Shown here: in pieces, positions 1 to 64,000 of the stretch
How the letters are laid out: each line of letters opens with the position of its first letter
How positions within the stretch are numbered: the stretch's first letter is position 1
Source of the DNA: Sphingopyxis sp.
GTDB taxonomy: Bacteria; Pseudomonadota; Alphaproteobacteria; Sphingomonadales; Sphingomonadaceae
Length of the DNA: 64,000 nucleotides
Assembly: GCA_016463225.1 (NCBI GenBank)
Contig: JAEMRT010000013.1
Location: 1-64,000, forward strand
Direction of reading: 5' to 3'
Program-made: the position numbers and the translations under genes
Notes under the pieces: model-generated
Database searches by the model: none
Seen by the model: only the letters and a program-made list of their open reading frames with translations
What the model was told of the DNA's origin: nothing

Positions 1-144
1 GGGTGTGCCATTGGCGCCTGCGACCGTTTTGGTCACATCGGACTTGGCGGGGGTCGGGAAAAACTGCGCCGAGACGAAGTTCCAGCCCAGCAGGATGGCC
101 ACCGACAACAATATTGCCGCGATCAGGTTACGCTTGTCGTCCAC
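1..144 (-). CDS. yidC: Membrane protein insertase YidC, N-terminal fragment
   Basis: Only the first 48 codons lie in the window; the gene runs off the left edge. The start is GTG at 144. The visible protein has the typical YidC N-terminus: a short DDKRN leader, one hydrophobic membrane segment at about residues 7-24, then the start of the periplasmic region (FFPTP...). YidC inserts and folds inner-membrane proteins, alone or with SecYEG. It lies downstream of rpmH, rnpA and yidD on the same strand, which is the conserved bacterial order, and this supports the call although little protein is visible. Confidence 0.9.
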   Translation of the reverse strand, partial: MDDKRNLIAAILLSVAILLGWNFVSAQFFPTPAKSDVTKTVAGANGTP

Positions 145-199
145 GCTGTTGGGTCTTTCTTCGTCTCAAATTGTCGGGGGATGGTGCTTTGGTCCGAAC

Positions 200-412
200 C
201 TAAGGCACCGGGTCGTGGCCGTGGCCGCCCCAAGGATGGCAGCGCAATAGCCGCTTTGTCGCGAGCCAGCCACCCTTGATCGCACCATGGCGTTGCAGCG
301 CGATGATCGCATATTCGCTGCACGACGGCGCGTAGCGGCAGGTGGGTGGCAGAATTCGCGAGGGGCCGATCTGCCACCCGCGCGCGATCAGGATGAGCAG
401 GCGGGCGATCAT
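200..412 (-). CDS. yidD: Membrane protein insertion efficiency factor YidD
   Basis: A 70-residue protein of usual YidD length. It has the family core, an amphipathic N-terminal helix followed by the Cys-containing [11 protein letters not shown] stretch (Cys25 and Cys31) and a second conserved region ending in RCHPWGG (Cys58). YidD is a small membrane-associated protein thought to help YidC-dependent insertion. It sits between rnpA and yidC, as in most bacteria. A 141-nt gap carrying a large inverted repeat separates it from rnpA, so it may not be translationally coupled to rnpA here. Confidence 0.95.
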
Positions 413-461
413 TGGGAAAGCCCGGAAAATGGCGCAACTTCACGCGCGATTGTCCCCATTT

Positions 462-534
462 CGTCACCCCGGACTTGATCCGGGGTCCATGCGGCGCCGG
501 TGGTAATGGACCCCGGATCAAGTCCGGGGTGACG
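462..534. repeat. 73-bp perfect inverted-repeat element between rnpA and yidD
   Basis: Arms at 462-490 and 506-534 are exact 29-bp reverse complements (CGTCACCCCGGACTTGATCC... and its mirror), separated by 15 nt. Transcribed from either strand it would form a very stable hairpin. There is no U-tract, so it is more like a dispersed REP/MITE-type element of sphingomonads than a simple terminator. It may stabilise or attenuate the rpmH-rnpA-yidD-yidC transcript. Confidence 0.85.
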
Positions 535-554
535 ATGGGGAGGAAGGGCGATGG

Positions 555-911
555 TCATGGCGCCTTCGCGGCCAGCTTCTTCGCCGCGCGCTGCAACGCC
601 GAATCGAGTTGCTCGCCCAGCTCGGCAAAAACGATGTCGTCGCCGCCGGGCCGCCCGATCAGCACATGATCGGCGCCCGCGACACCCGATTCGGGCAGCG
701 CCGCGCGGCACAGCTCGCGCAGCCGGCGCTTCATCCGGTTGCGGGTGACGGCGTTGCCGACCTTCTTGCTGACGGTATAACCAATGCCCATCGCGTCATC
801 GGCGTCGCCGCGCTGGCGGACGAGCAGGACAAAGCCGGGCATGGGAAAGCGAAGGCCGCGGTTGGCGGCCAGAAATTCGCTGCGTTTTGAAAGCGTTCGC
901 ACCAGCTTCAC
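555..911 (-). CDS. rnpA: Ribonuclease P protein component
   Basis: The 118-residue protein partners the RNase P RNA in removing 5' leaders from pre-tRNAs. It has the N-terminal start LVRTLSKRSEF and the signature RNA-binding motif NAVTRNRMKRRLRE with the RNR at residues 57-59. The reading frame stays open upstream, but family length and the 20-nt gap to rpmH favour the GTG at 911 as start. The position immediately after rpmH is the standard arrangement. Confidence 0.95.
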   Translation of the reverse strand: MKLVRTLSKRSEFLAANRGLRFPMPGFVLLVRQRGDADDAMGIGYTVSKKVGNAVTRNRMKRRLRELCRAALPESGVAGADHVLIGRPGGDDIVFAELGEQLDSALQRAAKKLAAKAP

Positions 912-931
912 TGGCGCAGAAGCGTCAGCGG

Positions 932-1066
932 TCAGGCCGACAGCTTCTTGCGGCCCTGGGCACGGCGGTTGGCGAGAATCTTGCGACCGCCGACCGTCGC
1001 CTTGCGGGCGCGGAAACCGTGGCGACGGGCGCGCACGAGGTTGCTCGGTTGAAAGGTACGCTTCAT
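932..1066 (-). CDS. rpmH: 50S ribosomal protein L34
   Basis: A 44-residue, Arg/Lys-rich protein starting [20 protein letters not shown] and ending GRKKLSA, the full canonical L34 sequence. It is a structural protein of the large ribosomal subunit. It lies 20 nt upstream of rnpA on the same strand and is presumably the first gene of the rpmH-rnpA-yidD-yidC block. Confidence 0.98.
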
Positions 1067-1194
1067 CGCGGTTGTCCCTAAATCTCTTGCAAGGCTCTAA
1101 CAGAAAAGGGCCGCCAAACGTGGGCGGCCACTGATGGAGGCGCGGATAAGCGAGAGTCGGCGCAAAGTCAATTGCTCCCGATCGCGTTCGGCGA

Positions 1195-1530
1195 TCAAAT
1201 ACCACTGCCGCGGTTCTCCAGCGTTTCGCCGTCGGCGGCGATCAGCGCTTCGCGCGCGCGCCGCCGCGCCGCGCTGGTCCGCCGCATCACCCGGTCGGTC
1301 CACCCGGCGTAACGCGGATGCCGCCATTTGAAACGAACATAGATGCGCTTCGCCCACGCGCTGTTCTGCAGGCACAGCATCAGCCCGACGGGGAACAGGA
1401 TCAGAAAGCCGGGGCCGGGGAGCACGCCGATGATTGGCGATATGACGATCAGCAGCGCGCCGAGGGCGAACAGTGCGAGCCGGACCTGCGCGGTCGAGCG
1501 CAATCGCTGGTAAAGGCTGCGTTTCGCCAT
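1195..1530 (-). CDS. Small membrane protein of the PGPGW type
   Basis: A 111-residue protein with a hydrophobic region (about residues 17-55) that contains the family-defining PGPGF motif at 38-42, where most members have PGPGW. A basic, Arg-rich cytoplasmic tail follows. The frame is open further upstream (12 extra residues), but MAKRSLYQRL gives the more natural start. The function of this family is unknown. It is likely transcribed alone or ahead of the rpmH block, about 130 nt upstream of it. Confidence 0.7.
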   Translation of the reverse strand: MAKRSLYQRLRSTAQVRLALFALGALLIVISPIIGVLPGPGFLILFPVGLMLCLQNSAWAKRIYVRFKWRHPRYAGWTDRVMRRTSAARRRAREALIAADGETLENRGSGI

Positions 1531-1586
1531 GGATGTCGATGTGGGGGCGACGTTTCGCGGACGCAAGCCCGCGCCGCGGCCAGCGG

Positions 1587-2366
1587 TCAGTGCAGCGTGA
1601 CGAATCGAGCCATGTCGTCGCGGGTCAGGTAGCGGACCTCGTCGAACGGGGTACTGTTGGTCAGCGCGTAAAACGCGCGCGCCCTGGCGTCGTCCATCCC
1701 CATTTCGCGGTAATAGCCGAGATATTCGGCGTGGACCGGATCGCTCGCGGCATAGTCATTCGCCTCGCGCCCGCTATCGTCGGCCCAGCTATGCACCCCG
1801 AATTCGGCGTCCGAAGCGGCGCGGCGGGTGCTGCCTGCGAGCCACAGCTCGACCGCACCCGACCGCACCGAACCGCCACTCGGGACGACGGTTTCCATTC
1901 CCGCGCGGCGAATCGCGCGCGCCAGAATCAGGTTCGCTTCCTCGTCGAGGCTGCCGGGGCAATCGATCATCTCGAGCCGCCTGAGCCCCGGATACGCCGC
2001 AAGCATCGCCGCGAACTGGCGCGGCGTCGCCGAGGTGACGTCGCCCGCCATGCGCACGGTGGCGGCGTCGATCACCGCAAAGGGACCAAACTGCGCCTTG
2101 GCCCGGCCCAGCGTCACCAGCGTCGAACTCGGTGCATAACGCCGCGTCGCCGCCAGATCGGCATCTTCGGCCAGCGCTTCGTCGTCGAGCAGCGCATCGT
2201 CTTCATCGAAGACCGCGCCGTCATCATCGCTGCCCACCTCTTCCCAAGTCCAGCTCACCGTCGTGGTGACGGTCAGCCCCTGCTGCGCCTGCGCCGGCGC
2301 AAACGCCAGCACCGCCGCGCAAAGCGCGACGAAAAAGCTGCGGACGAGGGCGATCGGCGACATCAT
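1587..2366 (-). CDS. Secreted COG3904-like (ClpP-fold) periplasmic protein
   Basis: A 259-residue protein with a clear signal peptide (hydrophobic to about residue 25, ending APAQAQ). An acidic Asp/Glu-rich linker spans about 45-70. The core (about 88-200) looks like the crotonase/ClpP-type fold of COG3904 proteins: GPFAVIDAATVRMAGDVT, then GSVRSGAVELWLAG, the usual position of a nucleophile-containing SA/SG turn followed by a LAG strand. The expected Cys before the turn is absent. Assignment rests on pattern similarity, so the catalytic role is uncertain. It is separated by 79 nt from the last gene of the VOC/GST operon and may be its tail. Confidence 0.5.
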   Translation of the reverse strand: MMSPIALVRSFFVALCAAVLAFAPAQAQQGLTVTTTVSWTWEEVGSDDDGAVFDEDDALLDDEALAEDADLAATRRYAPSSTLVTLGRAKAQFGPFAVIDAATVRMAGDVTSATPRQFAAMLAAYPGLRRLEMIDCPGSLDEEANLILARAIRRAGMETVVPSGGSVRSGAVELWLAGSTRRAASDAEFGVHSWADDSGREANDYAASDPVHAEYLGYYREMGMDDARARAFYALTNSTPFDEVRYLTRDDMARFVTLH

Positions 2367-2445
2367 GCCCCCGCTCTCGCGCGGGCGCGCCTACCAAGGC
2401 GTCAAGCGGCGCAGTCAGCGGGCCGTTAACCCCGTTATGGGACGC

Positions 2446-2919
2446 CTAATCCTGCTCGCACAGCGCGACGAGCTGGTCGGCGCACGCGCCCCAGCCGTCT
2501 GCAAAGCCCATGTCGCTGTGGCGCTGCGCGGCGTCCTCGTCCCAGTGGCGCGCGGTGGCGGTATAGCGGGTACCGCCCGCTTCGGCGGCGATTTCCCAGC
2601 AGCCGACCATGAACGGACCGGTCGGCATATAATGCCCGTCGGCGCCGACCACAAAGGCATCGGTCGAGACAAAGCGAACCCCGGGGGTCACTTCCAGAAA
2701 AATGCCCTCGTGCGGATGCTCCTCGCCGTCGGGGCCGTGCATGACGACGCTGGTCCGGCCGCCCGCGCGCCATTCCTGGACCAGAAACTCGGCGCGCCAC
2801 GGCACCGGACACCACCATTCGGTCTGGCGCCCGGTCAGGACATGCCACACTTTTTCGGGCGGCGCGGCGATGTGGCGGGTGATGGACAGCGCCCATCCAT
2901 TGTCGGCAGCGGCGGTCAT
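2446..2919 (-). CDS. SRPBCC (AHSA1/START-like) domain protein
   Basis: A 157-residue single-domain protein with the hallmark N-terminus of AHSA1-type SRPBCC proteins (ITRHIAAPPEKVWHVLTGR...TEWWCP) and a C-terminal helix, GFADGWGACADQLVALCE. These helix-grip proteins bind hydrophobic ligands; this one's ligand is unknown. The start at 2919 has an AGGAGA ribosome site six to ten nt upstream. The open frame extends further upstream but only as antisense or overlap sequence. It is the last gene of the TetR-headed operon, 19 nt after the GST gene. Confidence 0.85.
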   Translation of the reverse strand: MTAAADNGWALSITRHIAAPPEKVWHVLTGRQTEWWCPVPWRAEFLVQEWRAGGRTSVVMHGPDGEEHPHEGIFLEVTPGVRFVSTDAFVVGADGHYMPTGPFMVGCWEIAAEAGGTRYTATARHWDEDAAQRHSDMGFADGWGACADQLVALCEQD

Positions 2920-2938
2920 GTCAGTCTCCTTGGAACAA

Positions 2939-3592
2939 TCAGTCGCGGTCGGGGGCGCCGCCGGGGAAATAGTGGCGATAGGGGCGCGCGCCATCGACCG
3001 CGCGCGCGACCGACGGATGCGCGAGCAGCCGCGCGCGATAGCCGCGCAGATTGGCAAAATGCGCCGGAATCTCGTGCACCCAATCGGCGTAGAACAGCGA
3101 CGGCCCGGCGGCGCAGTCGGCCAGCGTGAACCCGTCGGGGGTCGCCCAGCCGCCGCCTGCCAGTTGCGTGTCGAGCCAGCCATAGACGGTATCGAGCGCC
3201 GCCCTCGCCTTGTCGACGATCATCGGCGCATGCCCCTCGGGCCCGCGGATGCGATCGGCAACGATGTCCTGCATCACCGCCATCACATGCAGATCGAAGA
3301 CGCGGTCCATCTGCCGCACCCGCAGCGCCGCATCGGGATCTTCGGGAATCAGCCGCGGTTCGGGCTGCACGCGGTCGAGATATTCGATGATGATCGACGT
3401 TTCGAACAGGGTCCGGTCGCCATCGACGAGCAGCGGAAACGTGCCCACCGGCCACAGCGCGCGCAATTGCTCGCCATGCTGCGAAAATTCGGGGTCGACA
3501 TTGCGGTACTCGAAATCGATGCCCTTTTCGTCCAGCGCGATCTGCGCTTTCCAGCTGTAGGACGAAAAGGGGTGGCCATAAAGGATCAGCAT
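2939..3592 (-). CDS. Glutathione S-transferase family protein
   Basis: A 217-residue protein of standard GST length. The N-terminal thioredoxin-like domain (1-80) starts MLILYGHPFSSYSWKAQIAL and has the cis-Pro TFPLLVDG segment and the ETSIIIEYLD glutathione-contacting turn. An all-helical C-terminal domain with FTLADCAAGPSLFYAD follows. It presumably conjugates or isomerises electrophiles with glutathione in the cytoplasm. It is one of two GSTs in this operon, 3 nt after the preceding VOC gene, which points to coupled translation. The glutathione-synthesis gene gshA lies elsewhere in the window. Confidence 0.9.
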   Translation of the reverse strand: MLILYGHPFSSYSWKAQIALDEKGIDFEYRNVDPEFSQHGEQLRALWPVGTFPLLVDGDRTLFETSIIIEYLDRVQPEPRLIPEDPDAALRVRQMDRVFDLHVMAVMQDIVADRIRGPEGHAPMIVDKARAALDTVYGWLDTQLAGGGWATPDGFTLADCAAGPSLFYADWVHEIPAHFANLRGYRARLLAHPSVARAVDGARPYRHYFPGGAPDRD

Positions 3593-3595
3593 GGG

Positions 3596-4081
3596 TCAGC
3601 CCTTCACCGCGGCTTCGATCGCCGCCACATCGATTTTGGTCATCGTCATCATCGCCTCGAACGCGCGCTTGCGGACTGCTGCATCGGGGTTCGCCATCGC
3701 GTCGGTCAGCACGCGCGGGGTGATCTGCCAGTTCAGCCCCCATTTGTCCTTGCACCAGCCGCAGGCGCTTTCCGTGCCGTCATTGCCGACGATCGCGTTC
3801 CAGTACCGGTCGGTTTCCGCCTGCGTGTCGGTGTTGACCTGGAAGGAAAATGCTTCGGTCTGCGGAAAGACAGGGCCGCCGTTGAGACCGACACATGGCA
3901 CGCCGAGCACGGTGAAATCGACCGTCAGCAGGTCGCCTTCCTTGCCGCCGGGAAAATCGCCCGGCGCGTAGTAGCGCGCGCCGACGGCGCTTTCGGGGAA
4001 GGTCGCGGCATAGAAGCTGGCCGCTGCCTCGGCGTCCTTGTCGTACCACAGACACAGCGTCACGGGATTTTTGTCGGTCAT
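3596..4081 (-). CDS. VOC-fold protein (PhnB / 3-demethylubiquinone methyltransferase-like family)
   Basis: A 161-residue protein. It has the PhnB-like pattern: LCLWYDKDAEAAASFYAATF at the start, a central GVPCVGLNGGP, and GWCKDKWGLNWQITPRVL followed by a helical tail ending MTKIDVAAIEAA. Members are named after 3-demethylubiquinone-9 methyltransferase but most are uncharacterised VOC proteins. I chose the start at 4081 (MTDKNP) over an in-frame upstream Met because only 2 nt then separate it from the preceding gene. Confidence 0.85.
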   Translation of the reverse strand: MTDKNPVTLCLWYDKDAEAAASFYAATFPESAVGARYYAPGDFPGGKEGDLLTVDFTVLGVPCVGLNGGPVFPQTEAFSFQVNTDTQAETDRYWNAIVGNDGTESACGWCKDKWGLNWQITPRVLTDAMANPDAAVRKRAFEAMMTMTKIDVAAIEAAVKG

Positions 4082-4083
4082 TG

Positions 4084-4494
4084 TCAGGCTCCCTTGATCG
4101 GGGCGCCGATCGCCCATTGGTGGCCGAACGGATCCTTCAGCTGACCATAACGGTCGCCCCAGAACATATTGTCGAGCGGCATGACCACGCTCGCGCCCGC
4201 CGCGACCGCGCGGTCGAACCAGGCGTCGGCATCGTCGACGTGCAGGTGCAGCGTCACCCCATCGGGCTTGCCCGACAATTCACTGACATATTCGGGAAAT
4301 TCATCGTGCATCATCAGTGACGCGCCGTTGATCAGCAGATGCGCGTGCATCAATCGCACCCCGTCGTCGGCGGGCATCCGCGCGCGCTCGGTGGCGCCAA
4401 ACGCCTTGATATAAAAATCGATCGCCTCGCTGGCGCGCTTGTCGGCGATCGCGATATGCGGGGTCAGCCCGCTCGTGGGTGTCTGATTGTCCAT
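4084..4494 (-). CDS. VOC-fold protein, PhnB/glyoxalase-like
   Basis: A 136-residue protein with TPHIAIADKRASEAIDFYIKAF, a central GASLMMHDEFPEY segment and the C-terminal GDRYGQLKDPFGHQWAIG strand typical of PhnB-like glyoxalase/bleomycin-resistance proteins. Substrate unknown. The start at 4494 is preceded by a GAGGAGAGACG ribosome site that is nearly the same as the one before the next gene upstream, suggesting the genes were assembled or duplicated with their leaders. Confidence 0.85.
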   Translation of the reverse strand: MDNQTPTSGLTPHIAIADKRASEAIDFYIKAFGATERARMPADDGVRLMHAHLLINGASLMMHDEFPEYVSELSGKPDGVTLHLHVDDADAWFDRAVAAGASVVMPLDNMFWGDRYGQLKDPFGHQWAIGAPIKGA

Positions 4495-4510
4495 CGTCTC
4501 TCTCCTCGGT

Positions 4511-5305
4511 CTATTTGCGTGGTCCAACAAAGCCGACATGCGCGCCCTGCGGGTCGATCGCATTCATCGCGAACTCGCCGCCCGGAATTTCCATCGGTTC
4601 ATTGGTGACGGTGCCGCCATTGGCGGTGACCGCGGCGTGCGCCCGGTCGATGTCGTCGACGCCGATATAACAGGACCACATCGATCCCGGCATCCCGGGC
4701 ATCAGCGGCATCACCGCACCGATGCCGACGTCGCCGCACTGGAGGAAGCGGTAAGCGCCCATGTCGCCCATATCCATCTCACCCTCCTGCCCCCAGCCGA
4801 AATGCTTTTTGTAGAAAGCGATCGCGGCGTCGGGGTCCGATGTCGCCAGCTCGTTCCAGCGGATATGCTGCGGCTCGGTCACCGAAAAGACGTCGGTTAC
4901 CCCCTCCGGCGCACCCTCCGGCGGGATCGGGGCCATGATGTAAAAGGGCGCGCCTTGCGGGTCGGTGACCATCGCGATGCGCCCGACGGGCAAGTCGGTC
5001 GCGGGCATCTGCACCGCGCCGCCATCGGCCTTGATCGCATCGATCGCGGCATCGACGTCATCGACCTCAAGATAACCGATCCAGATCGGCCGCGCCCCGC
5101 CCGCGAGCATGTCGGCATTCAGCGCCAGTACCCCGCCGGCATTGCCGCCATCGCTGCGCCCGATCATGCGATAATCCATGTCGCCCGCGGCGGGGTCGGC
5201 GTGGCTGGCAATCGTCCAGCCGACGACCGCGCCATAAAAGGCGCCGGCGCCGGCGGGATCGCTGGTCATCAGTTCGTACCAGATGAAATTGGCGGGCTTG
5301 CTCAT
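4511..5305 (-). CDS. Two-domain VOC (glyoxalase/bleomycin-resistance) protein
   Basis: A 264-residue protein formed of two VOC repeats. The first runs from FIWYELMTSDPAGAGAFYGAVVGW to about 125. The second starts at about 148 with IRWNELATSDPDAAIAFYKKHFGW and ends DPQGAHVGFVGP. Such tandem proteins often resemble hydroxylase-like CFP30B-type enzymes; catalytic role unknown. The ribosome site is GAGGAGAGACG. It is part of the continuous minus-strand operon, 16 nt ahead of the next VOC gene. Confidence 0.87.
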   Translation of the reverse strand: MSKPANFIWYELMTSDPAGAGAFYGAVVGWTIASHADPAAGDMDYRMIGRSDGGNAGGVLALNADMLAGGARPIWIGYLEVDDVDAAIDAIKADGGAVQMPATDLPVGRIAMVTDPQGAPFYIMAPIPPEGAPEGVTDVFSVTEPQHIRWNELATSDPDAAIAFYKKHFGWGQEGEMDMGDMGAYRFLQCGDVGIGAVMPLMPGMPGSMWSCYIGVDDIDRAHAAVTANGGTVTNEPMEIPGGEFAMNAIDPQGAHVGFVGPRK

Positions 5306-5339
5306 CGTCTCTCTCCTCGGAAAAAGGGAACCGCGTTCG

Positions 5340-5639
5340 TCAGATTTTGTGGAGCCGCAGCGGCTTCACATTTTCGCGCGCGATGACGCCGCGCGCTTCC
5401 AGGTCGAGCTGGACGCCTTTCAGCCACCAGCCCGCTTTCGCGCCGCCGGGGAACAGATCGCCCGGCAACCGCGGCAGCACCGCCGTCTTGACCTCGGCGA
5501 CGGTCAGCCCCGGTGCTTGTTCTGGCACCACGGCAAGCAGCGCGGCTTTCATCGCGTCATATTTGGCCTTGTCGACGCGCACGACATGGCCGGGGCTCGA
5601 GATGCTCAGCATTTCGACGCGTTCGATGGTTTTCGTCAC
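5340..5639 (-). CDS. DUF6958-like small protein
   Basis: A 99-residue soluble protein: an N-terminal SPGHVVRVDKAKYDAMKAALLAVVP, a central FPGGAKAGWWLKGVQLDLEARGVI, and a basic end. It resembles the DUF6958 family from memory; I cannot confirm by search. It contains a winged-helix-like pattern (KAGWWLKGVQLDLEARG), so nucleic-acid binding is possible but unproven. It lies in the operon, 34 nt before the two-domain VOC gene, and a 136-bp palindromic repeat separates it from the DUF1428 gene upstream. Confidence 0.6.
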   Translation of the reverse strand: MTKTIERVEMLSISSPGHVVRVDKAKYDAMKAALLAVVPEQAPGLTVAEVKTAVLPRLPGDLFPGGAKAGWWLKGVQLDLEARGVIARENVKPLRLHKI

Positions 5640-5654
5640 CGGACTTCTCCTCTC

Positions 5655-5790
5655 GATCCTCCCTGTCGCGGAGCGATGGGGAGGTGGCAGCCCAACGGGC
5701 TGACGGAGGGGCTAGGGCGCTGGCGTTGCCGCCCCTCCACCACCGCTTCGCGGCGGTCCCCCTCCCCATGGCTTCGCCACAGGGAGGATT
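5655..5790. repeat. 136-bp imperfect palindromic intergenic repeat
   Basis: The outer arms (about 5656-5685 and 5761-5790) are about 30-nt imperfect reverse complements (ATCCTCCCTGT.../...ACAGGGAGGAT). An inner pair (GGAGGGGC/GCCCCTCC) lies between them. The element fills almost all of the 155-nt gap between the DUF1428 and DUF6958 genes inside an otherwise tightly packed operon. The structure and GC content suggest a non-autonomous dispersed repeat; transcribed, it would form a long hairpin that could reduce expression of the downstream half of the operon. Confidence 0.75.
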
Positions 5791-5794
5791 GGCG

Positions 5795-6514
5795 TCACGC
5801 CTCGACGATCGGCGCAAAGCCGCCATAGATCATGCGCTTGCCGTCGAACGGGACCTCGCTGCCGTCGGGCTTCATCCGCTCGTCGGCCATCACCTTTTCC
5901 CAGCCCGCGACGCGCGCTTCCTTGCTCGGCCATTCGACCCAGCTGAACACGACGGTCTCGCCGTCCTGCTTGTGCGCGGCGCGGGCATAGTCGGTGACCT
6001 TGCCGTCGGGCACATCGTCGCCCCACGCCTCGACCACGCGCGTCGCGCCATGGTCGCGGAACACCTGCGATGCCTTTTCGGCCAGCGCGCGATACGCGTC
6101 CTTGTTGTCGTCGGGGACCGGCAGGACATAGCCATCGGCATAACCCATGGCGCCGCCTGTGCTGTCGTCGACGATCGAATCGAAGCCGCCGATGATCATC
6201 CGCTTCCCGTCGAACGGCATCGCTTCCCCCATGCTCTGCATGCGGGGATCGCTCATCATCTTTTCGGTCGCGGCGTCGCGCGCCTTCTTGTCGGGATATT
6301 CGAACCAGCTGAACACGACGGTCTCGTCGTCTTTCGCCTGCACCGCGCCCTTGAAGTCATTGACCTTGCCGTCGGGGACATCGTCGCCCCACGCCTCGAC
6401 CATGCGGCTCACGCCAAATTCCCTGAACAGGGGTGCGGCATCGGCGGCATGTTTGCGATAGGCTTCCTTGTTGGCGGTCGGCACCGCCACGACAAATCCT
6501 TCTACATAGGTCAT
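5795..6514 (-). CDS. Tandem DUF1428 protein
   Basis: A 239-residue protein made of two DUF1428 copies, about 1-115 and 122-239. Each starts with an aromatic Y-V-x-G or Y-x-L-P-V-P strand and contains FR(E/D)(F/H)G(V/A)xRxVEAWGDDVPDGKV, FSW(F/V)E(Y/W)P and PFDGKRMIxGGF. DUF1428 is a ferredoxin-like alpha/beta barrel (DABB-type) family; single-domain members usually form dimers. Here the dimer is apparently fused into one chain. Function unknown. An AAGGAGAGAC ribosome site precedes 6514, and the gene follows the GST gene by 29 nt. Confidence 0.88.
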   Translation of the reverse strand: MTYVEGFVVAVPTANKEAYRKHAADAAPLFREFGVSRMVEAWGDDVPDGKVNDFKGAVQAKDDETVVFSWFEYPDKKARDAATEKMMSDPRMQSMGEAMPFDGKRMIIGGFDSIVDDSTGGAMGYADGYVLPVPDDNKDAYRALAEKASQVFRDHGATRVVEAWGDDVPDGKVTDYARAAHKQDGETVVFSWVEWPSKEARVAGWEKVMADERMKPDGSEVPFDGKRMIYGGFAPIVEA

Positions 6515-6543
6515 CTTGTCTCTCCTTAGGGGGGTAGGGAAAT

Positions 6544-7212
6544 TCAGGCCGCGACCGGCTCTTCTTTTAACGATACCAGCTGCGCGTCCATCGCGCGCGT
6601 GAAGGCGGGGCGTGCCGTGCAGCGATCGAGATAGGCGGCCAGCCGTGGATATTCGGCGATCAGTCCCGCCTCAACGCCTTCGCGCAGCACCGTCGCCATC
6701 GCGATGTCGGCGATGCTGAAGTCACCGAGCAGGTAGGGCTTGTCATCCAGCGCGTCGGACAGGCGGCCAAAGCGTTCGCGGATGAACTCGATCAGGCCGG
6801 GACGGCGCAGCTTCGCCCATTCCTCGTCCTTCGAAAATATATCGACATTGCCCAGCTCGAACATCATCGGTTCGATGCTGTTCAGCGCCGCGAACACCCA
6901 TGCGGTCGCGTCGGCGCGGCCCTGTGGGTCGGTCGGCATCAGCCTTGTGTCCTTTTGCGCCAGGTGCAGCATGATCGCGCCGCTTTCGAACAGCGTGATG
7001 TCGCCGTCGCGCAGCACCGGAACCTGCCCCCATGGTTGCAGTTTGTAATGATCGGCGGGGCGATCGACGGCGCTGATCAGATCTTCGGCGTAGTCGAGAC
7101 CCAGTTCCTCGCACGCCCAGCGCGGACGCAGGTCGCGGACAAAGCCGCGCGCGAAATCGGGAACCCAGTTGAAAGCGATGATTTCGATATCGGCATCGGG
7201 GTTGACGGGCAT
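6544..7212 (-). CDS. Glutathione S-transferase family protein
   Basis: A 222-residue GST-like protein, distinct from the one at the operon end. The N-terminal thioredoxin-fold domain includes RPRWACEELGLDY, the cis-Pro WGQVPVLRDGD and the FESGAIMLHLA turn. The helical C-terminal domain includes FGRLSDALDDKPYLLGDFSIADIAMATVL. It is a probable cytoplasmic detoxification enzyme; substrate unknown. The start at 7212 has AAGGAGAGATAC upstream. It sits 25 nt after the alpha/beta hydrolase gene. Confidence 0.88.
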   Translation of the reverse strand: MPVNPDADIEIIAFNWVPDFARGFVRDLRPRWACEELGLDYAEDLISAVDRPADHYKLQPWGQVPVLRDGDITLFESGAIMLHLAQKDTRLMPTDPQGRADATAWVFAALNSIEPMMFELGNVDIFSKDEEWAKLRRPGLIEFIRERFGRLSDALDDKPYLLGDFSIADIAMATVLREGVEAGLIAEYPRLAAYLDRCTARPAFTRAMDAQLVSLKEEPVAA

Positions 7213-7237
7213 TGTATCTCTCCTTGGGGGCAGGGGA

Positions 7238-8221
7238 TCAGAAAAAGCCGGCGGGCATCGGCGGCGTGGTGTCGTCCAGAAAGGGGATCACTTGCGCTGC
7301 GATCGTGGCGGCTTCGGCCATGACGCCGATGTGCGATGTCGCGGGCAGGATCGACAGGCGCGCCTTGGGGGCGGCGGTCATGAAACCCTGCGTTGCGACC
7401 CCGATGTCGCCGCCGCCGCGCAATTTGAACAGCTTGATCGCATGCTCAAAGGTGACACCATCGGCATCGCCCAATATGACCATCGTCTTGCCCGGAATCG
7501 CGCGCAACTGCGCGTCGCTATAGGCAAAGGGCGTCGCATCGATGTGCTTGATCGCCGCGACCAGGTCGGGAAAGGCGTCGGGGGTGGGCGACAGCCGTTT
7601 ATACTCGGTCTCCATCGGGGTGCCGACGAACATCTCGGGGGTCATCTGCGCGATGCCCGCCAACACTTCGGGAACCCAGCCATCGAGGCTGGCGGTGCCC
7701 GATATGATCACCTGTTTGCCGATGCGATCGGGGTGGCGCACCGCCATCGCGATCGCCGTGCTGCCGCCCATCGAATATCCCAGCACATCGGCGCGCGCGA
7801 CGCCCAGCGACGCCAGCACCGCGACGGCATCGTCGGCCATCTGGTCGTAACTTACCGCGCCGCCGACCTTGCCGGTACGACCGTGGCCGCGCGCGTCGAT
7901 CGTGATGACGGGGCGCGATGCGGCAAGGGGGGTGACGAACGGCGCCATCGCCTCGCCCGACATGAAGGCACCATGCAGCACCAGCAACGGTGTCTGCTTC
8001 GACGCCAGATCGCCATGCACCGCATAATAGAGGCGCATGCCATTGACTTCGGCATGGCCCGTCTTGGCCGCGCTTGCAGACGCTGTGGCGGTTGCGGGCT
8101 GCTGGGCGTTCGCCGGCTCGGGAACCGCCGCGACGACGGCCGTGCTGGCCAGCAGGGCGAGCGCTGCGGCAACGCCCGGATTGCGGCGGCGGAAACTCTG
8201 GAGGGGAGAAAAATCTGTCAT
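7238..8221 (-). CDS. Exported alpha/beta hydrolase
   Basis: A 327-residue protein. A Sec-type signal or anchor (about 14-40, AAALALLASTAVVAA, ending NAQQ) precedes an alpha/beta hydrolase fold. The oxyanion segment is LLVLHGAFMSG, the nucleophile elbow GYSMGGS, the acid region GDADGVTFEH and the catalytic His in PATSHIGVM. It is likely a periplasmic esterase or related hydrolase with unknown substrate. It is the only clearly exported enzyme in the operon. The start at 8221 follows an AGAGGACATATC leader. Confidence 0.87.
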   Translation of the reverse strand: MTDFSPLQSFRRRNPGVAAALALLASTAVVAAVPEPANAQQPATATASASAAKTGHAEVNGMRLYYAVHGDLASKQTPLLVLHGAFMSGEAMAPFVTPLAASRPVITIDARGHGRTGKVGGAVSYDQMADDAVAVLASLGVARADVLGYSMGGSTAIAMAVRHPDRIGKQVIISGTASLDGWVPEVLAGIAQMTPEMFVGTPMETEYKRLSPTPDAFPDLVAAIKHIDATPFAYSDAQLRAIPGKTMVILGDADGVTFEHAIKLFKLRGGGDIGVATQGFMTAAPKARLSILPATSHIGVMAEAATIAAQVIPFLDDTTPPMPAGFF

Positions 8222-8249
8222 GATATGTCCTCTTGGATTGGCGCGGCCT

Positions 8250-8468
8250 CTAGGTCCGCTTCCCTTTGATGTACGCGACGATCGACATTGCATGGCCGTG
8301 GCCCAGCTCGAAATCGGCCTTCAGCCAGTCGATCACCGCGCCGGGCTTGATGCCGGGGGCGAGGCCGTTTGCGTCGGCCAGACCCTTGTCGATCGCCAGC
8401 GTCTTCAGGTCGTCAGCCGACTTGCCGGTCTTGGCCTCGATATTGTCCAGATAGGCCTGAAAGCTCAT
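8250..8468 (-). CDS. DUF4287 domain protein
   Basis: A 72-residue protein: MSFQAYLDNIEAKTGKSADDL at the start, a central helix-loop with PGIKPGAVIDWLK, and the C-terminal ELGHGHAMSIVAYIKG. This matches the DUF4287 pattern. Its molecular role is unknown; relatives are often found fused to or beside SRPBCC-type proteins. The start codon overlaps the DoxX gene stop by 4 nt (ATGA), showing translational coupling. Confidence 0.85.
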   Translation of the reverse strand: MSFQAYLDNIEAKTGKSADDLKTLAIDKGLADANGLAPGIKPGAVIDWLKADFELGHGHAMSIVAYIKGKRT

Positions 8469-8881
8469 TGGTCCGCTCCCGTCCGGAGCGGTATCAGCGC
8501 GCGGACGCGCGGATCGCGCAGCCACAGCCCGCCCCACAGCATCAGGCCCAGATAAACGCCGAACAGACTATGGCTGAACAACGGGCTGCCGATCCGCACA
8601 TGGGTGGCGATCGCGCCGCCCAGATAGCCGGTGATCAGAATCGCGCCGAGGATCGCGGTGCGCGGCCAGATATACAGCAGCGTCGGGATCAACAGCAGGA
8701 GTCCAAGCAGATACATGGTGCCGGTATCGAGCGGCCAGCCGAGGCCCGGTGGGCTATATTTGATCGCGGTCTCGGGCGACGCCAGTTTCAGCCCGGCGTC
8801 GAAAAGGAGGAAAAGGATCACCAGACCGCTCAGGATGCGGCCGGCGATCAACTGACCCTTGGCGGGGACTGCATCGGTCAT
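8465..8881 (-). CDS. DoxX-like four-helix membrane protein
   Basis: A 138-residue integral membrane protein with about four hydrophobic segments (14-32, 54-70, 73-92, 103-121) and the DoxX-like signature GRILSGLVILFLLFDAGLKL at the N-terminus and GGAIATHVRIGSP before the last helix. DoxX-family proteins are linked to redox or thiol stress complexes in other bacteria; no role is proven for this type. Its stop overlaps the DUF4287 start, and it lies 25 nt downstream of the VOC gene. Confidence 0.83.
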   Translation of the reverse strand: MTDAVPAKGQLIAGRILSGLVILFLLFDAGLKLASPETAIKYSPPGLGWPLDTGTMYLLGLLLLIPTLLYIWPRTAILGAILITGYLGGAIATHVRIGSPLFSHSLFGVYLGLMLWGGLWLRDPRVRALIPLRTGADQ

Positions 8882-8906
8882 CTCTTCCTCCTCCTCTTGG
8901 CTGGCG

Positions 8907-9344
8907 TCAGGCGGCCGCTTCGGCGGGTTCGCCGGCGGGAATGGCGGCCGGGTCCATCCACATCACTTCCCAGATATGGCCGTCGGGATCTTCAAAGCTG
9001 CGGCCGTACATGAAGTCGCCATATTCCTGGGTCGGGGTCGGATCAGCCTTGCCGCCCGCGGCGGTCGCCTTGGCGACCTGCGTGTCCACATCGGCGCGGC
9101 TGTCGGCCGACACACAGAGCAGGACCTGCGCGGTCGTATGCGCGTCGGGGATCGCCTTTGACGTGAAGGTCGCCCATTTTTCATGCGTCAGCAGCATGAC
9201 GTGGATCGATCCTTCCTGAACCACCATGCAGGCGGCGGTGTGGTCGGTGAAGGCGGGGTTGTTGACCGCGCCGACCGCTTCATAAAAGGCCTGCGACCTT
9301 GCAAGGTCGGTCACCGGCAGGTTCACAAAAATCATCTGGGGCAT
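8907..9344 (-). CDS. VOC-fold protein, glyoxalase-like
   Basis: A 145-residue VOC protein: IFVNLPVTDLARSQAFYEAVG, a central GSIHVMLLTHEKW and the C-terminal YGRSFEDPDGHIWEVMWMDP metal-binding strand with the conserved Glu. Lactoylglutathione-lyase-like, with unknown substrate. It is the first structural gene after the TetR regulator (66-nt gap) and has AAGGAGAAAAACG before its ATG. Confidence 0.87.
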   Translation of the reverse strand: MPQMIFVNLPVTDLARSQAFYEAVGAVNNPAFTDHTAACMVVQEGSIHVMLLTHEKWATFTSKAIPDAHTTAQVLLCVSADSRADVDTQVAKATAAGGKADPTPTQEYGDFMYGRSFEDPDGHIWEVMWMDPAAIPAGEPAEAAA

Positions 9345-9410
9345 CGTTTTTCTCCTTGGGGGGTGTTTCCGATCAGCGCGGGGGCGCCGTCGGAACTGGT
9401 TTCTGCTGCG

Positions 9411-10106
9411 TCATGGTGCGCCGCGCTGTGCAAACAACATGCGGACATAACGCTTCAGATGGGTGACGCTTTCCCGCGCAATCGCCGGGTCGTTCGTCGT
9501 TTTGGCCAGGATGAAGCTGCCCTGCAGCACCGCCTGAATATGCTGCGCCAAACCGAGCGCGGTGACATCTTCGGGGGCGCCATAGCGCGCCATCGTCGCC
9601 TCGATATCGGGGGTCAGCGCTTCGCAATAGGCGTTGATGCTCGCCTCGCACGCGGCGCGGATCGCGTCGCTCGTTGCAAAGGCCTCCTGCACCATCGTGC
9701 CGACGAAGCAGGTGAATTCCTCGACCGGGCCGTCGAGCATCGCAAAGCGGAAATCGATATGGCCGATCAGCCGGCCCAGCGGATCGCCCAATTGGGTGTG
9801 GGGCGGCATTTCGAACATCGGCCGCGCGCGTTCGGTCCACGCCTCGGCTGCGGCAACCGCCAGCGCTTCCTTCGACGCGAAATGGTGGAAAAAGGCGCCC
9901 TTGGTCACCCCCGCTGCGGCGCAGATCTGGTCGACCGTCGTTGCCGCATAGCCCTGCTTGCGCACCGTGGTGTGCGCCGCCGCAATCAACGCCGCGCGCG
10001 CACTGCCGCGCGGTGCGCGCACCGCGGCAATGCCGGCCCCGACGCCGGACACCGTCTTGGCGGAGGAGCGGGGCTCGGGGCCGGAAGGGGGCTGATTCGT
10101 CGTCAT
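9411..10106 (-). CDS. TetR/AcrR-family transcriptional regulator
   Basis: A 231-residue repressor-type protein. An N-terminal low-complexity tail of about 35 residues precedes a TetR HTH: ALIAAAHTTVRKQGYAATTVDQICAAAGVTKGAFFHHFASKEAL. The C-terminal ligand domain contains FTCFVGTMVQEAFATSDAIRAAC, the pattern of the TetR C-terminal domain of AcuR/YxaF-like regulators. A palindromic operator begins 8 nt upstream of its ATG, so autoregulation is likely. The downstream minus-strand genes to 2446 are probably in the same transcript and under its control. Confidence 0.9.
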   Translation of the reverse strand: MTTNQPPSGPEPRSSAKTVSGVGAGIAAVRAPRGSARAALIAAAHTTVRKQGYAATTVDQICAAAGVTKGAFFHHFASKEALAVAAAEAWTERARPMFEMPPHTQLGDPLGRLIGHIDFRFAMLDGPVEEFTCFVGTMVQEAFATSDAIRAACEASINAYCEALTPDIEATMARYGAPEDVTALGLAQHIQAVLQGSFILAKTTNDPAIARESVTHLKRYVRMLFAQRGAP

Positions 10107-10114
10107 GCGAATCT

Positions 10115-10136
10115 ACATACCGACCAGTTGGTATGT
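10115..10136. promoter_or_regulatory. Palindromic TetR operator
   Basis: ACATACC (10115-10121) and GGTATGT (10130-10136) are perfect 7-bp inverted half-sites with an 8-nt spacer. The centre-to-centre geometry is usual for TetR dimers, and the ACATACCGACC/GGTATGT type is common for AcuR/YxaF-like regulators. It lies between the divergent tetR (start 10106) and comM (start 10261) genes, overlapping where the tetR promoter or leader must be. Confidence 0.8.
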
Positions 10137-10260
10137 TGTCAAATCCCGAAGTGGCCCCACGCTGCGTGGCACCTTCGCCAACATCCGAACCGGTGCGAAA
10201 AACGACTCGACCGCGCCCCATTTTGCCGCCAAAAGGCGCGAGAACAAACAGGGGACATTG

Positions 10261-11769
10261 ATGGTCGCGATCGTTTCCACCGTCGCCTATCTGGGGCTCG
10301 AGGCGCGCGGGGTCGAAGTGCAGTGCCAGATCACCCCGGGGCTGCCGCGCTTCGTCGTTGTCGGCCTGCCCGACAAGGCGGTCGGCGAAAGCCGCGAGCG
10401 CGTCCGCGCCGCGATCGCCGCGATCGGGCTGGCGCTGCCGCCCAAGGTCATCACGGTCAACCTGTCCCCGGCCGACTTGCCCAAGGAAGGCTCGCACTAC
10501 GACCTGCCGATCGCGCTCGCGCTGCTCGGCGTGATGGGGGTGGTCGACCCCGAAACGCTCAGCGCTTATGTGGTCGTCGGCGAACTCGGGCTGGACGGTC
10601 GCGTCGCCGCCTCCCCGGGGGTGCTGCTCGCGGCGCTCCATGCAGGCAGCCAGGATCGCGGCCTGATCTGTCCGGTGGCGCAGGGGCCGGAGGCGGCGTG
10701 GGCGGGCAATGTCGAGGTGCTCGCGGCGCCCGACCTCCTGTCGCTGCTCAATCATTTCAAGGGCAACGCCCTGCTGCCGCCGCCGCGCCCGGGCGAGGTC
10801 GAGCAACCGCGACGCATGGCCGACCTCGCGCAGGTCAAGGGGCAGGAGATTGCCAAGCGCGCGCTCGAAATCGCCGCCGCGGGCGGGCATAATCTGTTGA
10901 TGGTCGGGCCGCCGGGGGCGGGCAAGTCGCTGATGGCGGCTTGCCTGCCGGGCATATTGCCCGATCTCGACCCTGCCGAAGCGCTGGAAGTGTCGATGAT
11001 CGCCTCGGTCGCGGGCGGGCTGGAGGGCGGGCGGTTGATCCGCGCGCGCCCGTTCCGCTCGCCGCACCACAGCGCGTCGATGCCCGCGCTTGTGGGCGGG
11101 GGCCTACGCGTTCGCCCCGGCGAGGTCAGCCTCGCGCATCTGGGCATCCTGTTCCTCGACGAACTCCCCGAATTTCAGCGTAGCGTCCTCGATTCACTGC
11201 GCCAGCCGCTCGAGACCGGCGAGGTCAGCGTCGCGCGCGCCAACGCACATGTGACCTTTCCGGCGCGGGTGCAGATGGTCGCGGCGATGAACCCGTGCCG
11301 CTGCGGCCATCTCGGCGACCCCGCGCTGGCGTGCAGCCGGGCGCCGCGCTGCGCCGCCGATTATCAGGCCAAGGTCTCCGGGCCGCTGCTCGACCGCATC
11401 GACCTGCATGTCGAGGTGCAGGCGGTCAGCGCCGCCGACCTCGTCTTGCCGCCCCCCGCCGAAGGCAGCGCCGAGGTTGCAGCGCGCGTCGCGACGGCGC
11501 GGGCGCGCCAGACGACGCGCTATGCCGGGCACAAGGCGCGCACCAACGCCGAAATCGACGGCGAGTTGATGGAGGCGGTCGCGACCCCCGACGAGGCTGG
11601 ACGCAAATTGCTCGCGCAGGCGGCCGAAGCAATGCGGCTGTCGGCGCGCGGCTATACGCGCATCCTGCGGGTGGCGCGGACGATCGCTGATCTGGCGGGC
11701 GTGGGCGACGTCGGGCGCATCCATATCGCCGAAGCGCTGAGCTACCGACGGCAGGCGCCGCGCAACTGA
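10261..11769 (+). CDS. comM: YifB/ComM family Mg chelatase-like AAA+ ATPase
   Basis: A 502-residue AAA+ protein. The N-terminal ChlI-like domain (1-160) has ITPGLPRFVVVGLPDKAVGESRERVR. Walker A GPPGAGKS is at 216-223 and Walker B ILFLDE at 296-301. A Cys cluster (346, 348, 358, 364) and a C-terminal helical domain with SARGYTRILRVARTIADL follow. ComM is a hexameric helicase-like motor that extends branch migration of incoming DNA during natural transformation in some bacteria. The frame is open upstream, but the ATG at 10261 with a close GGGGACATTG leader gives the family length. Confidence 0.93.
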   Translation: MVAIVSTVAYLGLEARGVEVQCQITPGLPRFVVVGLPDKAVGESRERVRAAIAAIGLALPPKVITVNLSPADLPKEGSHYDLPIALALLGVMGVVDPETLSAYVVVGELGLDGRVAASPGVLLAALHAGSQDRGLICPVAQGPEAAWAGNVEVLAAPDLLSLLNHFKGNALLPPPRPGEVEQPRRMADLAQVKGQEIAKRALEIAAAGGHNLLMVGPPGAGKSLMAACLPGILPDLDPAEALEVSMIASVAGGLEGGRLIRARPFRSPHHSASMPALVGGGLRVRPGEVSLAHLGILFLDELPEFQRSVLDSLRQPLETGEVSVARANAHVTFPARVQMVAAMNPCRCGHLGDPALACSRAPRCAADYQAKVSGPLLDRIDLHVEVQAVSAADLVLPPPAEGSAEVAARVATARARQTTRYAGHKARTNAEIDGELMEAVATPDEAGRKLLAQAAEAMRLSARGYTRILRVARTIADLAGVGDVGRIHIAEALSYRRQAPRN

Positions 11770-12065
11770 TGCTCACCTTTGAAGCCACAATCATCGAATG
11801 GCGCGGCCCACCGCCCTATCTGTTCGCACCAGTCCCCGATCATCTGGTCGGCGAGGTCCATTATGCCGCGCGCGAAGCCAGCTATGGCTGGGGCATGGTG
11901 CCGGTGACGGCGCAGATCGGCGGAACCGAGTGCACCACATCGCTGTTCCGACGCGGCGACACCTATGTCCTGCCGATCAAGGTCGCCGTCCAGCGTGCCG
12001 AGGGGGTGGGGATCGGCGACCGGATCGCGGTGACGATGGAGATCAGCCGCATCATCCGCCGCTGA
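11769..12065 (+). CDS. DUF1905 domain protein
   Basis: A 98-residue protein with the DUF1905 pattern: FEATIIEWRGPPPYLFAPVP, GWGMVPVTAQIGGTECTTSLF and YVLPIKVAVQRAEGVGIGDRIAVTM. It is a small beta-barrel-like fold of unknown function, often fused to or beside YdeI-type proteins. Its start shares one nucleotide with the comM stop, so it is translationally coupled to comM. Its 3' end overlaps the convergent DUF2945 gene by 14 nt. Confidence 0.88.
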   Translation: MLTFEATIIEWRGPPPYLFAPVPDHLVGEVHYAAREASYGWGMVPVTAQIGGTECTTSLFRRGDTYVLPIKVAVQRAEGVGIGDRIAVTMEISRIIRR

Positions 12066-12273
12066 TTTCGCTGCCGAGTTTGAGCACCTCGCGACCGTCG
12101 ATCATCTCGATCAGATAGGCGGGATTGGCGGCGGATCCGTTGCGGACAATCCGCGCGCCCTTGATCACGCGCTCGACGCGCGTTTCGAAACGTTCGGAAA
12201 TGCGGCCATGCGCTTCGCCGCGGCCCCAGGTCCAGTGGACGTGGGCGTCGATATCGAACTGGTGCGCGGTCAT
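12052..12273 (-). CDS. DUF2945 (Tudor-like) protein
   Basis: A 73-residue protein whose core VHWTWGRGEAHGRISERFETRVERVIKG and NPAYLIEMIDGREVLKLGSE match the DUF2945 family, a small SH3/Tudor-like barrel also called hypervirulence-associated protein in fungi. Function in bacteria is unknown. It is convergent with and overlaps the DUF1905 gene, and lies 22 nt downstream of the bactofilin gene on the same strand. Confidence 0.85.
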   Translation of the reverse strand: MTAHQFDIDAHVHWTWGRGEAHGRISERFETRVERVIKGARIVRNGSAANPAYLIEMIDGREVLKLGSEISGG

Positions 12274-12295
12274 GCGAGCCCGGCGCGGGGCGAAG

Positions 12296-12763
12296 TCAGA
12301 TGCCCAGCGCCGACTTGTTTTCGACGACCTCGAGCGGCGGCGGTGCTTTGGCTACCCCCGCACCGTGGCGGCGATGCGCCAGCTTGCCATCGATCTTGCC
12401 GCCATTTTCGATCGTGATGTTTTCGTACACGACATCGCCGGTGATCCGCGCGGTGGCGTGGACGATCAGCGTCTTGGCCTCGATCGACCCGTCGACCAGC
12501 CCCGCGATCTTCGCGGTCTCGGCGACGACGGCGCCCTTGATCTCGCTGGCTTCACCCTGGACCAGATTGGCGCATTTCAGGTCGCCGTCGATCTTGCCAT
12601 CGACGTGCAGGTCGACACTGGCGGCAACATTGCCGGTGACGACGACGTCCGATCCGAGGATCGAAAAGGTCGTGTGACGTGCGCCGGTCGCCATCTTAGC
12701 GGGCACCGTGGGCAGCGATGGCACCGACTCGCTGGCTTGCGTCGTCTTTGACTTCGAGAACAT
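12296..12763 (-). CDS. Bactofilin
   Basis: A 155-residue bactofilin. A disordered N-terminal tail (1-30) precedes the repeated right-handed beta-helix core (about 32-130: FSILGSDVVVTGNVAASVDLHVDGKIDGDLKC... and ARITGDVVYENITIENGGKIDGKL), followed by a Pro/Lys tail. Bactofilins polymerise without nucleotide and scaffold localised cell-wall synthesis. Its coding sequence overlaps the upstream M23 peptidase gene by 68 nt. The bactofilin-M23 pairing is conserved where bactofilins direct peptidoglycan remodelling. Confidence 0.95.
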   Translation of the reverse strand: MFSKSKTTQASESVPSLPTVPAKMATGARHTTFSILGSDVVVTGNVAASVDLHVDGKIDGDLKCANLVQGEASEIKGAVVAETAKIAGLVDGSIEAKTLIVHATARITGDVVYENITIENGGKIDGKLAHRRHGAGVAKAPPPLEVVENKSALGI

Positions 12764-13904
12764 CGGCTTTGGCCTCCAGGAAGCGGCGAGGATTGACCGC
12801 GACGCCGTTTAGACGGACTTCAAAATGCAGGTGGCTGCCGGTCGAACGACCGGTCGAGCCCATTTTGGCGATCTGCTGGCCGGCGGCGACCTGCGTCCCG
12901 ACCTTGGATGTAAAGCCCGACAAGTGGGCATAGCGGGTTAAGATACCCTGACCATGATCGACCTCGACGACATTGCCATAGCCCGACTTCTGGCCGACGA
13001 AGCTGACGCGGCCGGGGGCAGCGGCAAGGATCGGCGTACCGATCGGACCGCGGAAGTCGAGGCCCGAATGCATCGCCGCGCCGCCAGTGAACGGATCGCT
13101 GCGATAACCGAAGCCCGACGACATCATCAGCACGTCGGCGGGGTTGCCCGACGGGACGGCGACGAGGGTGCGTTCGAGCACTTCCATGCGGAATAATGCG
13201 CCTTCGAGCGCGGCAAACGACGGGCCGAGCGCCTTGGCTTTGCCCATCCGGCCCTTGTACGGGATGAACGGACCACCGCGGCCGGCCGCGGCACCGCGGA
13301 CGATCGCGGCGGGATTGAGCCCGAGCTTGGCGACGGCTTCTTCGGCGTTGGCAGCGCGCAGGTTGACCGCGGCGAGCAGGCGGCTGGCAAAGCGTTCCTG
13401 CCGGGTTTCGAGGCGGGCGAGCGTCTGCGCCTCGGGGGGCAGGTTCGGGTCGATCGCGCTGGTCTTCAGCGGTTCGGATTTTGCCGCCGGTACGTTGGCC
13501 GCTGCCGGTGCGGGCTGGGCCGCCATCGCCTCGGTATCAATGCCGAAATGGGTTTCGGCGACACCTTCGAGCAGCGCCTGCCGTTCTTCGAGATCCGCAG
13601 CGGTTTCGGCGACATTGTCACGATATTTGGCGATCCGCGCTTCAGAAGCGGCGGCGGCGGCCTGTTGCTGCGCCACTGCGGCGCGCTCGCCTGAACTGAG
13701 CAATTGGTTGACGAGCACGGCGAGCGTCGCGCCGGCCCAAACGATCAGCACGACGCCGGCGATCAGTGCGACCCGCTTTTGCCAGACTGCGCTGATGCGC
13801 AGGAATCGAACATGACCATGCGTGCGAATGAAGATTTCATGGTCCTGAAACAGCGCGTTAAAGCGCTGGCGCCAATGGCGCAGGCCCGTGGATTTCGATG
13901 ACAA
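12696..13904 (-). CDS. M23 family metallopeptidase, membrane-anchored
   Basis: About 402 residues if the TTG at 13904 is used. A cytoplasmic N-terminus of about 45 residues precedes one transmembrane segment (VALIAGVVLIVWAGATLAVLV). A coiled-coil-like Ala/Glu-rich periplasmic region follows, then a C-terminal LytM/M23 domain with zinc motif H279xxxD283 and H358-L-H360. It probably cuts peptidoglycan cross-links. The start is uncertain: no in-frame ATG precedes the TM segment closely, and TTG is the best candidate. It is in an operon with, and overlapping, the bactofilin gene. Confidence 0.9.
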   Translation of the reverse strand: MSSKSTGLRHWRQRFNALFQDHEIFIRTHGHVRFLRISAVWQKRVALIAGVVLIVWAGATLAVLVNQLLSSGERAAVAQQQAAAAASEARIAKYRDNVAETAADLEERQALLEGVAETHFGIDTEAMAAQPAPAAANVPAAKSEPLKTSAIDPNLPPEAQTLARLETRQERFASRLLAAVNLRAANAEEAVAKLGLNPAAIVRGAAAGRGGPFIPYKGRMGKAKALGPSFAALEGALFRMEVLERTLVAVPSGNPADVLMMSSGFGYRSDPFTGGAAMHSGLDFRGPIGTPILAAAPGRVSFVGQKSGYGNVVEVDHGQGILTRYAHLSGFTSKVGTQVAAGQQIAKMGSTGRSTGSHLHFEVRLNGVAVNPRRFLEAKADVLEVKDDASQRVGAIAAHGAR

Positions 13905-14135
13905 GTGGCGACCCCATCTTGTTGTTATAAGGAGCCCTCCGCCCCGATTGATTGGCGCCTTAACAGGCCGTTTGCGGCGCGGCGAATCTTTGCGGGGCGA
14001 CTCGCGCCGAGTCGAACTCAACCTGCGGTGAACGGTGTCAAATGGCGGGAACGCTGTCATTTTGGCGGGAAATTCGCCGCGAATCGGGTAATATTATTGA
14101 CGGCTTGCTTACCAATTTTTGCTAGGCCCAAGCCG

Positions 14136-15542
14136 ATGAATCCCATGGCTAAAACCGAACCGTCCGGCACTGCCGACACGTCAGTGCTGCCGCAGCCGGG
14201 CAGCACCGCGCGCCCGCGTTCGGCGGTCAGCGCCGGGGTCGGTATCGTCGGGCTGGCGGGGCTGGTCGGCTATTTGCTGCTCGCAAGATATGCGCCCGAC
14301 ATCGCCGCGTTCCTCGGCATTGACTGGGGGGCACGCGGGCCGATGAGCGGCCCCAATTCGGCGATCGCCAGCGTGCTGGCGTGCGGCATTCCGATGGTGC
14401 TGTGGTCGGTCTTGGTCGACAAGGTGCACCGCAACCCCTCCACCGGGATCGACTGGACGCAGCGCCGTCCGTGGCGCGAAACAGTCGATATCAGCCTGAC
14501 CAAGCTTGCCGGACTGTGGGCGACATGGGGGCTGATCGCGCTGATCTATGCGACGATGCGCTATTATTGGACGGGCAATTACGCCTTTTCTATGGATCTG
14601 CTCGAACGCGTGGCGCCCTGGCTGCTGCTGGTGTCGGTGCCGTACATGCTGTGGCTCGACCGCCGGATGATCGAGCCGCGCGATGGCTGTTATCAATTCG
14701 GTCGCTGGCTGATTGCGCCCGGTCAACCGGTCGACGGGCGCGCGATCGGCCATCATCTGCGCGCTTGGGCGGTGAAGGGATTTTTCACCGCCTTCATGCT
14801 GTCGATCGTGCCGGGCAATTTTTCGGCGCTGGTCACCGTGCCGATGCGCGACGTGCTCGCCAATCCCTATATGACGGGCATCTGGGCGCTCAATTTCCTC
14901 TATCTGATCGACGTCCATATCGCGACGGTCGGCTATATCCTGACGCTGAAGCCGCTCGACGCGCATATCCGAACTGCGAACCCCTATGGCATGGCGTGGG
15001 TCGCGGCGCTGGTCTGTTACCCGCCCTTCATCCTGATGAGCGGCGGCCCGCTCGATTATCAGGTGAACGGTGCCGATTGGGGGCATTGGCTGGCGGGACA
15101 TGAGGCGTTGCTGATCGTCTGGGCGGTCGTGCTGGCAGGGCTGACCGCGATCTACAGCTGGGCGACGATGGCGTTCGGCATCCGCTTTTCGAACCTGACC
15201 CACCGCGGCATCATCACGCATGGGCCTTATGCCTTCACCCGGCACCCGGCCTATGTATCGAAGAATCTGAGCTGGTGGGTTGGCGCGATGCCCTTCCTCG
15301 CTACCGCCGGCGGCTGGGTCGAAGGCGCGCGCAACGTGGTGCTGCTCGGCCTGGTCAGCGGGGTCTATTATTGGCGCGCCAGGACCGAGGAAAAGCATCT
15401 CCTCGCCGATCCCGCCTATGTCGCTTACTGGAACTGGGCGCAGGAAAACGCCTTCGTCCCGCGCTTGTTCACGCGGATGACCGGACGGAAACGCCCGTTG
15501 ATCCGCCTTGAGCCCGACGAGCGCGTCGGACCCGTCGCCTGA
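14136..15542 (+). CDS. Multi-spanning isoprenylcysteine carboxyl methyltransferase (ICMT)-family protein
   Basis: About 468 residues with many hydrophobic segments. The C-terminal part contains the ICMT/PEMT signature LTHRGIITHGPYAFTRHPAYVSKNLSWW and a final EEKHLLADPAYVAYW helix, the SAM-binding region of this membrane methyltransferase family. The long N-terminal half (TM helices from about residue 30 to 300) is an extension beyond minimal ICMT proteins. Bacterial substrates are unknown, because prenylated CaaX proteins are not expected. Starts at 14136 and 14145 are both possible. It is a single gene on this strand. Confidence 0.8.
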   Translation: MNPMAKTEPSGTADTSVLPQPGSTARPRSAVSAGVGIVGLAGLVGYLLLARYAPDIAAFLGIDWGARGPMSGPNSAIASVLACGIPMVLWSVLVDKVHRNPSTGIDWTQRRPWRETVDISLTKLAGLWATWGLIALIYATMRYYWTGNYAFSMDLLERVAPWLLLVSVPYMLWLDRRMIEPRDGCYQFGRWLIAPGQPVDGRAIGHHLRAWAVKGFFTAFMLSIVPGNFSALVTVPMRDVLANPYMTGIWALNFLYLIDVHIATVGYILTLKPLDAHIRTANPYGMAWVAALVCYPPFILMSGGPLDYQVNGADWGHWLAGHEALLIVWAVVLAGLTAIYSWATMAFGIRFSNLTHRGIITHGPYAFTRHPAYVSKNLSWWVGAMPFLATAGGWVEGARNVVLLGLVSGVYYWRARTEEKHLLADPAYVAYWNWAQENAFVPRLFTRMTGRKRPLIRLEPDERVGPVA

Positions 15543-15580
15543 TCCGGGCGGGGCGAGCGGCCCCGAGCGGATAGCCGTCC

Positions 15581-17911
15581 TTAGAACTTGTAGCCCGCCT
15601 CGACGCCCCAGATGCGGGGTTCGTTGACGAAGCCGGTCAGATTGTTGAAGTCGATCCCGCCGACTGCCGACGTGTCGTTGGTCACGTTGCGGACAAAGGC
15701 GGCGAAGTCGTAATTGTCGGTCTTGTACCCGACGCGCACGCCGCCCTCGAGCTGGCGCTTGTCCTGGAATTCGACCGATTCATACAGGAAGAAGTTGATC
15801 TTCGAGCGGTACGACCAGTCGGTATAGGCATAGATTTCGCCATCGCCGACCGGGATGCCATATTTGGCGGTCCAGTTGGCGATCCAGCGCGGGGATTGCG
15901 GCAGGCTGTTGCCGTCGATGTTGACGATCGCCGGCGCAAAGGGCGCCGCCGCCACGACTACCGGATCGAGGATCGTGCACAGCGACACATTGGGAAAGGT
16001 GTCGACGCGCGTTGCGCCGCACGCCGCCGTGGTCAGGCCGGGATCGCGGATTTCGGTGTGGTTGTAGCTGAGCCCCGCGGTCAGCAGCAGGCGGTCGACC
16101 GGCGCAAATTCGGCGTCGAGTTCGAAGCCGTAACCACGGACGTTGTCGGCGTTGATCAGCCGGTTGGCGTTGACCCCGCCGCCGACCGCGGTCAGCTGCG
16201 CATCGTTGAGGTCGTAGCGGTAGCCCGACAGGTTGATGCGGGCGCGGCCATCGAACAGCGTCGATTTGATTCCGGCTTCATACGAGGTGATCGTTTCGGA
16301 ATCGCCGATGGTGACCCCCGATTCGAGCGGCGTCGCGGTTGCCGGCGGGAACAGGATGCGCCCCTGGATGCTCGGCGCGCGATAACCCCGCGCGACGCGG
16401 GCATAAAGGTTGATGTCGTCGGTCGCCGCATAGGCGATGTTCGCATCCCAGGTGACATTATTGTCGCTGACCCGGCGGTTGACCGTGCCCAGCGGGTTCT
16501 GGAGGAAATTCGGGAACTGCGTATCCTTGCTGCGCACCACCGTATAGCGGCGCTTGTCGTCGTTGTAGCGGATGCCGCCGGTGACGCTCAGCTGCTCGGT
16601 CACATGATAGGTGGCCGACCCGAACACGCCATAGGCTTTGCTCTTCTGGGACTGCGCGACGATGATGTTGACCCCGCCGACCGGATTGTTCGGATCGCCC
16701 ATCGTCGAATAATTTTCGCTCAAAATATCGAGATCTTCGTCGAAGTAGAAGAAACCGGCCTGATAGGCGAGCGGTCCGTTGCCATTGCTTTCGAGGCGCA
16801 GTTCCTGGGTGAACTGCTTCAGGTGCGGGACGCTGTCGCGCGTCTCGGCGGTGAAGGGAATTTCGCCGGGGCCGTAAAGATTGGGCGGCAGGAAATTGGC
16901 GCCGAAGCCGCCGTCGACGTCGCCGACCGAGGTCGCGTGACCCTTCCAGTAGCTGGTCACCGACACGAGCGAGACCGGGCCGGCATCCCAGGTGATCCGC
17001 GCCGAGGCGTTGCCGGTGCGCACCCGCTGTTCATTCTGGCCGTCGGTCGAGACACGATAGCGGTCGAAATTGGCGTTGAGGCCCTCTTCGCCGCGCGTGA
17101 AGACATTGGCGCGGAACACGCGTGCGGTGCCGTTGAGCCGGCGCAGCTGGCCGGTCAGCAGGATGTCGAGCGTGTCGGTCGGCTTGACCAGCCCCTGAAA
17201 GCGAAGCGCGAATTCGTTGAAACCTTCGAGCGCGTCCTTCGTCGTTCCCGACGGCAGCACATTGTCGACATAGTCGTCCTGGCGCTGATACATCGCCGAC
17301 AGGCGCAGCGCGACCTGTTCGCCGACCGGGCCGCCGACGGCGCCCTGCGCATTCACCGCGTTGAAGCGGCCATAGGACAGGCGGCCATAGCCCTCGAACG
17401 TATCAGAGGGTCTCACCGAATCGAACTTGACGATGCCCGCGGGGGTGTTGCGACCGAACAGCGTGCCCTGCGGCCCGCGCAGCACTTCGACGCGATCGAC
17501 GTCGAACACCGGAAAGCCCTTCAGGATCGGGTTTTCGAGCACGACATCGTCATAGACGAGGCTGACCGGTTGCGACGCGTTGAAATCGAAATCGGTGTTG
17601 CCGAGGCCGCGAATGTAGAAGCGGGGGAAGGTGCGACCGAACGAGGATTCGACCACGAGGCTGGGAACCCGCGCCGACAGCGCCCGGACATCCTGCCCGC
17701 CGGCCCCGATCGCGTCGAGCTTGTCGCCCGAGACCGCGGTGATCGAAATCGGAACGTCCTGCAAATTTTCCTCGCGGCGCTGCGCCGTGACGATGATTTC
17801 GGCGAGGCCGCTTTCCTCAGCGGCGGGTGCTTCCTGCGCGGCGGCGGGAGCGACCCAGCTCGGCGCGGCGAGGGCAAAAGCTATAGCGAGTGTGGAAGGA
17901 AAGTGGCGCAT
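15581..17911 (-). CDS. TonB-dependent outer-membrane receptor
   Basis: A 776-residue receptor. Signal peptide 1-25 (ending PAAAQ), a TonB-box-like EIIVTAQRREENLQDVPISI, a plug domain (about 40-155, with VEVLRGPQGTLFGRNTPAGIV) and a C-terminal 22-strand barrel ending in EAGYKF, whose terminal aromatic is needed for BAM assembly. The sequence resembles the large FyuA/CirA-like class common in sphingomonads, which take up siderophores, plant compounds or polymers; the ligand is not identifiable. It is transcribed alone, 157 nt from the gshA stop. Confidence 0.93.
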   Translation of the reverse strand: MRHFPSTLAIAFALAAPSWVAPAAAQEAPAAEESGLAEIIVTAQRREENLQDVPISITAVSGDKLDAIGAGGQDVRALSARVPSLVVESSFGRTFPRFYIRGLGNTDFDFNASQPVSLVYDDVVLENPILKGFPVFDVDRVEVLRGPQGTLFGRNTPAGIVKFDSVRPSDTFEGYGRLSYGRFNAVNAQGAVGGPVGEQVALRLSAMYQRQDDYVDNVLPSGTTKDALEGFNEFALRFQGLVKPTDTLDILLTGQLRRLNGTARVFRANVFTRGEEGLNANFDRYRVSTDGQNEQRVRTGNASARITWDAGPVSLVSVTSYWKGHATSVGDVDGGFGANFLPPNLYGPGEIPFTAETRDSVPHLKQFTQELRLESNGNGPLAYQAGFFYFDEDLDILSENYSTMGDPNNPVGGVNIIVAQSQKSKAYGVFGSATYHVTEQLSVTGGIRYNDDKRRYTVVRSKDTQFPNFLQNPLGTVNRRVSDNNVTWDANIAYAATDDINLYARVARGYRAPSIQGRILFPPATATPLESGVTIGDSETITSYEAGIKSTLFDGRARINLSGYRYDLNDAQLTAVGGGVNANRLINADNVRGYGFELDAEFAPVDRLLLTAGLSYNHTEIRDPGLTTAACGATRVDTFPNVSLCTILDPVVVAAAPFAPAIVNIDGNSLPQSPRWIANWTAKYGIPVGDGEIYAYTDWSYRSKINFFLYESVEFQDKRQLEGGVRVGYKTDNYDFAAFVRNVTNDTSAVGGIDFNNLTGFVNEPRIWGVEAGYKF

Positions 17912-18068
17912 GGCAAGCTTCCTGAAACAGAGGTGGCGATGGGAGAGGCGGAAAACCAATTGCTCTTTGGCTTTGCGCGCGCGCGCGATCAATCGCGGAA
18001 GCGGTTTCCGCTGACTTTCGTGTCAGCAGTGTTGCGCTTTTGCTGCACTTTGGGGCGTGCGGCGCCTG

Positions 18069-19451
18069 TTAAAAGCTAAGCTCGTCGTAGATTTTCGACA
18101 AGTCGTGGTTCCACGGCCCCTCGTAGCGGTCCATCAGGTCGTGCGCGGGGGATTTTCCGCTCTTGGCGATGCGGCGGAGGGGTTCGAGGAAACCGACTTC
18201 ATTGTCGCCCATCGAATTGACCTCGCCGCGCGCCGCGAGGCCTGCAGCGGCAATGTCGAGCACGCGGTGCGCGAGCTCGCCCACCGTGCCGCCGCCCGGC
18301 GCCGGGGCGTCGAGGCCTTCGCTCGGTACCGCGTCGCGCAGGATCTGCTGTTCCTCGATGCTCCAGCCCTTGACCAGATCCCACGCCGCGTCGAGCGCGC
18401 CCTGGTCATAGAGCAGGCCGACCCACAGCGCCGGGAGCGCGCAGATGCGGTTCCACGGGCCGCCGTCGGCGCCGCGCATTTCGAGAAAGCTTTTCAGCCG
18501 CACTTCGGGGAAGGCGGTCGAAAGATGGTCGTTCCAGTCGGACAGGCGCGGCTTCTCACCGGGGAGCGCGGGCAGCTCGCCTTTCAGGAAATCGCGGAAG
18601 CTCTGCCCCGCGGCGTCGATATATTTGCCGTCGCGGAAGACGAAATACATCGGCACGTCGAGCATATAGTCGACATAGCGCTCATAACCGAAACCATCCT
18701 CGAACACGAAAGGCAGCATGCCGGTGCGCGCGGGATCGGTGTCGGTCCAGATATGGCTGCGGTACGACATAAAGCCGTTGGGCTTGCCTTCGGTGAAAGG
18801 CGAGGAAGCGAAGAGCGCGGTGGCGAGCGGTTGCAGCGCCAGCGACACGCGGAATTTCTGCACCATGTCGGCCTCGGACGAATAGTCGAGGTTGGTCTGG
18901 ATCGTGCAGGTGCGCAGCATCATGTCGAGGCCCATGGTGCCGACGCGCGGCATATGGTCGAGCATGATCTTGTAGCGGCCCTTGGGCATGATCGGCAGTT
19001 CGGCGCGCGCCTTGTCGGGCCACATGCCGACCCCGAGAAAGCCGAGGCCGAGTTCGGCGCCGACTTCCTTGACCTGTTTCAGATGTCGACCGGTTTCGGC
19101 GCAGGTCTGGTGAAGATTCTCGAGCGGCGCGCCCGACAGTTCGAGCTGGCCCGCGGGTTCGAGGCTGACCGTGCCGTCGCTCCCCGCGAGCGCGATCACC
19201 TTGCCGCCCTCGATCACCGGTTCCCAGCCGAAGCGGGTGAGCGCCATCAACAGGTCGTGGATGCCGCCGGGTTCGTCATAGGAGGGCGCGCGGTGGTCGG
19301 CGGTGCGATAGACGAATTTTTCATGCTCGGTACCGATCCGCCAGCGGTCCTTGGGCTTCTCGCCCTGGATCATCGGGGTGGCCAGTTCGTCGCGATGTTC
19401 GACGATGGGATCGTTGCTGTCCGAAGCGGTGCGCGTGCTCATATCGCGCAT
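18069..19451 (-). CDS. gshA: Glutamate-cysteine ligase, plant/alphaproteobacterial type
   Basis: A 460-residue enzyme of the GCS2 type (RWRIGTEHEKFVY near the start, LEPAGQLELSG at about 95, MMLRTCTIQTNLDYSSEADM, and FLEMRGADGG for substrate and Mg binding). It makes gamma-glutamylcysteine from glutamate and cysteine with ATP, the first step of glutathione synthesis, in the cytoplasm. A second in-frame ATG at 19442 is an alternative start. Glutathione made here would serve the GSTs encoded at 2.9 and 6.5 kb. Confidence 0.95.
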   Translation of the reverse strand: MRDMSTRTASDSNDPIVEHRDELATPMIQGEKPKDRWRIGTEHEKFVYRTADHRAPSYDEPGGIHDLLMALTRFGWEPVIEGGKVIALAGSDGTVSLEPAGQLELSGAPLENLHQTCAETGRHLKQVKEVGAELGLGFLGVGMWPDKARAELPIMPKGRYKIMLDHMPRVGTMGLDMMLRTCTIQTNLDYSSEADMVQKFRVSLALQPLATALFASSPFTEGKPNGFMSYRSHIWTDTDPARTGMLPFVFEDGFGYERYVDYMLDVPMYFVFRDGKYIDAAGQSFRDFLKGELPALPGEKPRLSDWNDHLSTAFPEVRLKSFLEMRGADGGPWNRICALPALWVGLLYDQGALDAAWDLVKGWSIEEQQILRDAVPSEGLDAPAPGGGTVGELAHRVLDIAAAGLAARGEVNSMGDNEVGFLEPLRRIAKSGKSPAHDLMDRYEGPWNHDLSKIYDELSF

Positions 19452-19506
19452 TTAGACTGTTCAGTACAGAATGCAATCGACTGTTGAGCAGGCGCTTGAT
19501 TGGGCG

Positions 19507-21573
19507 CTATTTGACCAGCCCGCGCAGGTTGATCGTAAAGCTCGACCCCGGCATCATCGACCCTTTGGGACGGATGCGGACGTGGGTCACCGCCGCGTCG
19601 ACGCCATTGGCATCGGCGGTCGGCGCATAGGTCCAGCTGGCGCCCCCATTGTCCGAAAACTCCAGATCGTCGGTCGTGCTCGACAGGCTGGTGAAGCTGT
19701 AGGTCAGCGCGCTGGTGCTGGCAGTAAACGCGATCGGGCCGGGACCGGGGGCATAGCTGCCGACAGACAGGCTGAGATTCGCCGGGATCGCGTCGGTGAC
19801 GATGACGCTGTTGCTCGTCGCGCTGGTGCTGGCGGGTGCGGTGATGGTCAGCGTGTAATTCGCAAAGCCGCCGGGGATCAGTTTGGGGTTGGTCAGGCCG
19901 TTCAGCGGGTCGCTGTAGGCGACCGACGTCTTGGCGATCGATAGCGGCGCGACATAGCTGTTGGTAAAGGTGCAGACGATCGCGGTGTCGGCGGCGTTCA
20001 CCGTCAGCACATTGGTGGCAAGCGCGGTATTGTTGCCCGTGCAGGCGAGCGCCTGACCGTAGTTCGCGCCGTTGCCGACGATGAAAGTCTCGCTCAGCGC
20101 GGCGCTTTCGGCGGCATAGACGGTGACAGCGGCGTTGGTGTCGGTCTCGTTTGCGCTGTTGGCGACCGACGACAGGCTGGCGTTGTTGATCAGGCCGCTG
20201 GTCGTGACGGTCACGGCGTTGGCCGTCACCGCATTGACCCAGGTCTTGCGCACGACAAGCGTCGCCGATCGGCGGCTGTTGGTCCAGGTACAGGTAAGCG
20301 AGGTGCCCGAGGGCATGACGACGGTTCGGCTGAGCCCGCTGCCCGCGGTGGCGACGACGACATTGTCGCTGTTGCGGCGGCATTCGATGCTGCTGTTGTA
20401 GTTCGCTGCGGCGCCGGTCGTATAGGCTTCGGTCAGGGTGAGCGTGCTGCCGGGAATCGCAACCGCCGTCGCATTGGTTGACGCGCCGCCGACGGTTGAC
20501 GTCCCGGCGGTGGCGGCAAAGCCGCCGGTGATCGCCAGACCGACGGCATCGCCAGCGATCCCGGTGACCCAGTTTTTGGCCAGCACCACCGGCGAGTCAT
20601 TGTCGGTGATCGTGTAGGTGCTCGCGGCGCGCGGCGCGCCGCCACAGCTCGTGGTGCTCGACACGGTGTAGCCGGTGCCGGCGTTCAGCGCGATCTGGAT
20701 CGTTTCGCTGCCCTCGTTTGCCGTGTCGTCGACGATCTGGATGCCGAGCGGAACCGCGGTGTTCTGATAGGTACCGGCCGGGATGGTGACCGTGAAGCTC
20801 GCGCCGCCGCCGGGGGTGGTATAATCGGTGCCGCGCACCGCGGTGCCGCCGGTGATGCCGACATTGACCGTTTGCGCTGTGAACAGCGTGCCGTTGACGG
20901 TGAGCGTCGGCAGGCTTGTGGTGGCGAGTGATTCGACACCCGAGGCCGACGTCGTTGACAACTCAATAAAGGGATTCAGCGTGATCCGGATGTCGTCGAG
21001 GAAATTCCCGAGGCTGCCCGGGTCGGTGGTGACGAACTGGACGCGCTGGATGCCCGATGCGCCGCCATAGGTCGTCGACCCGGCATTGACGTTCCAGACA
21101 TTGTTGATCGTCGATGCCTGGGTCGCCAGCGCCTGGATCAATGTGCCGCTGCTGGTGGCAACCTGAAACCGTGCGGTCTGTGTCGCCGGGCCGCCTGAAC
21201 GGGCGCGATGGGCAAAGGTCCAGCCTATCGTCTCGCCGCCCACCATGCAGATGTTCTGATAGAGCGCGCCCGGAACATTGGCGTTCATTTCGGCGAACAC
21301 CGATCCGGCATAGGCGGGGACGCCCTGGAAATTGCTGTCCCACAGCTCGATCTCGCCCGATGCCGAGTCCCAGCCGACGACCGAGCCGTTCGCATAGATC
21401 TGGTAATTGGCCGCGCCCGGTCCCTGCGGGTCGTTCGATTCGAACGAAGGGTTGACGATGACGCGCTGTGCCGCCGCCGGGGATGCAACGGCGAGCGCTG
21501 TAGCGGCGATCAGCGCGCAAAGCCTCGATAGGCGGCACGCGTAGCCGTCTGCCGGGATCAATCTGCGGGTCAT
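19507..21573 (-). CDS. Secreted surface protein with Calx-beta-like and DUF11-type repeats
   Basis: A 688-residue Ser/Thr/Ala/Asn-rich exported protein. After a signal peptide (to about residue 36, SPAAAQ) comes a jelly-roll-like domain (VIVNPSFESNDPQGPG ... GWDSASGEIELWDSN). Then a Calx-beta-like segment (RGTDYTTPGG ... IQIVDDTANEGSETIQIAL), repeats ending in CTWTNSR and CTFTNSY, and a C-terminal DUF11-like domain (SIAKTSVAYSDPLNGLTNPKLIPG). No LPXTG or PEP-CTERM anchor is visible. It probably acts in adhesion or the extracellular matrix. It is followed closely upstream by a second protein of the same kind. Confidence 0.75.
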   Translation of the reverse strand: MTRRLIPADGYACRLSRLCALIAATALAVASPAAAQRVIVNPSFESNDPQGPGAANYQIYANGSVVGWDSASGEIELWDSNFQGVPAYAGSVFAEMNANVPGALYQNICMVGGETIGWTFAHRARSGGPATQTARFQVATSSGTLIQALATQASTINNVWNVNAGSTTYGGASGIQRVQFVTTDPGSLGNFLDDIRITLNPFIELSTTSASGVESLATTSLPTLTVNGTLFTAQTVNVGITGGTAVRGTDYTTPGGGASFTVTIPAGTYQNTAVPLGIQIVDDTANEGSETIQIALNAGTGYTVSSTTSCGGAPRAASTYTITDNDSPVVLAKNWVTGIAGDAVGLAITGGFAATAGTSTVGGASTNATAVAIPGSTLTLTEAYTTGAAANYNSSIECRRNSDNVVVATAGSGLSRTVVMPSGTSLTCTWTNSRRSATLVVRKTWVNAVTANAVTVTTSGLINNASLSSVANSANETDTNAAVTVYAAESAALSETFIVGNGANYGQALACTGNNTALATNVLTVNAADTAIVCTFTNSYVAPLSIAKTSVAYSDPLNGLTNPKLIPGGFANYTLTITAPASTSATSNSVIVTDAIPANLSLSVGSYAPGPGPIAFTASTSALTYSFTSLSSTTDDLEFSDNGGASWTYAPTADANGVDAAVTHVRIRPKGSMMPGSSFTINLRGLVK

Positions 21574-21618
21574 TCGGATCTGCTCAAACGTCGATTGGAA
21601 GAGGAAAGTTGATGAAAA

Positions 21619-23622
21619 TCAATTGATTGTCACGTCGAAAGCGACCGCGAGGGCAGCGCCGGGCGCCAGCGTCGGCGCGGTAGCGGCAACACTGGTGCCG
21701 GTGACAGATGCCCCGAACGGATCGCTTTCGTCGGCGCCGGCGGTATCGGCGTCTTCGATTGTCGTCGCCCCTGCGCAGGTCGAGCCGCTGCGCAGCGAAC
21801 CCGCGACAAACGTCGTCGTCGCGGGCAGCGCGTCGGCGACGTTTATCGCGGTCGCCGTGCCGCTGCCATTGTTGGTGACAAGGATGCAATAGCGCATCGT
21901 CGCGCCCGGAATGGCTTTCGGGTTGGTCGTGCCATTGGTCGGGTCGCTGACGATGCTGCTGGTCTTGGCGATCGTCAGGTTGGTCGTTGGGCGGCAGAAG
22001 CTGACGTCGTGGATCGCGATCGCCTGTTGTCCGGGATTGGCAGGGGCGAGGCTGTGGTTGCCATATTCTACGATGACCGTGTCGATCGGGGTATTGAAAG
22101 TCACGACGACATTGCCGTTGGCGCTTGCATCGGCCGAAGTGCCGTCGCCGTAGGCGCTGTTGCCGATGACATAGTTGCTGACTCCGTTAGTCAGCACCGC
22201 GGTGACCGGCGACCCATTGAAGCTGCCCGTCACGGTCACCCGGTCGGCGAATTGCCCGGCGGCATAATCGATGTCGAACAGCCTGAACTGGGCGCCCGGA
22301 ACCGCTGTAGGCAGCGCAAACGTGCTGGTGACGCTCCCCGCCTGACTGGTCATGTCGACGATCTCGAAGAGCGAAAATTGCGCCGGAGAGAAGCCACCGG
22401 TGACGATATTCTGCCGTGTCGGCGACTGGCCGCCATAGGTGGCGTTGTTCAGAAAAGTCCCGCCACTGATTCCGATGTTGAAGTTCATCGTGCCGATTGC
22501 AGTCAGCGGATAGCTGCCGCTCGTCGTCCCCGCGGCCCAGGTGACGCTGTCCCAATCGTGCACTGTCGAGCCGACGGGGCAGACCAGCGTCGGCAGCGTT
22601 CCCGCAACGCGCGTGCCGGCTACGGTGAAACTGGCGGTATCATAATCATCCTCACCCGCGGCGCCATTGGTGGGGGTCGAATCGAAATCGAATGCCGACG
22701 AGGCGCTGACTTCAGCGACATTGGTCACCGTCGCGCCCGCGGTGGCGGTGACGGTGCCGGTGATTGTCAGCGTGCGCGTCGTTCCCGCCGGGATGCTGCC
22801 GACCGTCCACACGCCGGTGGTGCTGTCGTAGCTACCGAAACCTGATGCACCGGTGAAGGCGAAGCCGGCGGGCAGCGTGTCCTGCACCGTCACCCCGGTC
22901 GCGGTCAGCGCCGACCCGCTCGCGTTGGTGACGCTGAGGACGTAGTTGATGCTGGTGCCGAACGTGGGCGCGGCGTTGCTCACCGCCTTGGTCAGCGACA
23001 GGTCGGCCGACGGCGTCATCGGTACCGTCGTGAGGGTCAGGTCGGAACGGGTGAAATTGCCGGTGTCACCGTTCAGCGAGTCGCAGATCGTGAGCTGCCA
23101 CGTTCCGGCCGAACCCTGGCCGTTGAACGCCGCCAGCGTTGCTTCGGACGAGAAGGTGCGCTGATAGGGCGGCGCTGCGGCCGTGTTGTCGTTTGCCGTA
23201 TGCGTCGATACGCTGCTCGCCGCGCTGTCGTCGAACAGCACATTCAGATTGTCCGCCGACGTACCGACATTGGTGATCAGATTTACGACGGTGCCGCTCG
23301 GCGACACCAAAGTCGCGCGGACGTCGCCGCGATAGCTGTGTGTGAACTGGACGCCGACATTGACGTCGGTGATCTGGGCATTGGCGGCGACGGTGAAGCC
23401 CCGCACCATCGGGCTGGTGCAAGTGGTTGCCGTTTCGCTGATCGTACCGGTGGTTGTATTGCTATAGGTCGTGGTTGACTGCGCCGCGGCCGGACTGGCG
23501 GCAAGCGTCAACGCCAGCCCGACGAGCAGCCATAGGGCTCGTACAAACTGCGCGCGCTGGCCCCCACGCCAGCAATATCGGCTCTGGTCCTGCCGTTGCA
23601 TCGGTCCGCTATGCCGGTGCAT
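21619..23622 (-). CDS. Secreted protein with P/Homo B-like and DUF11 domains
   Basis: A 667-residue exported protein with a signal peptide at about 28-48 (ending ASPAAAQ). Next is a proprotein-convertase P-domain-like region (about 60-195: VNVGVQFTHSYRGDVRATLVSPSG ... GTWQLTICDSLNGDTG). A DUF11 domain follows (SLTKAVSNAAPTFGTSINYVLSVTNAS), then a jelly-roll-like middle and a second DUF11 module (IAKTSSIVSDPTNGTTNPKAIPG). It shares the TNPKxIPG signature with the neighbouring gene 45 nt downstream, so the pair probably forms an operon. It may be an adhesin; function unproven. Confidence 0.75.
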   Translation of the reverse strand: MHRHSGPMQRQDQSRYCWRGGQRAQFVRALWLLVGLALTLAASPAAAQSTTTYSNTTTGTISETATTCTSPMVRGFTVAANAQITDVNVGVQFTHSYRGDVRATLVSPSGTVVNLITNVGTSADNLNVLFDDSAASSVSTHTANDNTAAAPPYQRTFSSEATLAAFNGQGSAGTWQLTICDSLNGDTGNFTRSDLTLTTVPMTPSADLSLTKAVSNAAPTFGTSINYVLSVTNASGSALTATGVTVQDTLPAGFAFTGASGFGSYDSTTGVWTVGSIPAGTTRTLTITGTVTATAGATVTNVAEVSASSAFDFDSTPTNGAAGEDDYDTASFTVAGTRVAGTLPTLVCPVGSTVHDWDSVTWAAGTTSGSYPLTAIGTMNFNIGISGGTFLNNATYGGQSPTRQNIVTGGFSPAQFSLFEIVDMTSQAGSVTSTFALPTAVPGAQFRLFDIDYAAGQFADRVTVTGSFNGSPVTAVLTNGVSNYVIGNSAYGDGTSADASANGNVVVTFNTPIDTVIVEYGNHSLAPANPGQQAIAIHDVSFCRPTTNLTIAKTSSIVSDPTNGTTNPKAIPGATMRYCILVTNNGSGTATAINVADALPATTTFVAGSLRSGSTCAGATTIEDADTAGADESDPFGASVTGTSVAATAPTLAPGAALAVAFDVTIN

Positions 23623-23690
23623 AGCTAATATGCGGTTAAAATCGGGGGCTTGGCGCGAATTCTGTCCGGGAACGGAACAGCTTCACGGAT

Positions 23691-24440
23691 TCAGGCGCCG
23701 TCCGTCCAGTCGCCATGCTGCGCCATCCATAGGCTGGTTGCCGCGATCGCCGCGGTTTCGGCGCGCAGGATGCGCGGGCCGAGTGCGATGCGGCGCACCG
23801 CTGCGTTTTCGAGCAAAAGGTCGCGCTCGCGCGTCGTGAATCCGCCCTCGGGTCCGACAAGGATCGCGGCGGGCGCGGGTGCCTCAACGGTGGACAGCGG
23901 CACACCCCCTGCTTCATCCGCGAACAACAGCGCGCGGTCGGTGGGCCATTCGGCCAGCAGCTGCGCCAGTTTGACAGGCTCACCCAGCACCGGCAGCGCG
24001 GTGCGCCCGCATTGCTCGCATGCCTCGATGACCTGCGCCTCCAGTCGCTCGCGCTTGACGCGCTCGACGATCGTACGTTCGGTGATAACGGGTTGCAGCC
24101 GCGCGACGCCCAGTTCGGTCGCCTTTTCGATAATCCAGTCGAGCCGCGCCTTTTTGACCGGGGCAAAACACAGCCACAGATCGGGAACCTGTTCGATGCG
24201 GCGGGTCTGGCGTTCGATCCGGACGGTCAGGGCGCGCCTGCCCGCATCGGCGACGCTGGCCAGCCATTCGCCGCTGCGGTTGTCGAACAACAGGACCGGC
24301 GCGCCAATTTTCAGCCGCATGACATTGAGCAGATAATGAGCTGCAGGGCCGTCGATGATCGGCGCGGCGCCCGGCGCCAGCGGCATATCGACAAACAGGC
24401 GTGGGGTGCTGGCGGGCGGCCAGGCAGGAGTCGCGGGCAT
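23691..24440 (-). CDS. rsmE: 16S rRNA (uracil(1498)-N3)-methyltransferase
   Basis: A 249-residue SPOUT methyltransferase. An N-terminal PUA-like domain (RLFVDMPLAPG ... AAHYLLNVMRLKIG) precedes the knotted C-terminal domain with KATELGVARLQPVITERTIV, LVGPEGGFTTRERDLL and LGPRILRAETAAIAA, the SAM-binding knot. It methylates U1498 in helix 44 of 16S rRNA. The frame is open far upstream, but MPATPAWPP at 24440 gives the family length. It is upstream of the two surface-protein genes on the same strand (68-nt gap). Confidence 0.95.
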   Translation of the reverse strand: MPATPAWPPASTPRLFVDMPLAPGAAPIIDGPAAHYLLNVMRLKIGAPVLLFDNRSGEWLASVADAGRRALTVRIERQTRRIEQVPDLWLCFAPVKKARLDWIIEKATELGVARLQPVITERTIVERVKRERLEAQVIEACEQCGRTALPVLGEPVKLAQLLAEWPTDRALLFADEAGGVPLSTVEAPAPAAILVGPEGGFTTRERDLLLENAAVRRIALGPRILRAETAAIAATSLWMAQHGDWTDGA

Positions 24441-24644
24441 GGGCAGAGCGATAGCAGACGCCGATATTTTGCACACCCGCCGCGTGCTGCGCGCCATCTT
24501 GTCCCGGTCCGGGGCGAAATGGCTGTTTTGAGCGCATATCCGATCGTGGGCGATTAGCAGTTTGGTAAGCAGTTCCGTCCTAGTGCGAGGTACCAGCCAC
24601 GCATCTGTAGTGGGCCGCGTGTCTGGACCAAGAGGGGTTAGACC

Positions 24645-26633
24645 ATGCGAGGGACCGTTTTCAGCCGACTGCGGCTGGGCACCAAAAGCCTGTTGCGCGA
24701 TAAACGCGGCAACGCGATGTTCCTGACTGCGGCGGCGATTCTGCCGGTCATCGGGCTTCTCGGATCGGGTATCGACATCGGTCGCGCCTATATGGCGCAG
24801 CTGCGCCTGCAACAGGCGTGCGACGCCGGCGTGCTCGCCGGGCGCCGCGCCATGAGCGGCAGCACCTATACGTCGGCGGCGCAGGCCGAAGCGAACAAGA
24901 TGTTCAATTACAATTTCGGCGCCAGCACCTATGGCAGCAACACGGTGACCTTTGCTTCGCAGGCCGAAGGTTCCTCGAACGTCAAGGGAACCGCCACCGC
25001 CAAGCTGCCCACCGTCCTGATGCAGATTTTTGACTATCAAAAGTTCGACCTTGCGGTGAATTGCACCGCCAAGCTGGAAATTTCCAATGCCGACGTGATG
25101 ATGGTGCTCGACGTCACCGGATCGATGGCGCAGACGAATTCGGGCGACTCGGTCAACCGCATTTCGGCGCTCAAGACCGCGACGATGGACTTTTTCGACA
25201 CACTGACCACCGCCGATGTCGGCGATGGCCGGTTGCGGTTCGGCGTCGTTCCGTACAGCTCGACCGCGAACGTCGGCAGTATTTTGTACGCCAAGAACCC
25301 CGCCTGGTTGTCGGACAATGTGTTGCTGCCGTCGCGTACGCCCGTGTTCAAGGTCGTTTGGGGCAACGCGACCACCGAGCAGTCGGCGGAATATACCGAC
25401 GGCAACACGAGCTATGGCGATTATGAAAATGTGAGCACTGTCAACGGTCAAGACAGTACGAGCTGCGGCAATCTGGAAGCGCCCGCTGATACGTCGCCGA
25501 CGCCCAGCGGGTCGCCCAATTCAAATCAGACGGCGCAATATGTCGATGGCAATGGCAACCGCATTACAACTTACGACACCAACCAGACTTATACCTATTA
25601 TAATTACCGCTACCGCTGGTCGAGCAGCAGCAGCCGGTGCCGTCTGCAACGCCGCGTCGCGACCTTCACGCGCACCTATACGACCACGGTCACCGAAACG
25701 CCGACGCAGTCGTTTGACAATAAATATACGTATCAGGATCGGGTATTCGACGTCAGCCAGGCCAAGGCCGGATCGGCGATCGAGACCGACACCGGCGATT
25801 CAGGCACAACCGTATCGAACACCTGGGGCGGCTGCGTCATGGAGCGCGGCACGGAGCCGTTCGGCCCGACTGATGCGGCCCCGGCTGACGCCCATGACAT
25901 GGATGTCGACACCGCGCCGACGAGCGATGACGATACGAAATGGAAGCTGCTGATCCCGCAGATCGCCTTTCCGCGCGCGAGCAGCCCGGGCGTGACGCCA
26001 TCGACGACGGGGTCGGTCAGCGTCAACAGCAGCAGCGTGTCGAGCAACAGCAGCACCAACGGCAGCTGGCAGAATTATTCGCGTTACTGGTCGAACGGTT
26101 GGGGCGTCTGCCCGGTCGCGGCGATGAAATTGACGACGCAGACGGCCAGCGACCGGTCGAGCTTCAACAGCTATATCCAGTCGCTCCAGCCGGTCGGCGG
26201 TACCTATCATGACGCGGGCATGGTGTGGGGCGTGCGTTTGCTGTCGCCGGACGGCATGTTCTCCGACGAAAATGCGACCGCGCCAAACAACCGCCCGATC
26301 AGCCGCCACATCGTCTTCATGACCGATGGCGACATGGCGCCCAACATGGGCAATCTGTCGTTCCAGGGCTATGAGTGGTTGATGAAGCGCGTCGGCGGGA
26401 CCAGCGACGCCAACCTGACCACGCGCCACAACAATCGCTTCGCGCAATTGTGCGCGAAAGCCAAAGCGAAGAATATCACCGTCTGGGTGGTAAGTTTCGG
26501 CGTGTCGCTGAACAGTTCGCTCACCAGTTGCGCGACGCCGGGCAAGGCCTATCAGGCGAACAATGCGGCGCAGCTCAACGAGAATTTCCAGGCGATCGCC
26601 CGGCAAATCTCGAAACTGCGGCTATCGCAATGA
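24645..26633 (+). CDS. TadG-like pilus assembly protein with von Willebrand factor A domain
   Basis: A 662-residue protein. The N-terminal Tad-type hydrophobic segment follows the RGN motif (RDKRGNAMFLTAAAILPVIGLLGSGIDIGRAY). The vWA domain starts with MIDAS motif DVTGS at 156-160. A long Ser/Thr/Tyr/Asn-rich insertion (about 215-500) interrupts the domain, which resumes with RHIVFMTDGD and ITVWVVSFG. TadG-like proteins are envelope or minor-pilin parts of Flp/Tad systems. The stop overlaps the next start by 4 nt. No cpa/tad motor genes are in the window. Confidence 0.88.
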   Translation: MRGTVFSRLRLGTKSLLRDKRGNAMFLTAAAILPVIGLLGSGIDIGRAYMAQLRLQQACDAGVLAGRRAMSGSTYTSAAQAEANKMFNYNFGASTYGSNTVTFASQAEGSSNVKGTATAKLPTVLMQIFDYQKFDLAVNCTAKLEISNADVMMVLDVTGSMAQTNSGDSVNRISALKTATMDFFDTLTTADVGDGRLRFGVVPYSSTANVGSILYAKNPAWLSDNVLLPSRTPVFKVVWGNATTEQSAEYTDGNTSYGDYENVSTVNGQDSTSCGNLEAPADTSPTPSGSPNSNQTAQYVDGNGNRITTYDTNQTYTYYNYRYRWSSSSSRCRLQRRVATFTRTYTTTVTETPTQSFDNKYTYQDRVFDVSQAKAGSAIETDTGDSGTTVSNTWGGCVMERGTEPFGPTDAAPADAHDMDVDTAPTSDDDTKWKLLIPQIAFPRASSPGVTPSTTGSVSVNSSSVSSNSSTNGSWQNYSRYWSNGWGVCPVAAMKLTTQTASDRSSFNSYIQSLQPVGGTYHDAGMVWGVRLLSPDGMFSDENATAPNNRPISRHIVFMTDGDMAPNMGNLSFQGYEWLMKRVGGTSDANLTTRHNNRFAQLCAKAKAKNITVWVVSFGVSLNSSLTSCATPGKAYQANNAAQLNENFQAIARQISKLRLSQ

Positions 26634-27223
26634 CGCGCGGTTCGTTCATCCGCCGTCTGCGCTGTGACCAGCGAGGCAACACGATCGTCGAGTTTGCGCT
26701 GACTGCGCCGCTGTTCCTGATCGTCCTGTTCGGGATCCTCGATTTTTCGTGGCAATATTTCGCGAAACTGGAGCTTCAGGGGGTGGTCAATGCCGCGGCA
26801 CGCGCCGCGACGCTGGAGGGTAACGCGATCAGCCAGACGACGCTGGACAATGAGGTGCGCCGCAAAGTGCTGAACGTCTTTCCCCAGGGCGAGGTGACCT
26901 TTACCCGCAAGGCCTATGACAGTTTTGGCGAAGTCGGCGATCCAGAAGCCTTCACCGATGCCAACAGCAACGGTCAGTACGACAGCGGCGAATGTTTCGA
27001 GGACGTCAACGGCAATAGCAGCTGGGACGCCGATCGCGGCAAGACCGGCAATGGCGGTGCCGAGGATGTCGTGCTTTACACTGCGTCGCTCCGGATGACG
27101 CGCGTCCTGCCGGTCTGGAAATTTCTCGGGCAGTCGCAGCAGAGTGTGCTCGTTGCGACCACGGTGCTGCGCAACCAGCCGTACAACGCCGCGACGTCGA
27201 CGAAACAGGTGATCTGCTCATGA
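26630..27223 (+). CDS. TadE-like pseudopilin with calcium-binding-like loops
   Basis: A 197-residue protein with the TadE signature QRGNTIVEFALTAPLFLIVLFGILDF (about 14-39, a single N-terminal hydrophobic helix), then a periplasmic domain. At 107-138 are two EF-hand/dockerin-like loops (TDANSNGQYDSGE and EDVNGNSSWDADRG) that could bind calcium. It is translationally coupled to both neighbours by 4-nt overlaps (26630-26633 and 27220-27223). It is a probable minor pilin of a Tad-type system. Confidence 0.88.
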   Translation: MTRGSFIRRLRCDQRGNTIVEFALTAPLFLIVLFGILDFSWQYFAKLELQGVVNAAARAATLEGNAISQTTLDNEVRRKVLNVFPQGEVTFTRKAYDSFGEVGDPEAFTDANSNGQYDSGECFEDVNGNSSWDADRGKTGNGGAEDVVLYTASLRMTRVLPVWKFLGQSQQSVLVATTVLRNQPYNAATSTKQVICS

Positions 27224-27900
27224 CAGGCTTTTTGAAACGCGCCTTTGCATGGGCCGCGCGGCGGACACAGGCGGCCGTCCATCTGGCGCGCGACGTCAGC
27301 GCGGTGGTCATGATCGAAGTCGCCTTTTGCATCCCGATCCTCGCGATGATCGGCTTTGGCGGCATCGAATATGCCAACCTGCTCATGTCGACGACGCGCG
27401 TGAACCAGATCGGCCTGGGCGCCGCCGACAATGCGGCGCGTATCGCCTTTGGCAGCACTTTGGCGCAGCCGCTCGTGCGCGAGGCCGACATCAACGAGGT
27501 TTTTGCCGGGGTCGAGGAACAGGCGAAGGGCATGAATTTCAAGGCGAACGGCCGGGTCATCCTGTCGAGCGTCGAACGCAATCCAGACGGCGGACAATGG
27601 ATTCACTGGCAGCGCTGCTACGGCGATCTGCCGGTCAATTCCGTCTATGGCCCGCAAGGTACAGGTGCAACGGGAACGAGCTTCGCCGGTGTCGGGGTTA
27701 ACGCATCGAGCGGTACGGCGATCATGCTCGTCGAGGTCACCTACGATTATAAATCGCTCCTGTGGGGCAAATGGTTCCAGACGAAGCGGATTCGCGAAAC
27801 CGCCGCCTTTCTCGTCCGCGAGGCACGCGACCTGAATGGCGAGAATGGCACCGGCCTTTTTAACCCGGCCCCGGCGGCTACGCCCGCGCTCTGCGCCTGA
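27220..27900 (+). CDS. Second TadE-like pilus assembly protein
   Basis: A 226-residue protein with an N-terminal TadE-like hydrophobic helix (VSAVVMIEVAFCIPILAMIGFGGIEYANLLM, about 27-57, with the conserved Glu at its start) and a periplasmic remainder ending with a Pro/Ala/Cys tail. It is the third gene of the tadG-tadE-tadE set, all overlapping by 4 nt, so the three products are likely made together and assembled in the same envelope complex. Confidence 0.85.
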   Translation: MTGFLKRAFAWAARRTQAAVHLARDVSAVVMIEVAFCIPILAMIGFGGIEYANLLMSTTRVNQIGLGAADNAARIAFGSTLAQPLVREADINEVFAGVEEQAKGMNFKANGRVILSSVERNPDGGQWIHWQRCYGDLPVNSVYGPQGTGATGTSFAGVGVNASSGTAIMLVEVTYDYKSLLWGKWFQTKRIRETAAFLVREARDLNGENGTGLFNPAPAATPALCA

Positions 27901-27968
27901 CCGGCGGCCAGCGCGCCGCAATCAGGCATTTATCGTCGGCACCGCGGCTGCTACATGCACCGCTGCCG

Positions 27969-28892
27969 ATGACCGCCACCCATCCTCCCGACAGCCAGCT
28001 GCGTGGTTTTGTGGCGCTGCTGCCCGCCGCGGCGCGACCCTATGCGCTGCTCGCGCGCTTCGATCGGCCGATCGGCTGGTGGCTGCTCTACTGGCCCTGC
28101 GCCTTTGGTCTCGCGCTTGGCGGCGGCGCGATCAGCCATTGGCCGTTGTTCCTGTGGCTGCTGCTCGGCGCGATCGCGATGCGCGGCGCGGGCTGCGTCT
28201 ATAACGACATTGTCGACCGCGACCTTGACGCCAAAGTCGCGCGCACCGCGTCGCGCCCGGTCGCGAGTGGCGCGGTGTCGGTGCGCAATGCCGCGCTGTG
28301 GGCGATCCTGCTGTCGTTGATCGGCCTGCTCGTGCTGCTTCAATTGCCGTGGCCCGCACAGATCGTCGCACTCGCCAGCCTGATCCTCGTCGCCGGCTAC
28401 CCATTTATGAAACGCATCACCTGGTGGCCGCAGGCGTGGCTGGGACTGGTGTTCAGCTGGGGCGCGCTGGTGGCGTGGGTCGCGGTCGGCGGCGGTGCCA
28501 ATAGCGGAGAGGGGGGGCTCGCGCTGCCGTTGCTCTATGCCGGCTGCATCGCGTGGGTGATCGGGTATGACACCATCTATGCGCTGCAGGATATCGAGGA
28601 CGATATGCTGATTGGCGTCAAATCGAGCGCGCGCGCGATGGGGCGCCATGTGAAGGCCGGGGTCGCGCTTTGCTACGGGTTCGCGCTCGCCTGCTGGGGC
28701 GGCGCATTGTGGGCAGTGCGACCCGACCCGCTGGCGCTGATCGCGCTGCTGCCTGCCGCGGTACATTTCACGGGGCAAGTGGTGACACTGGATCCTGCCA
28801 ATGGCGAGGACGCGCTCGCCAAATTTCGCAGCAATCGTTTTGCCGGGCTGCTGATCTTCGCCGCGATGCTGGTGGTCGGGATGGCGCCCTAG
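27969..28892 (+). CDS. ubiA: 4-hydroxybenzoate polyprenyltransferase
   Basis: A 307-residue integral membrane enzyme with eight to nine hydrophobic helices. The first Asp-rich motif NDIVDRDLD is at 79-87 and the second, YALQDIEDDMLIGVKS, at about 203-218. It attaches the polyprenyl tail to 4-hydroxybenzoate in ubiquinone synthesis at the inner membrane. The start MTATHPPDSQ at 27969 follows the tad genes by 68 nt and converges on smc, whose stop lies just after its own stop. Confidence 0.95.
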   Translation: MTATHPPDSQLRGFVALLPAAARPYALLARFDRPIGWWLLYWPCAFGLALGGGAISHWPLFLWLLLGAIAMRGAGCVYNDIVDRDLDAKVARTASRPVASGAVSVRNAALWAILLSLIGLLVLLQLPWPAQIVALASLILVAGYPFMKRITWWPQAWLGLVFSWGALVAWVAVGGGANSGEGGLALPLLYAGCIAWVIGYDTIYALQDIEDDMLIGVKSSARAMGRHVKAGVALCYGFALACWGGALWAVRPDPLALIALLPAAVHFTGQVVTLDPANGEDALAKFRSNRFAGLLIFAAMLVVGMAP

Positions 28893-28893
28893 A

Positions 28894-31800
28894 TCACTCG
28901 GCCGCGAGCAGTTCCTCGGCGGCGCCCAGATCAACCGACACGAGGCGGCTGACGCCCTTTTCGATCATCGTCACCCCGAACAGACGGTGCATCCGCGCCA
29001 TCGTCACCGCATTGTGGGTGACGATCAGATAGCGGGTGTTGGTTTCGCGGGTCATCCGGTCGAGCAGGTCGCAGAAGCGCTCGATATTGGCGTCGTCGAG
29101 CGGTGCATCGACTTCGTCGAGGACGCAGATCGGTGCCGGGTTGGTCAGGAACAGACCAAAGATCAGCGCGACCGCGGTCAGCGCCTGCTCGCCGCCCGAC
29201 AGCAGGGTGAGCGTACCGAGGCGCTTACCCGGCGGCTGTGCCATGATTTCGAGCCCCGCTTCGAGCGGATCGTCCGAATCGACGAGCTCGAGATGCGCCT
29301 GGCCGCCGTCGAACAGCGTCGAGAACAGCCGCTGGAAATGGCCGTTCACCGTTTCGAACGCCGCGAGCAGGCGGACGCGGCCTTCGCGGTTGAGGTTGCC
29401 GCTTGACCCACGCAGGCGATGGACAGCCTGCGTCAGTTCCTCGATCTCGGCGGCGCTTTTTTCGCGTTCGGTGTCGAGCTCGATCAGTTCGTCGGCGGCG
29501 ACGAGGTTGACCGGGCCAAGCCGCTCGCGGTCGGCGATCAGCCGGTCGTGCTGCGCCGATTCCTGCCCTGTATCGCGGACGCTCTCGCCGTCGAACCCGA
29601 CTTTTTGTGGTAGCAGCGGCGGGGGGCATTCGAAGCGCTCGCCCGATAGGCGGCCCATTTCGATCCGGCGCAGCTCGGCATTTTCAGAGCGGGCGATTGC
29701 CCCGGCGCGGGTTTCGCGGGCCGCCGCGACGCGTTCGCGGATCGCATTCAGGGCCGTCTCGGCCTCACGCAGGGCGGCTTCGGCCGCGCGCTCCTGTGCT
29801 TCGGCGCCAGCGACCTTGTCGCGTAGCGCCGCCTGCTGTGTTTCGGCGGCGGCGCGCTGCTCGGCAAGCTCGGCAGGTACGTCGGCAAGCCTGGCGGCTT
29901 CGGCGGCGAGCGTGTCGGCGCGTTTGTCCATCTCGGTCACCCGCCGCGCGGCTTCGCCCGCGCGCGCTTTCCAGCTCTTGATTTCGGCGGTGACGACCGC
30001 CTGCCGCTCGCTCAGGCTGGCAAGGCTGCGTTCGTGTGCGGCGAGCGCTTCGCGGGCGCTGCTGGCGTCGCCTCGCGCGCGTTCGGCAGCTTGTTCCTCG
30101 GCGGCGAGCGCCGCGCGCGCGATGCTGTCGTCGGGCAGCGTGGCGAGCGCCGCTTCCTGCGCCGCCAATTGCTCGGCCGCTTCCTTGGCGGCGTCGGCGA
30201 TTTCGGCAAGTCGGCGGTCGAACAGCGCCGCGGCGTCGCGGTGGCGGTCGATCGCGGCCTGCGCCTGATCGGCGGCGCGCAGAGTGGTACGGCGCGTCTC
30301 GTCCGCCTGTGCCAACGCCTTGCGCGCGGCCGCGGCGGCTTCGGTCAGCTCGGACGCCTTGGCGGTGGTGGCGTCGCGGCGGTCGCGCAGTTCCTGCACA
30401 CCAAGCTCAACTTGCGGGCGCTGCGCGGCAAGCGCGTCGAGGCGGTTCTGGCGGCGCAGCCGTTCGGTCGCGGTCGCGCCGTCGCCGCGCGCGACGAAGC
30501 CGTCCCAGCGGCGCATCACGCCGCCCAAGGTGACGAGCCGCTGGCCGACCGCAAGCGGCTGGCCGCCATCGGCTTCGGCCACCGCGACCTGTGCCAGACG
30601 GCGCGCGAGCACGACGGGCGCCTGAACGAATTCGGCGAGCGGCTGGGTACCGGCGGGCAGCGCAGGGTCTTCTTTTGCCTGATCGGCGCCGCTCCAACTG
30701 CGCGCCGCATCCTTGTCGGTTCCGGCGTCGAGATCGTCGCCCAGCGCCGCGGCGAGCGCCGCCTCATAGCCCGGCGCAACGCGGAGCTGGTCGAGGACGC
30801 GGTCTTCGTCACGGCGTCCCGCAGCCAGCGCACGCTCGAGCGTTGCCGTCTCGCCTTCGAGCGCAGCCAGTGCGGCGCGGGCTTCGGCGAGCACCGCTTC
30901 GACCCCGGCAAGATCGGCGGCGGTCGCTTCGCGATCGGCCTCGGCATTGTTTAAAGCGGTTTCGGCGGCGGCGATCGCGGCTTCGGCAGCTTCGGCGGCC
31001 TTCAGGCTGTCACCGTAGGTCGCCGCTAGCGCGGCGCTGTCGCCGAGCGCGGTGATTTCGGCATCGACGCGCGCCTTGTCACTGGCGATCCGGCGGACTG
31101 CGGCGTCGGCACTGTCGCGGGCCGAAACCGCAATGCGGCGATCGGCGGCTTCGCTCGCGGCCTTGGCGCGCGTCTGTGCCAGCGTAACTTCGGCGTCGCG
31201 TAGCCGCGCCTGCGCGGCCAGATTGGCATCGGCGAGCGCGGCCTTGCTCGCGTCGTGCGCGGCGATGGCCTGCGCCAGTGATTTGGTCTCGCTATCGAGC
31301 GCGGTCAGCGCGCCATGCGCTTCACGGGCCAGTTCGCCTTCGCGGCTGCGGTCGTCGGCGAGCCGCGCCTGCTGCGCCGCCAGATCGCCCAGCCGCTGTA
31401 GCGCGGCGCGCTCCTCGCCCTGCAGGCGGACCTGCGTCGCGGTTGCGTCGGCCAGCGCGTCGCGCTGCGCCTGCGCATCCTGCCGCGCGGCGGCGACGCG
31501 GGTCGCGACCTCGGTCTGCGCGGCGGAGACGGTTTCGAGTTCGTGCTGAGCGGTTTTGACCGCAGCCTCGGCGGCATCCGAATCGCGGCGCGCCTGATCG
31601 GCGGCGGCGGCGGCATCGCGCCAGCGCGCGTAGATCAGCCGCCCCTCGGCAATGCGAATGTCGTCGCTCAGCTTCTTGTATTTCTCCGCCGCGCGCGCCT
31701 GCCGCCTCAGCGCATTGGCGCGCACTTCCATGTCGGCGGTGATTTCGGACAGGCGCGTCAGGTTGGTTTCGGTCGCGCGCAGTTTCTGCTCGGCGTCCTT

Positions 31801-32337
31801 GCGGCGGACATGCAGTCCGGCGATGCCCGCGGCTTCTTCCAGCATCGCACGACGCTCGGTCGGTTTGGCGGCGATAACATTGGCGATCTTGCCCTGGCTG
31901 ACCAGTGCGGGGCTGTGTGCGCCGGTGGCGGCGTCGGCAAAGATCAGCGCTACGTCCTTGGCGCGCACATCGCGGCCATTGGCACGATAGGCGCTGCCCG
32001 CACCTCGCTCGATGCGGCGGATGACCTCCAGATCGTCGCCGTCCTCGCCGTCCGACAAGCCAGCGACAAGCGCGCCTTCGGTGTCGCAATGAAGCGCGAC
32101 CTCGGCAAAATCGCGCGCCGGGCGCGACGCGGTGCCGGCGAAGATGACGTCTTCCATGCCGCCGCCGCGCATCGATTTGGGGGAGGATTCGCCCATAACC
32201 CACCGGATCGCTTCGAGGAGGTTCGACTTGCCGCAGCCATTGGGGCCGACGACGCCGGTCAGCCCGGGCTCGATGCGCAGTTCGGTGGGTTCGACGAAAG
32301 ATTTGAAACCAGTGAGGCGCAGGCGTTTTATCTGCAC
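28894..32337 (-). CDS. smc: Chromosome segregation protein SMC
   Basis: A 1147-residue SMC ATPase. Walker A GPNGCGKS is at about 31-38. Two long Ala/Glu/Arg-rich coiled coils flank a hinge near the middle (about 500-640). The ABC signature LSGGE is at 1046 and Walker B CVLDEVDAPLDDAN just after. It compacts and orients replicated chromosomes with ScpA/ScpB. The start is GTG at 32337 (QIKRLRLTGFKSF), the typical SMC N-terminus. It is the last gene of the dciA-dsbA-smc run, and a 78-bp inverted-repeat element lies in the 212-nt leader. Confidence 0.96.
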   Translation of the reverse strand: MQIKRLRLTGFKSFVEPTELRIEPGLTGVVGPNGCGKSNLLEAIRWVMGESSPKSMRGGGMEDVIFAGTASRPARDFAEVALHCDTEGALVAGLSDGEDGDDLEVIRRIERGAGSAYRANGRDVRAKDVALIFADAATGAHSPALVSQGKIANVIAAKPTERRAMLEEAAGIAGLHVRRKDAEQKLRATETNLTRLSEITADMEVRANALRRQARAAEKYKKLSDDIRIAEGRLIYARWRDAAAAADQARRDSDAAEAAVKTAQHELETVSAAQTEVATRVAAARQDAQAQRDALADATATQVRLQGEERAALQRLGDLAAQQARLADDRSREGELAREAHGALTALDSETKSLAQAIAAHDASKAALADANLAAQARLRDAEVTLAQTRAKAASEAADRRIAVSARDSADAAVRRIASDKARVDAEITALGDSAALAATYGDSLKAAEAAEAAIAAAETALNNAEADREATAADLAGVEAVLAEARAALAALEGETATLERALAAGRRDEDRVLDQLRVAPGYEAALAAALGDDLDAGTDKDAARSWSGADQAKEDPALPAGTQPLAEFVQAPVVLARRLAQVAVAEADGGQPLAVGQRLVTLGGVMRRWDGFVARGDGATATERLRRQNRLDALAAQRPQVELGVQELRDRRDATTAKASELTEAAAAARKALAQADETRRTTLRAADQAQAAIDRHRDAAALFDRRLAEIADAAKEAAEQLAAQEAALATLPDDSIARAALAAEEQAAERARGDASSAREALAAHERSLASLSERQAVVTAEIKSWKARAGEAARRVTEMDKRADTLAAEAARLADVPAELAEQRAAAETQQAALRDKVAGAEAQERAAEAALREAETALNAIRERVAAARETRAGAIARSENAELRRIEMGRLSGERFECPPPLLPQKVGFDGESVRDTGQESAQHDRLIADRERLGPVNLVAADELIELDTEREKSAAEIEELTQAVHRLRGSSGNLNREGRVRLLAAFETVNGHFQRLFSTLFDGGQAHLELVDSDDPLEAGLEIMAQPPGKRLGTLTLLSGGEQALTAVALIFGLFLTNPAPICVLDEVDAPLDDANIERFCDLLDRMTRETNTRYLIVTHNAVTMARMHRLFGVTMIEKGVSRLVSVDLGAAEELLAAE

Positions 32338-32345
32338 GAGGCTAC

Positions 32346-32549
32346 CCCGTGCAGTTGATCGAATCGCGGATGTTGCAACGCTGCTGTCACATATCCCCCA
32401 AGCAGCCGTCATGCCGCGCGTGCGGGGGAGTCGCAAGGCCTCTCATTCCGTCATCCCGGCGAATGCCGGGATCTCGCCGTTGCGTCATTTAGCACCGTAG
32501 AGATCCCGGCCGCCGCCGGGATGACGAAGAAAAATGGCGTGTCGCAGGA
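32346..32549. repeat. Distal copy of a duplicated intergenic segment (copy B)
   Basis: The stretch from about 32350 (TGATCGAATCGCGGATGTTG...) to about 32530 is about 90% identical, by eye, to 33433-33615. The shared sequence includes GGGGGAGTCGCAAGGCCTCT and then the 78-bp palindromic element at 32449-32526. Together with the two dsbA genes and a tail fragment of a third, this shows a tandem duplication of about 1.03 kb. No gene is visible here. Confidence 0.8.
32449..32526. repeat. 78-bp palindromic element, orientation 1
   Basis: Outer arms CGTCATCCCGGCG and CGCCGGGATGACG flank GATCTC/GAGATC inner arms and a 24-nt centre at 32476-32499. The matching element at 33532-33609 carries the same centre as its reverse complement (23 of 24 nt). 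The arm sequence resembles REP-type repeats widespread in sphingomonads. Confidence 0.85.
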
Positions 32550-33293
32550 TCAGCGCGCGCCCATCGTGCGCAGGCGGTCGCGGAGCGGACCCCAAGAATC
32601 GATACCTTCGGCGACTTGGCCGTTGATCAGGAAGGTTGGCGTCCCCGCAATCTTATATTGCTTGATTGCGGCATTGGTCGCGGCTTCCAGCCTGGCGATA
32701 TTGTCGAGATTGCCCAGGCAGCTGTTGACCTGATCGGCGGACATTCCCCGCGACTGGAAAAATTCGTCGAGTTTCCACGCCTTGGCCAGCGCCGGGAAAC
32801 GCGCAGCGGGGTCCAGGGCCATCGCCGATTCCCCGCCGTCGGGATTGGCTTGGGCGCCCGCGAACAGATCGGCCTGCGAAGCGAAAACATTTTCGCTGAG
32901 CGGGAAATAGCGTTCGGCGGGCGCGCAGCGGACAATCGCCGCGGCAGTCGCGTCGAGTGGATCGCGAATGAAGTTGCGAATTTCAAGGCTGACGCGACCG
33001 GAATCGACAAAATCGCGCTTGAGCTCTTCGGAGCTTTGTCTGGAAAAATTGGCGCAAGCGCCACAAGTAAGCGACGCGAATTCGACCACCTTGATCGGGG
33101 CGTCGGGGTTGCCCATCACATAGCCGCCTTCGGCGGTCGCGCTGACGGTTTCGGACCAGCTTTTGCCGGCGGGCGCTGCGACCTTGGCGACGACCGCCTG
33201 TTCCCTGGCCGGATCGCTGGTGGCCTCGCCACAACCCGCGAGCGTGAGCACGCCCAGTGAAGACAAAAGGGCGATGCGAAGTGATGCTGCCAT
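32550..33293 (-). CDS. DsbA-like thioredoxin-fold lipoprotein, copy 1
   Basis: A 247-residue exported protein. The lipobox LAGC places the lipidated Cys at 21. The thioredoxin-fold core follows, with active-site CGAC at 77-80, a helical insert, and the cis-Pro motif GTPTFLING. It is probably a periplasmic disulfide oxidoreductase tethered to a membrane. The ends (SLRIALLSSLG..., WGPLRDRLRTMGAR) are almost identical to copy 2 while the middle has diverged, including the active-site dipeptide (GA instead of GH). It arose by tandem duplication. Confidence 0.88.
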   Translation of the reverse strand: MAASLRIALLSSLGVLTLAGCGEATSDPAREQAVVAKVAAPAGKSWSETVSATAEGGYVMGNPDAPIKVVEFASLTCGACANFSRQSSEELKRDFVDSGRVSLEIRNFIRDPLDATAAAIVRCAPAERYFPLSENVFASQADLFAGAQANPDGGESAMALDPAARFPALAKAWKLDEFFQSRGMSADQVNSCLGNLDNIARLEAATNAAIKQYKIAGTPTFLINGQVAEGIDSWGPLRDRLRTMGAR

Positions 33294-33328
33294 AGTGTTT
33301 CATGCTCTGAAAAGCTAAATATACTGAA

Positions 33329-33378
33329 GCTTTTACGATCCCATGATCGCGAGGTCGAGTTTCGATTTGAGCTAGGAC
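33329..33378 (-). pseudogene. Remnant of the 3' end of the third DsbA-like gene
   Basis: About 50 nt matching the last 15 codons plus stop of the gene at 34409 (34405-34455), with about six differences. Read on the minus strand it gives LKSKLDLAIMGS-stop where the intact gene has LKSKLDLAIKGS-stop. There is no start or upstream sequence. It marks one end of the duplicated unit. Confidence 0.8.
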
Positions 33379-33531
33379 CCCGTCATGCCTCCTGTGCCTC
33401 GGGCGCGATCTTATCCGGACGGACCGGTGCCGTGCAGTCAGTCGAATCGCGGATGTTGCAACGCTGCTGTCGCATATCCACCAAGCAGCCAGCACGCCGC
33501 GCGGGCGGGGGAGTCGCAAGGCCTCTCATTC

Positions 33532-33609
33532 CGTCATCCCGGCGAAGGACGGGATCTCTACGGTGCTAGATGACGCAACGGCGAGATCCCGGCCTTCGCC
33601 GGGATGACG
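33532..33609. repeat. 78-bp palindromic element, orientation 2
   Basis: It has the same outer arms and length as the element at 32449-32526, but the 24-nt centre (33559-33582) is the reverse complement of the other copy's centre. The flanking duplicated sequence (33433-33531) keeps the same orientation in both copies, so only the element or its centre has flipped. It lies just downstream of the copy-2 DsbA-like gene. Confidence 0.85.
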
Positions 33610-33633
33610 AGGAAACAATGATGTGTCGCAGGA

Positions 33634-34374
33634 TCAGCGCGCTCCCATCGTGCGCAGGCGGTCGCGGAGCGGGCCCCAGGTGTTGATGCCTTCAACGACC
33701 TGGCCGTTGAGCACGAAGGTCGGGGTGCCGGTGATCTGATATTTCTCGACCCCCGCATTGGTGCCCTTTTCGATCGCCGACACATTGTCGACCTTGCTCA
33801 GGCACTGCTGGATCGTCGCGGCGGGGACGCCGCGCTGCTGATAGAATTGATCGATGCCCCAGCCCTTGGCGAGCGCGGTGAAGCGCTGTTCGGGGGGCAG
33901 CTGCATCGCCGCCTCGATCCCTGGCTGCGGCTTTTGCGCCCCGGCGATGAAGGCTTCATGTTCGAGGAAGGTCGCATCGGCGAGCGGGAAGAAGCGGTCG
34001 GGGCCGGCGCATTTGGCGATGGCACCGGCGATCGCGTCGACCGGGTGCAGCATGAACGGGGTCAGCTTGTACGACACGCGGCCGGTGTCGACAAAGTCGC
34101 GCTTCAGCTCTTCGTGCGAATCCTTGGTGAACTGCGCGCAATGGCCGCAGGTGAAAGCGCCGAATTCCTCGATTTTGATCGGTGCGTCGGGGTTGCCCAT
34201 CACCACGCCGTCGCCGTCGAAACTGACGACCTGAGACCAGCTTTTACCGGCGGGGGCCGTCACCTTGGCGACGACATCCTGTTCCTTGGTGGTGTCGCTG
34301 GCACCGCCGCCGCAACCGGCAAGCGCGAATGCGCCGAGCGAAGACAGAAGTGCGATACGAAGCGATGCGGTCAT
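33634..34374 (-). CDS. DsbA-like thioredoxin-fold lipoprotein, copy 2
   Basis: A 246-residue lipoprotein (lipobox ALAGC, Cys21) with active site CGHC at 76-79, matching a classical oxidising DsbA-type CxHC, and the cis-Pro segment GTPTFVLNG. It is probably the ancestral copy, since it lies in the normal place between the third dsbA gene and smc. It introduces disulfide bonds in envelope proteins or recycles them. It is 34 nt downstream of the third DsbA-like gene, and all are co-directional with dciA. Confidence 0.9.
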   Translation of the reverse strand: MTASLRIALLSSLGAFALAGCGGGASDTTKEQDVVAKVTAPAGKSWSQVVSFDGDGVVMGNPDAPIKIEEFGAFTCGHCAQFTKDSHEELKRDFVDTGRVSYKLTPFMLHPVDAIAGAIAKCAGPDRFFPLADATFLEHEAFIAGAQKPQPGIEAAMQLPPEQRFTALAKGWGIDQFYQQRGVPAATIQQCLSKVDNVSAIEKGTNAGVEKYQITGTPTFVLNGQVVEGINTWGPLRDRLRTMGAR

Positions 34375-34408
34375 GATGTGCTGTTCTCCGGAAACAATTT
34401 GGGGGCTT

Positions 34409-35125
34409 TTACGATCCCTTGATCGCGAGGTCGAGTTTCGATTTAAGCGCGGGCCAGGCGACGACTTCAGCGTTGCGGCCGTTGATGAAAAAGGTCGGGG
34501 TGCCGCCGACGCGATCGGCGTTACGCGCGATGTTGGTCATCCCGGTAAGTTCGGCCTGTGCGACCTCGCTGTCGAGCGCCGCGTCGAGCTGCGCCTGCGT
34601 ATAGCCGCGCGCGCGCATCAGCGCGGCGAGGCCGGTATCGGCGGCGATCTTGCGCGCACGTTGGCCGGTGGTGCCTTCGAACCAGCTGGTTTTCTGGGCG
34701 TCGGTGGCCTTTGTCACCTTGGCCATCCAGGTGTCGAAAGCGGCAAAAATCGCCTGATGGTTGCGCGCGAACGCGGCAGGGCCGCCGCAGCGCGCGAGAA
34801 GCGCCGCGGTCATGTCGACCGGGTCGCGCACCAGATTGCGATATTCGAACAGAACGAGCCCGCGGTCGATATATTGCGTCTTGAGCGGCGCCGAACCCAG
34901 CTTCGCGAAGTCGGCGCAGACGTGGCAGGTGTAGCTGAAATATTCGACCAGCCGAACCTTGGCGGCCGGGTTGCCGACGACATGCGCGCCGATCGGACTG
35001 GTCGTCACGGTCGCAGACCACAGCTTTGGTGTGGCAGGGGTCGCGGCGAGCAGGGTCAGCGCGGCGCCCGACAGCGCCAGAACGGCGGTGCGGCGATCGA
35101 GCAGGGAAGCGTCAAATGCGGACAT
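34409..35125 (-). CDS. DsbA-like thioredoxin-fold exported protein, third paralogue
   Basis: About 238 residues from the ATG at 35125; an in-frame TTG at 35146 overlapping the dciA stop is an alternative. The N-terminus has a Tat-like or Sec signal (DRRTAVLALSGAALTLLAA) without a lipobox. The active site is CHVC, with SYTCHVCADF, and the cis-Pro segment is GTPTFFING. It belongs to the DsbA/DSBA-like thioredoxin group and differs from the two lipoprotein copies in its active-site dipeptide and anchoring. It is in an operon with dciA. Confidence 0.88.
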   Translation of the reverse strand: MSAFDASLLDRRTAVLALSGAALTLLAATPATPKLWSATVTTSPIGAHVVGNPAAKVRLVEYFSYTCHVCADFAKLGSAPLKTQYIDRGLVLFEYRNLVRDPVDMTAALLARCGGPAAFARNHQAIFAAFDTWMAKVTKATDAQKTSWFEGTTGQRARKIAADTGLAALMRARGYTQAQLDAALDSEVAQAELTGMTNIARNADRVGGTPTFFINGRNAEVVAWPALKSKLDLAIKGS

Positions 35126-35142
35126 CTGCAGCGGGTCTTTCT

Positions 35143-35730
35143 TCAACTGATCCGGGGAAGTTTGGGCGTGGCGGCCAGTCCCGCCGCCATGCGTTCGAGC
35201 ACGGTGCGCAGTTCCGGGTCGCCGATGTCGCGCAGGCTGTCCCCCAGCTCGGCGGGTACGGGTTTGAGCATTGCCGGTGGCTGAACGGGCGCGGCCGGGG
35301 TTACGTGACCGTGGGTCATCCGCACCTGTGCGACCGCAGCATAGCCAAAGAAGCGGTTGACCGCGGCGATGAGGTCGGGCGCGACATGCTGCAGCATCGG
35401 CGCATGCGCGCCGCTGATCGTCAGGTGCAGCGTGCCGCCGGCCTTGGCGCCGACCGGAAAGCGGATCATCGCGGGCTGGGTGACATCGGCCAGCCGGTCG
35501 CCGACGATCTCGCGCCAGCGACTGACCACCGAGCTTTGGATAAAGCCGAATTTGCGAAAGGCAGCGCGGCCGATTTCGGGGACGAGGTCGGAAATCATCC
35601 GCGCCTCACCGCCGCGCGGGCGTTCGTAAACGCGCGGCGCGGGCTTGGCGGGCTTTTTCGCTCCGCCTTTCGCCTTGGCCTTCTTGGTCGGCCCGTCATC
35701 TCCCACGTCTTTCGTCATCACGGGTGCCAT
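35143..35730 (-). CDS. dciA: DciA-family (DUF721) replicative helicase loader
   Basis: A 195-residue protein. A Lys/Pro-rich N-terminal tail (1-45) leads into the DUF721 domain (about 46-130: MISDLVPEIGRAAFRKFGFIQSSVVSRWREIVGDRLADVT ... LTISGAHAPMLQHVAPDLIAAVNRFFG), followed by a C-terminal extension. DciA loads or recruits DnaB in bacteria without DnaC/DnaI. An alternative start at 35718 is possible. It is divergent from mutY with almost no space, so the promoters must lie inside the neighbouring coding regions. Confidence 0.9.
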   Translation of the reverse strand: MAPVMTKDVGDDGPTKKAKAKGGAKKPAKPAPRVYERPRGGEARMISDLVPEIGRAAFRKFGFIQSSVVSRWREIVGDRLADVTQPAMIRFPVGAKAGGTLHLTISGAHAPMLQHVAPDLIAAVNRFFGYAAVAQVRMTHGHVTPAAPVQPPAMLKPVPAELGDSLRDIGDPELRTVLERMAAGLAATPKLPRIS

Positions 35731-35744
35731 GCCATAGGCGGGGG

Positions 35745-36785
35745 GTGAGCGTCCAGACTTCCGACATTGATCAAGACATTGCCCGCGACTTCGCGCCGCG
35801 CCTGCTGGCGTGGTATGACCGCGCCGCGCGGGTGCTGCCGTGGCGGATTGCGCCAGGCAGCGACGCGACGCCCGATCCCTACCGCATCTGGTTGGCCGAG
35901 GTCATGTTGCAGCAGACGACGGTCGCGGCGGTCGCGGGCTATTTTGCGCGCTTTACCGAACGCTGGCCTACGGTCGCCGATCTGGCGGCGGCGGAGGATG
36001 CCGACGTGATGGCCGCGTGGGCGGGGCTGGGCTATTATGCCCGCGCTCGCAATCTGCTCGCCTGCGCGCGGGCGGTGGTCGCGGATCATGGCGGCCGCTT
36101 TCCCGATAGCGAGGCGGCTTTGCGGGCGCTGCCGGGGATCGGCGACTATACCGCCGCGTCGGTGACGGCGATCGCCTTTGGCCGATCCGCGGTCGTCATC
36201 GACGCTAATATCGAGCGCGTGATCGCACGCCATCGGCTGATCGAGACCCCGCTGCCGCTCGCCAAGCGCGAAATTCGCGCCGCCCTTGCGCCGATTGTCC
36301 CGGACGATCGCCCGGGCGATTTTGCGCAGGCGCTGATGGATCTGGGCGCCACCATCTGCACCCCGCGCGGCCCCGCTTGCGCAATCTGTCCGCTGATGGC
36401 CGATTGCCGTGCGCGCGGGCGACCTGACATCGAACGCCTTCCCGTCAAACCCCCGAAGAAGGCGAAGCCGCACCGGCATGGGCTGGCGCACTGGATCGAG
36501 CGTGACGACCGGGTCTGGCTCGTCCGCCGCCCCGACAAAGGGATGCTCGGCGGGATGCGGGCGCTGCCCGGCGGCGACTGGACCGATGCGCGCCCGACCG
36601 AGTCGGGCATCGCCGAGGTCGACCATGGCTTCACACATTTCGACCTGACCCTGAAACTCGTGCATCGCGAATCCCACGATGCCGCAGCGGAAGGCGAATG
36701 GTGGCCGATGTCGGACCTTGACGCGGCGGGGCTGCCGACGCTCTATCGCAAATTGATCGACAAGATGCTGGAGAGATTGGCATGA
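35745..36785 (+). CDS. mutY: A/G-specific adenine glycosylase
   Basis: About 346 residues from the GTG at 35745; GTG at 35724 is an alternative. The HhH-GPD domain contains the catalytic Glu in EVMLQQTTV, the hairpin LPGIGDYTAASV and catalytic Asp in VVIDANIERV. The [4Fe-4S] cluster follows as C-x6-C-x2-C-x5-C (CTPRGPACAICPLMADC). The C-terminal NUDIX-like domain recognises 8-oxoG. The enzyme removes adenine mispaired with 8-oxoguanine. Its stop overlaps the start of the next gene by 4 nt. Confidence 0.95.
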   Translation: MSVQTSDIDQDIARDFAPRLLAWYDRAARVLPWRIAPGSDATPDPYRIWLAEVMLQQTTVAAVAGYFARFTERWPTVADLAAAEDADVMAAWAGLGYYARARNLLACARAVVADHGGRFPDSEAALRALPGIGDYTAASVTAIAFGRSAVVIDANIERVIARHRLIETPLPLAKREIRAALAPIVPDDRPGDFAQALMDLGATICTPRGPACAICPLMADCRARGRPDIERLPVKPPKKAKPHRHGLAHWIERDDRVWLVRRPDKGMLGGMRALPGGDWTDARPTESGIAEVDHGFTHFDLTLKLVHRESHDAAAEGEWWPMSDLDAAGLPTLYRKLIDKMLERLA

Positions 36786-38068
36786 ACATGATGGTTTCGC
36801 GCCGCGCGTTGCTCGGCGGTTTGGCGCTGGGCGGTAGTGCCGCGCTGCTGCCACGCGCCGCATTTGCGTGGAAGGAAAGCGGGGCACAGCTTTATCCGGC
36901 GACCCATGCGTTCATCAAAGGCTTCGTCGATCGCCGCGAACTCGCCGGGACCCTCGCCGCGATCGGCAAAGGGCAGGACGCGGCCGAATTTTTCGGGGCC
37001 GGGGTGCAATCGCTGAGCGACCCTGTGCCGGTCGGTCCCGACACTTTGTGGCGGCTCTACTCGATGACCAAGCCGGTGACCGGCATCGCCGCGATGCTGC
37101 TGATCGAAGACGGCAAGATGAAGCTCGACCAGCCGATCGAAGATTTTCTGCCGGGCTTTGCGAAAATGCAGGTCCAGAACACCCCCGACGGGTCGATCAC
37201 CGACCTGCGCCCGGCGAAGACTGCGATTACGGTACGTCACCTGCTCACCCACACTGCCGGGCTCGGCTATAATATCATCCAGAAGGGGCCGATCAAAAAG
37301 GCCTATGACGACGCTGGCATCGTCGGCGGCTCGGCGAGCCGCTTGCCGATCCCCGGCATGGCGCCGGTCACGCCCGCGCCCAGTCTGGCGGCGATGGCAG
37401 ACCGGCTTGCGGCGCTGCCGCTGGTTTATGAACCCGGCACCCAGTGGAGCTATTCGATCAGCCTCGACCTGCTCGGCCGGGTCATCGAAGCTGCTGCCGG
37501 GCAGCCGTTCGATGCGTTCCTGAAAGCACGGCTGTTCGATCCGCTGGGGATGACGAGCACGAGCTTTCAGGTCGGCGCAAAGGACGTCGGGCGTTTCACG
37601 ACCAACTATGCGCCCTATGGCGGCGCACTGATCCCCTTCGATCCCGCGACCAGTTCGGTCTATCTTGACGCGCCCCCTTATCCGTTCGGCGGCGGCGGGC
37701 TGGTATCGAGCGCGCGCGATTACGACCGTTTCCTCGCGATGCTGCTGGGCGAAGGCGCGACCGGCGGGAAACGGGTGATGAAGGTGGAAACGGCGCGGCT
37801 TGCGATGTCGAACCTGATTGATGACAGCGTGAACCGCAAAGGGACGTTTATCGACGGTCAGGGCTTTGGTGCCGGCGGGCGCGTGTCGCTGCCGACGTCG
37901 CTGGGCGGTGAGGGCGCGTTTGGCTGGGCGGGCGCTGCGGGCACGATCGGCTTCGTTCACCGCGGGCTTGGCTATCGCGCCGCGGCCTATGCGCAATATA
38001 TGCCGTCGGGCGCGCTGCCGTTTCAGGAGAAGTTCGGCGAGACCTTCTTCAAGGATGTGATCGCCTGA
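36782..38068 (+). CDS. Exported serine hydrolase of the beta-lactamase (class C/EstB) fold
   Basis: A 428-residue protein. The N-terminus MVSRRALLGGLALGG is a Tat-type signal (to about 30). The beta-lactamase-fold domain has SMTK (Ser94, Lys97), a LTHTAG loop and YSIS in place of the usual YxN tyrosine motif, with a C-terminal GAAGT segment in the KTG position. Such proteins are usually esterases or D-amino peptidases rather than true beta-lactamases. It is translationally coupled to mutY and to nudC (1-nt overlap). Confidence 0.85.
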   Translation: MNMMVSRRALLGGLALGGSAALLPRAAFAWKESGAQLYPATHAFIKGFVDRRELAGTLAAIGKGQDAAEFFGAGVQSLSDPVPVGPDTLWRLYSMTKPVTGIAAMLLIEDGKMKLDQPIEDFLPGFAKMQVQNTPDGSITDLRPAKTAITVRHLLTHTAGLGYNIIQKGPIKKAYDDAGIVGGSASRLPIPGMAPVTPAPSLAAMADRLAALPLVYEPGTQWSYSISLDLLGRVIEAAAGQPFDAFLKARLFDPLGMTSTSFQVGAKDVGRFTTNYAPYGGALIPFDPATSSVYLDAPPYPFGGGGLVSSARDYDRFLAMLLGEGATGGKRVMKVETARLAMSNLIDDSVNRKGTFIDGQGFGAGGRVSLPTSLGGEGAFGWAGAAGTIGFVHRGLGYRAAAYAQYMPSGALPFQEKFGETFFKDVIA

Positions 38069-38937
38069 TGCCCTTGCCGCTGGGGTTCACCGGTGCTTGG
38101 CTCGACCGTGCCGACCAGTTGCGCAGCGATGCGGCGGGCTTTGCCGCCGCGGTCGCCGACCCGCGCGCGCGTTGCCTGACGCTCGACGGGATCGATTTTG
38201 TCCCGGGCGAGGGCGGCGGACTCTGTTGGGAGCCGCTCGACCCTGCTGATGACCGCGCGCTGCTGCTGCTCGGTCTGGATGACGCAGGCGTCCCGCATTT
38301 TGTCCGCGAAGCCCCCGCCGGGGCGCGCATCGACGCGCGCTCGCGTACCGTCATGCGCCTTTTGCCCTTGCTGTCGGGCGAAGAGGCGGCGCTGTATGGC
38401 GGCGCGCGCAGCCTGGTCGACTGGCACGCGCGGCATCGGTTCTGCGCGGTGTGCGGGACAGCGACGACCGTATTCCGCTCCGGCTGGGGACGCCGCTGCG
38501 GTGCATGCAACGCCGAACATTTCCCGCGCGTCGACCCCGTGGTCATCATGCTCGCCGAATGCGACGGACGGGTGCTGGTCGGGCGGCAGGGCGGGTTTCC
38601 GCCCGGCTTCTTCTCGGCGCTGGCGGGGTTCGTCGAACCCGGCGAATCGCTCGAGGAAGCGGTGGCGCGTGAATTGTTCGAGGAAGCGGGGATCCGCGTT
38701 TCGAACGTGACCTATGTTGCCAGCCAGCCCTGGCCCTTTCCCTCGTCGTTGATGATCGGCTGCCGCGCCGTCGCGACCGATCCGGCGCTGACGCTCGATA
38801 CGATCGAGATCGAGGCGGCGATGTGGGTCGACAAGGCCGAGGTGCGCGCCGCGCTGGCGGGCGACATGGGCGCGCCCTTCCTGGCGCCGCCGCCGCTGGC
38901 GATCGCGCGCTATCTGCTTGAGGATTGGGTGAAGTAA
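38068..38937 (+). CDS. nudC: NADH pyrophosphatase / NAD-capped RNA decapping enzyme
   Basis: A 289-residue Nudix hydrolase. The N-terminal domain is followed by a zinc ribbon (Cys126, 129, 144, 147). The Nudix box runs from Gly187 to about 209 (GFVEPGE ... RELFEEAGI), and the NudC signature SQPWPFPxS is at 219-225. It cleaves NADH and removes NAD caps from RNA. The start at 38068 overlaps the previous stop, so the three genes mutY, hydrolase and nudC form an operon. Confidence 0.95.
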   Translation: MPLPLGFTGAWLDRADQLRSDAAGFAAAVADPRARCLTLDGIDFVPGEGGGLCWEPLDPADDRALLLLGLDDAGVPHFVREAPAGARIDARSRTVMRLLPLLSGEEAALYGGARSLVDWHARHRFCAVCGTATTVFRSGWGRRCGACNAEHFPRVDPVVIMLAECDGRVLVGRQGGFPPGFFSALAGFVEPGESLEEAVARELFEEAGIRVSNVTYVASQPWPFPSSLMIGCRAVATDPALTLDTIEIEAAMWVDKAEVRAALAGDMGAPFLAPPPLAIARYLLEDWVK

Positions 38938-38976
38938 CTCGCTCCCATCGCTACGCGACGGGAAGGATCGGAAAGA

Positions 38977-39402
38977 TCAGATTCGCCGCCCGGTAATCCG
39001 GCTGATTTCCTTGGCGACCATCGCCTCGACCAGCGGCGGCAAATTGCTGTCGAGCCAGTCTTTCAGCATTGGACGCAGCGCGTCGAGCACGACATCCTCC
39101 ATCGTTCGCCCGGCGGTTGCTGGCGTGGACACGGCTGCAGCGGCAACAGCGGGCGCAATGGCTGCGGTCAGCGCTTCGAGTGACTGGCGCGCGGCATCGG
39201 CGCTGGCTTCGGAGACCAGCTCGTCGGCATCGAACGCCGCTTCGGCGCCGCCTTCATCTTCTTCATCCTGAAGGTCGAGAATGTCGTCGGCTTCGGGGAC
39301 GCGGATATCGCGCACCGAACCCGGCGCCTCATCCCGCGCGATCACGCGTCTGATCGACGACAAGATATCTTCCATCGACGGTTCCCGCGACATATCGCCC
39401 AT
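38977..39402 (-). CDS. DUF2497 / PopZ-like polar organising protein
   Basis: A 141-residue acidic protein. The N-terminal helix EPSMEDILSSIRRVIARDE and the C-terminal RTMEDVVLDALRPMLKDWLDSNLPPLVEAMVAKEISRI are the two conserved PopZ/DUF2497 ends, joined by an Asp/Glu/Ala-rich disordered linker (about 30-95). In Caulobacter PopZ forms polar condensates that anchor chromosomes and signalling proteins; the shorter linker here suggests a simpler version. It is upstream of the tolC-like gene on the same strand (77-nt gap to it). Confidence 0.88.
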   Translation of the reverse strand: MGDMSREPSMEDILSSIRRVIARDEAPGSVRDIRVPEADDILDLQDEEDEGGAEAAFDADELVSEASADAARQSLEALTAAIAPAVAAAAVSTPATAGRTMEDVVLDALRPMLKDWLDSNLPPLVEAMVAKEISRITGRRI

Positions 39403-39479
39403 AACCCAACCCCTAAACCATCACGATTACCGGATGGTTAACCGTCCTCTTACCGATTTGAGGCGTGTTTTGCCAAGCT

Positions 39480-40967
39480 TTATTGTCGGGGCAGCGACGG
39501 CGGACCCACGGGAACGCTGGCGGTCGCGGCGGGAACGGCGCGCGTGTCGGTCGCCTGCTGCTGCGGCGCCGGATCGTCGGCCCAGTCCCAGATCTGGCCC
39601 TTGACGCGGTTATAATTGACCTCGGGATCATAGAGCGCGCCGCCCTCGATCCCCAGATCGCGCGCCTCGGCCTTGCCCATCGCGGCGAGCACCGAGAAGG
39701 CGGCGACATAGCTGTTGCGCTGCGCCGATACGAGCTGGACCTGGGTGTTCAGATATTCCTGCTCGGCATTCAAAATGTCAAGGATCGACCGCGTGCCAAC
39801 GCTGTTTTCGGCGCGCACGCCCTCCAGCGACAGGCCGTTGGCGCTCACCGCCTGCTGCGTTGCGGCGATGATCTGCTCGTTCGCGCGCCATGCGGCGTAG
39901 GCGCCGCGCGTCTGGGCGATGACGCTGCGTTCGACTTCGACGTAATTTTCGATCGCCTGGCTGGTGCGCGACTGGGCCTGGCGGACCTGCGCCGACGGGC
40001 GCCCACCCTGAAAGATCGGGATCGACAGAGATAGCCCGGCCGAGGCGCTTTTGGTGGTATTGTCCGACGTCGGGTCGTTCACCGAATTCAGGTTATTGTT
40101 ATACCCACCGCTGGTCGTCGCCGACAATTTGGGCAACCGGCTCGCGCGCGCGACGCCAATGTCGGCGCGGCTGGCATTGACGGCCTGATTCGCCGCTTCG
40201 ATGTCAGGGTTGCTGGTCAGCGCGATCGCGACCGCGTCGTCGGGCGACGCGGGCAGGTTCGGCAGCTGCGGCGGCTGTTCGAGGTCCATCGGCGCTTCAC
40301 CGACCAGCCGGACATAGGATTCGCGGCTGGCGATCAGGTTCGCCTCGGCGGTGCGCAAATCACCCTCGGCGAGCGCGAGCCGCGCCTCCGACTGCGCTAC
40401 GTCGGTACGAGTCAGGTCGCCGATTTCGAACCGGTCGCTCGTTGCCTGCAAATTGGTGCGCAGCACCGCGACATTCTTCTGGTTCAGCTGGACGATCGCC
40501 TGATCGCGGATGACGTCCATGTAAGCGCCGACGGTCTGCGAAAAAATGCTCGCTTCGGTCGCGCGCAGGTCGGCTTGGCCCGCTTCGACGCGAAATTTGG
40601 CGGCCTTGACCGCGTTGCGTACGGCGCCGCCCTGATAGATTGGCACCGACACCTGCCCGCCGACGCTGACGAAGCGCTTGGGCGAGAAAAAGCTGTTGCC
40701 GGGCAGGACCAGATTTTCCTGATAATCGACCCCAACGCCGACATTCGGCAGCCCGCTCGATTTCTGGATCGGGACATTTTCGTCGTTCGCGCGCTGCCCG
40801 GCGCGCGCCGCGGTCAGCGTCGGGTTGTTTTCATAGGCTTTCGCCAGCGCCTCCTGCAGCGTTTCAGCATGCGCTGCCGACGACAGTGTCAAGGCGCCGA
40901 CGGCCAGACCGGCAAGCCAGCGGGCGCGGGAGAGAGGCCGTTTCTTATCGGTATCGAGCATCGTCAT
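39480..40967 (-). CDS. TolC-family outer-membrane channel protein
   Basis: About 495 residues from the ATG at 40967. Signal peptide (ALTLSSAAHA), then two TolC repeats with ETLQEALAKAYENNPTLTAARAGQ and NPDIEAANQAVNASRADIGVARA, the alternating alpha-helix/beta-strand pattern of the trimeric exit duct, and a Pro/Ala/Gln tail. It forms the outer-membrane exit for a type I secretion system or RND efflux pump; the partner is not in the window. It follows the Pcm-like gene by 30 nt. Confidence 0.93.
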   Translation of the reverse strand: MTMLDTDKKRPLSRARWLAGLAVGALTLSSAAHAETLQEALAKAYENNPTLTAARAGQRANDENVPIQKSSGLPNVGVGVDYQENLVLPGNSFFSPKRFVSVGGQVSVPIYQGGAVRNAVKAAKFRVEAGQADLRATEASIFSQTVGAYMDVIRDQAIVQLNQKNVAVLRTNLQATSDRFEIGDLTRTDVAQSEARLALAEGDLRTAEANLIASRESYVRLVGEAPMDLEQPPQLPNLPASPDDAVAIALTSNPDIEAANQAVNASRADIGVARASRLPKLSATTSGGYNNNLNSVNDPTSDNTTKSASAGLSLSIPIFQGGRPSAQVRQAQSRTSQAIENYVEVERSVIAQTRGAYAAWRANEQIIAATQQAVSANGLSLEGVRAENSVGTRSILDILNAEQEYLNTQVQLVSAQRNSYVAAFSVLAAMGKAEARDLGIEGGALYDPEVNYNRVKGQIWDWADDPAPQQQATDTRAVPAATASVPVGPPSLPRQ

Positions 40968-40997
40968 GTCAGCCTGAAACAAGGAGGGAGGTGGCTT

Positions 40998-41660
40998 TTA
41001 GAATGTGAAGCCCGCCGGAGTGGCAAAGCCGGGTAGCGGCGCGACGTCCATATCGGCAAAGCTGCGCAGCGCGATCGCACCGCCGGCCTTTACCCCCTGG
41101 ACCAGCCGGGTGACCGCCCCATCGGGACGTGCAGCGATCAAGCGGCCGCCCTCAGCCAGCTGCACTGCGATCGCGTCGGGCAGCGTTTCGATCGCGCCTT
41201 CGACAATGATGCGGTCGAATGGCGCGGCGCCGGGCGCACCGGCGTTCAGCGGCCCGGCGACCCAATGGATATTGGCATCGGTGGTCGCCGCCTGCGCTAT
41301 TACCATCAGCTCGGCCTGTTCCTCGACCGCGTGAACCTCGGCGCCGAGCCGTGCGAGCACCGCGGCGGTATAGCCGGTGGCGCTGCCGATCAGCAGCACG
41401 CGCTGGCCCGCGCGGATCGCGGCGGCGACGAGCATGCGGCCGGTGACCAGCGGCGCGTTGAGCGCGCGGCCGTGGCCCAGCGCGATCGCGCGGTCCATAT
41501 AGGCGACGCTCGCCAGATGGGCGGGGACATGCGCCTCGCGCGGCACCGCCGCCATTGCGCCGATCACCGCGGCGTCGATGACGTCGTTGGTGCGCAGTTG
41601 GCTGTCGATCATGGCGGAGCGCATGTCCGCCGCGGTGATTTCGCTAAACTTGGTCGCCAT
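40998..41660 (-). CDS. Protein-L-isoaspartate O-methyltransferase-like protein
   Basis: A 220-residue Rossmann-type methyltransferase with the Pcm-like N-terminus (MRSAMIDSQLRTNDVIDAAVIGAMAAVPRE). The SAM motif I is altered: LLIGSATGYTAAVLARLG lacks the usual Glu/Gly pattern. Canonical PIMT repairs isoaspartyl residues, but this divergence and the constant pairing with a TolC gene suggest another role. A perfect 11-bp palindrome (41717-41746) lies upstream of its start. Confidence 0.75.
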   Translation of the reverse strand: MATKFSEITAADMRSAMIDSQLRTNDVIDAAVIGAMAAVPREAHVPAHLASVAYMDRAIALGHGRALNAPLVTGRMLVAAAIRAGQRVLLIGSATGYTAAVLARLGAEVHAVEEQAELMVIAQAATTDANIHWVAGPLNAGAPGAAPFDRIIVEGAIETLPDAIAVQLAEGGRLIAARPDGAVTRLVQGVKAGGAIALRSFADMDVAPLPGFATPAGFTF

Positions 41661-41716
41661 CAGCCTTTTCCGATTTCCTGGGGCCTTAACCTGTGCGGGG
41701 CAGTCCTAGCCCAACC

Positions 41717-41746
41717 GAGGCTGTATTGCAATAGTAATACAGCCTC
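41717..41746. promoter_or_regulatory. Perfect inverted repeat upstream of the pcm-tolC genes
   Basis: GAGGCTGTATT (41717-41727) and AATACAGCCTC (41736-41746) are perfect reverse complements with an 8-nt loop. AT-rich in the centre, it lies 56 nt upstream of the Pcm-like start, where a repressor operator would be expected. It could also be a terminator for an unknown transcript, but there is no U-tract on either side. Confidence 0.6.
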
Positions 41747-41909
41747 TGCCTGCATAGACGCGCATAGCGGGCAACGCCGGTGCCGCCAAGCCCGCATCAG
41801 GAGGCAGGCGGGCGTGCGGGCGAATCCTTGACAAGGCGGCGAAACCCCCTCACTAGCGGCGCCGTCCAACACCCGGCCCATCCCATATGGATGCGGCAAT
41901 TTGGCATGA

Positions 41910-41983
41910 GGCCCGATGGCGGAGTGGTGACGCAGCGGATTGCAAATCCGCGCACGCCGGTTCGATTCCGGCTCGGGCCTCCA
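41910..41983 (+). tRNA. tRNA-Cys (anticodon GCA)
   Basis: The acceptor stem GGCCCGA (41910-41916) pairs with TCGGGCC (41973-41979). The anticodon stem GCGGA/TCCGC encloses the loop TTGCAAA with anticodon GCA at 41942-41944. The T-arm GTTCGATTC is present, and the encoded CCA end is at 41981-41983, giving 74 nt with no intron. It is a lone tRNA between the pcm operon and the D-amino-acid cluster. Confidence 0.97.
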
Positions 41984-42075
41984 CCGAAATTCAGCAAATC
42001 GATCGCGACTTTTTGCGGCGGTGCCGTCGCGCAGGGCTATGCCAAAGCGTGAGCGCCTTCAGCCGCGCAGCACGG

Positions 42076-43710
42076 TCAATCTCCGGCGGCACAGCCCGCC
42101 GGACGTGGCCGCAACAGGGCGCGTCCTGCTGCTGCGCCCATTGTGCGACCGTCGTCGAGCGCCAGCGCGCCGTTGACGAACAGGCTCTGGACCCCGACGC
42201 TGAGTTCGCGCGGGCGTACATAGTCGGCGCGCGGCGCATATCCGGCGGGGTCAAGGACGACGACGTCGGCGAAATAGCCCGGACGCAGATAGCCGCGGCG
42301 GTCGAGCTTGTAGATGTCGGCGGTGCGTCCGGTCGATTGGCGGATGAAGGTCGCCAGGCTGATGACCTTGCGCTCGCGGACATAGTGGACATATTTTTCG
42401 GGAAACGTCGCGAACATCCTCGGGTGGCCGTCCGATCCGTCGGACGAGGTCACCATCCACGGCTGTTGCATCAGCAGATCGACGTCGGCCTGCGCCATAT
42501 TGAACGATGCGACCGCGGTGCCGCCGCCCTTCTGTCCCGGCGCCATTATACCCTGCCGGATGATCCGCAGCGCCGCGTCGCGGCTATCCAGCTTCCATTC
42601 GGTCGCGACCTGCTCCAGCGTCTTGCCGGTCCAGGGAAAGCCGCCTGCGATGAGCAGCAACGCGCTGGCCCCGCCGCGCCGCCGTAGATTGTCCTGCATC
42701 TCGGCGCGGATCCGCGCCAGCGCGGCGGGATCGTCCAGCCGCTTCAGCAACGCCGCGCCGCCGCCATCGACCGCCCAGCGTGGCAACAACGACGCGTCGA
42801 GGCTCGATCCCGACGCGAGCCAGGGATATTGGTCGGCAGTGACATCGATCCCCGCCTTGCGCGCCGCATCGATCGCGGCGATCACCGCGCCGGCCTGTCC
42901 ATGGACATCAACGCCGAGCGCTTTGAGATGGGCAAAATGGACCGGCATTCCCGCTTGCCGACCGATATCGATCGCTTCCTGCACCGATCCGAGCAGGCCG
43001 ATGCTGTAGCTCGATTCGTCGCGTTGATGGGTGTCGTAAAGGCCACCACGGATCGCCGCTTCGCGTGCTACCGCAACGACCTCGCTGGTGGCCGCAAAGC
43101 TTTGCGGCGCATAGAACAGCCCGGTCGACAGCCCGACGGCGCCCTCGCACATGCCCTTCGCAACCAGTGCCTTCATCGCGTCAAGCTCTGCCGCGCTTGG
43201 CGCGCGGGCATCCTGACCCAACACGCGCTGGCGCACCGGGCCAAAGCCGACGAAGGGCACGATATTGGTGCCGATCCCCGACGCTGCCAGCTTGCCGCTG
43301 TCCGCCGCGACGTCGGGCGTCCCGTTGCCGTCGACCCCGATCATCACCGTGCTCACCCCTTGGTGGAGCCAGGCGGCGTTGACACGCACCGCCTTGTCGG
43401 GCGAACGCAGGAAGCTGTCGGCGTGGGTGTGCGGGTCGATGAAGCCGGGCGCGACGATCATGCCTTTGGCATCGATGACGCGCGCTGCAGTGTAGCGGCC
43501 GAGGCGACCGACGTGGACGATCCGGTCGCCGCGGATCGCAACATCGCCGACAAACGGCTCGCCCTCACCGCCGTCATAGATGGTTCCGCCGCGGATGATC
43601 ACGTCGACCGCCTCGTCCGTGCGGGCCATGGCACCTGCAACACTGAGCAGCGTTGCCGCCGCCGCTAGCGCGCCAATGGTCCGGCGGACCGGGAACGAGA
43701 CAGGCGACAT
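42076..43710 (-). CDS. D-aminoacylase / N-acyl-D-amino-acid deacylase family amidohydrolase
   Basis: About 544 residues with an N-terminal signal-like segment (to about 29, GAMA). The amidohydrolase fold has metal-binding HTH at 94-96 (GFIDPHTHADSF), a Cys/Glu-type AVGLSTGL segment and the catalytic TSSDGSDGHPR near 420. D-aminoacylases release D-amino acids from N-acyl-D-amino acids; the signal suggests periplasmic action. The gene diverges from the LysR gene (196-nt spacer) and is a likely member of the D-amino-acid cluster. Specific substrates cannot be read from sequence. Confidence 0.87.
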   Translation of the reverse strand: MSPVSFPVRRTIGALAAAATLLSVAGAMARTDEAVDVIIRGGTIYDGGEGEPFVGDVAIRGDRIVHVGRLGRYTAARVIDAKGMIVAPGFIDPHTHADSFLRSPDKAVRVNAAWLHQGVSTVMIGVDGNGTPDVAADSGKLAASGIGTNIVPFVGFGPVRQRVLGQDARAPSAAELDAMKALVAKGMCEGAVGLSTGLFYAPQSFAATSEVVAVAREAAIRGGLYDTHQRDESSYSIGLLGSVQEAIDIGRQAGMPVHFAHLKALGVDVHGQAGAVIAAIDAARKAGIDVTADQYPWLASGSSLDASLLPRWAVDGGGAALLKRLDDPAALARIRAEMQDNLRRRGGASALLLIAGGFPWTGKTLEQVATEWKLDSRDAALRIIRQGIMAPGQKGGGTAVASFNMAQADVDLLMQQPWMVTSSDGSDGHPRMFATFPEKYVHYVRERKVISLATFIRQSTGRTADIYKLDRRGYLRPGYFADVVVLDPAGYAPRADYVRPRELSVGVQSLFVNGALALDDGRTMGAAAGRALLRPRPAGCAAGD

Positions 43711-43831
43711 CGGCTTAATCCTTCCGTGCGAACGATGGCGAAGCGCAGGGCGCACCCGCCGCCGGTCGGCTATTCCGGCGCGCAAGATGTCCCGAACGGC
43801 AACCCCGCGTCCAGAGGGGGGAGTTGCAGCC

Positions 43832-43853
43832 CCTATAACCCAATGGCATAAGG
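43832..43853. promoter_or_regulatory. Candidate LysR binding dyad in the divergent spacer
   Basis: CCTATAA (43832-43838) and CATAAGG (43847-43853) form an imperfect 7-bp inverted repeat with an 8-nt spacer, in the spacer between the divergent amidohydrolase (43710) and lysR (43907) genes. LTTR sites commonly sit at this place. It resembles CTATA-type dyads at 44786-44804 and 54874-54893. Confidence 0.45.
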
Positions 43854-43906
43854 CGGCGACTTGTGGCCGTTCGCGGCCAGATTTCCGTCGCTTGGGAAAA
43901 AGCCAA

Positions 43907-44791
43907 ATGAACCTGCGCCAAATCGAAATCTTTCACGCGGTGTTCCTGCACGGCACGGTCAGCGCCGCCGCGCGCTCGCTCAATGTGTCGCAGCCGTCGG
44001 TGACCAAGGTGCTCCGCCACGCCGAACGCTCGATCGGGTTGACCCTGTTCGAGCGCGCCAAGGGGCGGCTGATCCCGACGCAGGACGCACACACGCTGTT
44101 TGCCGAAGTGTCCGACATTCAGGACCGCGTTCGCTCGCTGCGCCAGGCGTGTCAGAATCTGCGGCACGGGCGCGGCGGGCTGCTGCGTATTTCGGCGCTG
44201 CCTTCATTGGGCCTTGGCGCGATCCCCGCCGCGGTCGCGCGGTTCCTGGCCGATCATGAGGACATCATGTTCGATTTGCAGACGCTCCACCATGACGAAA
44301 TGGTGCGCAAGCTCTACGAGCACGAAACTGACATCGCGATCAGTTTCGAAGTGCCGTTGTCGGCCCCCGTCGCGCATCAGGTGATCGGCGAGGGCGAACT
44401 GGTGGTGATCTACCGCGAACAGGATATGCCTGCCGCGCCGCCGCGCCTGCATCTCGACGAGCTGCGCGGGCAAAAATTCATCAGCCCGGTGCAGAGCGGC
44501 CCGATCGGCCGGATGCTGTCGAGCGAGCTCAGCCGGCTGGAGGTCGAACTCGACGAGGTGGTCTCGGCGCGCACCTATTATGTCGCCGCTGCGCTGGTGA
44601 GCGCAGGGGTCGGCATGGCGATCGTCGACAATTTTACCGCGCACGCCGCGCTCCCGCCCGGGCTCGCGAGCCGCCCGTTGCAGCCCGCGATCACATTCGA
44701 CATCAACGCGGTCTATCTGCAGAACCGTCCGCTATCGCGAACGGCCGCCGACTTCCTGACGGTACTCGCCACCGTGATCGAAGGACTATAG
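43907..44791 (+). CDS. LysR-family transcriptional regulator
   Basis: A 294-residue LTTR. The HTH occupies 1-60 (MNLRQIEIFHAVFLHGTVSAAARSLNVSQPSVTKVLRHAE). A linker and the periplasmic-binding-protein-like effector domain follow (about 90-294, LRISALPSLGLGAIPAAVARF). Context suggests it senses a D-amino acid or related compound and controls the divergent and downstream genes. It resembles the regulator found beside DgcN-DgcA systems, but this is an inference. The start at 43907 is the only one giving a normal LTTR N-terminus. Confidence 0.93.
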   Translation: MNLRQIEIFHAVFLHGTVSAAARSLNVSQPSVTKVLRHAERSIGLTLFERAKGRLIPTQDAHTLFAEVSDIQDRVRSLRQACQNLRHGRGGLLRISALPSLGLGAIPAAVARFLADHEDIMFDLQTLHHDEMVRKLYEHETDIAISFEVPLSAPVAHQVIGEGELVVIYREQDMPAAPPRLHLDELRGQKFISPVQSGPIGRMLSSELSRLEVELDEVVSARTYYVAAALVSAGVGMAIVDNFTAHAALPPGLASRPLQPAITFDINAVYLQNRPLSRTAADFLTVLATVIEGL

Positions 44792-44804
44792 CATCAAGCT
44801 ATAG
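44786..44804. promoter_or_regulatory. Perfect CTATAGC dyad upstream of the dgcN-like gene
   Basis: CTATAGC (44786-44792) and GCTATAG (44798-44804) form a perfect 7-bp palindrome with a 5-nt centre. It overlaps the lysR stop and lies 84 nt ahead of the next gene's ATG at 44888. The position suits an LTTR activator or repressor site for the operon. Confidence 0.6.
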
Positions 44805-44887
44805 GATATGGGGCGCTCGATATTGGGGCCGGAGGGCGGGTGGAGGTAAAGTCGGCGCCTTCATCGTCCCGCAGGTTGACCCGAGCC

Positions 44888-45922
44888 ATGATCGAAACGC
44901 CCTATCTTCTCTACCTCGGCCATTCCAGTGACCCCGCCGACATCAAGACCTCGCGCGGGCTCGCCGTGTTTCGCCCCGACATCTGCATCGGCGAATATCG
45001 CCACGACGATTGCCCGCTGACGCTCGATTTGCCGCGCATGGATTTCGCCGCGGCCTATGCGGCGGGCGCGCGGACCCTGGTGCTGGGCATCGCCAATGCC
45101 GGGGGCAAGCTGGGCGAGGATCTGATCCTCGACGCGCTGGCCGCGATGGAGGCCGGGCTCGACGTGGCGTCGGGGCTGCACCACCGGCTGAACGCCGAAC
45201 CGCGGCTGGTCGAGGCCGCGGCGCGGCTCGGTCGCCGGCTGCACGATGTCCGCGACCCGCGCCCCGACATTCCGATCGGCAACGGCAAGAAGCGCGTGGG
45301 CAAGCGGCTGCTGACCGTGGGCACCGATTGCTCAGTGGGCAAGATGTACACGACCTTGTGCCTGACCAGCGCGCTCGAAAAGCGCGGCGTCGCCGCCGAT
45401 TTTCGCGCCACCGGCCAGACCGGCATCCTGATCGCGGGCGACGGCGTCCCGCTTGATGCCGTGGTCGCGGATTTCATCTCGGGCGCGATCGAACAGATTT
45501 CGCCCGCGCGCGGCGATGACGGCTGGGATCTGATCGAGGGGCAGGGTTCGCTCTATCACCCCTCCTTCGCCGGGGTGTCGATGGGCCTGATCCACGGCGC
45601 GCAGCCCGACGCGCTGGTCCTCTGCCACGATCCGGTGCGGCCGCATATGCGCGGCCTGCCGCATTACCAGTTGCCGGGTATCGCCGACTGCATCGAGGCT
45701 AATCTGCGCGCGGCGCGGCTGACCAACGCCGATGTGCGCTTCGTCGGCATCGCGCTCAACACGTCTGCGATGGCCGAGGATGAGGCGCGCGCGCTGTGCG
45801 CCGCGACCGAAGCCGAATTCGGCTTGCCGACCAGCGATCCGTATCGCTTCGGAGTCGAGACGATCCTCGACTGGCTGCTGGGCGCTGACGTTCATTCGCC
45901 GGCCGTCGCTGCAACCACCTGA
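44888..45922 (+). CDS. DUF1611 family protein, DgcN-type D-glutamate N-acetyltransferase candidate
   Basis: A 344-residue protein. The N-terminal Rossmann-like domain (IETPYLLYLGHSSDPADIKTSRG) is followed by a P-loop, GTDCSVGKM, at about 140 and a C-terminal domain with LIEGQGSLYHPSFAG and RPHMRGLP. In bacteria with a DgcN-DgcA pathway a DUF1611 protein acetylates D-glutamate, and the neighbouring enolase-superfamily racemase converts the product. Context fits but substrate is unproven. The ATG at 44888 gives the family start; the upstream frame is not conserved in appearance. The gene downstream begins 10 nt after its stop. Confidence 0.8.
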   Translation: MIETPYLLYLGHSSDPADIKTSRGLAVFRPDICIGEYRHDDCPLTLDLPRMDFAAAYAAGARTLVLGIANAGGKLGEDLILDALAAMEAGLDVASGLHHRLNAEPRLVEAAARLGRRLHDVRDPRPDIPIGNGKKRVGKRLLTVGTDCSVGKMYTTLCLTSALEKRGVAADFRATGQTGILIAGDGVPLDAVVADFISGAIEQISPARGDDGWDLIEGQGSLYHPSFAGVSMGLIHGAQPDALVLCHDPVRPHMRGLPHYQLPGIADCIEANLRAARLTNADVRFVGIALNTSAMAEDEARALCAATEAEFGLPTSDPYRFGVETILDWLLGADVHSPAVAATT

Positions 45923-45932
45923 CCGACCGGCC

Positions 45933-46925
45933 ATGCCCCGCACCCTGACCGTCTTTGCCGAGACGTTTCCGCTGCACGCCCCCTTTCGTATTTCGCGCGG
46001 GGTCAAGACCGCTGCCGAGGTCGTAACCGTTACCATCGGTCAGGACGGCATGACCGGGCGCGGCGAAGGCGTCCCCTATCCGCGCTATGGCGAGAGCGTC
46101 GGCAGCGCGATCGCCACTATCGAGGCGATGCGCGATGCACTCGAACAGGGGCTGGGCCGCCAGGAACTGCTCCAGCGCATGCCCGCCTCGGCCGCGCGCA
46201 ACGCGATCGATTGCGCGCTCTGGGATCTTGAACTGCAACTGGCGGGCAGCGATCTGGCCACGGCACTCGATCTCGATCGCCCGCTCCGCCCGATCGTCAC
46301 CGCAATGACGATCAGCCTTGATACCCCCGAAAACATGGCGCGCGCTGCGGCGGCGCTCGCCGACGCGCCGTTGCTCAAGGTGAAGGTCGACCGCAGCGAC
46401 CCGTCCACCTTGCTCACGGCGGTCCGCGCCGCAGCCCCGCTTTCGCGGATGATCGTCGACCCCAACGAAAGCTGGACCATCGACGAGGTGCGCGGCCTGC
46501 AAGGGCTGATCACCGATCTGCGGATCGACCTGCTCGAACAGCCGCTGCCCGCCGACGCCGATCGCGACCTCGTTGGTTTTCGCTCGGCGATCCCGATTGC
46601 GGCGGATGAATCGGTGCATGTCGCCGCCGATCTCGATGCGCTGCCCGATGGCTATGGGGTCGTGAATATCAAGCTCGACAAGACGGGCGGGCTGACGGCT
46701 GCGCTCGAACTGGCGGACGCGGCGCGGGCGCGCGGGCTGGGGGTGATGACCGGCTGCATGATCTGTTCGTCACTGTCGATCGCCCCCGCGTGGGCGATTG
46801 CTGCGAACAGTGCCTTCGCCGACCTTGACGGACCGCTCTGGCTTGCCGAGGATCGCGCGGGTGGGGTGAACGGTGCAATGGGCGTGCTGTCGCCGCCGCA
46901 GCCCGGTTTTTGGGGCGGGATTTGA
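45933..46925 (+). CDS. Enolase-superfamily epimerase (DgcA or L-Ala-D/L-Glu epimerase type)
   Basis: A 330-residue enolase-superfamily protein. The capping N-terminal domain has FPLHAPFRISRGVKTAAEVV. The barrel carries the epimerase residues: KVK in LLKVKVDRSD, the metal ligands Asp in MIVDPNESW, Glu in LLEQPLP and Asp in AADESVH, and a second-base Lys in IKLDKTGGL, followed by GCMICSSLSIAP. It interconverts stereoisomers of L-Ala-D/L-Glu, N-acetyl-Glu or a related compound. With DUF1611 next door, the N-acetyl-D-glutamate racemase role is likely. Confidence 0.87.
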   Translation: MPRTLTVFAETFPLHAPFRISRGVKTAAEVVTVTIGQDGMTGRGEGVPYPRYGESVGSAIATIEAMRDALEQGLGRQELLQRMPASAARNAIDCALWDLELQLAGSDLATALDLDRPLRPIVTAMTISLDTPENMARAAAALADAPLLKVKVDRSDPSTLLTAVRAAAPLSRMIVDPNESWTIDEVRGLQGLITDLRIDLLEQPLPADADRDLVGFRSAIPIAADESVHVAADLDALPDGYGVVNIKLDKTGGLTAALELADAARARGLGVMTGCMICSSLSIAPAWAIAANSAFADLDGPLWLAEDRAGGVNGAMGVLSPPQPGFWGGI

Positions 46926-46947
46926 CACGAACGGGGCAACAGGGCCG

Positions 46948-48186
46948 ATGACAGGATTTCTTCGCGGCTGGTTTGCAATTCCGCTGTGGCAGCGCGTCCT
47001 AGGGGCCATGATGATTGGCGTGCTGTTGGGCCTGTTCTGGCCCGCAGCGGCGTCTGCCATCGCCGTCATCGGCGAATTGTTCGTCCGGCTGATCCGGATG
47101 CTGGTCGTCCCCATCGTGTTCATCAGCATCGCGTCGGGGGTCACCGCGCTCGCTGACCCGCGCAAGCTGGGCTCGGTCGGCGCGCGTACGATCGGGCTGT
47201 TCGCTTTCACCACCTTCTGCGCGGTGTCGATCGGCATGGCCGTCGGGCTGTTGATCGAGCCCGGCGCAGGCGCGGCGCTGGGCAATGCCGTGCCGCATGC
47301 GCTGGGCGAGGCCAAGTCGCTGCACGATCAACTGGTCGGCATCGTGCCGGTCAACATCGTCCAGGCGCTGGTCGACGGCGACATGCTGGCGATCATCTTC
47401 TTTTCGATGCTGTTCGGCTTTGGCGTCATCGTCGCGGGCGAACAGGGACGCCCGATGGCGACCCTGCTGCAATCGGCAGGGCAGGTGCTGTTCCACCTCG
47501 TGCGGATCGTCATGGAGTTGACCCCCTTCGGCGTGCTCGCGCTGATCGCCAAGGCGGTCGCCGACAACGGCGTCGCGGTGTTCGCCAACATCGGCTGGCT
47601 GGCGGTCGCCGTCGCGGCGGGGGTAATCCTCCAGATCCTGCTCGTCCACCTGCCGCTCATCGCCTTTGCCGCGCGCCGGCCGGTGCTGCGCTTTTACCGC
47701 ACGATCGTCGACGCGCTCGCGGTCGCCTTTTCGACCGCATCGTCGGCCGCAACGCTACCCGTCGCGCTCCGCATCGCGCTCGACGATCTGCGGATCGCCC
47801 CCGGGGTGGCCAAGACCGTGCTGCCGATCGGCGCGAGCATCGGCAAGGACGGCACCGCGATGTATGTCGGGCTGCTCAGCATTTTCAGCCTGCAGGCGAT
47901 CGGCATTAGCCCGGATTTGTCGATGCTCGCGATCATCCTGCTGACCGGCGCGCTCGCCGCCTTCGGCACCGCACCGATCCCGTCGGCGTCGCTGTTCATG
48001 CTCGCCGCGGTGCTGTCGTCGGTCGGCATCACGCCCGAGCAGACTGCGCTGGTCGTCGGCTTCATCCTGCCCTTCGACCGCCTGCTCGACATGACGCGCA
48101 CGGTGGCGAGCGCCAGTGCCAATCTGACGGTCACGACCGTGGTGGCGCGCTGGGAAAAGGCGATTGAGCCGGAGGCCAGCAAATGA
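46948..48186 (+). CDS. Dicarboxylate/amino acid:cation symporter (DAACS, GltP-like)
   Basis: A 412-residue membrane transporter. It has the DAACS re-entrant-loop serines (AFSTASSAATLPVAL), a motif in the place of NMDGT (PIGASIGKDGTAMY) and the C-terminal DRLLDMTRTV, with hydrophobic helices throughout. It imports acidic amino acids or dicarboxylates with H+ or Na+; Lys in the usual Asn/Met position of the NMDGT motif may shift specificity. Its stop overlaps the next start by 4 nt, in the epimerase-permease operon. Confidence 0.9.
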   Translation: MTGFLRGWFAIPLWQRVLGAMMIGVLLGLFWPAAASAIAVIGELFVRLIRMLVVPIVFISIASGVTALADPRKLGSVGARTIGLFAFTTFCAVSIGMAVGLLIEPGAGAALGNAVPHALGEAKSLHDQLVGIVPVNIVQALVDGDMLAIIFFSMLFGFGVIVAGEQGRPMATLLQSAGQVLFHLVRIVMELTPFGVLALIAKAVADNGVAVFANIGWLAVAVAAGVILQILLVHLPLIAFAARRPVLRFYRTIVDALAVAFSTASSAATLPVALRIALDDLRIAPGVAKTVLPIGASIGKDGTAMYVGLLSIFSLQAIGISPDLSMLAIILLTGALAAFGTAPIPSASLFMLAAVLSSVGITPEQTALVVGFILPFDRLLDMTRTVASASANLTVTTVVARWEKAIEPEASK

Positions 48187-49763
48187 CCGCAACGGCATGT
48201 GATGCCGATGCTCCGGCAGCTGCGTTTTCGAGCGATATGGGTGCCAAGTCGGCGCAGCGACGCGTCCGCACCCTGTATCTGCTGCTCGGCTTTTCCGCCG
48301 GACTGCCCTTTTACATGTTTTCGACCGTGCTGGCGGTGCGGCTGACCGATCATGGCGTCGCGCTGGCGATCATCGGCTTTTTCGCCTGGGTCCAGTTGTT
48401 GCCGACCTTCAAATTCCTGTGGGCACCCTTGCTCGACCGCTATGCGGTGCCGGGCTTTGCGCGCTTCTGGGGAAAACGGCGCAGCTGGATCATGCTGTCA
48501 CAGCTCGGCATCGTGACCGCGATGGTGGCGATGGCGTTCACGTCGGCCGACAATAGCCTGGCGCTGACCGCATTGTTCGCCGTGCTGCTCGCGTTCTGGA
48601 CCACGACGCTGGAGGTCGCCGCCGATGCGTGGCGGGTCGAGCTTGGGCCAACCCCTGAGCTGCAGGGGCCGCTCGCGGCTGCGAACCTGTGGGGATACCG
48701 CACCGCGATGGTCGCGGCAGGCAGCGGCGCGCTGCTGTTCGCGGACGTCGGCGGCGACCTGGCGCCGACCCTGGCTTCCCTGGGAATCGTGCCCGGCTGG
48801 ACCGCCGCCTATCTGTTGATCGCGGTGGCGGCGTTTGTGCCTCTGCCGATCCTTGCGGCGCTCCCGCCCGAACGGCGCGGCGACGGCGGCCGCGCAGCCG
48901 CGCTGGCGGGCGGCTTGGTGACGAGTGCGGCGATCCTGCTCGCGCTGGCAGTTCTGGTCGCGGTGGTCGGTTGGATGTTGCTGGGCGCCGCCGCAGGTAT
49001 CGGGATCAGCGCCACGACGAACGTCACACCATGGGTTCTTGGAATCGCCATGCTGCCGTTCCTGGCGATGGCGGCGATGCTGCCGCGCATCCGCGACGCC
49101 GCACCGGATTCGCCGCTGCGTTCTTCGGCGGCGATCGGCCCCTATGTGGATTTCTTCTGGCGCTACGGCGGTCTCGCAATCGCATTGATGGCATTTGTTT
49201 CCATCTATCGCATGGGCGACGTGCTGGCGCTCAACCTGTCCAAGCCCATGATCCTCGGTATCGGCTATACCAAGACGGAGATCGGCTGGGCAGATGGCGT
49301 GGTGGCCTTGGCCGCCAGTATCGTCGGCGTGGGGCTCGGCGGATGGATGACGACCCGCTGGCGGTTCGGCCTCACGTTAACGATCGGGGCGTTATTTGCG
49401 GCGTTCGGCAATTTCGGCTTCGTCTGGCTCGCGCACCAGCCGCATGACCAGACCCTGCTCTATATCGCGACCGCCGCCGATCAGTTTGGCAATGGCATGG
49501 CCGGCGCCATCTTTGTCGTTTACCTGTCGATGCTGGTGAACCCGCGCTTTCCGGGCGCGCAATATGCCTTTCTGTCGGGCTTCGCCTTCCTGTTGCCGCG
49601 ATTATTATCGGGGGCAGGGGGCACCGTGGTCGGGCGGCTCGACGCAGCGGGGTATAATGGCTTCGATCTGTTCTTCCTGGCCTCGGGCGTGATCAGCTTG
49701 GCGGCGGTCTTGTTTCTGCCGCTGATCGGGCGGGCCAAGGCCCGGGCGGACGATCGGCCATGA
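48183..49763 (+). CDS. AmpG-like MFS permease
   Basis: A 526-residue major-facilitator protein. The AmpG-like start RTLYLLLGFSAGLPFYMFSTVLAVRL and the loop KFLWAPLLDRYAVP ... KRRSWIMLSQ match the muropeptide permease family, with about 14 hydrophobic helices. AmpG imports GlcNAc-anhydroMurNAc peptides from the periplasm in peptidoglycan recycling. Substrate here is inferred. It overlaps both neighbours by 4 nt, so import is coupled to the hydrolase genes behind. Confidence 0.85.
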   Translation: MTATACDADAPAAAFSSDMGAKSAQRRVRTLYLLLGFSAGLPFYMFSTVLAVRLTDHGVALAIIGFFAWVQLLPTFKFLWAPLLDRYAVPGFARFWGKRRSWIMLSQLGIVTAMVAMAFTSADNSLALTALFAVLLAFWTTTLEVAADAWRVELGPTPELQGPLAAANLWGYRTAMVAAGSGALLFADVGGDLAPTLASLGIVPGWTAAYLLIAVAAFVPLPILAALPPERRGDGGRAAALAGGLVTSAAILLALAVLVAVVGWMLLGAAAGIGISATTNVTPWVLGIAMLPFLAMAAMLPRIRDAAPDSPLRSSAAIGPYVDFFWRYGGLAIALMAFVSIYRMGDVLALNLSKPMILGIGYTKTEIGWADGVVALAASIVGVGLGGWMTTRWRFGLTLTIGALFAAFGNFGFVWLAHQPHDQTLLYIATAADQFGNGMAGAIFVVYLSMLVNPRFPGAQYAFLSGFAFLLPRLLSGAGGTVVGRLDAAGYNGFDLFFLASGVISLAAVLFLPLIGRAKARADDRP

Positions 49764-50773
49764 TCGACGCCGTCTTTCAGCCGGTGGCGGCAGCGGTCGA
49801 GGCCGGGCGGATTCCCGGCGCGGCGCTGGGTATGGTTTCGATCGATGGCGAAAGCGCGGTGCGCTTCGCGGGCATGGCCGCGCTTGTCCCCGAACGCGAA
49901 AACCTGACGCGCGACCATTGGTTCGACCTTGCTTCGCTCAGCAAGGTGATCGCGACCACCACGATCATCCTGACCCTCGCGCAACAGGGCCGCGTCGACC
50001 TCGACCGGCCGCTGACCGACGCGATTCCGGACCTGCGCCAATATGACGTTGCGAACGCCGCCGAGCGCCGCTTGACCTTTCGCGACTGCCTGATGCACCG
50101 GACCTTCCTGCCCGCGGTCGAGCCGATCTATACCTATGGCGACGACCCCGCCCGGCTGCGCGCTTTTGTCCTGCAACGCGAATGGCGCCATGGGCCGCCA
50201 GTCTATTCGGACATCAATTTCATCCTTCTCGGTATCGCGATCGAGCGCCTGATCGGCGCGCCGCTGTCGGACTGGCCTTTGGGCGAAGGGCTCGGCTTTG
50301 GCCCACCCCCCGGCCCCGCCGTCGCGACCGAGCATTGCAGCTGGCGCGGACGCGTGATGAAGGGCGAAGTCCACGACGAAAATGCCTTCGCGCTTGGCGG
50401 CGCGCCGGGGCATGCGGGGATGTTCGGTACCATCGACGGTGTACTGCGTTTTGCCCGCGCGATGCTCGATGGCTCGATACTGTCCCCGGCGATGCTGGCC
50501 GAAATCCGCACCGCCGACGAACGCCACCGCACCTGCGGCTGGGAGCGCGCCTTTGCCGGATGGCACGGCGGCGACGCCTGCTCGCCCGATACCATTGGCC
50601 ACACCGGGTTCACCGGCACCGGGCTATGGATCGATTTCGAGCGCGGCCTTTGCTGGGCGCTGCTGACCAACCGGGTCCATCCGACCCGCCACTTCGACAG
50701 CGGCATTGCGACGTTGCGCTCCGCCGTGGGCGAACAGCTTATCAATGCATGGGACGCACGGGAGACATCATGA
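49760..50773 (+). CDS. Serine hydrolase of the beta-lactamase fold
   Basis: A 337-residue protein without a visible signal peptide. The SxxK motif is SLSK (Ser59, Lys62), the tyrosine motif is YSDIN (Tyr149), and HTGFTG appears in the KTG position. This is the EstB/class C-like family, usually esterases or amidases; a D-peptidase role would fit the neighbours. It has 4-nt overlaps with AmpG and the carboxypeptidase gene, so it is made together with them. It would act in the cytoplasm unless secreted by another route. Confidence 0.85.
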   Translation: MIDAVFQPVAAAVEAGRIPGAALGMVSIDGESAVRFAGMAALVPERENLTRDHWFDLASLSKVIATTTIILTLAQQGRVDLDRPLTDAIPDLRQYDVANAAERRLTFRDCLMHRTFLPAVEPIYTYGDDPARLRAFVLQREWRHGPPVYSDINFILLGIAIERLIGAPLSDWPLGEGLGFGPPPGPAVATEHCSWRGRVMKGEVHDENAFALGGAPGHAGMFGTIDGVLRFARAMLDGSILSPAMLAEIRTADERHRTCGWERAFAGWHGGDACSPDTIGHTGFTGTGLWIDFERGLCWALLTNRVHPTRHFDSGIATLRSAVGEQLINAWDARETS

Positions 50774-52248
50774 AAACTTCGATCAGACATCTCGCCCCGG
50801 TCTTTGCTCTGGCGCTGCTGCTCGCCCCGGCCCACGCCCGCGCCCCCGCTGATTCCGCGCCCGCGCCGCTGCTAACCACCGTCGAGCAGAAACTGGCCGA
50901 AGCACCGGCAGGTTCACGATTTGGCGTGCTCGTCACGACGCTCGATGGCGAAGTGCTGCTGTCGATCGCGCCCGACCAGCGTTTCATCCCCGCTTCGAAC
51001 ACCAAGATGTTCACCACCGCGATCGGCTATGCCCAACTGCCGCTGCTTCAACAGACAGCCAAAGGCACCGGCGTCCGGCTCGAAACCGGCGGTGGTGCGA
51101 CCGACGTCGTGCTCCACGGCCGCGGCGACCCTTTGTTGTCGAGCGCCGACGACTGCAAGACCGACTGCCTGCAAACGCTCGCCGACGCCGTCGCCGCCAA
51201 AACCCGCACGGTCCGCAACATCGTCGGCGACGACAGCTGGTTCCCCGACGAGCGCTGGAGCCCAGGGATGAGCTGGAACAATATCGTCTCGCGCTATGGC
51301 ACCGGCACCTCGGCGCTGACCCTCGACGACAATGAGCTGGTCGTGAAGCTGGCGCCGGGCGCCCTCGGGGCCGCGCCGACGATCCAGACATCGGGCTATT
51401 ACAGCATCGAAAACCGGGTCACGACCGTCGCGGGCAAGGAGGAAGCAATCGAGGCCGATCGCATGCCGAACAGCCGCGTGATTCGTCTGACCGGCACGGT
51501 CGGCGCCGACGTTGCGCCGCTGACGCTGCGCTATGGCATTGACGATCCGGCGCATTATGCTGCGTGGCGGCTTGGCGAGCTGCTGGAGGCGCGCGGGGTG
51601 AAGGTCGATGGTGCGGTTGAAGTCCGCCACCGGCCGCTGACCGCCACCGACGATCCAAAGGTCCGCAAGGGCGCGCGGGTCAGCCTGCCCGCCGAACCCG
51701 CGATGCTCGCCGAACTGCCCGCGCCGCCGCTCGCCGAAAATATGGTGCGGGTCAACAAGGAGAGCCAGAATCTCCACAGCGAGCTGATGCTGCGCCGCGT
51801 CGCGCGGCACGCGGGCAGCGGTTCGGTCGCCGATGGGCAGGCGGCGGTGCGGCAGCTGATGACGCAGGCCGGGGTCGCCGAAACCAGCTACGACTTTTCG
51901 GACGGATCGGGCATGTCGAGCTATAACCGCATCTCGCCACGCGCCGCGGTCGGCCTGCTCAGCTGGATCTCCCGCCAGCCGTGGAGCATGGCGTGGCGCG
52001 ATACGCTGCCGATCGCGGGGCGCGACGGCACCTTGCAGAACCGCTTCAAAGGCACGATCCTCGAAGGCAAATTATTTGCCAAGACCGGGTCGCTCAACGC
52101 ATCGCGCGCATTGTCGGGGTATCTGACGACGCGCAGCGGGCGGACATTGATCTTTTCGGTGCTGGCCAACGATATGCCTGACGGCACCGACAGTCAGGCG
52201 ACCGCCGCGGTTGATCGCGCGCTAGTTGTGATTGCCGAGGCGCTATAG
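50770..52248 (+). CDS. dacB: D-alanyl-D-alanine carboxypeptidase/endopeptidase (PBP4-type)
   Basis: A 492-residue PBP4-like enzyme. Signal peptide 1-24 (ALLLAPAHARA). SxxK motif SNTK (Ser76, Lys79). The long insertion between motifs is typical. The second region is SDGSGMSSYNRIS, and the KTG region is FAKTGSLNASRALSGYL. It removes the terminal D-Ala or cleaves cross-links in peptidoglycan in the periplasm. The ATG at 50770 overlaps the preceding stop. It is the last gene of the operon, followed by a palindromic repeat. Confidence 0.92.
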   Translation: MKTSIRHLAPVFALALLLAPAHARAPADSAPAPLLTTVEQKLAEAPAGSRFGVLVTTLDGEVLLSIAPDQRFIPASNTKMFTTAIGYAQLPLLQQTAKGTGVRLETGGGATDVVLHGRGDPLLSSADDCKTDCLQTLADAVAAKTRTVRNIVGDDSWFPDERWSPGMSWNNIVSRYGTGTSALTLDDNELVVKLAPGALGAAPTIQTSGYYSIENRVTTVAGKEEAIEADRMPNSRVIRLTGTVGADVAPLTLRYGIDDPAHYAAWRLGELLEARGVKVDGAVEVRHRPLTATDDPKVRKGARVSLPAEPAMLAELPAPPLAENMVRVNKESQNLHSELMLRRVARHAGSGSVADGQAAVRQLMTQAGVAETSYDFSDGSGMSSYNRISPRAAVGLLSWISRQPWSMAWRDTLPIAGRDGTLQNRFKGTILEGKLFAKTGSLNASRALSGYLTTRSGRTLIFSVLANDMPDGTDSQATAAVDRALVVIAEAL

Positions 52249-52277
52249 CCGCTGATGGCCGAGTAAAAGCACTGTGC

Positions 52278-52353
52278 TCCCGCGAAGGCGGGAGCCCATC
52301 ACCCGCTGGTGCCATTTTGGATCGACCGGAGATGGATCCCCGCCTTCGCGGGG
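52278..52353. repeat. Palindromic intergenic repeat between dacB and the penicillin acylase
   Basis: About 22-nt arms (TCCCGCGAAGGCGGGAGCCC... and the mirror ending CCGCCTTCGCGGGG) with three or so mismatches flank about 32 nt. It sits in the convergent 3' ends of dacB and the acylase gene, so it could act as a bidirectional processing or stabilising hairpin. It is a different sequence from the 78-bp elements. Confidence 0.75.
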
Positions 52354-52400
52354 AAACACGGATATTGTTCGCCTCACAGGCAAAGATGCTTGTGACGGGA

Positions 52401-54791
52401 TCAACCCTTGGCAGGCGCCAACATCGTCCGCTCCACCGCATGCCGATCGACCGCCGCCTTGCTGAACCACAGCGGCTGCATGTCCCCCGCGAGCCACTTC
52501 GGATAAAAATCGCGGTAATGCGGCGACCGCGGGTCGGCGGACTGGCCGGGCAGCAACAGGAAACGGCTGTTGTCCCATGCGCCGACGTCGGCGACGAACA
52601 AATAGCTGGCGCCATGCGACACGTTGAACCCGCGCCGCGAATTGAACCCGCGCGCCATCGGCGTCGTCCCGTCACCTCCCGACCGACCGCCCTCAATCTT
52701 GGGAAAAGCGGCCGCAATCGCCGGGATCGCCGACGCCAAGGGATGCGCGATTGTCACGCGGTGCAGGTCACCCCACTGCCATTTCGCCGGATCAGCGCCG
52801 CCGAGTTCGACCGCCTTGGTCCACCCCGCCACCAGCGCGCGATCGATCAGCGCATCGCGCGCCGTGACAGGATCATTGCCCAGCCGCTTATCGGGCGCGC
52901 CAAGAATGCGCAGCATTTCGGACAGGTTGACCGTCGGGATCAGATCTTTCGCCGCCGCGGGGACCACCCGGTCACGAAAATCCGCCGACAGCGCCACCAT
53001 GACCATCTCGAACAACAGCGCCGCGGCGCTATCGGCCTCGATCCCGCAGTTCCAACGCCGGAGCATGGCGGCTGCGGGTGCCGCCTCGGCCGACAGGTTC
53101 GCCGGAAGCAGTTTCAGCAATGCGCGGGCGGGCAGCGACTGGACGTCGTGCTGAAGCGCAACGCTGTCGGCGATCCGGTGCTTCGGCTGGCTGCGCAGCA
53201 CCTCGGCGCAGCGGTCGTAACGATAGGGATCGCTCCAGGTAAAGCTGATGATCCGCTCGCGATAGGGATAGCCCGCCGGCAGGTTCATCTGGTTCGCCGA
53301 CGCGAACCAGCCTTCGGGCGGGTTATAGACGTGCGGCATATCCTCGACCGGTAGCAGCCCGGTCCAGTCGAAATCGCCGTCGCCGGGGGCGGGCAGCAGC
53401 CCGTCATGTTTCGGACGTCGCGGGGTAAAGCCGATCGTCTGCCACCCGGTATTGCCGTCGATGTCGGCATAGTGAAGATTGGTCGGCGACACGTGCAGCT
53501 TGAACGCCTGGCGCAACGACGCCCAGTCGCTCGCCAGATTGATCGCGATGATCGCAAAGCGCATGTTGGCGCCGGGCAGCATGCTGACGGTAGCAAAGGC
53601 GACCGCACGCTGGCGCGTCGCGTCCTGCGACACGATCGGGCGGCCCGCGGCATAGCGCAGGGTCACGCGTTCGGACGGCGCACCCTTGACGATGATCTCG
53701 TCCTCGAACGTCTCGAACGCCTTCCACTCGCCCTTGTGCCAATAGCGTCCGGGGTCGTCCCCCTTTGTGCGCAGAATGAACAGGTCGGTCTGGTCGATAT
53801 GGAAATTGGTGCGGCCAAAGGCGAAGCGGTCGGTATGCCCCTGCATGATCCCGGGCAGTCCCGGCGATCCAGCGCCGATGACGTCGAGCCCCGGCGCCGA
53901 CAGGTGGCACATATGCCGCGGGCTGGCGCCGCCGATGCCCAGATGCGGGTCATTGGCCAAAATCGGCCGCCCGGTCGCGCTGCGCGACGGCGAAATCGTC
54001 CACGCATTGCTGCCCAGTGCAAAGCGGTCGGCGCGGCGCAATTCGCGGTCGAGCGACGCCTCCTGAATGGCGTCGAACGGCACCGGGCGCGCGGCGGAAT
54101 CCAGCACGCCCAGATCGGCCTCACTCACTGCCGCGACGTCGAGTCCGTCGGGCATCGTGAACGACCAGGCGGGGCGCAGCGGCGCCATCAGCTGCTCGGC
54201 GTCGAGCAGGCCGCGCGCCTGCAACTGCGCGCGGCGCACCTCATCATCCGCGTCGCCCATGCCGATGCCGCGGCCACGGACGAGGTCGCGAACGTCCCAA
54301 CGCAGCGGGCTGATCCCCAATATGCCATATTCCAGCGGCAACCCCGACGGATCGGCCGCCAGTTCGTCGATGCGTGCGTTCACCCCGGCGACATAGCCGC
54401 GCGCGCAATCGAGCACCTCGGGCGGCAGTGCGGCCAGCTCGGCTTCGATATCGCCGCGATACATGAACAGCCGCGCCGCGCGGTCGGCGGCGATAAAGCG
54501 CGGGCCAAAGGCTTCGGCCATCCGCCCCATCTCGCGGCGGCGCTCCATGTCGATCTGGAACAGCCGATCGCGCGCGACCAGATAGCCCTGCCCGAAAAAG
54601 GCATCATGCTTGGATGCCGCGCGCACATGCGGCACGCCCAACTCGTCCTCGATGATCTCGACGGCTGCCCGGGCGCCGGATAATTTGACGGTGCGTGTGC
54701 CACCCTTGACCCGGGGTTTCGCCCAAAGGCTGCCCGGCATCGCGACAAGCGCGGCCGAAGCCAGCAGGAATGCGCGGCGCTGGATCAACAA
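52401..54791 (-). CDS. Penicillin-acylase-family amidase (Ntn hydrolase)
   Basis: A 796-residue precursor. The N-terminus RRAFLLASAALVAMPGSLWA is a Tat or Sec signal. The alpha subunit contains GVPHVRAASKHDAFFGQGYLVARDRLFQ; autocatalytic cleavage is expected before Ser261 in ALGSNAW to expose the nucleophile. The beta subunit contains GFTPRRPKHDG and WQWGDLHRV. The start is TTG at 54791 with GGGGAAA just upstream, an unusual choice. Substrate could be an N-acyl amino acid or lactone as well as a beta-lactam. It is divergent from a TonB receptor. Confidence 0.9.
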   Translation of the reverse strand: MLIQRRAFLLASAALVAMPGSLWAKPRVKGGTRTVKLSGARAAVEIIEDELGVPHVRAASKHDAFFGQGYLVARDRLFQIDMERRREMGRMAEAFGPRFIAADRAARLFMYRGDIEAELAALPPEVLDCARGYVAGVNARIDELAADPSGLPLEYGILGISPLRWDVRDLVRGRGIGMGDADDEVRRAQLQARGLLDAEQLMAPLRPAWSFTMPDGLDVAAVSEADLGVLDSAARPVPFDAIQEASLDRELRRADRFALGSNAWTISPSRSATGRPILANDPHLGIGGASPRHMCHLSAPGLDVIGAGSPGLPGIMQGHTDRFAFGRTNFHIDQTDLFILRTKGDDPGRYWHKGEWKAFETFEDEIIVKGAPSERVTLRYAAGRPIVSQDATRQRAVAFATVSMLPGANMRFAIIAINLASDWASLRQAFKLHVSPTNLHYADIDGNTGWQTIGFTPRRPKHDGLLPAPGDGDFDWTGLLPVEDMPHVYNPPEGWFASANQMNLPAGYPYRERIISFTWSDPYRYDRCAEVLRSQPKHRIADSVALQHDVQSLPARALLKLLPANLSAEAAPAAAMLRRWNCGIEADSAAALLFEMVMVALSADFRDRVVPAAAKDLIPTVNLSEMLRILGAPDKRLGNDPVTARDALIDRALVAGWTKAVELGGADPAKWQWGDLHRVTIAHPLASAIPAIAAAFPKIEGGRSGGDGTTPMARGFNSRRGFNVSHGASYLFVADVGAWDNSRFLLLPGQSADPRSPHYRDFYPKWLAGDMQPLWFSKAAVDRHAVERTMLAPAKG

Positions 54792-55206
54792 ATTTCCCCG
54801 ATACCTTATGCCGATGACGAATGGTCAACCTATCGTAGCAAGGCGTCGCTATCCCATAGCAAGCGGACCACCCCCTATAACTATAAGCTATCCGGCCCTG
54901 CGCGGCACTGCGGCGATGCCATGCCCTGCGGCTATAGGTCCATATCGTCAGGGTCAGCGCGAAGCGGTTGACCGCCCGTAACCACCCTGTAACCTTCCCG
55001 TCACGGACCCGGCTGTCCGCGCGCCGCAAGCGCAGCGACCGTCGGACCGCAAAGGTCGAAAGCCACAAAAACATAGAGGGCGGCACAAACAGCCGCCAGG
55101 CGGTCAGGGCGGACATAGTGGGGGCGAGCTAGCCCGGTGCATCGGCGCCGGGAACCACATCGAACGATGTGCGGCGCGTCTTTGGGCAATAAAGGGGACG
55201 GTTAAC
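54792..55206. promoter_or_regulatory. 415-bp divergent regulatory region
   Basis: No gene is visible in this gap between the divergent acylase and TonB-receptor genes. It carries CCTATAACTATAAGCTATCC (54874-54893), GCTATAGG (54931-54938), and an imperfect direct repeat with TAGCAAG near 54830-54865, all resembling the CTATA dyads near lysR. Promoters for both genes and LysR sites are the likely content. Confidence 0.5.
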
Positions 55207-58200
55207 ATGCGCTATCTTGAACGAAATCGCCGGTCGTTGGGCCGCAACACCAGCTTCGGCGCAGCGATGACCGCACTGGCGCTCGTTCACAGCGCTCCGG
55301 CGCTGGCGCAAGAGGAAGCCGCTGTGGCGCAGGCGACCGAAGCCGCACCCGGCGATCAGATCATCGTTACCGGCTCGCGCGTCGCGCGCGATGGTTTCGA
55401 GGCACCGACCCCGCTGACCGTGCTGACCGAAACCGAGATCGAAAATAGCTCGCCGTCGAACAACATCGCCGATTTCGTCAATACGCTGCCGTCGCTGGCC
55501 GGTTCGACCCGTCCGTCCAACTCGCGCCTCAACATTTCCAGCGGTCAGGCGGGCATCAACGCGCTCAACCTGCGAAATCTGGGGGCTGAACGCACGCTGA
55601 TCCTGGTCAACGGAAAGCGCTCGGTGGGTTCGACGATCACTGGCCTGGTCGATATCAACACCATTCCGCAGGCGCTGATTTCGAGCGTCGAGGTCGTGAG
55701 CGGCGGCGCCTCCGCCGCTTATGGCTCGGACGCGGTTGCGGGCGTCGTCAACTTCATCCTCAACAACAAATATGAGGGGCTGAAGGTCGAGGCCGATAGC
55801 GGCATCACCCAATATGGCGACGGCTTCAACTATTCGGCCAGCGCCGCCGCCGGGATGGCGTTTGCGGGCGGGCGCGGCCATGTCCTGCTGAGCGGCGAGA
55901 TCGCTCACCGCGACGGCATTTTCGATGTGAACCGCGACTGGAACGCCACCGGTTTCGTCCGCATCCAGGACCCGGCCTATACCGCGACCAGCGGCGGACC
56001 GCAGTTTCTGATCCGCCGCCAGGTCGGCGCAGCGAACTCGGCGCCGGGCAGCCTTATCACCAATTCGACCGGAGGAACCGCCAACCGGCTGCGCGGGATT
56101 TATTTTGGTCCCGGCGGTACACCCCTTACCTACACCTATGGGGCGCTGACCTTCCCGGTTGCGACCGGCACCGCGGCGCCTTCACTGACGCAAGGTGGAT
56201 CGTGGCAGGTGAATGATTCGGGCCGCCGCATCGGCCTGGATCCAGAGGATGACCGTTACGGGTTGTTCGGCCGTGTCAGCTTTGAGGTCACCGACGGCAT
56301 CGAGCTGTTCGCCGAAGCCGCGTATAACCAGCAGAAGATAAGGTTCAACGCCGGGCCGAACCTGCAGACCGGGATCGTGCTCAATGCGACCGGCTGTACC
56401 CAGACGCCGGTGCCGATCACTTGCAACGCCTTCCTGCTCAACACGCTGGGCGCGGCGGCGCTACAGGGCATCACCAGCGTCACCATTGCCACGACATCGG
56501 CCGATCTGCCCGGCCGCGGGATCGACAACAAGCGTAAGGTGCAGCGCTATCTGATCGGCGCGCAGGGCGAGTTCGAGGCGTTCGGCAACACCGCGCGCTG
56601 GGACATTTTCGGCCAATATGGCCGCGCCGAGCTGCGCGAGCAGTTGCGCGACATTCAGAACGTCGCGCGCATCAACGCCGCGCGCGATGCGGCCTTCGCG
56701 CCCGCGGGCAGCGGCTTCCCTACCGGGTCGATCCAGTGTCTGATCAACGTCGATGCCAACCCGGCCAACAACGACGCCGCGTGCGTTCCGCTCAACCGTC
56801 TCGGTCTGGGCGTCGCCCACCCGGCGGCGATCGATTATGTGCTGGGCGATCCGTATCGCGACCAGGTGATCGAACAGACCGTGGTGGGCGCGAACTTCTC
56901 GGCCACGCCGTTCGCGACTTGGGCGGGCGACGTCAGCGTCGCGATCGGCGCCGAATATCGCAACGAAGAGGTAAAGGGATTCGTCCCGGACGAGTTCCAG
57001 CCCGTCCCGATCCGCGATGTGAACGGCAATGTCACCGGCGCCACCAATCGCTGGTCGGTGGGCAACTACCTGCCCAGCTTCGGGTCGTATGACGTCAAGG
57101 AAGCCTATTTCGAAACCGTCGTTCCGCTCGGCTTCGGGCTGGAGTTCAATGGCGCAGTGCGCGGGACCGATTATTCGACCGCAGGCTATGTCACGACCTG
57201 GAAAGTGGGCGCGACCTGGCAGCCGATCGACGACATTCGCTTGCGCGTCACCCGTTCGCGCGACATCCGCGCGCCCAACCTGAACGACCTGTTCCAGGCG
57301 GGTACAGCCAACAGCGATGCGGTCACCAACCCTGGCTTTGCGGCCGGTACCAGCCCGTCCTTCGTTCCGCCGGGCCTGGTTGTGCAGTCGGGCTATAGCT
57401 ATTCCGGGTTCGCCACCGGCAATACGGACCTCGGCCCGGAAAAGTCCAATCAATGGAATATTGGCGGGGTATTCACGCCGACCTTCCTCCCGGGCTTCAA
57501 CCTTGCGGTCGATTATTTCAGCATCAAGGTGAATAGCGGGATCAGCGCCTTCAGCGCGCAGCAGATTGTCAATTTGTGCTTCCTGGGCGAGCAGGCGTTC
57601 TGCGACGCCATTACGACCGACGCGGCGCGCACGCAGGATCCGGCGCGGCCATATCTGATCATCGAGACGCGGCCGTTCAACGCGGCAAGCCAGAAGGTCC
57701 GCGGTGTCGACATCGATGCGTCCTATCGCCTGCCGGTTGGCAATGCTGGCGCGTTCACGCTTCGCGGTCTTGCGACCCGCTATCTGGAGAACCGCTTCGA
57801 CAGCGGCGTACCAGGCACGGTGGTGGTCGATTCGACCGGTGTGAATGGCGGCCAGTCGAGCACCCCGAAATGGATCTACCGCGTCAGCGCGTCTTATGAT
57901 TCGGACGACTTCAGCATCACGGCGACCGGTCGCGGCGTGAGCGCGGGCAAATATGTCGCCAACGGCATCGAATGCCAGACGGGCTGCCCCACCTCGACGG
58001 TCAATGCACCCACCTATGACAGCAACCGCATCAAAGGGGCGTTCTACGTCGATCTCAACCTGACGCAGAAATTCTCCGCCGGTGGCGACGCGCAGGGGGA
58101 ATTCTTCATCAACGTGTCGAACCTGCTCAACGACGACCCGATCCTGCTGCCCGAAACCGGCCTCGCCGCGAACAGCACCTATTCGGACCTGCTGGGCCGC

Positions 58201-58236
58201 GCATTCCGCGTCGGAGTGCGCTTTAAACTGAAATGA
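55207..58236 (+). CDS. TonB-dependent outer-membrane receptor, large
   Basis: A 1009-residue receptor. Signal peptide (to about 35, SAPALAQ), TonB-box-like QIIVTGSRVARDGFEAPTPL, and a plug domain with NLGAERTLILVNGKR and VEVVSGGASAAYGSDAVAGVVNFILNN. This is the Oar/CirA-like class seen for peptide, carbohydrate or lipid ligands. The barrel ends RVGVRFKLK. It is divergent from the acylase, so uptake and hydrolysis of an acylated or peptide ligand may be linked. It is followed by a rho-independent terminator. Confidence 0.93.
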   Translation: MRYLERNRRSLGRNTSFGAAMTALALVHSAPALAQEEAAVAQATEAAPGDQIIVTGSRVARDGFEAPTPLTVLTETEIENSSPSNNIADFVNTLPSLAGSTRPSNSRLNISSGQAGINALNLRNLGAERTLILVNGKRSVGSTITGLVDINTIPQALISSVEVVSGGASAAYGSDAVAGVVNFILNNKYEGLKVEADSGITQYGDGFNYSASAAAGMAFAGGRGHVLLSGEIAHRDGIFDVNRDWNATGFVRIQDPAYTATSGGPQFLIRRQVGAANSAPGSLITNSTGGTANRLRGIYFGPGGTPLTYTYGALTFPVATGTAAPSLTQGGSWQVNDSGRRIGLDPEDDRYGLFGRVSFEVTDGIELFAEAAYNQQKIRFNAGPNLQTGIVLNATGCTQTPVPITCNAFLLNTLGAAALQGITSVTIATTSADLPGRGIDNKRKVQRYLIGAQGEFEAFGNTARWDIFGQYGRAELREQLRDIQNVARINAARDAAFAPAGSGFPTGSIQCLINVDANPANNDAACVPLNRLGLGVAHPAAIDYVLGDPYRDQVIEQTVVGANFSATPFATWAGDVSVAIGAEYRNEEVKGFVPDEFQPVPIRDVNGNVTGATNRWSVGNYLPSFGSYDVKEAYFETVVPLGFGLEFNGAVRGTDYSTAGYVTTWKVGATWQPIDDIRLRVTRSRDIRAPNLNDLFQAGTANSDAVTNPGFAAGTSPSFVPPGLVVQSGYSYSGFATGNTDLGPEKSNQWNIGGVFTPTFLPGFNLAVDYFSIKVNSGISAFSAQQIVNLCFLGEQAFCDAITTDAARTQDPARPYLIIETRPFNAASQKVRGVDIDASYRLPVGNAGAFTLRGLATRYLENRFDSGVPGTVVVDSTGVNGGQSSTPKWIYRVSASYDSDDFSITATGRGVSAGKYVANGIECQTGCPTSTVNAPTYDSNRIKGAFYVDLNLTQKFSAGGDAQGEFFINVSNLLNDDPILLPETGLAANSTYSDLLGRAFRVGVRFKLK

Positions 58237-58257
58237 TTCAAAGCGAATGAGGGAAAG

Positions 58258-58286
58258 GGGAGGGCCGCGGCGGCTCTCCCTTTTTT
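58258..58286 (+). terminator. Rho-independent terminator of the TonB receptor gene
   Basis: A 9-bp GC-rich stem (58258-58266 with 58272-58280, one G-T pair), a 5-nt loop and a T6 tract at 58281-58286. It starts 22 nt after the receptor stop. Good example of an intrinsic terminator in this window. Confidence 0.9.
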
Positions 58287-58386
58287 CGTATCGCGCACGG
58301 TTAGAAGAGCCTGTCCCCCAACGCGCCAGCGCCCGCGCCAGGCGCGGCTGGACATTTTACGCTGCTTCACTTATATACCAGCCGTT

Positions 58387-58998
58387 ATGGAAATCGAAGC
58401 CGCCACTGTCCCCAAAGGCCGCCCGCGCGAGTTCTGCGTCGATGCGGCGCTGGCGGCGGCGCTGCGCGTGTTCTGGTCGAAAGGCTATGAGGGCGCGTCG
58501 ATGGCCGACCTCACCGAAGCGATGGGGATCACCAAGCCCAGCCTTTATGCCGCGTTCGGCAACAAGGAGGCGCTTTTTAACAAGGCGCTCGATCTGTATG
58601 AGCGCGAAAAGACCGACTATATGCGCGCCGCGCTCGACGCGCCGACCGCGCGCGGGGTGGCCGAGCGGCTGATGTACGGCGCGCTCGATATGTACAGCTG
58701 CCCTGAAAACCCGAACGGCTGCTTGGGGGTGATCAATTCGGTCGCTTGCGGCGCCGAGGCCGAGTGTATCCGCGACGCCGTCGTGGCGCGCAGTGCGGCC
58801 GCGAAGCACGCGATGCTCGAACGTTTTACGCGGGCCAAGGATGAAGGCGATTTTCCGGGCGACGTCGACCCCGCCGGGCTCGCGGCGTTCCTGACTGCAA
58901 TGAACCAGGGCATGGCGGTCCAGGCCGGCGCCGGCGCAACCCGCGCCGAACTCGAGCGGCTGGTCGAAACCGGGCTGAAGCTCTGGCCCGGGCGCTAG
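58387..58998 (+). CDS. TetR/AcrR-family transcriptional regulator
   Basis: A 203-residue repressor-type protein. The HTH region is GRPREFCVDAALAAALRVFWSKGYEGASMADLTEAMGITKPSLYAAFGNKEALF, of the AcrR/NemR subtype starting GRPR. The C-terminal domain contains GCLGVINSVACG, the pattern of TetR C-terminal domains that often sense electrophiles. Two TACxxxxxxGTA motifs with a promoter follow the gene (59010-59067). No efflux gene follows, unlike many AcrR-type regulators. Confidence 0.92.
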   Translation: MEIEAATVPKGRPREFCVDAALAAALRVFWSKGYEGASMADLTEAMGITKPSLYAAFGNKEALFNKALDLYEREKTDYMRAALDAPTARGVAERLMYGALDMYSCPENPNGCLGVINSVACGAEAECIRDAVVARSAAAKHAMLERFTRAKDEGDFPGDVDPAGLAAFLTAMNQGMAVQAGAGATRAELERLVETGLKLWPGR

Positions 58999-59009
58999 CG
59001 GAACAAGTT

Positions 59010-59067
59010 TACTGAGCGGTACAGAAAGCGCTTGACGCAGCGTGTACTGCTTATATACTCATCGGTA
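59010..59067 (+). promoter_or_regulatory. Sigma-70 promoter flanked by two TetR-like operators
   Basis: A -35 TTGACG (59032-59037) and -10 TATACT (59054-59059) with a 16-nt spacer. TACTGAGCGGTA (59010-59021) ends just upstream of the -35 and TACTCATCGGTA (59056-59067) overlaps the -10; both are TAC-N6-GTA and match at 10 of 12 positions. This arrangement is usual for TetR repression. Distance to the next start (59256) is about 190 nt. Confidence 0.65.
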
Positions 59068-59090
59068 CATAAACGGGCTCTCTCCCCGGA

Positions 59091-59126
59091 CCGGCCGCCG
59101 CGTGACCAAGATCGCGCGGCGGCCGG
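59091..59126 (+). promoter_or_regulatory. Perfect 12-bp stem-loop in the leader of the PAS gene
   Basis: CCGGCCGCCGCG (59091-59102) and CGCGGCGGCCGG (59115-59126) are perfect complements with a 12-nt loop. There is no T-tract, so it is unlikely to be a simple terminator. It lies about 30 nt after the -10 and may act as an attenuator, RNA stabiliser or pause. Confidence 0.55.
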
Positions 59127-59255
59127 AACCCCCAGCATTCGACCAACGAAACCCCTCGCAACGACGTCAGTACGCGGCAGCGTATTTGCCATCGTTTACG
59201 CGGCTTTTACCACTTCTGGTGCATGACATCCCCCGATGTGTTTGGCTGGGGATGA

Positions 59256-60599
59256 ATGATGGACAGCATGCGCGGACTGCTTTCGGGCAGCCACGACCAG
59301 GACGACGGGGCAATTGATCCGCCCGCGTCGGTCGGTGTCGACGAACGGCGGATGCAGGTGCGCGCCTATAATTATTGGGCGTCGCTGCTCGCCGACCGCG
59401 CCTATCCCTCGGTCGAGGATCTCGATCTGGAGGGCGCCGACTTCGGTTCGAACGCCGTGCTGCTAGACTTCACTGCCGGGGTCGAAAATCCCGGCATTGC
59501 CTTTGTCGGCGACCGGCTGCGCGCCGAGTCGCAGATCGATGAGGACGTTCATTATATCAGCCAGATTCCGGGCCGGTCACTGCTGTCGCGGCTAACCGAC
59601 CATTATCTCCAGATCATCGCCAACCGGGCACCGATCGGCTTCGAGGCCGAATTCGTCAACGATCGCGGCGTCACCATCATGTACCGCGGCATCCTGCTGC
59701 CCTTTTCGTCCGACGACGACACGATCGACTTCATCATGGGGGTGATCAACTGGAAGGAAGCGGCACCTGCCGATCAGGCGGCCGAATTGCAGCTATCGGT
59801 CGAACAGGCGCTGCGCAGCGCGGCGCCGCTGACCGCGCCGGTGCCGGTGTGGGCTGATGGTCCCGATAGTGAACATCTCGACGATGATGGCGATGCAATC
59901 CCCGGTATTGGCGCGCTGGTCGATAGCGACGAAGTGCCCGTCGCCGCGGCACAGGAAAGCGTCGACGCGCCCGTGATTGACCTCGACCCCGGCGCCGACG
60001 CCGAACTCGCCGACTGGCTCGCGCTGGCTCGCGAAACCGCCGAGCGCGCGATTGCCGCCGACAGCCGCAGTCGCGGCGCGCTCTATCAGGCCGTCGCCAA
60101 GGCGTGGGATTTCGCGCTGGTGGCCGAGCAACAACCTGACGCCTTTGCCGCCTTGCTCGACGACGCCGGGCTTGCGGTACAGGACCGCGCGCCGATGACG
60201 CCGGTGGTGAAACTGGTCTTTGGCGCGACTTACGACAAGACCCGCCTCGCCGAATATGCCTGTGTGCTGGGCCATGCCAAGGACGAAGGCGTCGGTCGCG
60301 GCGAACTCGCCGCCTATCTCGATCGCTATCCGGGCGGGCTCAAGGGGCTGGTCAAGGACGCGCGCGCGCGCCGCAAGCCTGAACGCGAAGTCGACGCGAC
60401 GCTCGATGACAAGCTCGACGCGCTGCGTACCGCGCATCCGGCGATCATCCTCGAACATGACGCCGGCGACGCCGAATTTGTCGTGCTGATCGCGCGCGCG
60501 ATGCCGGGCGGGCATATCGGCATCGTCGCCAAGGCGGCGGATGATCCGGCGCTGATCGCCAGGCTGGCGCGCAAGGCGGTACCGATTACCGGCGGCTAA
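59256..60599 (+). CDS. PAS-domain protein with uncharacterised C-terminal half
   Basis: A 447-residue cytoplasmic protein. Residues about 30-165 form a PAS_5-like domain (RAYNYWASLLADRAYPSVEDLDLEG ... FVGDRLRAESQIDED ... GIAFVGD, GVINWKE). The rest (about 200-447) has a helical region followed by an Arg/Glu-rich helix and a C-terminal alpha/beta segment; I recognise no family. There is no kinase, HTH or GGDEF motif. It is encoded 150 nt before NAD-glutamate dehydrogenase on the same strand and might regulate it, though this is only proximity. Confidence 0.7.
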   Translation: MMDSMRGLLSGSHDQDDGAIDPPASVGVDERRMQVRAYNYWASLLADRAYPSVEDLDLEGADFGSNAVLLDFTAGVENPGIAFVGDRLRAESQIDEDVHYISQIPGRSLLSRLTDHYLQIIANRAPIGFEAEFVNDRGVTIMYRGILLPFSSDDDTIDFIMGVINWKEAAPADQAAELQLSVEQALRSAAPLTAPVPVWADGPDSEHLDDDGDAIPGIGALVDSDEVPVAAAQESVDAPVIDLDPGADAELADWLALARETAERAIAADSRSRGALYQAVAKAWDFALVAEQQPDAFAALLDDAGLAVQDRAPMTPVVKLVFGATYDKTRLAEYACVLGHAKDEGVGRGELAAYLDRYPGGLKGLVKDARARRKPEREVDATLDDKLDALRTAHPAIILEHDAGDAEFVVLIARAMPGGHIGIVAKAADDPALIARLARKAVPITGG

Positions 60600-60751
60600 T
60601 GCCGATCACGCAACAGTCGATCCAAAACTTGAAATATTTTAACGTGGACGCGCGAACGAGGTCTTGAGCCGCGCGCGCCACAGGCGCATAGGGTGGGGAG
60701 CGAACGGGCCCCCGCCGATCGTCGGCAGGGATCCCCGTCTTTTGGTTCGGG

Positions 60752-63700
60752 ATGCTGCACTTTATGCCTCAAAATTCGTCCGCCACGCCGGAAACGGACA
60801 CGCCAACCACCACCGCCAAAGTCCCCGCCAAAATCGCCGCCGCCTATCTGGCCGCGCTGCACGGCAGCGCGCTGCCCGGCGAAGGCGATGACATGGACAA
60901 GGCGGCGCTTGCCGACGCCAGTCAGTTTGCCGGGCGCGCCTCGCTTGAGCGCGCCGCCGAAACCCCGTCGCTGCTGCTCGAACCGATGGCCGCCGATGGC
61001 ACCGACCGCCGTATGCGGCTCGTCATCATCAACGACGACATGCCCTTCCTCGTCGATTCGACGTCGCAGATGGTCGCCGCGCAGGGACTCGCCGTCCACC
61101 GCATCCTTCACCCCGTCGTCGCGGTGAAGCGCGATACCAAGGGCCATTTGCTCGAAGCAGGCGAGGGACCGGACCGCGAGTCGGTCATCTATATGGAGCT
61201 TGAGCGCGGGGACGCGCGCGCGCGCCGCCGCCTGCTCGACGCACTCGAAGCGGCGCTGCGCGATGTCCGCGCCGCGGTGCGCGACTGGCGCGCGATGCGC
61301 GCCGCGATGCTCGCCGACGCAGCGATGCGGGTCGAGGGTGAGGCGGCCGAACTGCTGCGCTGGTTCGAAGGCGGGGCGATGACCCAGCTCGGCCATGAAT
61401 GGCGCACGCGCGACGGCAAGGTGCAGGATGCGTTAGGCGTCAGCGAGAGCGGCGAGAGCCAGCTCTTGTCCCCCGCGGCGCTCGACGCGGCGTTCGCATG
61501 GTTCGATGGGGGCGGTCAGGCACCGCTGCTGATCAAGTCGAACCGGCTGTCGGCGGTCCATCGCCGCGTGCTGCTCGACCTGGTGATCGTCCCCGAAATG
61601 AAGGGCAAAAAGGTCGATCGATTGTCGATCCACGCGGGTCTGTGGACCAGCGCGGCGCTGTCGGCGCGGCCGGACAAGGTGCCGGTGCTGCGGGCGCAGC
61701 TGGGCACGCTGATGACGAAATTCGGCTTTGATCCCGCGGGCCACGCGGGCAAAGCGCTCGCGCACGCGCTCACCGCGCTGCCGCACGATCTGTTGATCGC
61801 GTTCGACGCCGCTTCGCTCGAAGAGCTGGTGCTGACGTCGATGTCGATCACCGACCGTCCGCGCCCGAAACTGGTTACGGTGCGCAGCGCGCTTGGCCGC
61901 CATCTGTTCGTGTTCGTCTGGTTGCCTCGTGACGAGGTGTCGACCGGTCGCCGCATCGCCGTCGAGCATATGCTGGTGCGCGAAGCGAAAGCTGGCGTGA
62001 TCGGCTGGACGATGGTGCTAGAGGACGGCGGGGCTGCGCTGCTCCGTTACACGCTCGATCTGCGCAGCGGCGGGGTCGTGCCCGACACCGACGCGCTCAA
62101 TGCCCAGCTTGAGCAGATGGTGCGCGGCTGGCAGCCCGAGGTCGAGGCGGCACTGGCGAAGCGCGGCGATCCGGGACGCGCCGCGGCGCTGGCGGCGCGC
62201 TTTGCGCCGACCTTCCCGCCCAATTACCGGAACCTCTATAATCCTGAAGAAGCGGCGCGCGACATCCTGCGCCTGCGCGACCTCGACGCCGAAAACCCGC
62301 GCAGCGTGCGGCTGGCGAAAAAGAGCCTCGACGGCGACGACCGGCTGCGGCTGAAAGTGTACAGCGCCGTCGGTCCGCTCGCGCTGTCCGACGTCGTTCC
62401 GGCGCTTGAACATTTCGGTTTCGAAGTGCTCGAAGAAATCCCGACCGCGCTCGGCCAGAGCCGCGCGCCGGGGATGGAAGCCGACGACGAACCGCCGATC
62501 GTCATCCACGATTTCACGCTGCGCCTGCCCGCCAACGTCGATGAACTTGCGCTGCTGCCCTACGCCGAAGTGCTCGAAGGCGTGATTGCCGCGGTGCTCG
62601 GCGGCAAGGCCGAGAATGACGCCTTCAACGAACTGGTGCTGACCAACCAGACCGATCCGCGCGCGATCGTATGGCTGCGCGCCTGGTTCCGCTATCTGCG
62701 ACAGGGCGGGTCGGCCTATGGCATGGACACGGTTGTGAGCGCGCTGCGCCATGCCCCGGCGCTCACCGCGGCACTGATCGAGCGGTTCCGCGCGCTGCAC
62801 GATCCCAAAGCGCGCGATGCCAAGCGCGCCGACGCGCTCGAAGCCGACATCCTCGCGGGCTTTGCCGACATCAAATCGATCGATGAGGATCGCATCCTGC
62901 GCCTGTTCCACGCCGTGATCGGCGCGACATTGCGCACCAACGCCTTTGCCCCCGCGGCCGAGGAAGCGCTGGCGTTCAAGATCGACTCCAGCCTCGTTCC
63001 CGGCCTGCCCAAGCCGCTGCCCTGGCGCGAAGTGTGGGTCTATTCGCCGCGGGTCGAGGGCATTCACCTGCGCGCCGGCCCCGTCGCACGCGGCGGGCTG
63101 CGCTGGTCCGATCGCCGCGACGACTTCCGCACCGAGATACTTGGGCTGATGAAAGCGCAGCGCGTCAAGAACGCCGTCATCGTGCCAACCGGTGCCAAGG
63201 GCGGCTTTTATCCCAAGGCGCTGCCCGACATATCGCTCGACCGCGATGCGTGGTTCGCCGAGGGCACCGAATGCTATCGCATCTTCATCCGCTCCTTGCT
63301 GTCGATCACCGACAATCTGGTTGCGGGCAAGGTCGTGCATCCCAAGGGCGTCGTGATCCATGACGGCGACGATCCCTATTTCGTCGTCGCCGCCGACAAG
63401 GGCACCGCGACCTTCTCCGACGTCGCCAATGCGCTGGCGATGGAACGCGACTTCTGGCTCGGCGATGCCTTCGCTAGCGGCGGGTCGAACGGCTATGATC
63501 ACAAGGCGATGGGCATTACCGCCAAGGGCGCGTGGCTCTCGGTCCAGCGCCATTTTGCCGAACTTGGCGTCGATGTGCAGAGCGACACGATCCGCATCGT
63601 CGGCTGCGGCGACATGTCGGGCGACGTGTTCGGCAACGGCATGCTGCTGTCGAAGGCGATCCAGCTCGTCGCCGCGTTCGATCACCGCCACATCTTCCTC

Positions 63701-64000
63701 GACCCCAATCCCGATCCGGCGAAAAGCTGGAAGGAGCGCGAGCGGATGTTCGCGCTACCGCGCTCGAGCTGGGCCGACTACAACGTCAAGCTGATCTCGA
63801 AGGGCGGCGGCATCTTCCCGCGCAGCCAGAAGAGCATCCCGCTGAGCCCCGAAGTCCAGACGCTGCTCGGCCTGTCGGTGTCCGAAATCGACCCCGGCGC
63901 GCTGATCTCGGCGATCCTGAAGGCGCCCGCCGACCTCCTCTGGTTCGGCGGTATCGGCACCTATGTGAAGGCGGCGAGCCAGAACAATGCCGAGGTCGGC
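60752..64000 (+). CDS. NAD-specific glutamate dehydrogenase, large (about 180-kDa) type, N-terminal 1083 codons
   Basis: Open from the ATG at 60752 (or 60764) to the window end; the full family length is about 1550-1600 residues. The N-terminal ACT-like regulatory region has LVIINDDMPFLVDSTSQMVA. The catalytic region has GLRWSDRRDDFRTEILGLM, the lysine segment PTGAKGGFYPK (about 810), RIVGCGDMSGDVFGNGM and GGIGTYVKA. It oxidatively deaminates L-glutamate to 2-oxoglutarate with NAD. The missing C-terminus lies beyond 64000. Confidence 0.93.
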   Translation, partial: MLHFMPQNSSATPETDTPTTTAKVPAKIAAAYLAALHGSALPGEGDDMDKAALADASQFAGRASLERAAETPSLLLEPMAADGTDRRMRLVIINDDMPFLVDSTSQMVAAQGLAVHRILHPVVAVKRDTKGHLLEAGEGPDRESVIYMELERGDARARRRLLDALEAALRDVRAAVRDWRAMRAAMLADAAMRVEGEAAELLRWFEGGAMTQLGHEWRTRDGKVQDALGVSESGESQLLSPAALDAAFAWFDGGGQAPLLIKSNRLSAVHRRVLLDLVIVPEMKGKKVDRLSIHAGLWTSAALSARPDKVPVLRAQLGTLMTKFGFDPAGHAGKALAHALTALPHDLLIAFDAASLEELVLTSMSITDRPRPKLVTVRSALGRHLFVFVWLPRDEVSTGRRIAVEHMLVREAKAGVIGWTMVLEDGGAALLRYTLDLRSGGVVPDTDALNAQLEQMVRGWQPEVEAALAKRGDPGRAAALAARFAPTFPPNYRNLYNPEEAARDILRLRDLDAENPRSVRLAKKSLDGDDRLRLKVYSAVGPLALSDVVPALEHFGFEVLEEIPTALGQSRAPGMEADDEPPIVIHDFTLRLPANVDELALLPYAEVLEGVIAAVLGGKAENDAFNELVLTNQTDPRAIVWLRAWFRYLRQGGSAYGMDTVVSALRHAPALTAALIERFRALHDPKARDAKRADALEADILAGFADIKSIDEDRILRLFHAVIGATLRTNAFAPAAEEALAFKIDSSLVPGLPKPLPWREVWVYSPRVEGIHLRAGPVARGGLRWSDRRDDFRTEILGLMKAQRVKNAVIVPTGAKGGFYPKALPDISLDRDAWFAEGTECYRIFIRSLLSITDNLVAGKVVHPKGVVIHDGDDPYFVVAADKGTATFSDVANALAMERDFWLGDAFASGGSNGYDHKAMGITAKGAWLSVQRHFAELGVDVQSDTIRIVGCGDMSGDVFGNGMLLSKAIQLVAAFDHRHIFLDPNPDPAKSWKERERMFALPRSSWADYNVKLISKGGGIFPRSQKSIPLSPEVQTLLGLSVSEIDPGALISAILKAPADLLWFGGIGTYVKAASQNNAEVG

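What the first reader, a model, noticed from the sequence alone, without database searches (positions are those of the whole stretch)
42076..58236. Candidate D-amino-acid / peptidoglycan-peptide scavenging cluster under a LysR regulator
One block holds a D-aminoacylase-type amidohydrolase, LysR regulator, DUF1611 (DgcN-like) acetyltransferase, Glu-type epimerase, acidic amino acid symporter, AmpG-like muropeptide permease, serine hydrolase and PBP4-type carboxypeptidase, then a penicillin-acylase-like amidase and TonB receptor. Six of the seven plus-strand genes from DUF1611 on are coupled by overlaps or 10-22-nt gaps. The individual families are known and the DgcN-DgcA route for D-Glu is described, but this union with AmpG, PBP4 and an acylase/TonB pair suggests a complete route from wall peptides or N-acyl-D-amino acids outside the cell to L-glutamate, with NAD-glutamate dehydrogenase a few kb away.
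Basis: partly seen in the sequence, partly recalled or inferred. Interest (0 to 1): 0.75.

Follow-up and report, generated by a model that had tools for sequence, protein, structure and literature searches.

The report
Muropeptide and D-glutamate scavenging operon
This Sphingopyxis DNA carries a conserved set of genes that probably takes up fragments of bacterial cell wall, cuts the peptide off the sugar and turns its unusual D-glutamate into ordinary L-glutamate, and it includes a second wall-fragment importer and a probably cytoplasmic penicillin-fold enzyme of untested function.

Summary
Six plus-strand genes (dgcN, dgcA, acidic amino-acid symporter, AmpG-like permease, serine hydrolase "SerH", PBP4) are chained by gaps of 10, 22, -4, -4 and -4 nt. 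DgcN, DgcA and PBP4 pass curated NCBIfam cut-offs.

New here: (1) the permease is a second AmpG paralog, adjacent to SerH in all six SerH-carrying genomes among 118 of the order. (2) SerH shows no signal peptide by eye, shares motifs with E. coli PBP4B/YfeW (murQ-murP-yfeW operon), and relatives sit in MurNAc-catabolism clusters in Rhizobium, Deinococcus and Thermomicrobium. (3) Two Sphingobium replicons hold the whole set with murQ, NagK-type kinase, nagA, a NagB-II-like gene and D-lactate dehydrogenase in one ~24 kb stretch. (4) A conserved LysR-type box lies between the D-aminoacylase and lysR; a looser second one precedes dgcN.

Most likely a muropeptide-scavenging operon coupled to D-Glu catabolism; the Sphingopyxis form is its peptide half, since MurQ, AnmK and the BadF kinase were not found in this genome. 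"Complete route" is too strong: no stem-peptide peptidase or N-acetyl-L-Glu deacetylase was identified in the cluster, and no activity is shown. New variant of a known kind.

The parts
42076..43710 (-). D-aminoacylase / N-acyl-D-glutamate deacylase-type amidohydrolase, 544 aa, with a signal-peptide-like N-terminus (by eye)
   Evidence: PF07969/PF01979; best PDB relatives D-aminoacylase 1rjp (216 bits) and, lower, N-acyl-D-glutamate deacylase 3gip (167 bits); start; near SerH in 60 of 80 loci
43833..43850 (+). LysR-type box 1, CTATAACCCAATGGCATA, in the shared D-aminoacylase/lysR promoter region
   Evidence: conserved with few changes in the 16 aligned intergenic regions, window plus 15 loci; found with up to 3 mismatches in 28 of 104 sequences scanned, 0 hits in one mononucleotide shuffle of the same 2.08 Mb
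43907..44791 (+). LysR-type regulator, 294 aa
   Evidence: PF00126 + PF03466; start
44787..44804 (-). possible LysR-type box 2, CTATAGCTTGATGCTATA, overlapping the lysR stop codon, upstream of dgcN
   Evidence: fits a degenerate pattern that I wrote from both sites; not found with up to 3 mismatches to box 1; alignment mostly keeps it but L075, L083 and L084 differ
44888..45922 (+). dgcN, D-glutamate N-acetyltransferase (DUF1611 family), 344 aa
   Evidence: NF041892 518 bits > cut-off 480; PF07755 + PF17396
45933..46925 (+). dgcA, N-acetyl-D-Glu racemase / L-Ala-D/L-Glu epimerase family, 330 aa
   Evidence: NF042940 423 bits > cut-off 400; PRK15129 (L-Ala-D/L-Glu epimerase) 323 bits < 343; PDB 4gfi and 1jpd with the DLD segment kept
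46948..48186 (+). DAACS/SDF acidic amino-acid symporter, 412 aa
   Evidence: PF00375 332 bits; best PDB relative an aspartate transporter, 9bgz, with the DRxLDMxRT segment kept; NCBIfam best is DctA-type, 210 bits, far below its cut-off 513
48183..49763 (+). AmpG2: second AmpG-like muropeptide permease, 526 aa
   Evidence: TIGR00901 329 bits, below cut-off 350; another AmpG over cut-off at G000:C96, 410 bits; PDB relatives AmpG 9c3f/8zgz
49760..50773 (+). SerH: PBP4B/YfeW-like serine hydrolase, 337 aa, no signal peptide by eye; proposed cytoplasmic MurNAc-L-Ala amidase
   Evidence: PF00144; SxxK, YSD, GxVHD...GHAG and GHTGxTGT shared with YfeW; relatives clustered with murQ/anmK/nagZ
50770..52248 (+). 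PBP4-type D,D-carboxypeptidase/endopeptidase, 492 aa, signal-peptide-like N-terminus (by eye)
   Evidence: TIGR00666 218 bits > cut-off 108; PF02113
52401..54791 (-). penicillin-acylase-family amidase, 796 aa, N-terminal RRxFL-type export signal (by eye); substrate unknown
   Evidence: PF01804 601 bits; near SerH in 54 of 80 loci
55207..58236 (+). TonB-dependent receptor, 1009 aa
   Evidence: PF00593 + PF07715; a TonB receptor near SerH in 62 of 80 loci, some at only 25-30% identity

Best explanation
The block is a LysR-controlled operon for scavenging peptidoglycan fragments and their D-glutamate. Proposed route: the TonB receptor takes up wall fragments or N-acyl peptides. In the periplasm PBP4, the penicillin-acylase-like enzyme and the D-aminoacylase trim and deacylate them. 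Free acidic D-amino acids enter by the SDF symporter and muropeptides by AmpG2. In the cytoplasm SerH, an SxxK serine amidase, cuts the MurNAc-L-Ala bond. The peptide is degraded by peptidases encoded elsewhere. D-Glu, or L-Ala-D-Glu, is converted to the L form by DgcN/DgcA. Freed MurNAc goes to an AmgK/MurU-like salvage pair in this genome, or to MurQ catabolism in Sphingobium-type forms. Shown here: gene content, conservation, co-occurrence, motifs and a conserved LysR-type box. Inferred: every substrate and reaction, export of the periplasmic enzymes, LysR control itself, and the location and role of SerH.
For: DgcN and DgcA pass equivalog cut-offs. In 118 order genomes a SerH ortholog over 500 bits is in 6, and an AmpG-like gene of 325-342 bits lies beside it in all 6. 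In 77 of 80 named-genome SerH loci AmpG2 lies within 200 nt upstream on the same strand. Two Sphingobium replicons carry BadF/NagK kinase, dld, nagA, NagB-II-like gene, murQ, GntR, AmpG2, SerH, PBP4, acylase, TonB receptor, D-aminoacylase, LysR, dgcN, dgcA and SDF in one stretch. MurQ is in 17 of 80 SerH loci, 9 of them together with DgcN/DgcA. Outside the order, 9 of 12 hand-chosen SerH loci have MurQ and/or AnmK. In 299 Pseudomonadota genomes the SerH family is in 14 and MurQ in 47, both in 11 (Fisher p 1.2e-7), within 10 kb in 9 of 14. G108 links an AmpG, NagA, SIS protein, BadF, MurQ and GntR to PBP4-SDF-D-aminoacylase-DgcA-DgcN-LysR. Mpl is over its cut-off in 0 of 118, so re-ligation of stem peptides by Mpl is not expected. 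TsaE-APH-nucleotidyltransferase genes in this genome.
Against: None of the 6 sampled genomes of the window's genus has a full-length MurQ hit, an AnmK, or a BadF kinase over cut-off. DgcN matches occur in 65 of 118 order genomes but SerH in 6, so DgcN mostly lives without SerH; the same goes for MurQ (36 of 47 MurQ genomes lack SerH). AmpG2 falls below the AmpG cut-off. All six SerH genomes have another AmpG over cut-off, and all 10 genomes checked have an Amidase_2 (AmpD-type) protein, so SerH/AmpG2 are not needed for ordinary recycling. No stem-peptide peptidase or N-acetyl-L-Glu deacetylase was identified in the cluster. Three of the 12 SerH loci outside the order show no wall-sugar genes. 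19 of 80 loci have neither DgcN/DgcA nor MurQ in the flanks (several truncated). G108 has the linked set without a SerH ortholog. The fold does not separate amidase from peptidase or esterase (mean pLDDT 69). No biochemical evidence.
Confidence: 0.66

Rival explanations
1. D-amino-acid scavenging only: the core is the D-Glu/D-Asp pathway (D-aminoacylase, SDF symporter, DgcN, DgcA), and AmpG2, SerH and PBP4 handle other D-amino-acid peptides rather than wall sugars; SerH would be a DL- or DD-peptidase or D-amino-acid amidase. (Overlaps with the best explanation on the D-Glu part.)
For: Fold matches include D-amino acid amidase, Lip3 DL-peptidase and R61 DD-peptidase; the closest PDB sequence is D-amino acid amidase at 41 bits. 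MurQ, AnmK and BadF kinase were not found in this genome. No LysR box was found upstream of AmpG2 where it is a separate unit.
Against: SerH relatives sit with AnmK, MurQ and, in two loci, NagZ in stretches where DgcN/DgcA were searched for and not found (Deinococcus, Thermomicrobium, Rhizobium). Sphingobium AmpG2-SerH follows murQ-GntR directly.
Confidence: 0.2
2. Own-wall recycling, not scavenging: AmpG2/SerH is a backup or condition-specific recycling branch for the cell's own turnover products, perhaps acting on non-anhydro MurNAc-peptides that feed the AmgK/MurU-like salvage pair.
For: No AnmK was found, but a TsaE-APH-nucleotidyltransferase set (AmgK/MurU-like) is present. Caulobacter lacks LdcA, Mpl and MurQ and may degrade stem peptides to amino acids (PMC13046382, passages).
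Against: A linked TonB receptor, an exported-looking acylase and D-aminoacylase, and plasmid/chromid carriage with D-lactate dehydrogenase and NagA point to uptake as food.
Confidence: 0.2
3. A relative of the microcystin-degradation (mlr) system of the same genera, which also pairs a permease (MlrD) with a serine hydrolase (MlrB) on a D-Glu-containing peptide.
For: Same genera, similar pairing logic (PMC6563193 and PMC12474180, passages); that microcystin's Glu is D-Glu is recalled.
Against: MlrB is described as periplasmic and is 1626 bp, MlrD as a 1272-bp dipeptide/tripeptide permease; SerH is 337 aa without visible signal peptide and AmpG2 is a 526-aa AmpG relative.
Confidence: 0.03

Closest known systems
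DgcN-DgcA D-glutamate pathway (Yu et al. 2023, ISME J; not held, seen only as cited in passages of PMC12363236 and PMC10845958)
   Same: Both enzymes pass the curated equivalog cut-offs; adjacent genes.
   Different: Here in one operon with an AmpG paralog, SerH and PBP4, and in Sphingobium beside the MurNAc-catabolic genes. Whether the original paper describes such neighbours could not be checked.
MurNAc catabolic operons: E. coli murQ-murP-yfeW; B. subtilis murQ-murR-murP-amiE-nagZ
   Same: A serine hydrolase or amidase gene next to MurNAc-6P etherase genes (E. coli; B. subtilis: PMC5061867, passages); SerH shares motifs with YfeW.
   Different: SerH lacks the signal peptide that YfeW shows (by eye). 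AmiE is described as working in extracellular muropeptide degradation (PMC5061867). An AmpG-type importer (or, in Rhizobium and Mariluticola, an oligopeptide-type ABC transporter) stands in place of the MurP PTS. The AmiE sequence was not compared here.
Tannerella forsythia ampG-murT-murK-murQ operon (PMC7670621, passages)
   Same: AmpG plus MurNAc kinase and etherase in one transcription unit, used on foreign wall fragments.
   Different: Serves a bacterium that cannot make MurNAc, in another phylum; no DgcN/DgcA in the passages read.
Canonical AmpG/AmpD/Mpl wall recycling
   Same: AmpG-family importer; an Amidase_2 (AmpD-type) protein is in the genome.
   Different: Mpl over cut-off in 0 of 118 order genomes; AmpG2/SerH are additional to the housekeeping set.

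Membership tests
DgcN-DgcA pathway | DgcN equivalog (NF041892) over curated cut-off | tested here: met
   518.4 vs 480 bits
DgcN-DgcA pathway | DgcA equivalog (NF042940) over curated cut-off | tested here: met
   423.3 vs 400 bits; also close to L-Ala-D/L-Glu epimerase PRK15129, 323.3 vs cut-off 343
DgcN-DgcA pathway | acetyltransferase and racemase activity on D-Glu | not testable with these tools
   needs purified enzymes
AmpG muropeptide permease (TIGR00901) | score over family cut-off | tested here: not met
   328.7 vs 350 bits; an AmpG-like paralog, not filed as AmpG proper
AmpG muropeptide permease (TIGR00901) | homology to solved AmpG over both halves | tested here: met
   two matched stretches with 9c3f, 136 bits
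PBP4B/YfeW (NF002968) | score over family cut-off | tested here: not met
   75.8 vs 385 bits
PBP4B/YfeW (NF002968) | SxxK, YSD, GxVHD...GHAG and GHTGxTGT motifs (motif set chosen by me from the alignment) | tested here: met
   invariant positions in alignment A1 of 9 sequences incl. YfeW
PBP4B/YfeW (NF002968) | murQ in the neighbourhood | tested here: not met
   no MurQ in the window's genome, though near SerH relatives elsewhere
AmiE-type MurNAc-L-Ala amidase | amidase activity | not testable with these tools
   needs assay; the AmiE sequence was not compared either
PBP4 (TIGR00666) | score over cut-off | tested here: met
   218.5 vs 107.8 bits
Mpl peptide recycling | Mpl (TIGR01081) in the genome | tested here: not met
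   0 of 118 over cut-off; the second weak hit in the window's genome scores best as MurC, 246 bits, below the MurC cut-off 335
MurQ-type MurNAc catabolism | MurQ and kinase in the same genome | tested here: not met
   not found in G000; found on the Sphingobium replicons
mlr microcystin cluster | periplasmic MlrB-size hydrolase and MlrD-size peptide permease | tested here: not met
   sizes and location differ; sequences not compared

The most novel reading that the evidence does not exclude
SerH is a cytoplasmic serine-dependent (SxxK, penicillin-binding-protein fold) MurNAc-L-alanine amidase, a non-homologous counterpart of AmpD tied to dedicated importers (AmpG2 in sphingomonads, oligopeptide-type ABC transporters in Rhizobium and Mariluticola). 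Together with DgcN-DgcA it defines a nutritional route from foreign muropeptides to L-glutamate. The same activity would explain the orphan E. coli YfeW, and it would give DgcN-DgcA a role in consuming wall-derived D-Glu.
Probability: 0.4. Interest if true: 0.75.

Novelty: new variant of a known kind. Interest (0 to 1): 0.56.

Why it matters
It links two pathways that the papers I saw treat apart: D-glutamate catabolism by DgcN-DgcA and MurNAc/muropeptide catabolism by MurQ. It nominates one small soluble enzyme family as a cytoplasmic muropeptide amidase that can be assayed directly. If right, soil and water sphingomonads eat other bacteria's cell walls by a dedicated gene set that can sit on plasmids, and an E. 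coli enzyme of the murQ operon gains a function to test.

Tried and rejected
Considered C4-dicarboxylate transport for the SDF protein (the NCBIfam best match is DctA-type, far below cut-off): disfavoured, since the best PDB relative is an aspartate transporter with the DRxLDMxRT segment kept (the substrate meaning of that segment is recalled). Considered a hidden Mpl: the weak second hit in the window's genome is MurC-like. Considered the mlr microcystin system: sizes and location differ. Considered GDH as part of the cluster: nearby in the window, but the p-A-Sy cluster is followed by an integrase. Looked for LysR box 1 in front of separate AmpG2-SerH units: none with up to 3 mismatches; two 3-mismatch hits elsewhere (L094, and L145 beside BadF/MurQ) were left as weak. 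Promoter/terminator scan: 0 promoter-like sites, 10 terminator-like against 7.0 expected. SerH model: mean pLDDT 69, and the fold search only places it in the beta-lactamase/S12 fold. My simple ORF caller merged or missed genes (it lost SerH in the window), so counts come from tblastn, not from it.

The primary DgcN-DgcA paper is not held. No paper on this sphingomonad cluster was seen in the listings of searches. Three of those lists were capped: 20 of 127, 10 of 38 and 10 of 396. The library misses most subscription journals, so this is no proof that it is unpublished.

The three rivals overlap with the best explanation, so the figures do not sum to one.
Full report
WHAT IS THERE. DgcN (518 vs cut-off 480), DgcA (423 vs 400) and PBP4 (218 vs 108) pass curated cut-offs; the AmpG-like protein (329 vs 350) and the serine hydrolase (PBP4B model, 76 vs 385) do not. 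From dgcN to pbp4 the six genes are separated by 10, 22, -4, -4 and -4 nt, and lysR lies 96 nt upstream of dgcN. An NAD-glutamate dehydrogenase starts at 60752 and runs off the window. Signal peptides were judged by eye only.

THE PERMEASE IS A SECOND AmpG. The genome has another AmpG over the cut-off (G000:C96, 410 bits), as have the other five SerH genomes. In 118 genomes of the order, a SerH ortholog over 500 bits occurs in six. In all six an AmpG-like hit of 325-342 bits lies beside it. A seventh genome, G006, has an AmpG-like hit in that score range (333 bits); it is that genome's only one, and I did not examine it. Of the 35 genomes of the window's family in the sample, DgcN over 400 bits is in 6 of 6 with SerH and 2 of 29 without (Fisher p 1.7e-5, not corrected for relatedness). 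Against this, DgcN matches occur in 65 of the 118 genomes at E up to 0.001 (29 over cut-off), so DgcN mostly lives without SerH outside that family.

THE SET TRAVELS TOGETHER BUT IS RESHUFFLED. A scan of named genomes for close SerH relatives gave 163 confirmed, of which the best 80 were kept. In these 80, AmpG2 lies within 200 nt upstream on the same strand in 77. PBP4 is present in 66, TonB receptor 62, D-aminoacylase 60, penicillin acylase 54, SDF 53, DgcA 53, DgcN 51 and LysR 47; loci reach at most 10 kb each side and many are cut, and the TonB count includes distant receptors. L077 and L078 are the same records as G097 and G035. Most Sphingopyxis loci have the single operon; a few (L056, L072, L076) have dgcN-dgcA divergent from AmpG2-SerH-PBP4. 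Many Sphingomonas have AmpG2-SerH convergent with a block of PBP4, SDF, D-aminoacylase, DgcA, DgcN and LysR. In 7 of 8 Sphingobium loci murQ and GntR are in the flank.

THE LINK TO WALL SUGARS. In S. yanoikuyae plasmid p-A-Sy one stretch of about 24 kb holds a BadF/NagK-type kinase, D-lactate dehydrogenase, nagA, a SIS protein (best match NagB-II, 301 vs cut-off 430), murQ, GntR, AmpG2, SerH, a second serine hydrolase, PBP4, penicillin acylase, TonB receptor, D-aminoacylase, LysR, dgcN, dgcA and SDF. Sphingobium sp. V4 has the same set in the same relative order, the second serine hydrolase apart. MurQ is in 17 of 80 SerH loci, a BadF kinase in 18, and 9 loci have both MurQ and DgcN/DgcA. Outside the order I read 12 SerH loci chosen by hand from the 44 plasmid records (five of them first picked). 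Nine have MurQ and/or AnmK (Mariluticola, five Rhizobium, two Deinococcus, Thermomicrobium); two Deinococcus and one Haladaptatus do not. Four of the Rhizobium stretches are unannotated and were read by tblastn only. In 299 Pseudomonadota genomes the SerH family (profile A1, E up to 1e-40) is in 14 and MurQ (E up to 1e-30) in 47, both in 11 (Fisher p 1.2e-7), and 9 of 14 have the two genes within 10 kb. Limits: only the 7 best candidates per genome were scored; five of the nine are related genomes of one family (f16); in G039 the nearby gene is a distant SerH paralog, not the ortholog; and A1 was built from sequences I had partly met in such clusters. Independent events are therefore fewer than nine. 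A genome without a SerH ortholog (G108) links another AmpG, NagA, a SIS protein, BadF, MurQ and GntR to PBP4, SDF, D-aminoacylase, DgcA, DgcN and LysR.

WHAT SerH IS. By eye it has no signal peptide. It shares SxxK, YSD, GxVHD...GHAG and GHTGxTGT with E. coli YfeW/PBP4B, whose gene follows murQ and murP. In B. subtilis the corresponding operon holds amiE, described as a MurNAc-L-Ala amidase in extracellular muropeptide degradation (PMC5061867, passages); I could not compare its sequence. The predicted fold (mean pLDDT 69) matches beta-lactamase-fold amidases, peptidases and esterases without singling one out. The amidase function is therefore an inference from gene neighbourhood.

WHAT IS MISSING HERE. 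Full-length MurQ hits (245 bits or more in this order) are in none of the six sampled genomes of the window's genus. The order's MurQ proteins all score below the TIGR00274 cut-off of 302, but the p-A-Sy one passes two other MurQ models. AnmK is in none of the six, and the BadF kinase reaches its cut-off in none; G000 is 96% complete with 7% contamination. S. jiangsuensis (L075) does have MurQ and GntR about 7 kb beyond SerH. The window's genome has TsaE, an APH-family kinase and a nucleotidyltransferase in a row, resembling tsaE-amgK-murU (the name is by position and recalled). An Amidase_2 (AmpD-type) protein is in all 10 genomes checked. Mpl is over its cut-off in 0 of 118, and is reported missing in Caulobacter, where stem peptides may be degraded (PMC13046382, passages). 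No stem-peptide peptidase or N-acetyl-L-Glu deacetylase was identified in the operon.

REGULATION. A LysR-type box at 43833-43850 is kept in the window and 15 loci with few changes. With up to 3 mismatches it is found in 28 of 104 sequences scanned, and in none of one mononucleotide shuffle of them. A second site at 44787-44804 fits a looser pattern that I wrote from both window sites (two matches, expected 0.03). Because the pattern was fitted, that figure understates chance, and the second site was not found with up to 3 mismatches to the first. If both bind LysR, the D-aminoacylase, lysR and the whole dgcN-pbp4 operon share one regulator.

SUBSTRATE CLUES. DgcA's closest solved relatives are 4gfi and the L-Ala-D/L-Glu epimerase 1jpd, so it may act on L-Ala-D-Glu as well as N-acetyl-D-Glu. 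The symporter is closest to an aspartate transporter. The amidohydrolase is closest to D-aminoacylase, then N-acyl-D-glutamate deacylase among others.

VERDICT. A conserved muropeptide-scavenging and D-glutamate-catabolising gene set; in this genome, its peptide half. New variant of a known kind.

Noticed in passing
window 48183-49763 and 55207-58236; loci L054, L057-L059, L077, L078: AmpG2 (and to a degree the TonB receptor) appears swapped in place: 93-94% identical in L054/L077/L078 but about 60% in many other Sphingopyxis whose SerH is 82-90% identical.
   Followed up: partly
L043 (G000:C9) and L044 (G000:C41): The genome holds two further DgcN copies, each in a stretch that also holds a D-aminoacylase paralog. 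G000 is 5.6 Mb with 7% contamination, so some copies may come from another strain.
   Followed up: partly
L048 1699-3081 (G000:C130): A second, divergent MurC-like ligase (246 bits, below the MurC cut-off 335); similar second hits to the Mpl model appear in many genomes of the same family.
   Followed up: partly
L047 1907-3970; L094, L095, L101, L105, L113, L114, L117, L120, L132: Several sphingomonad loci hold an S9/DPP-IV-like peptidase (8 of 80) and/or another amidohydrolase (7 of 80) in the cluster, candidates for the missing peptidases.
   Followed up: no
window 36782-38068: Another beta-lactamase-family serine hydrolase a few kb upstream of the cluster; not among the genes whose conservation I tested.
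   Followed up: no
L041 8742-11939 (G039:C6): A distant SerH paralog (31%) stands next to BadF kinase and MurQ in the same genome that holds the AmpG2-SerH pair.
   Followed up: partly
L157 9001-9971 (Rhizobium oryzihabitans plasmid): SerH match in two pieces and no gene listed there, next to a recombinase and a Tn3 transposase: possibly a decaying copy.
   Followed up: no
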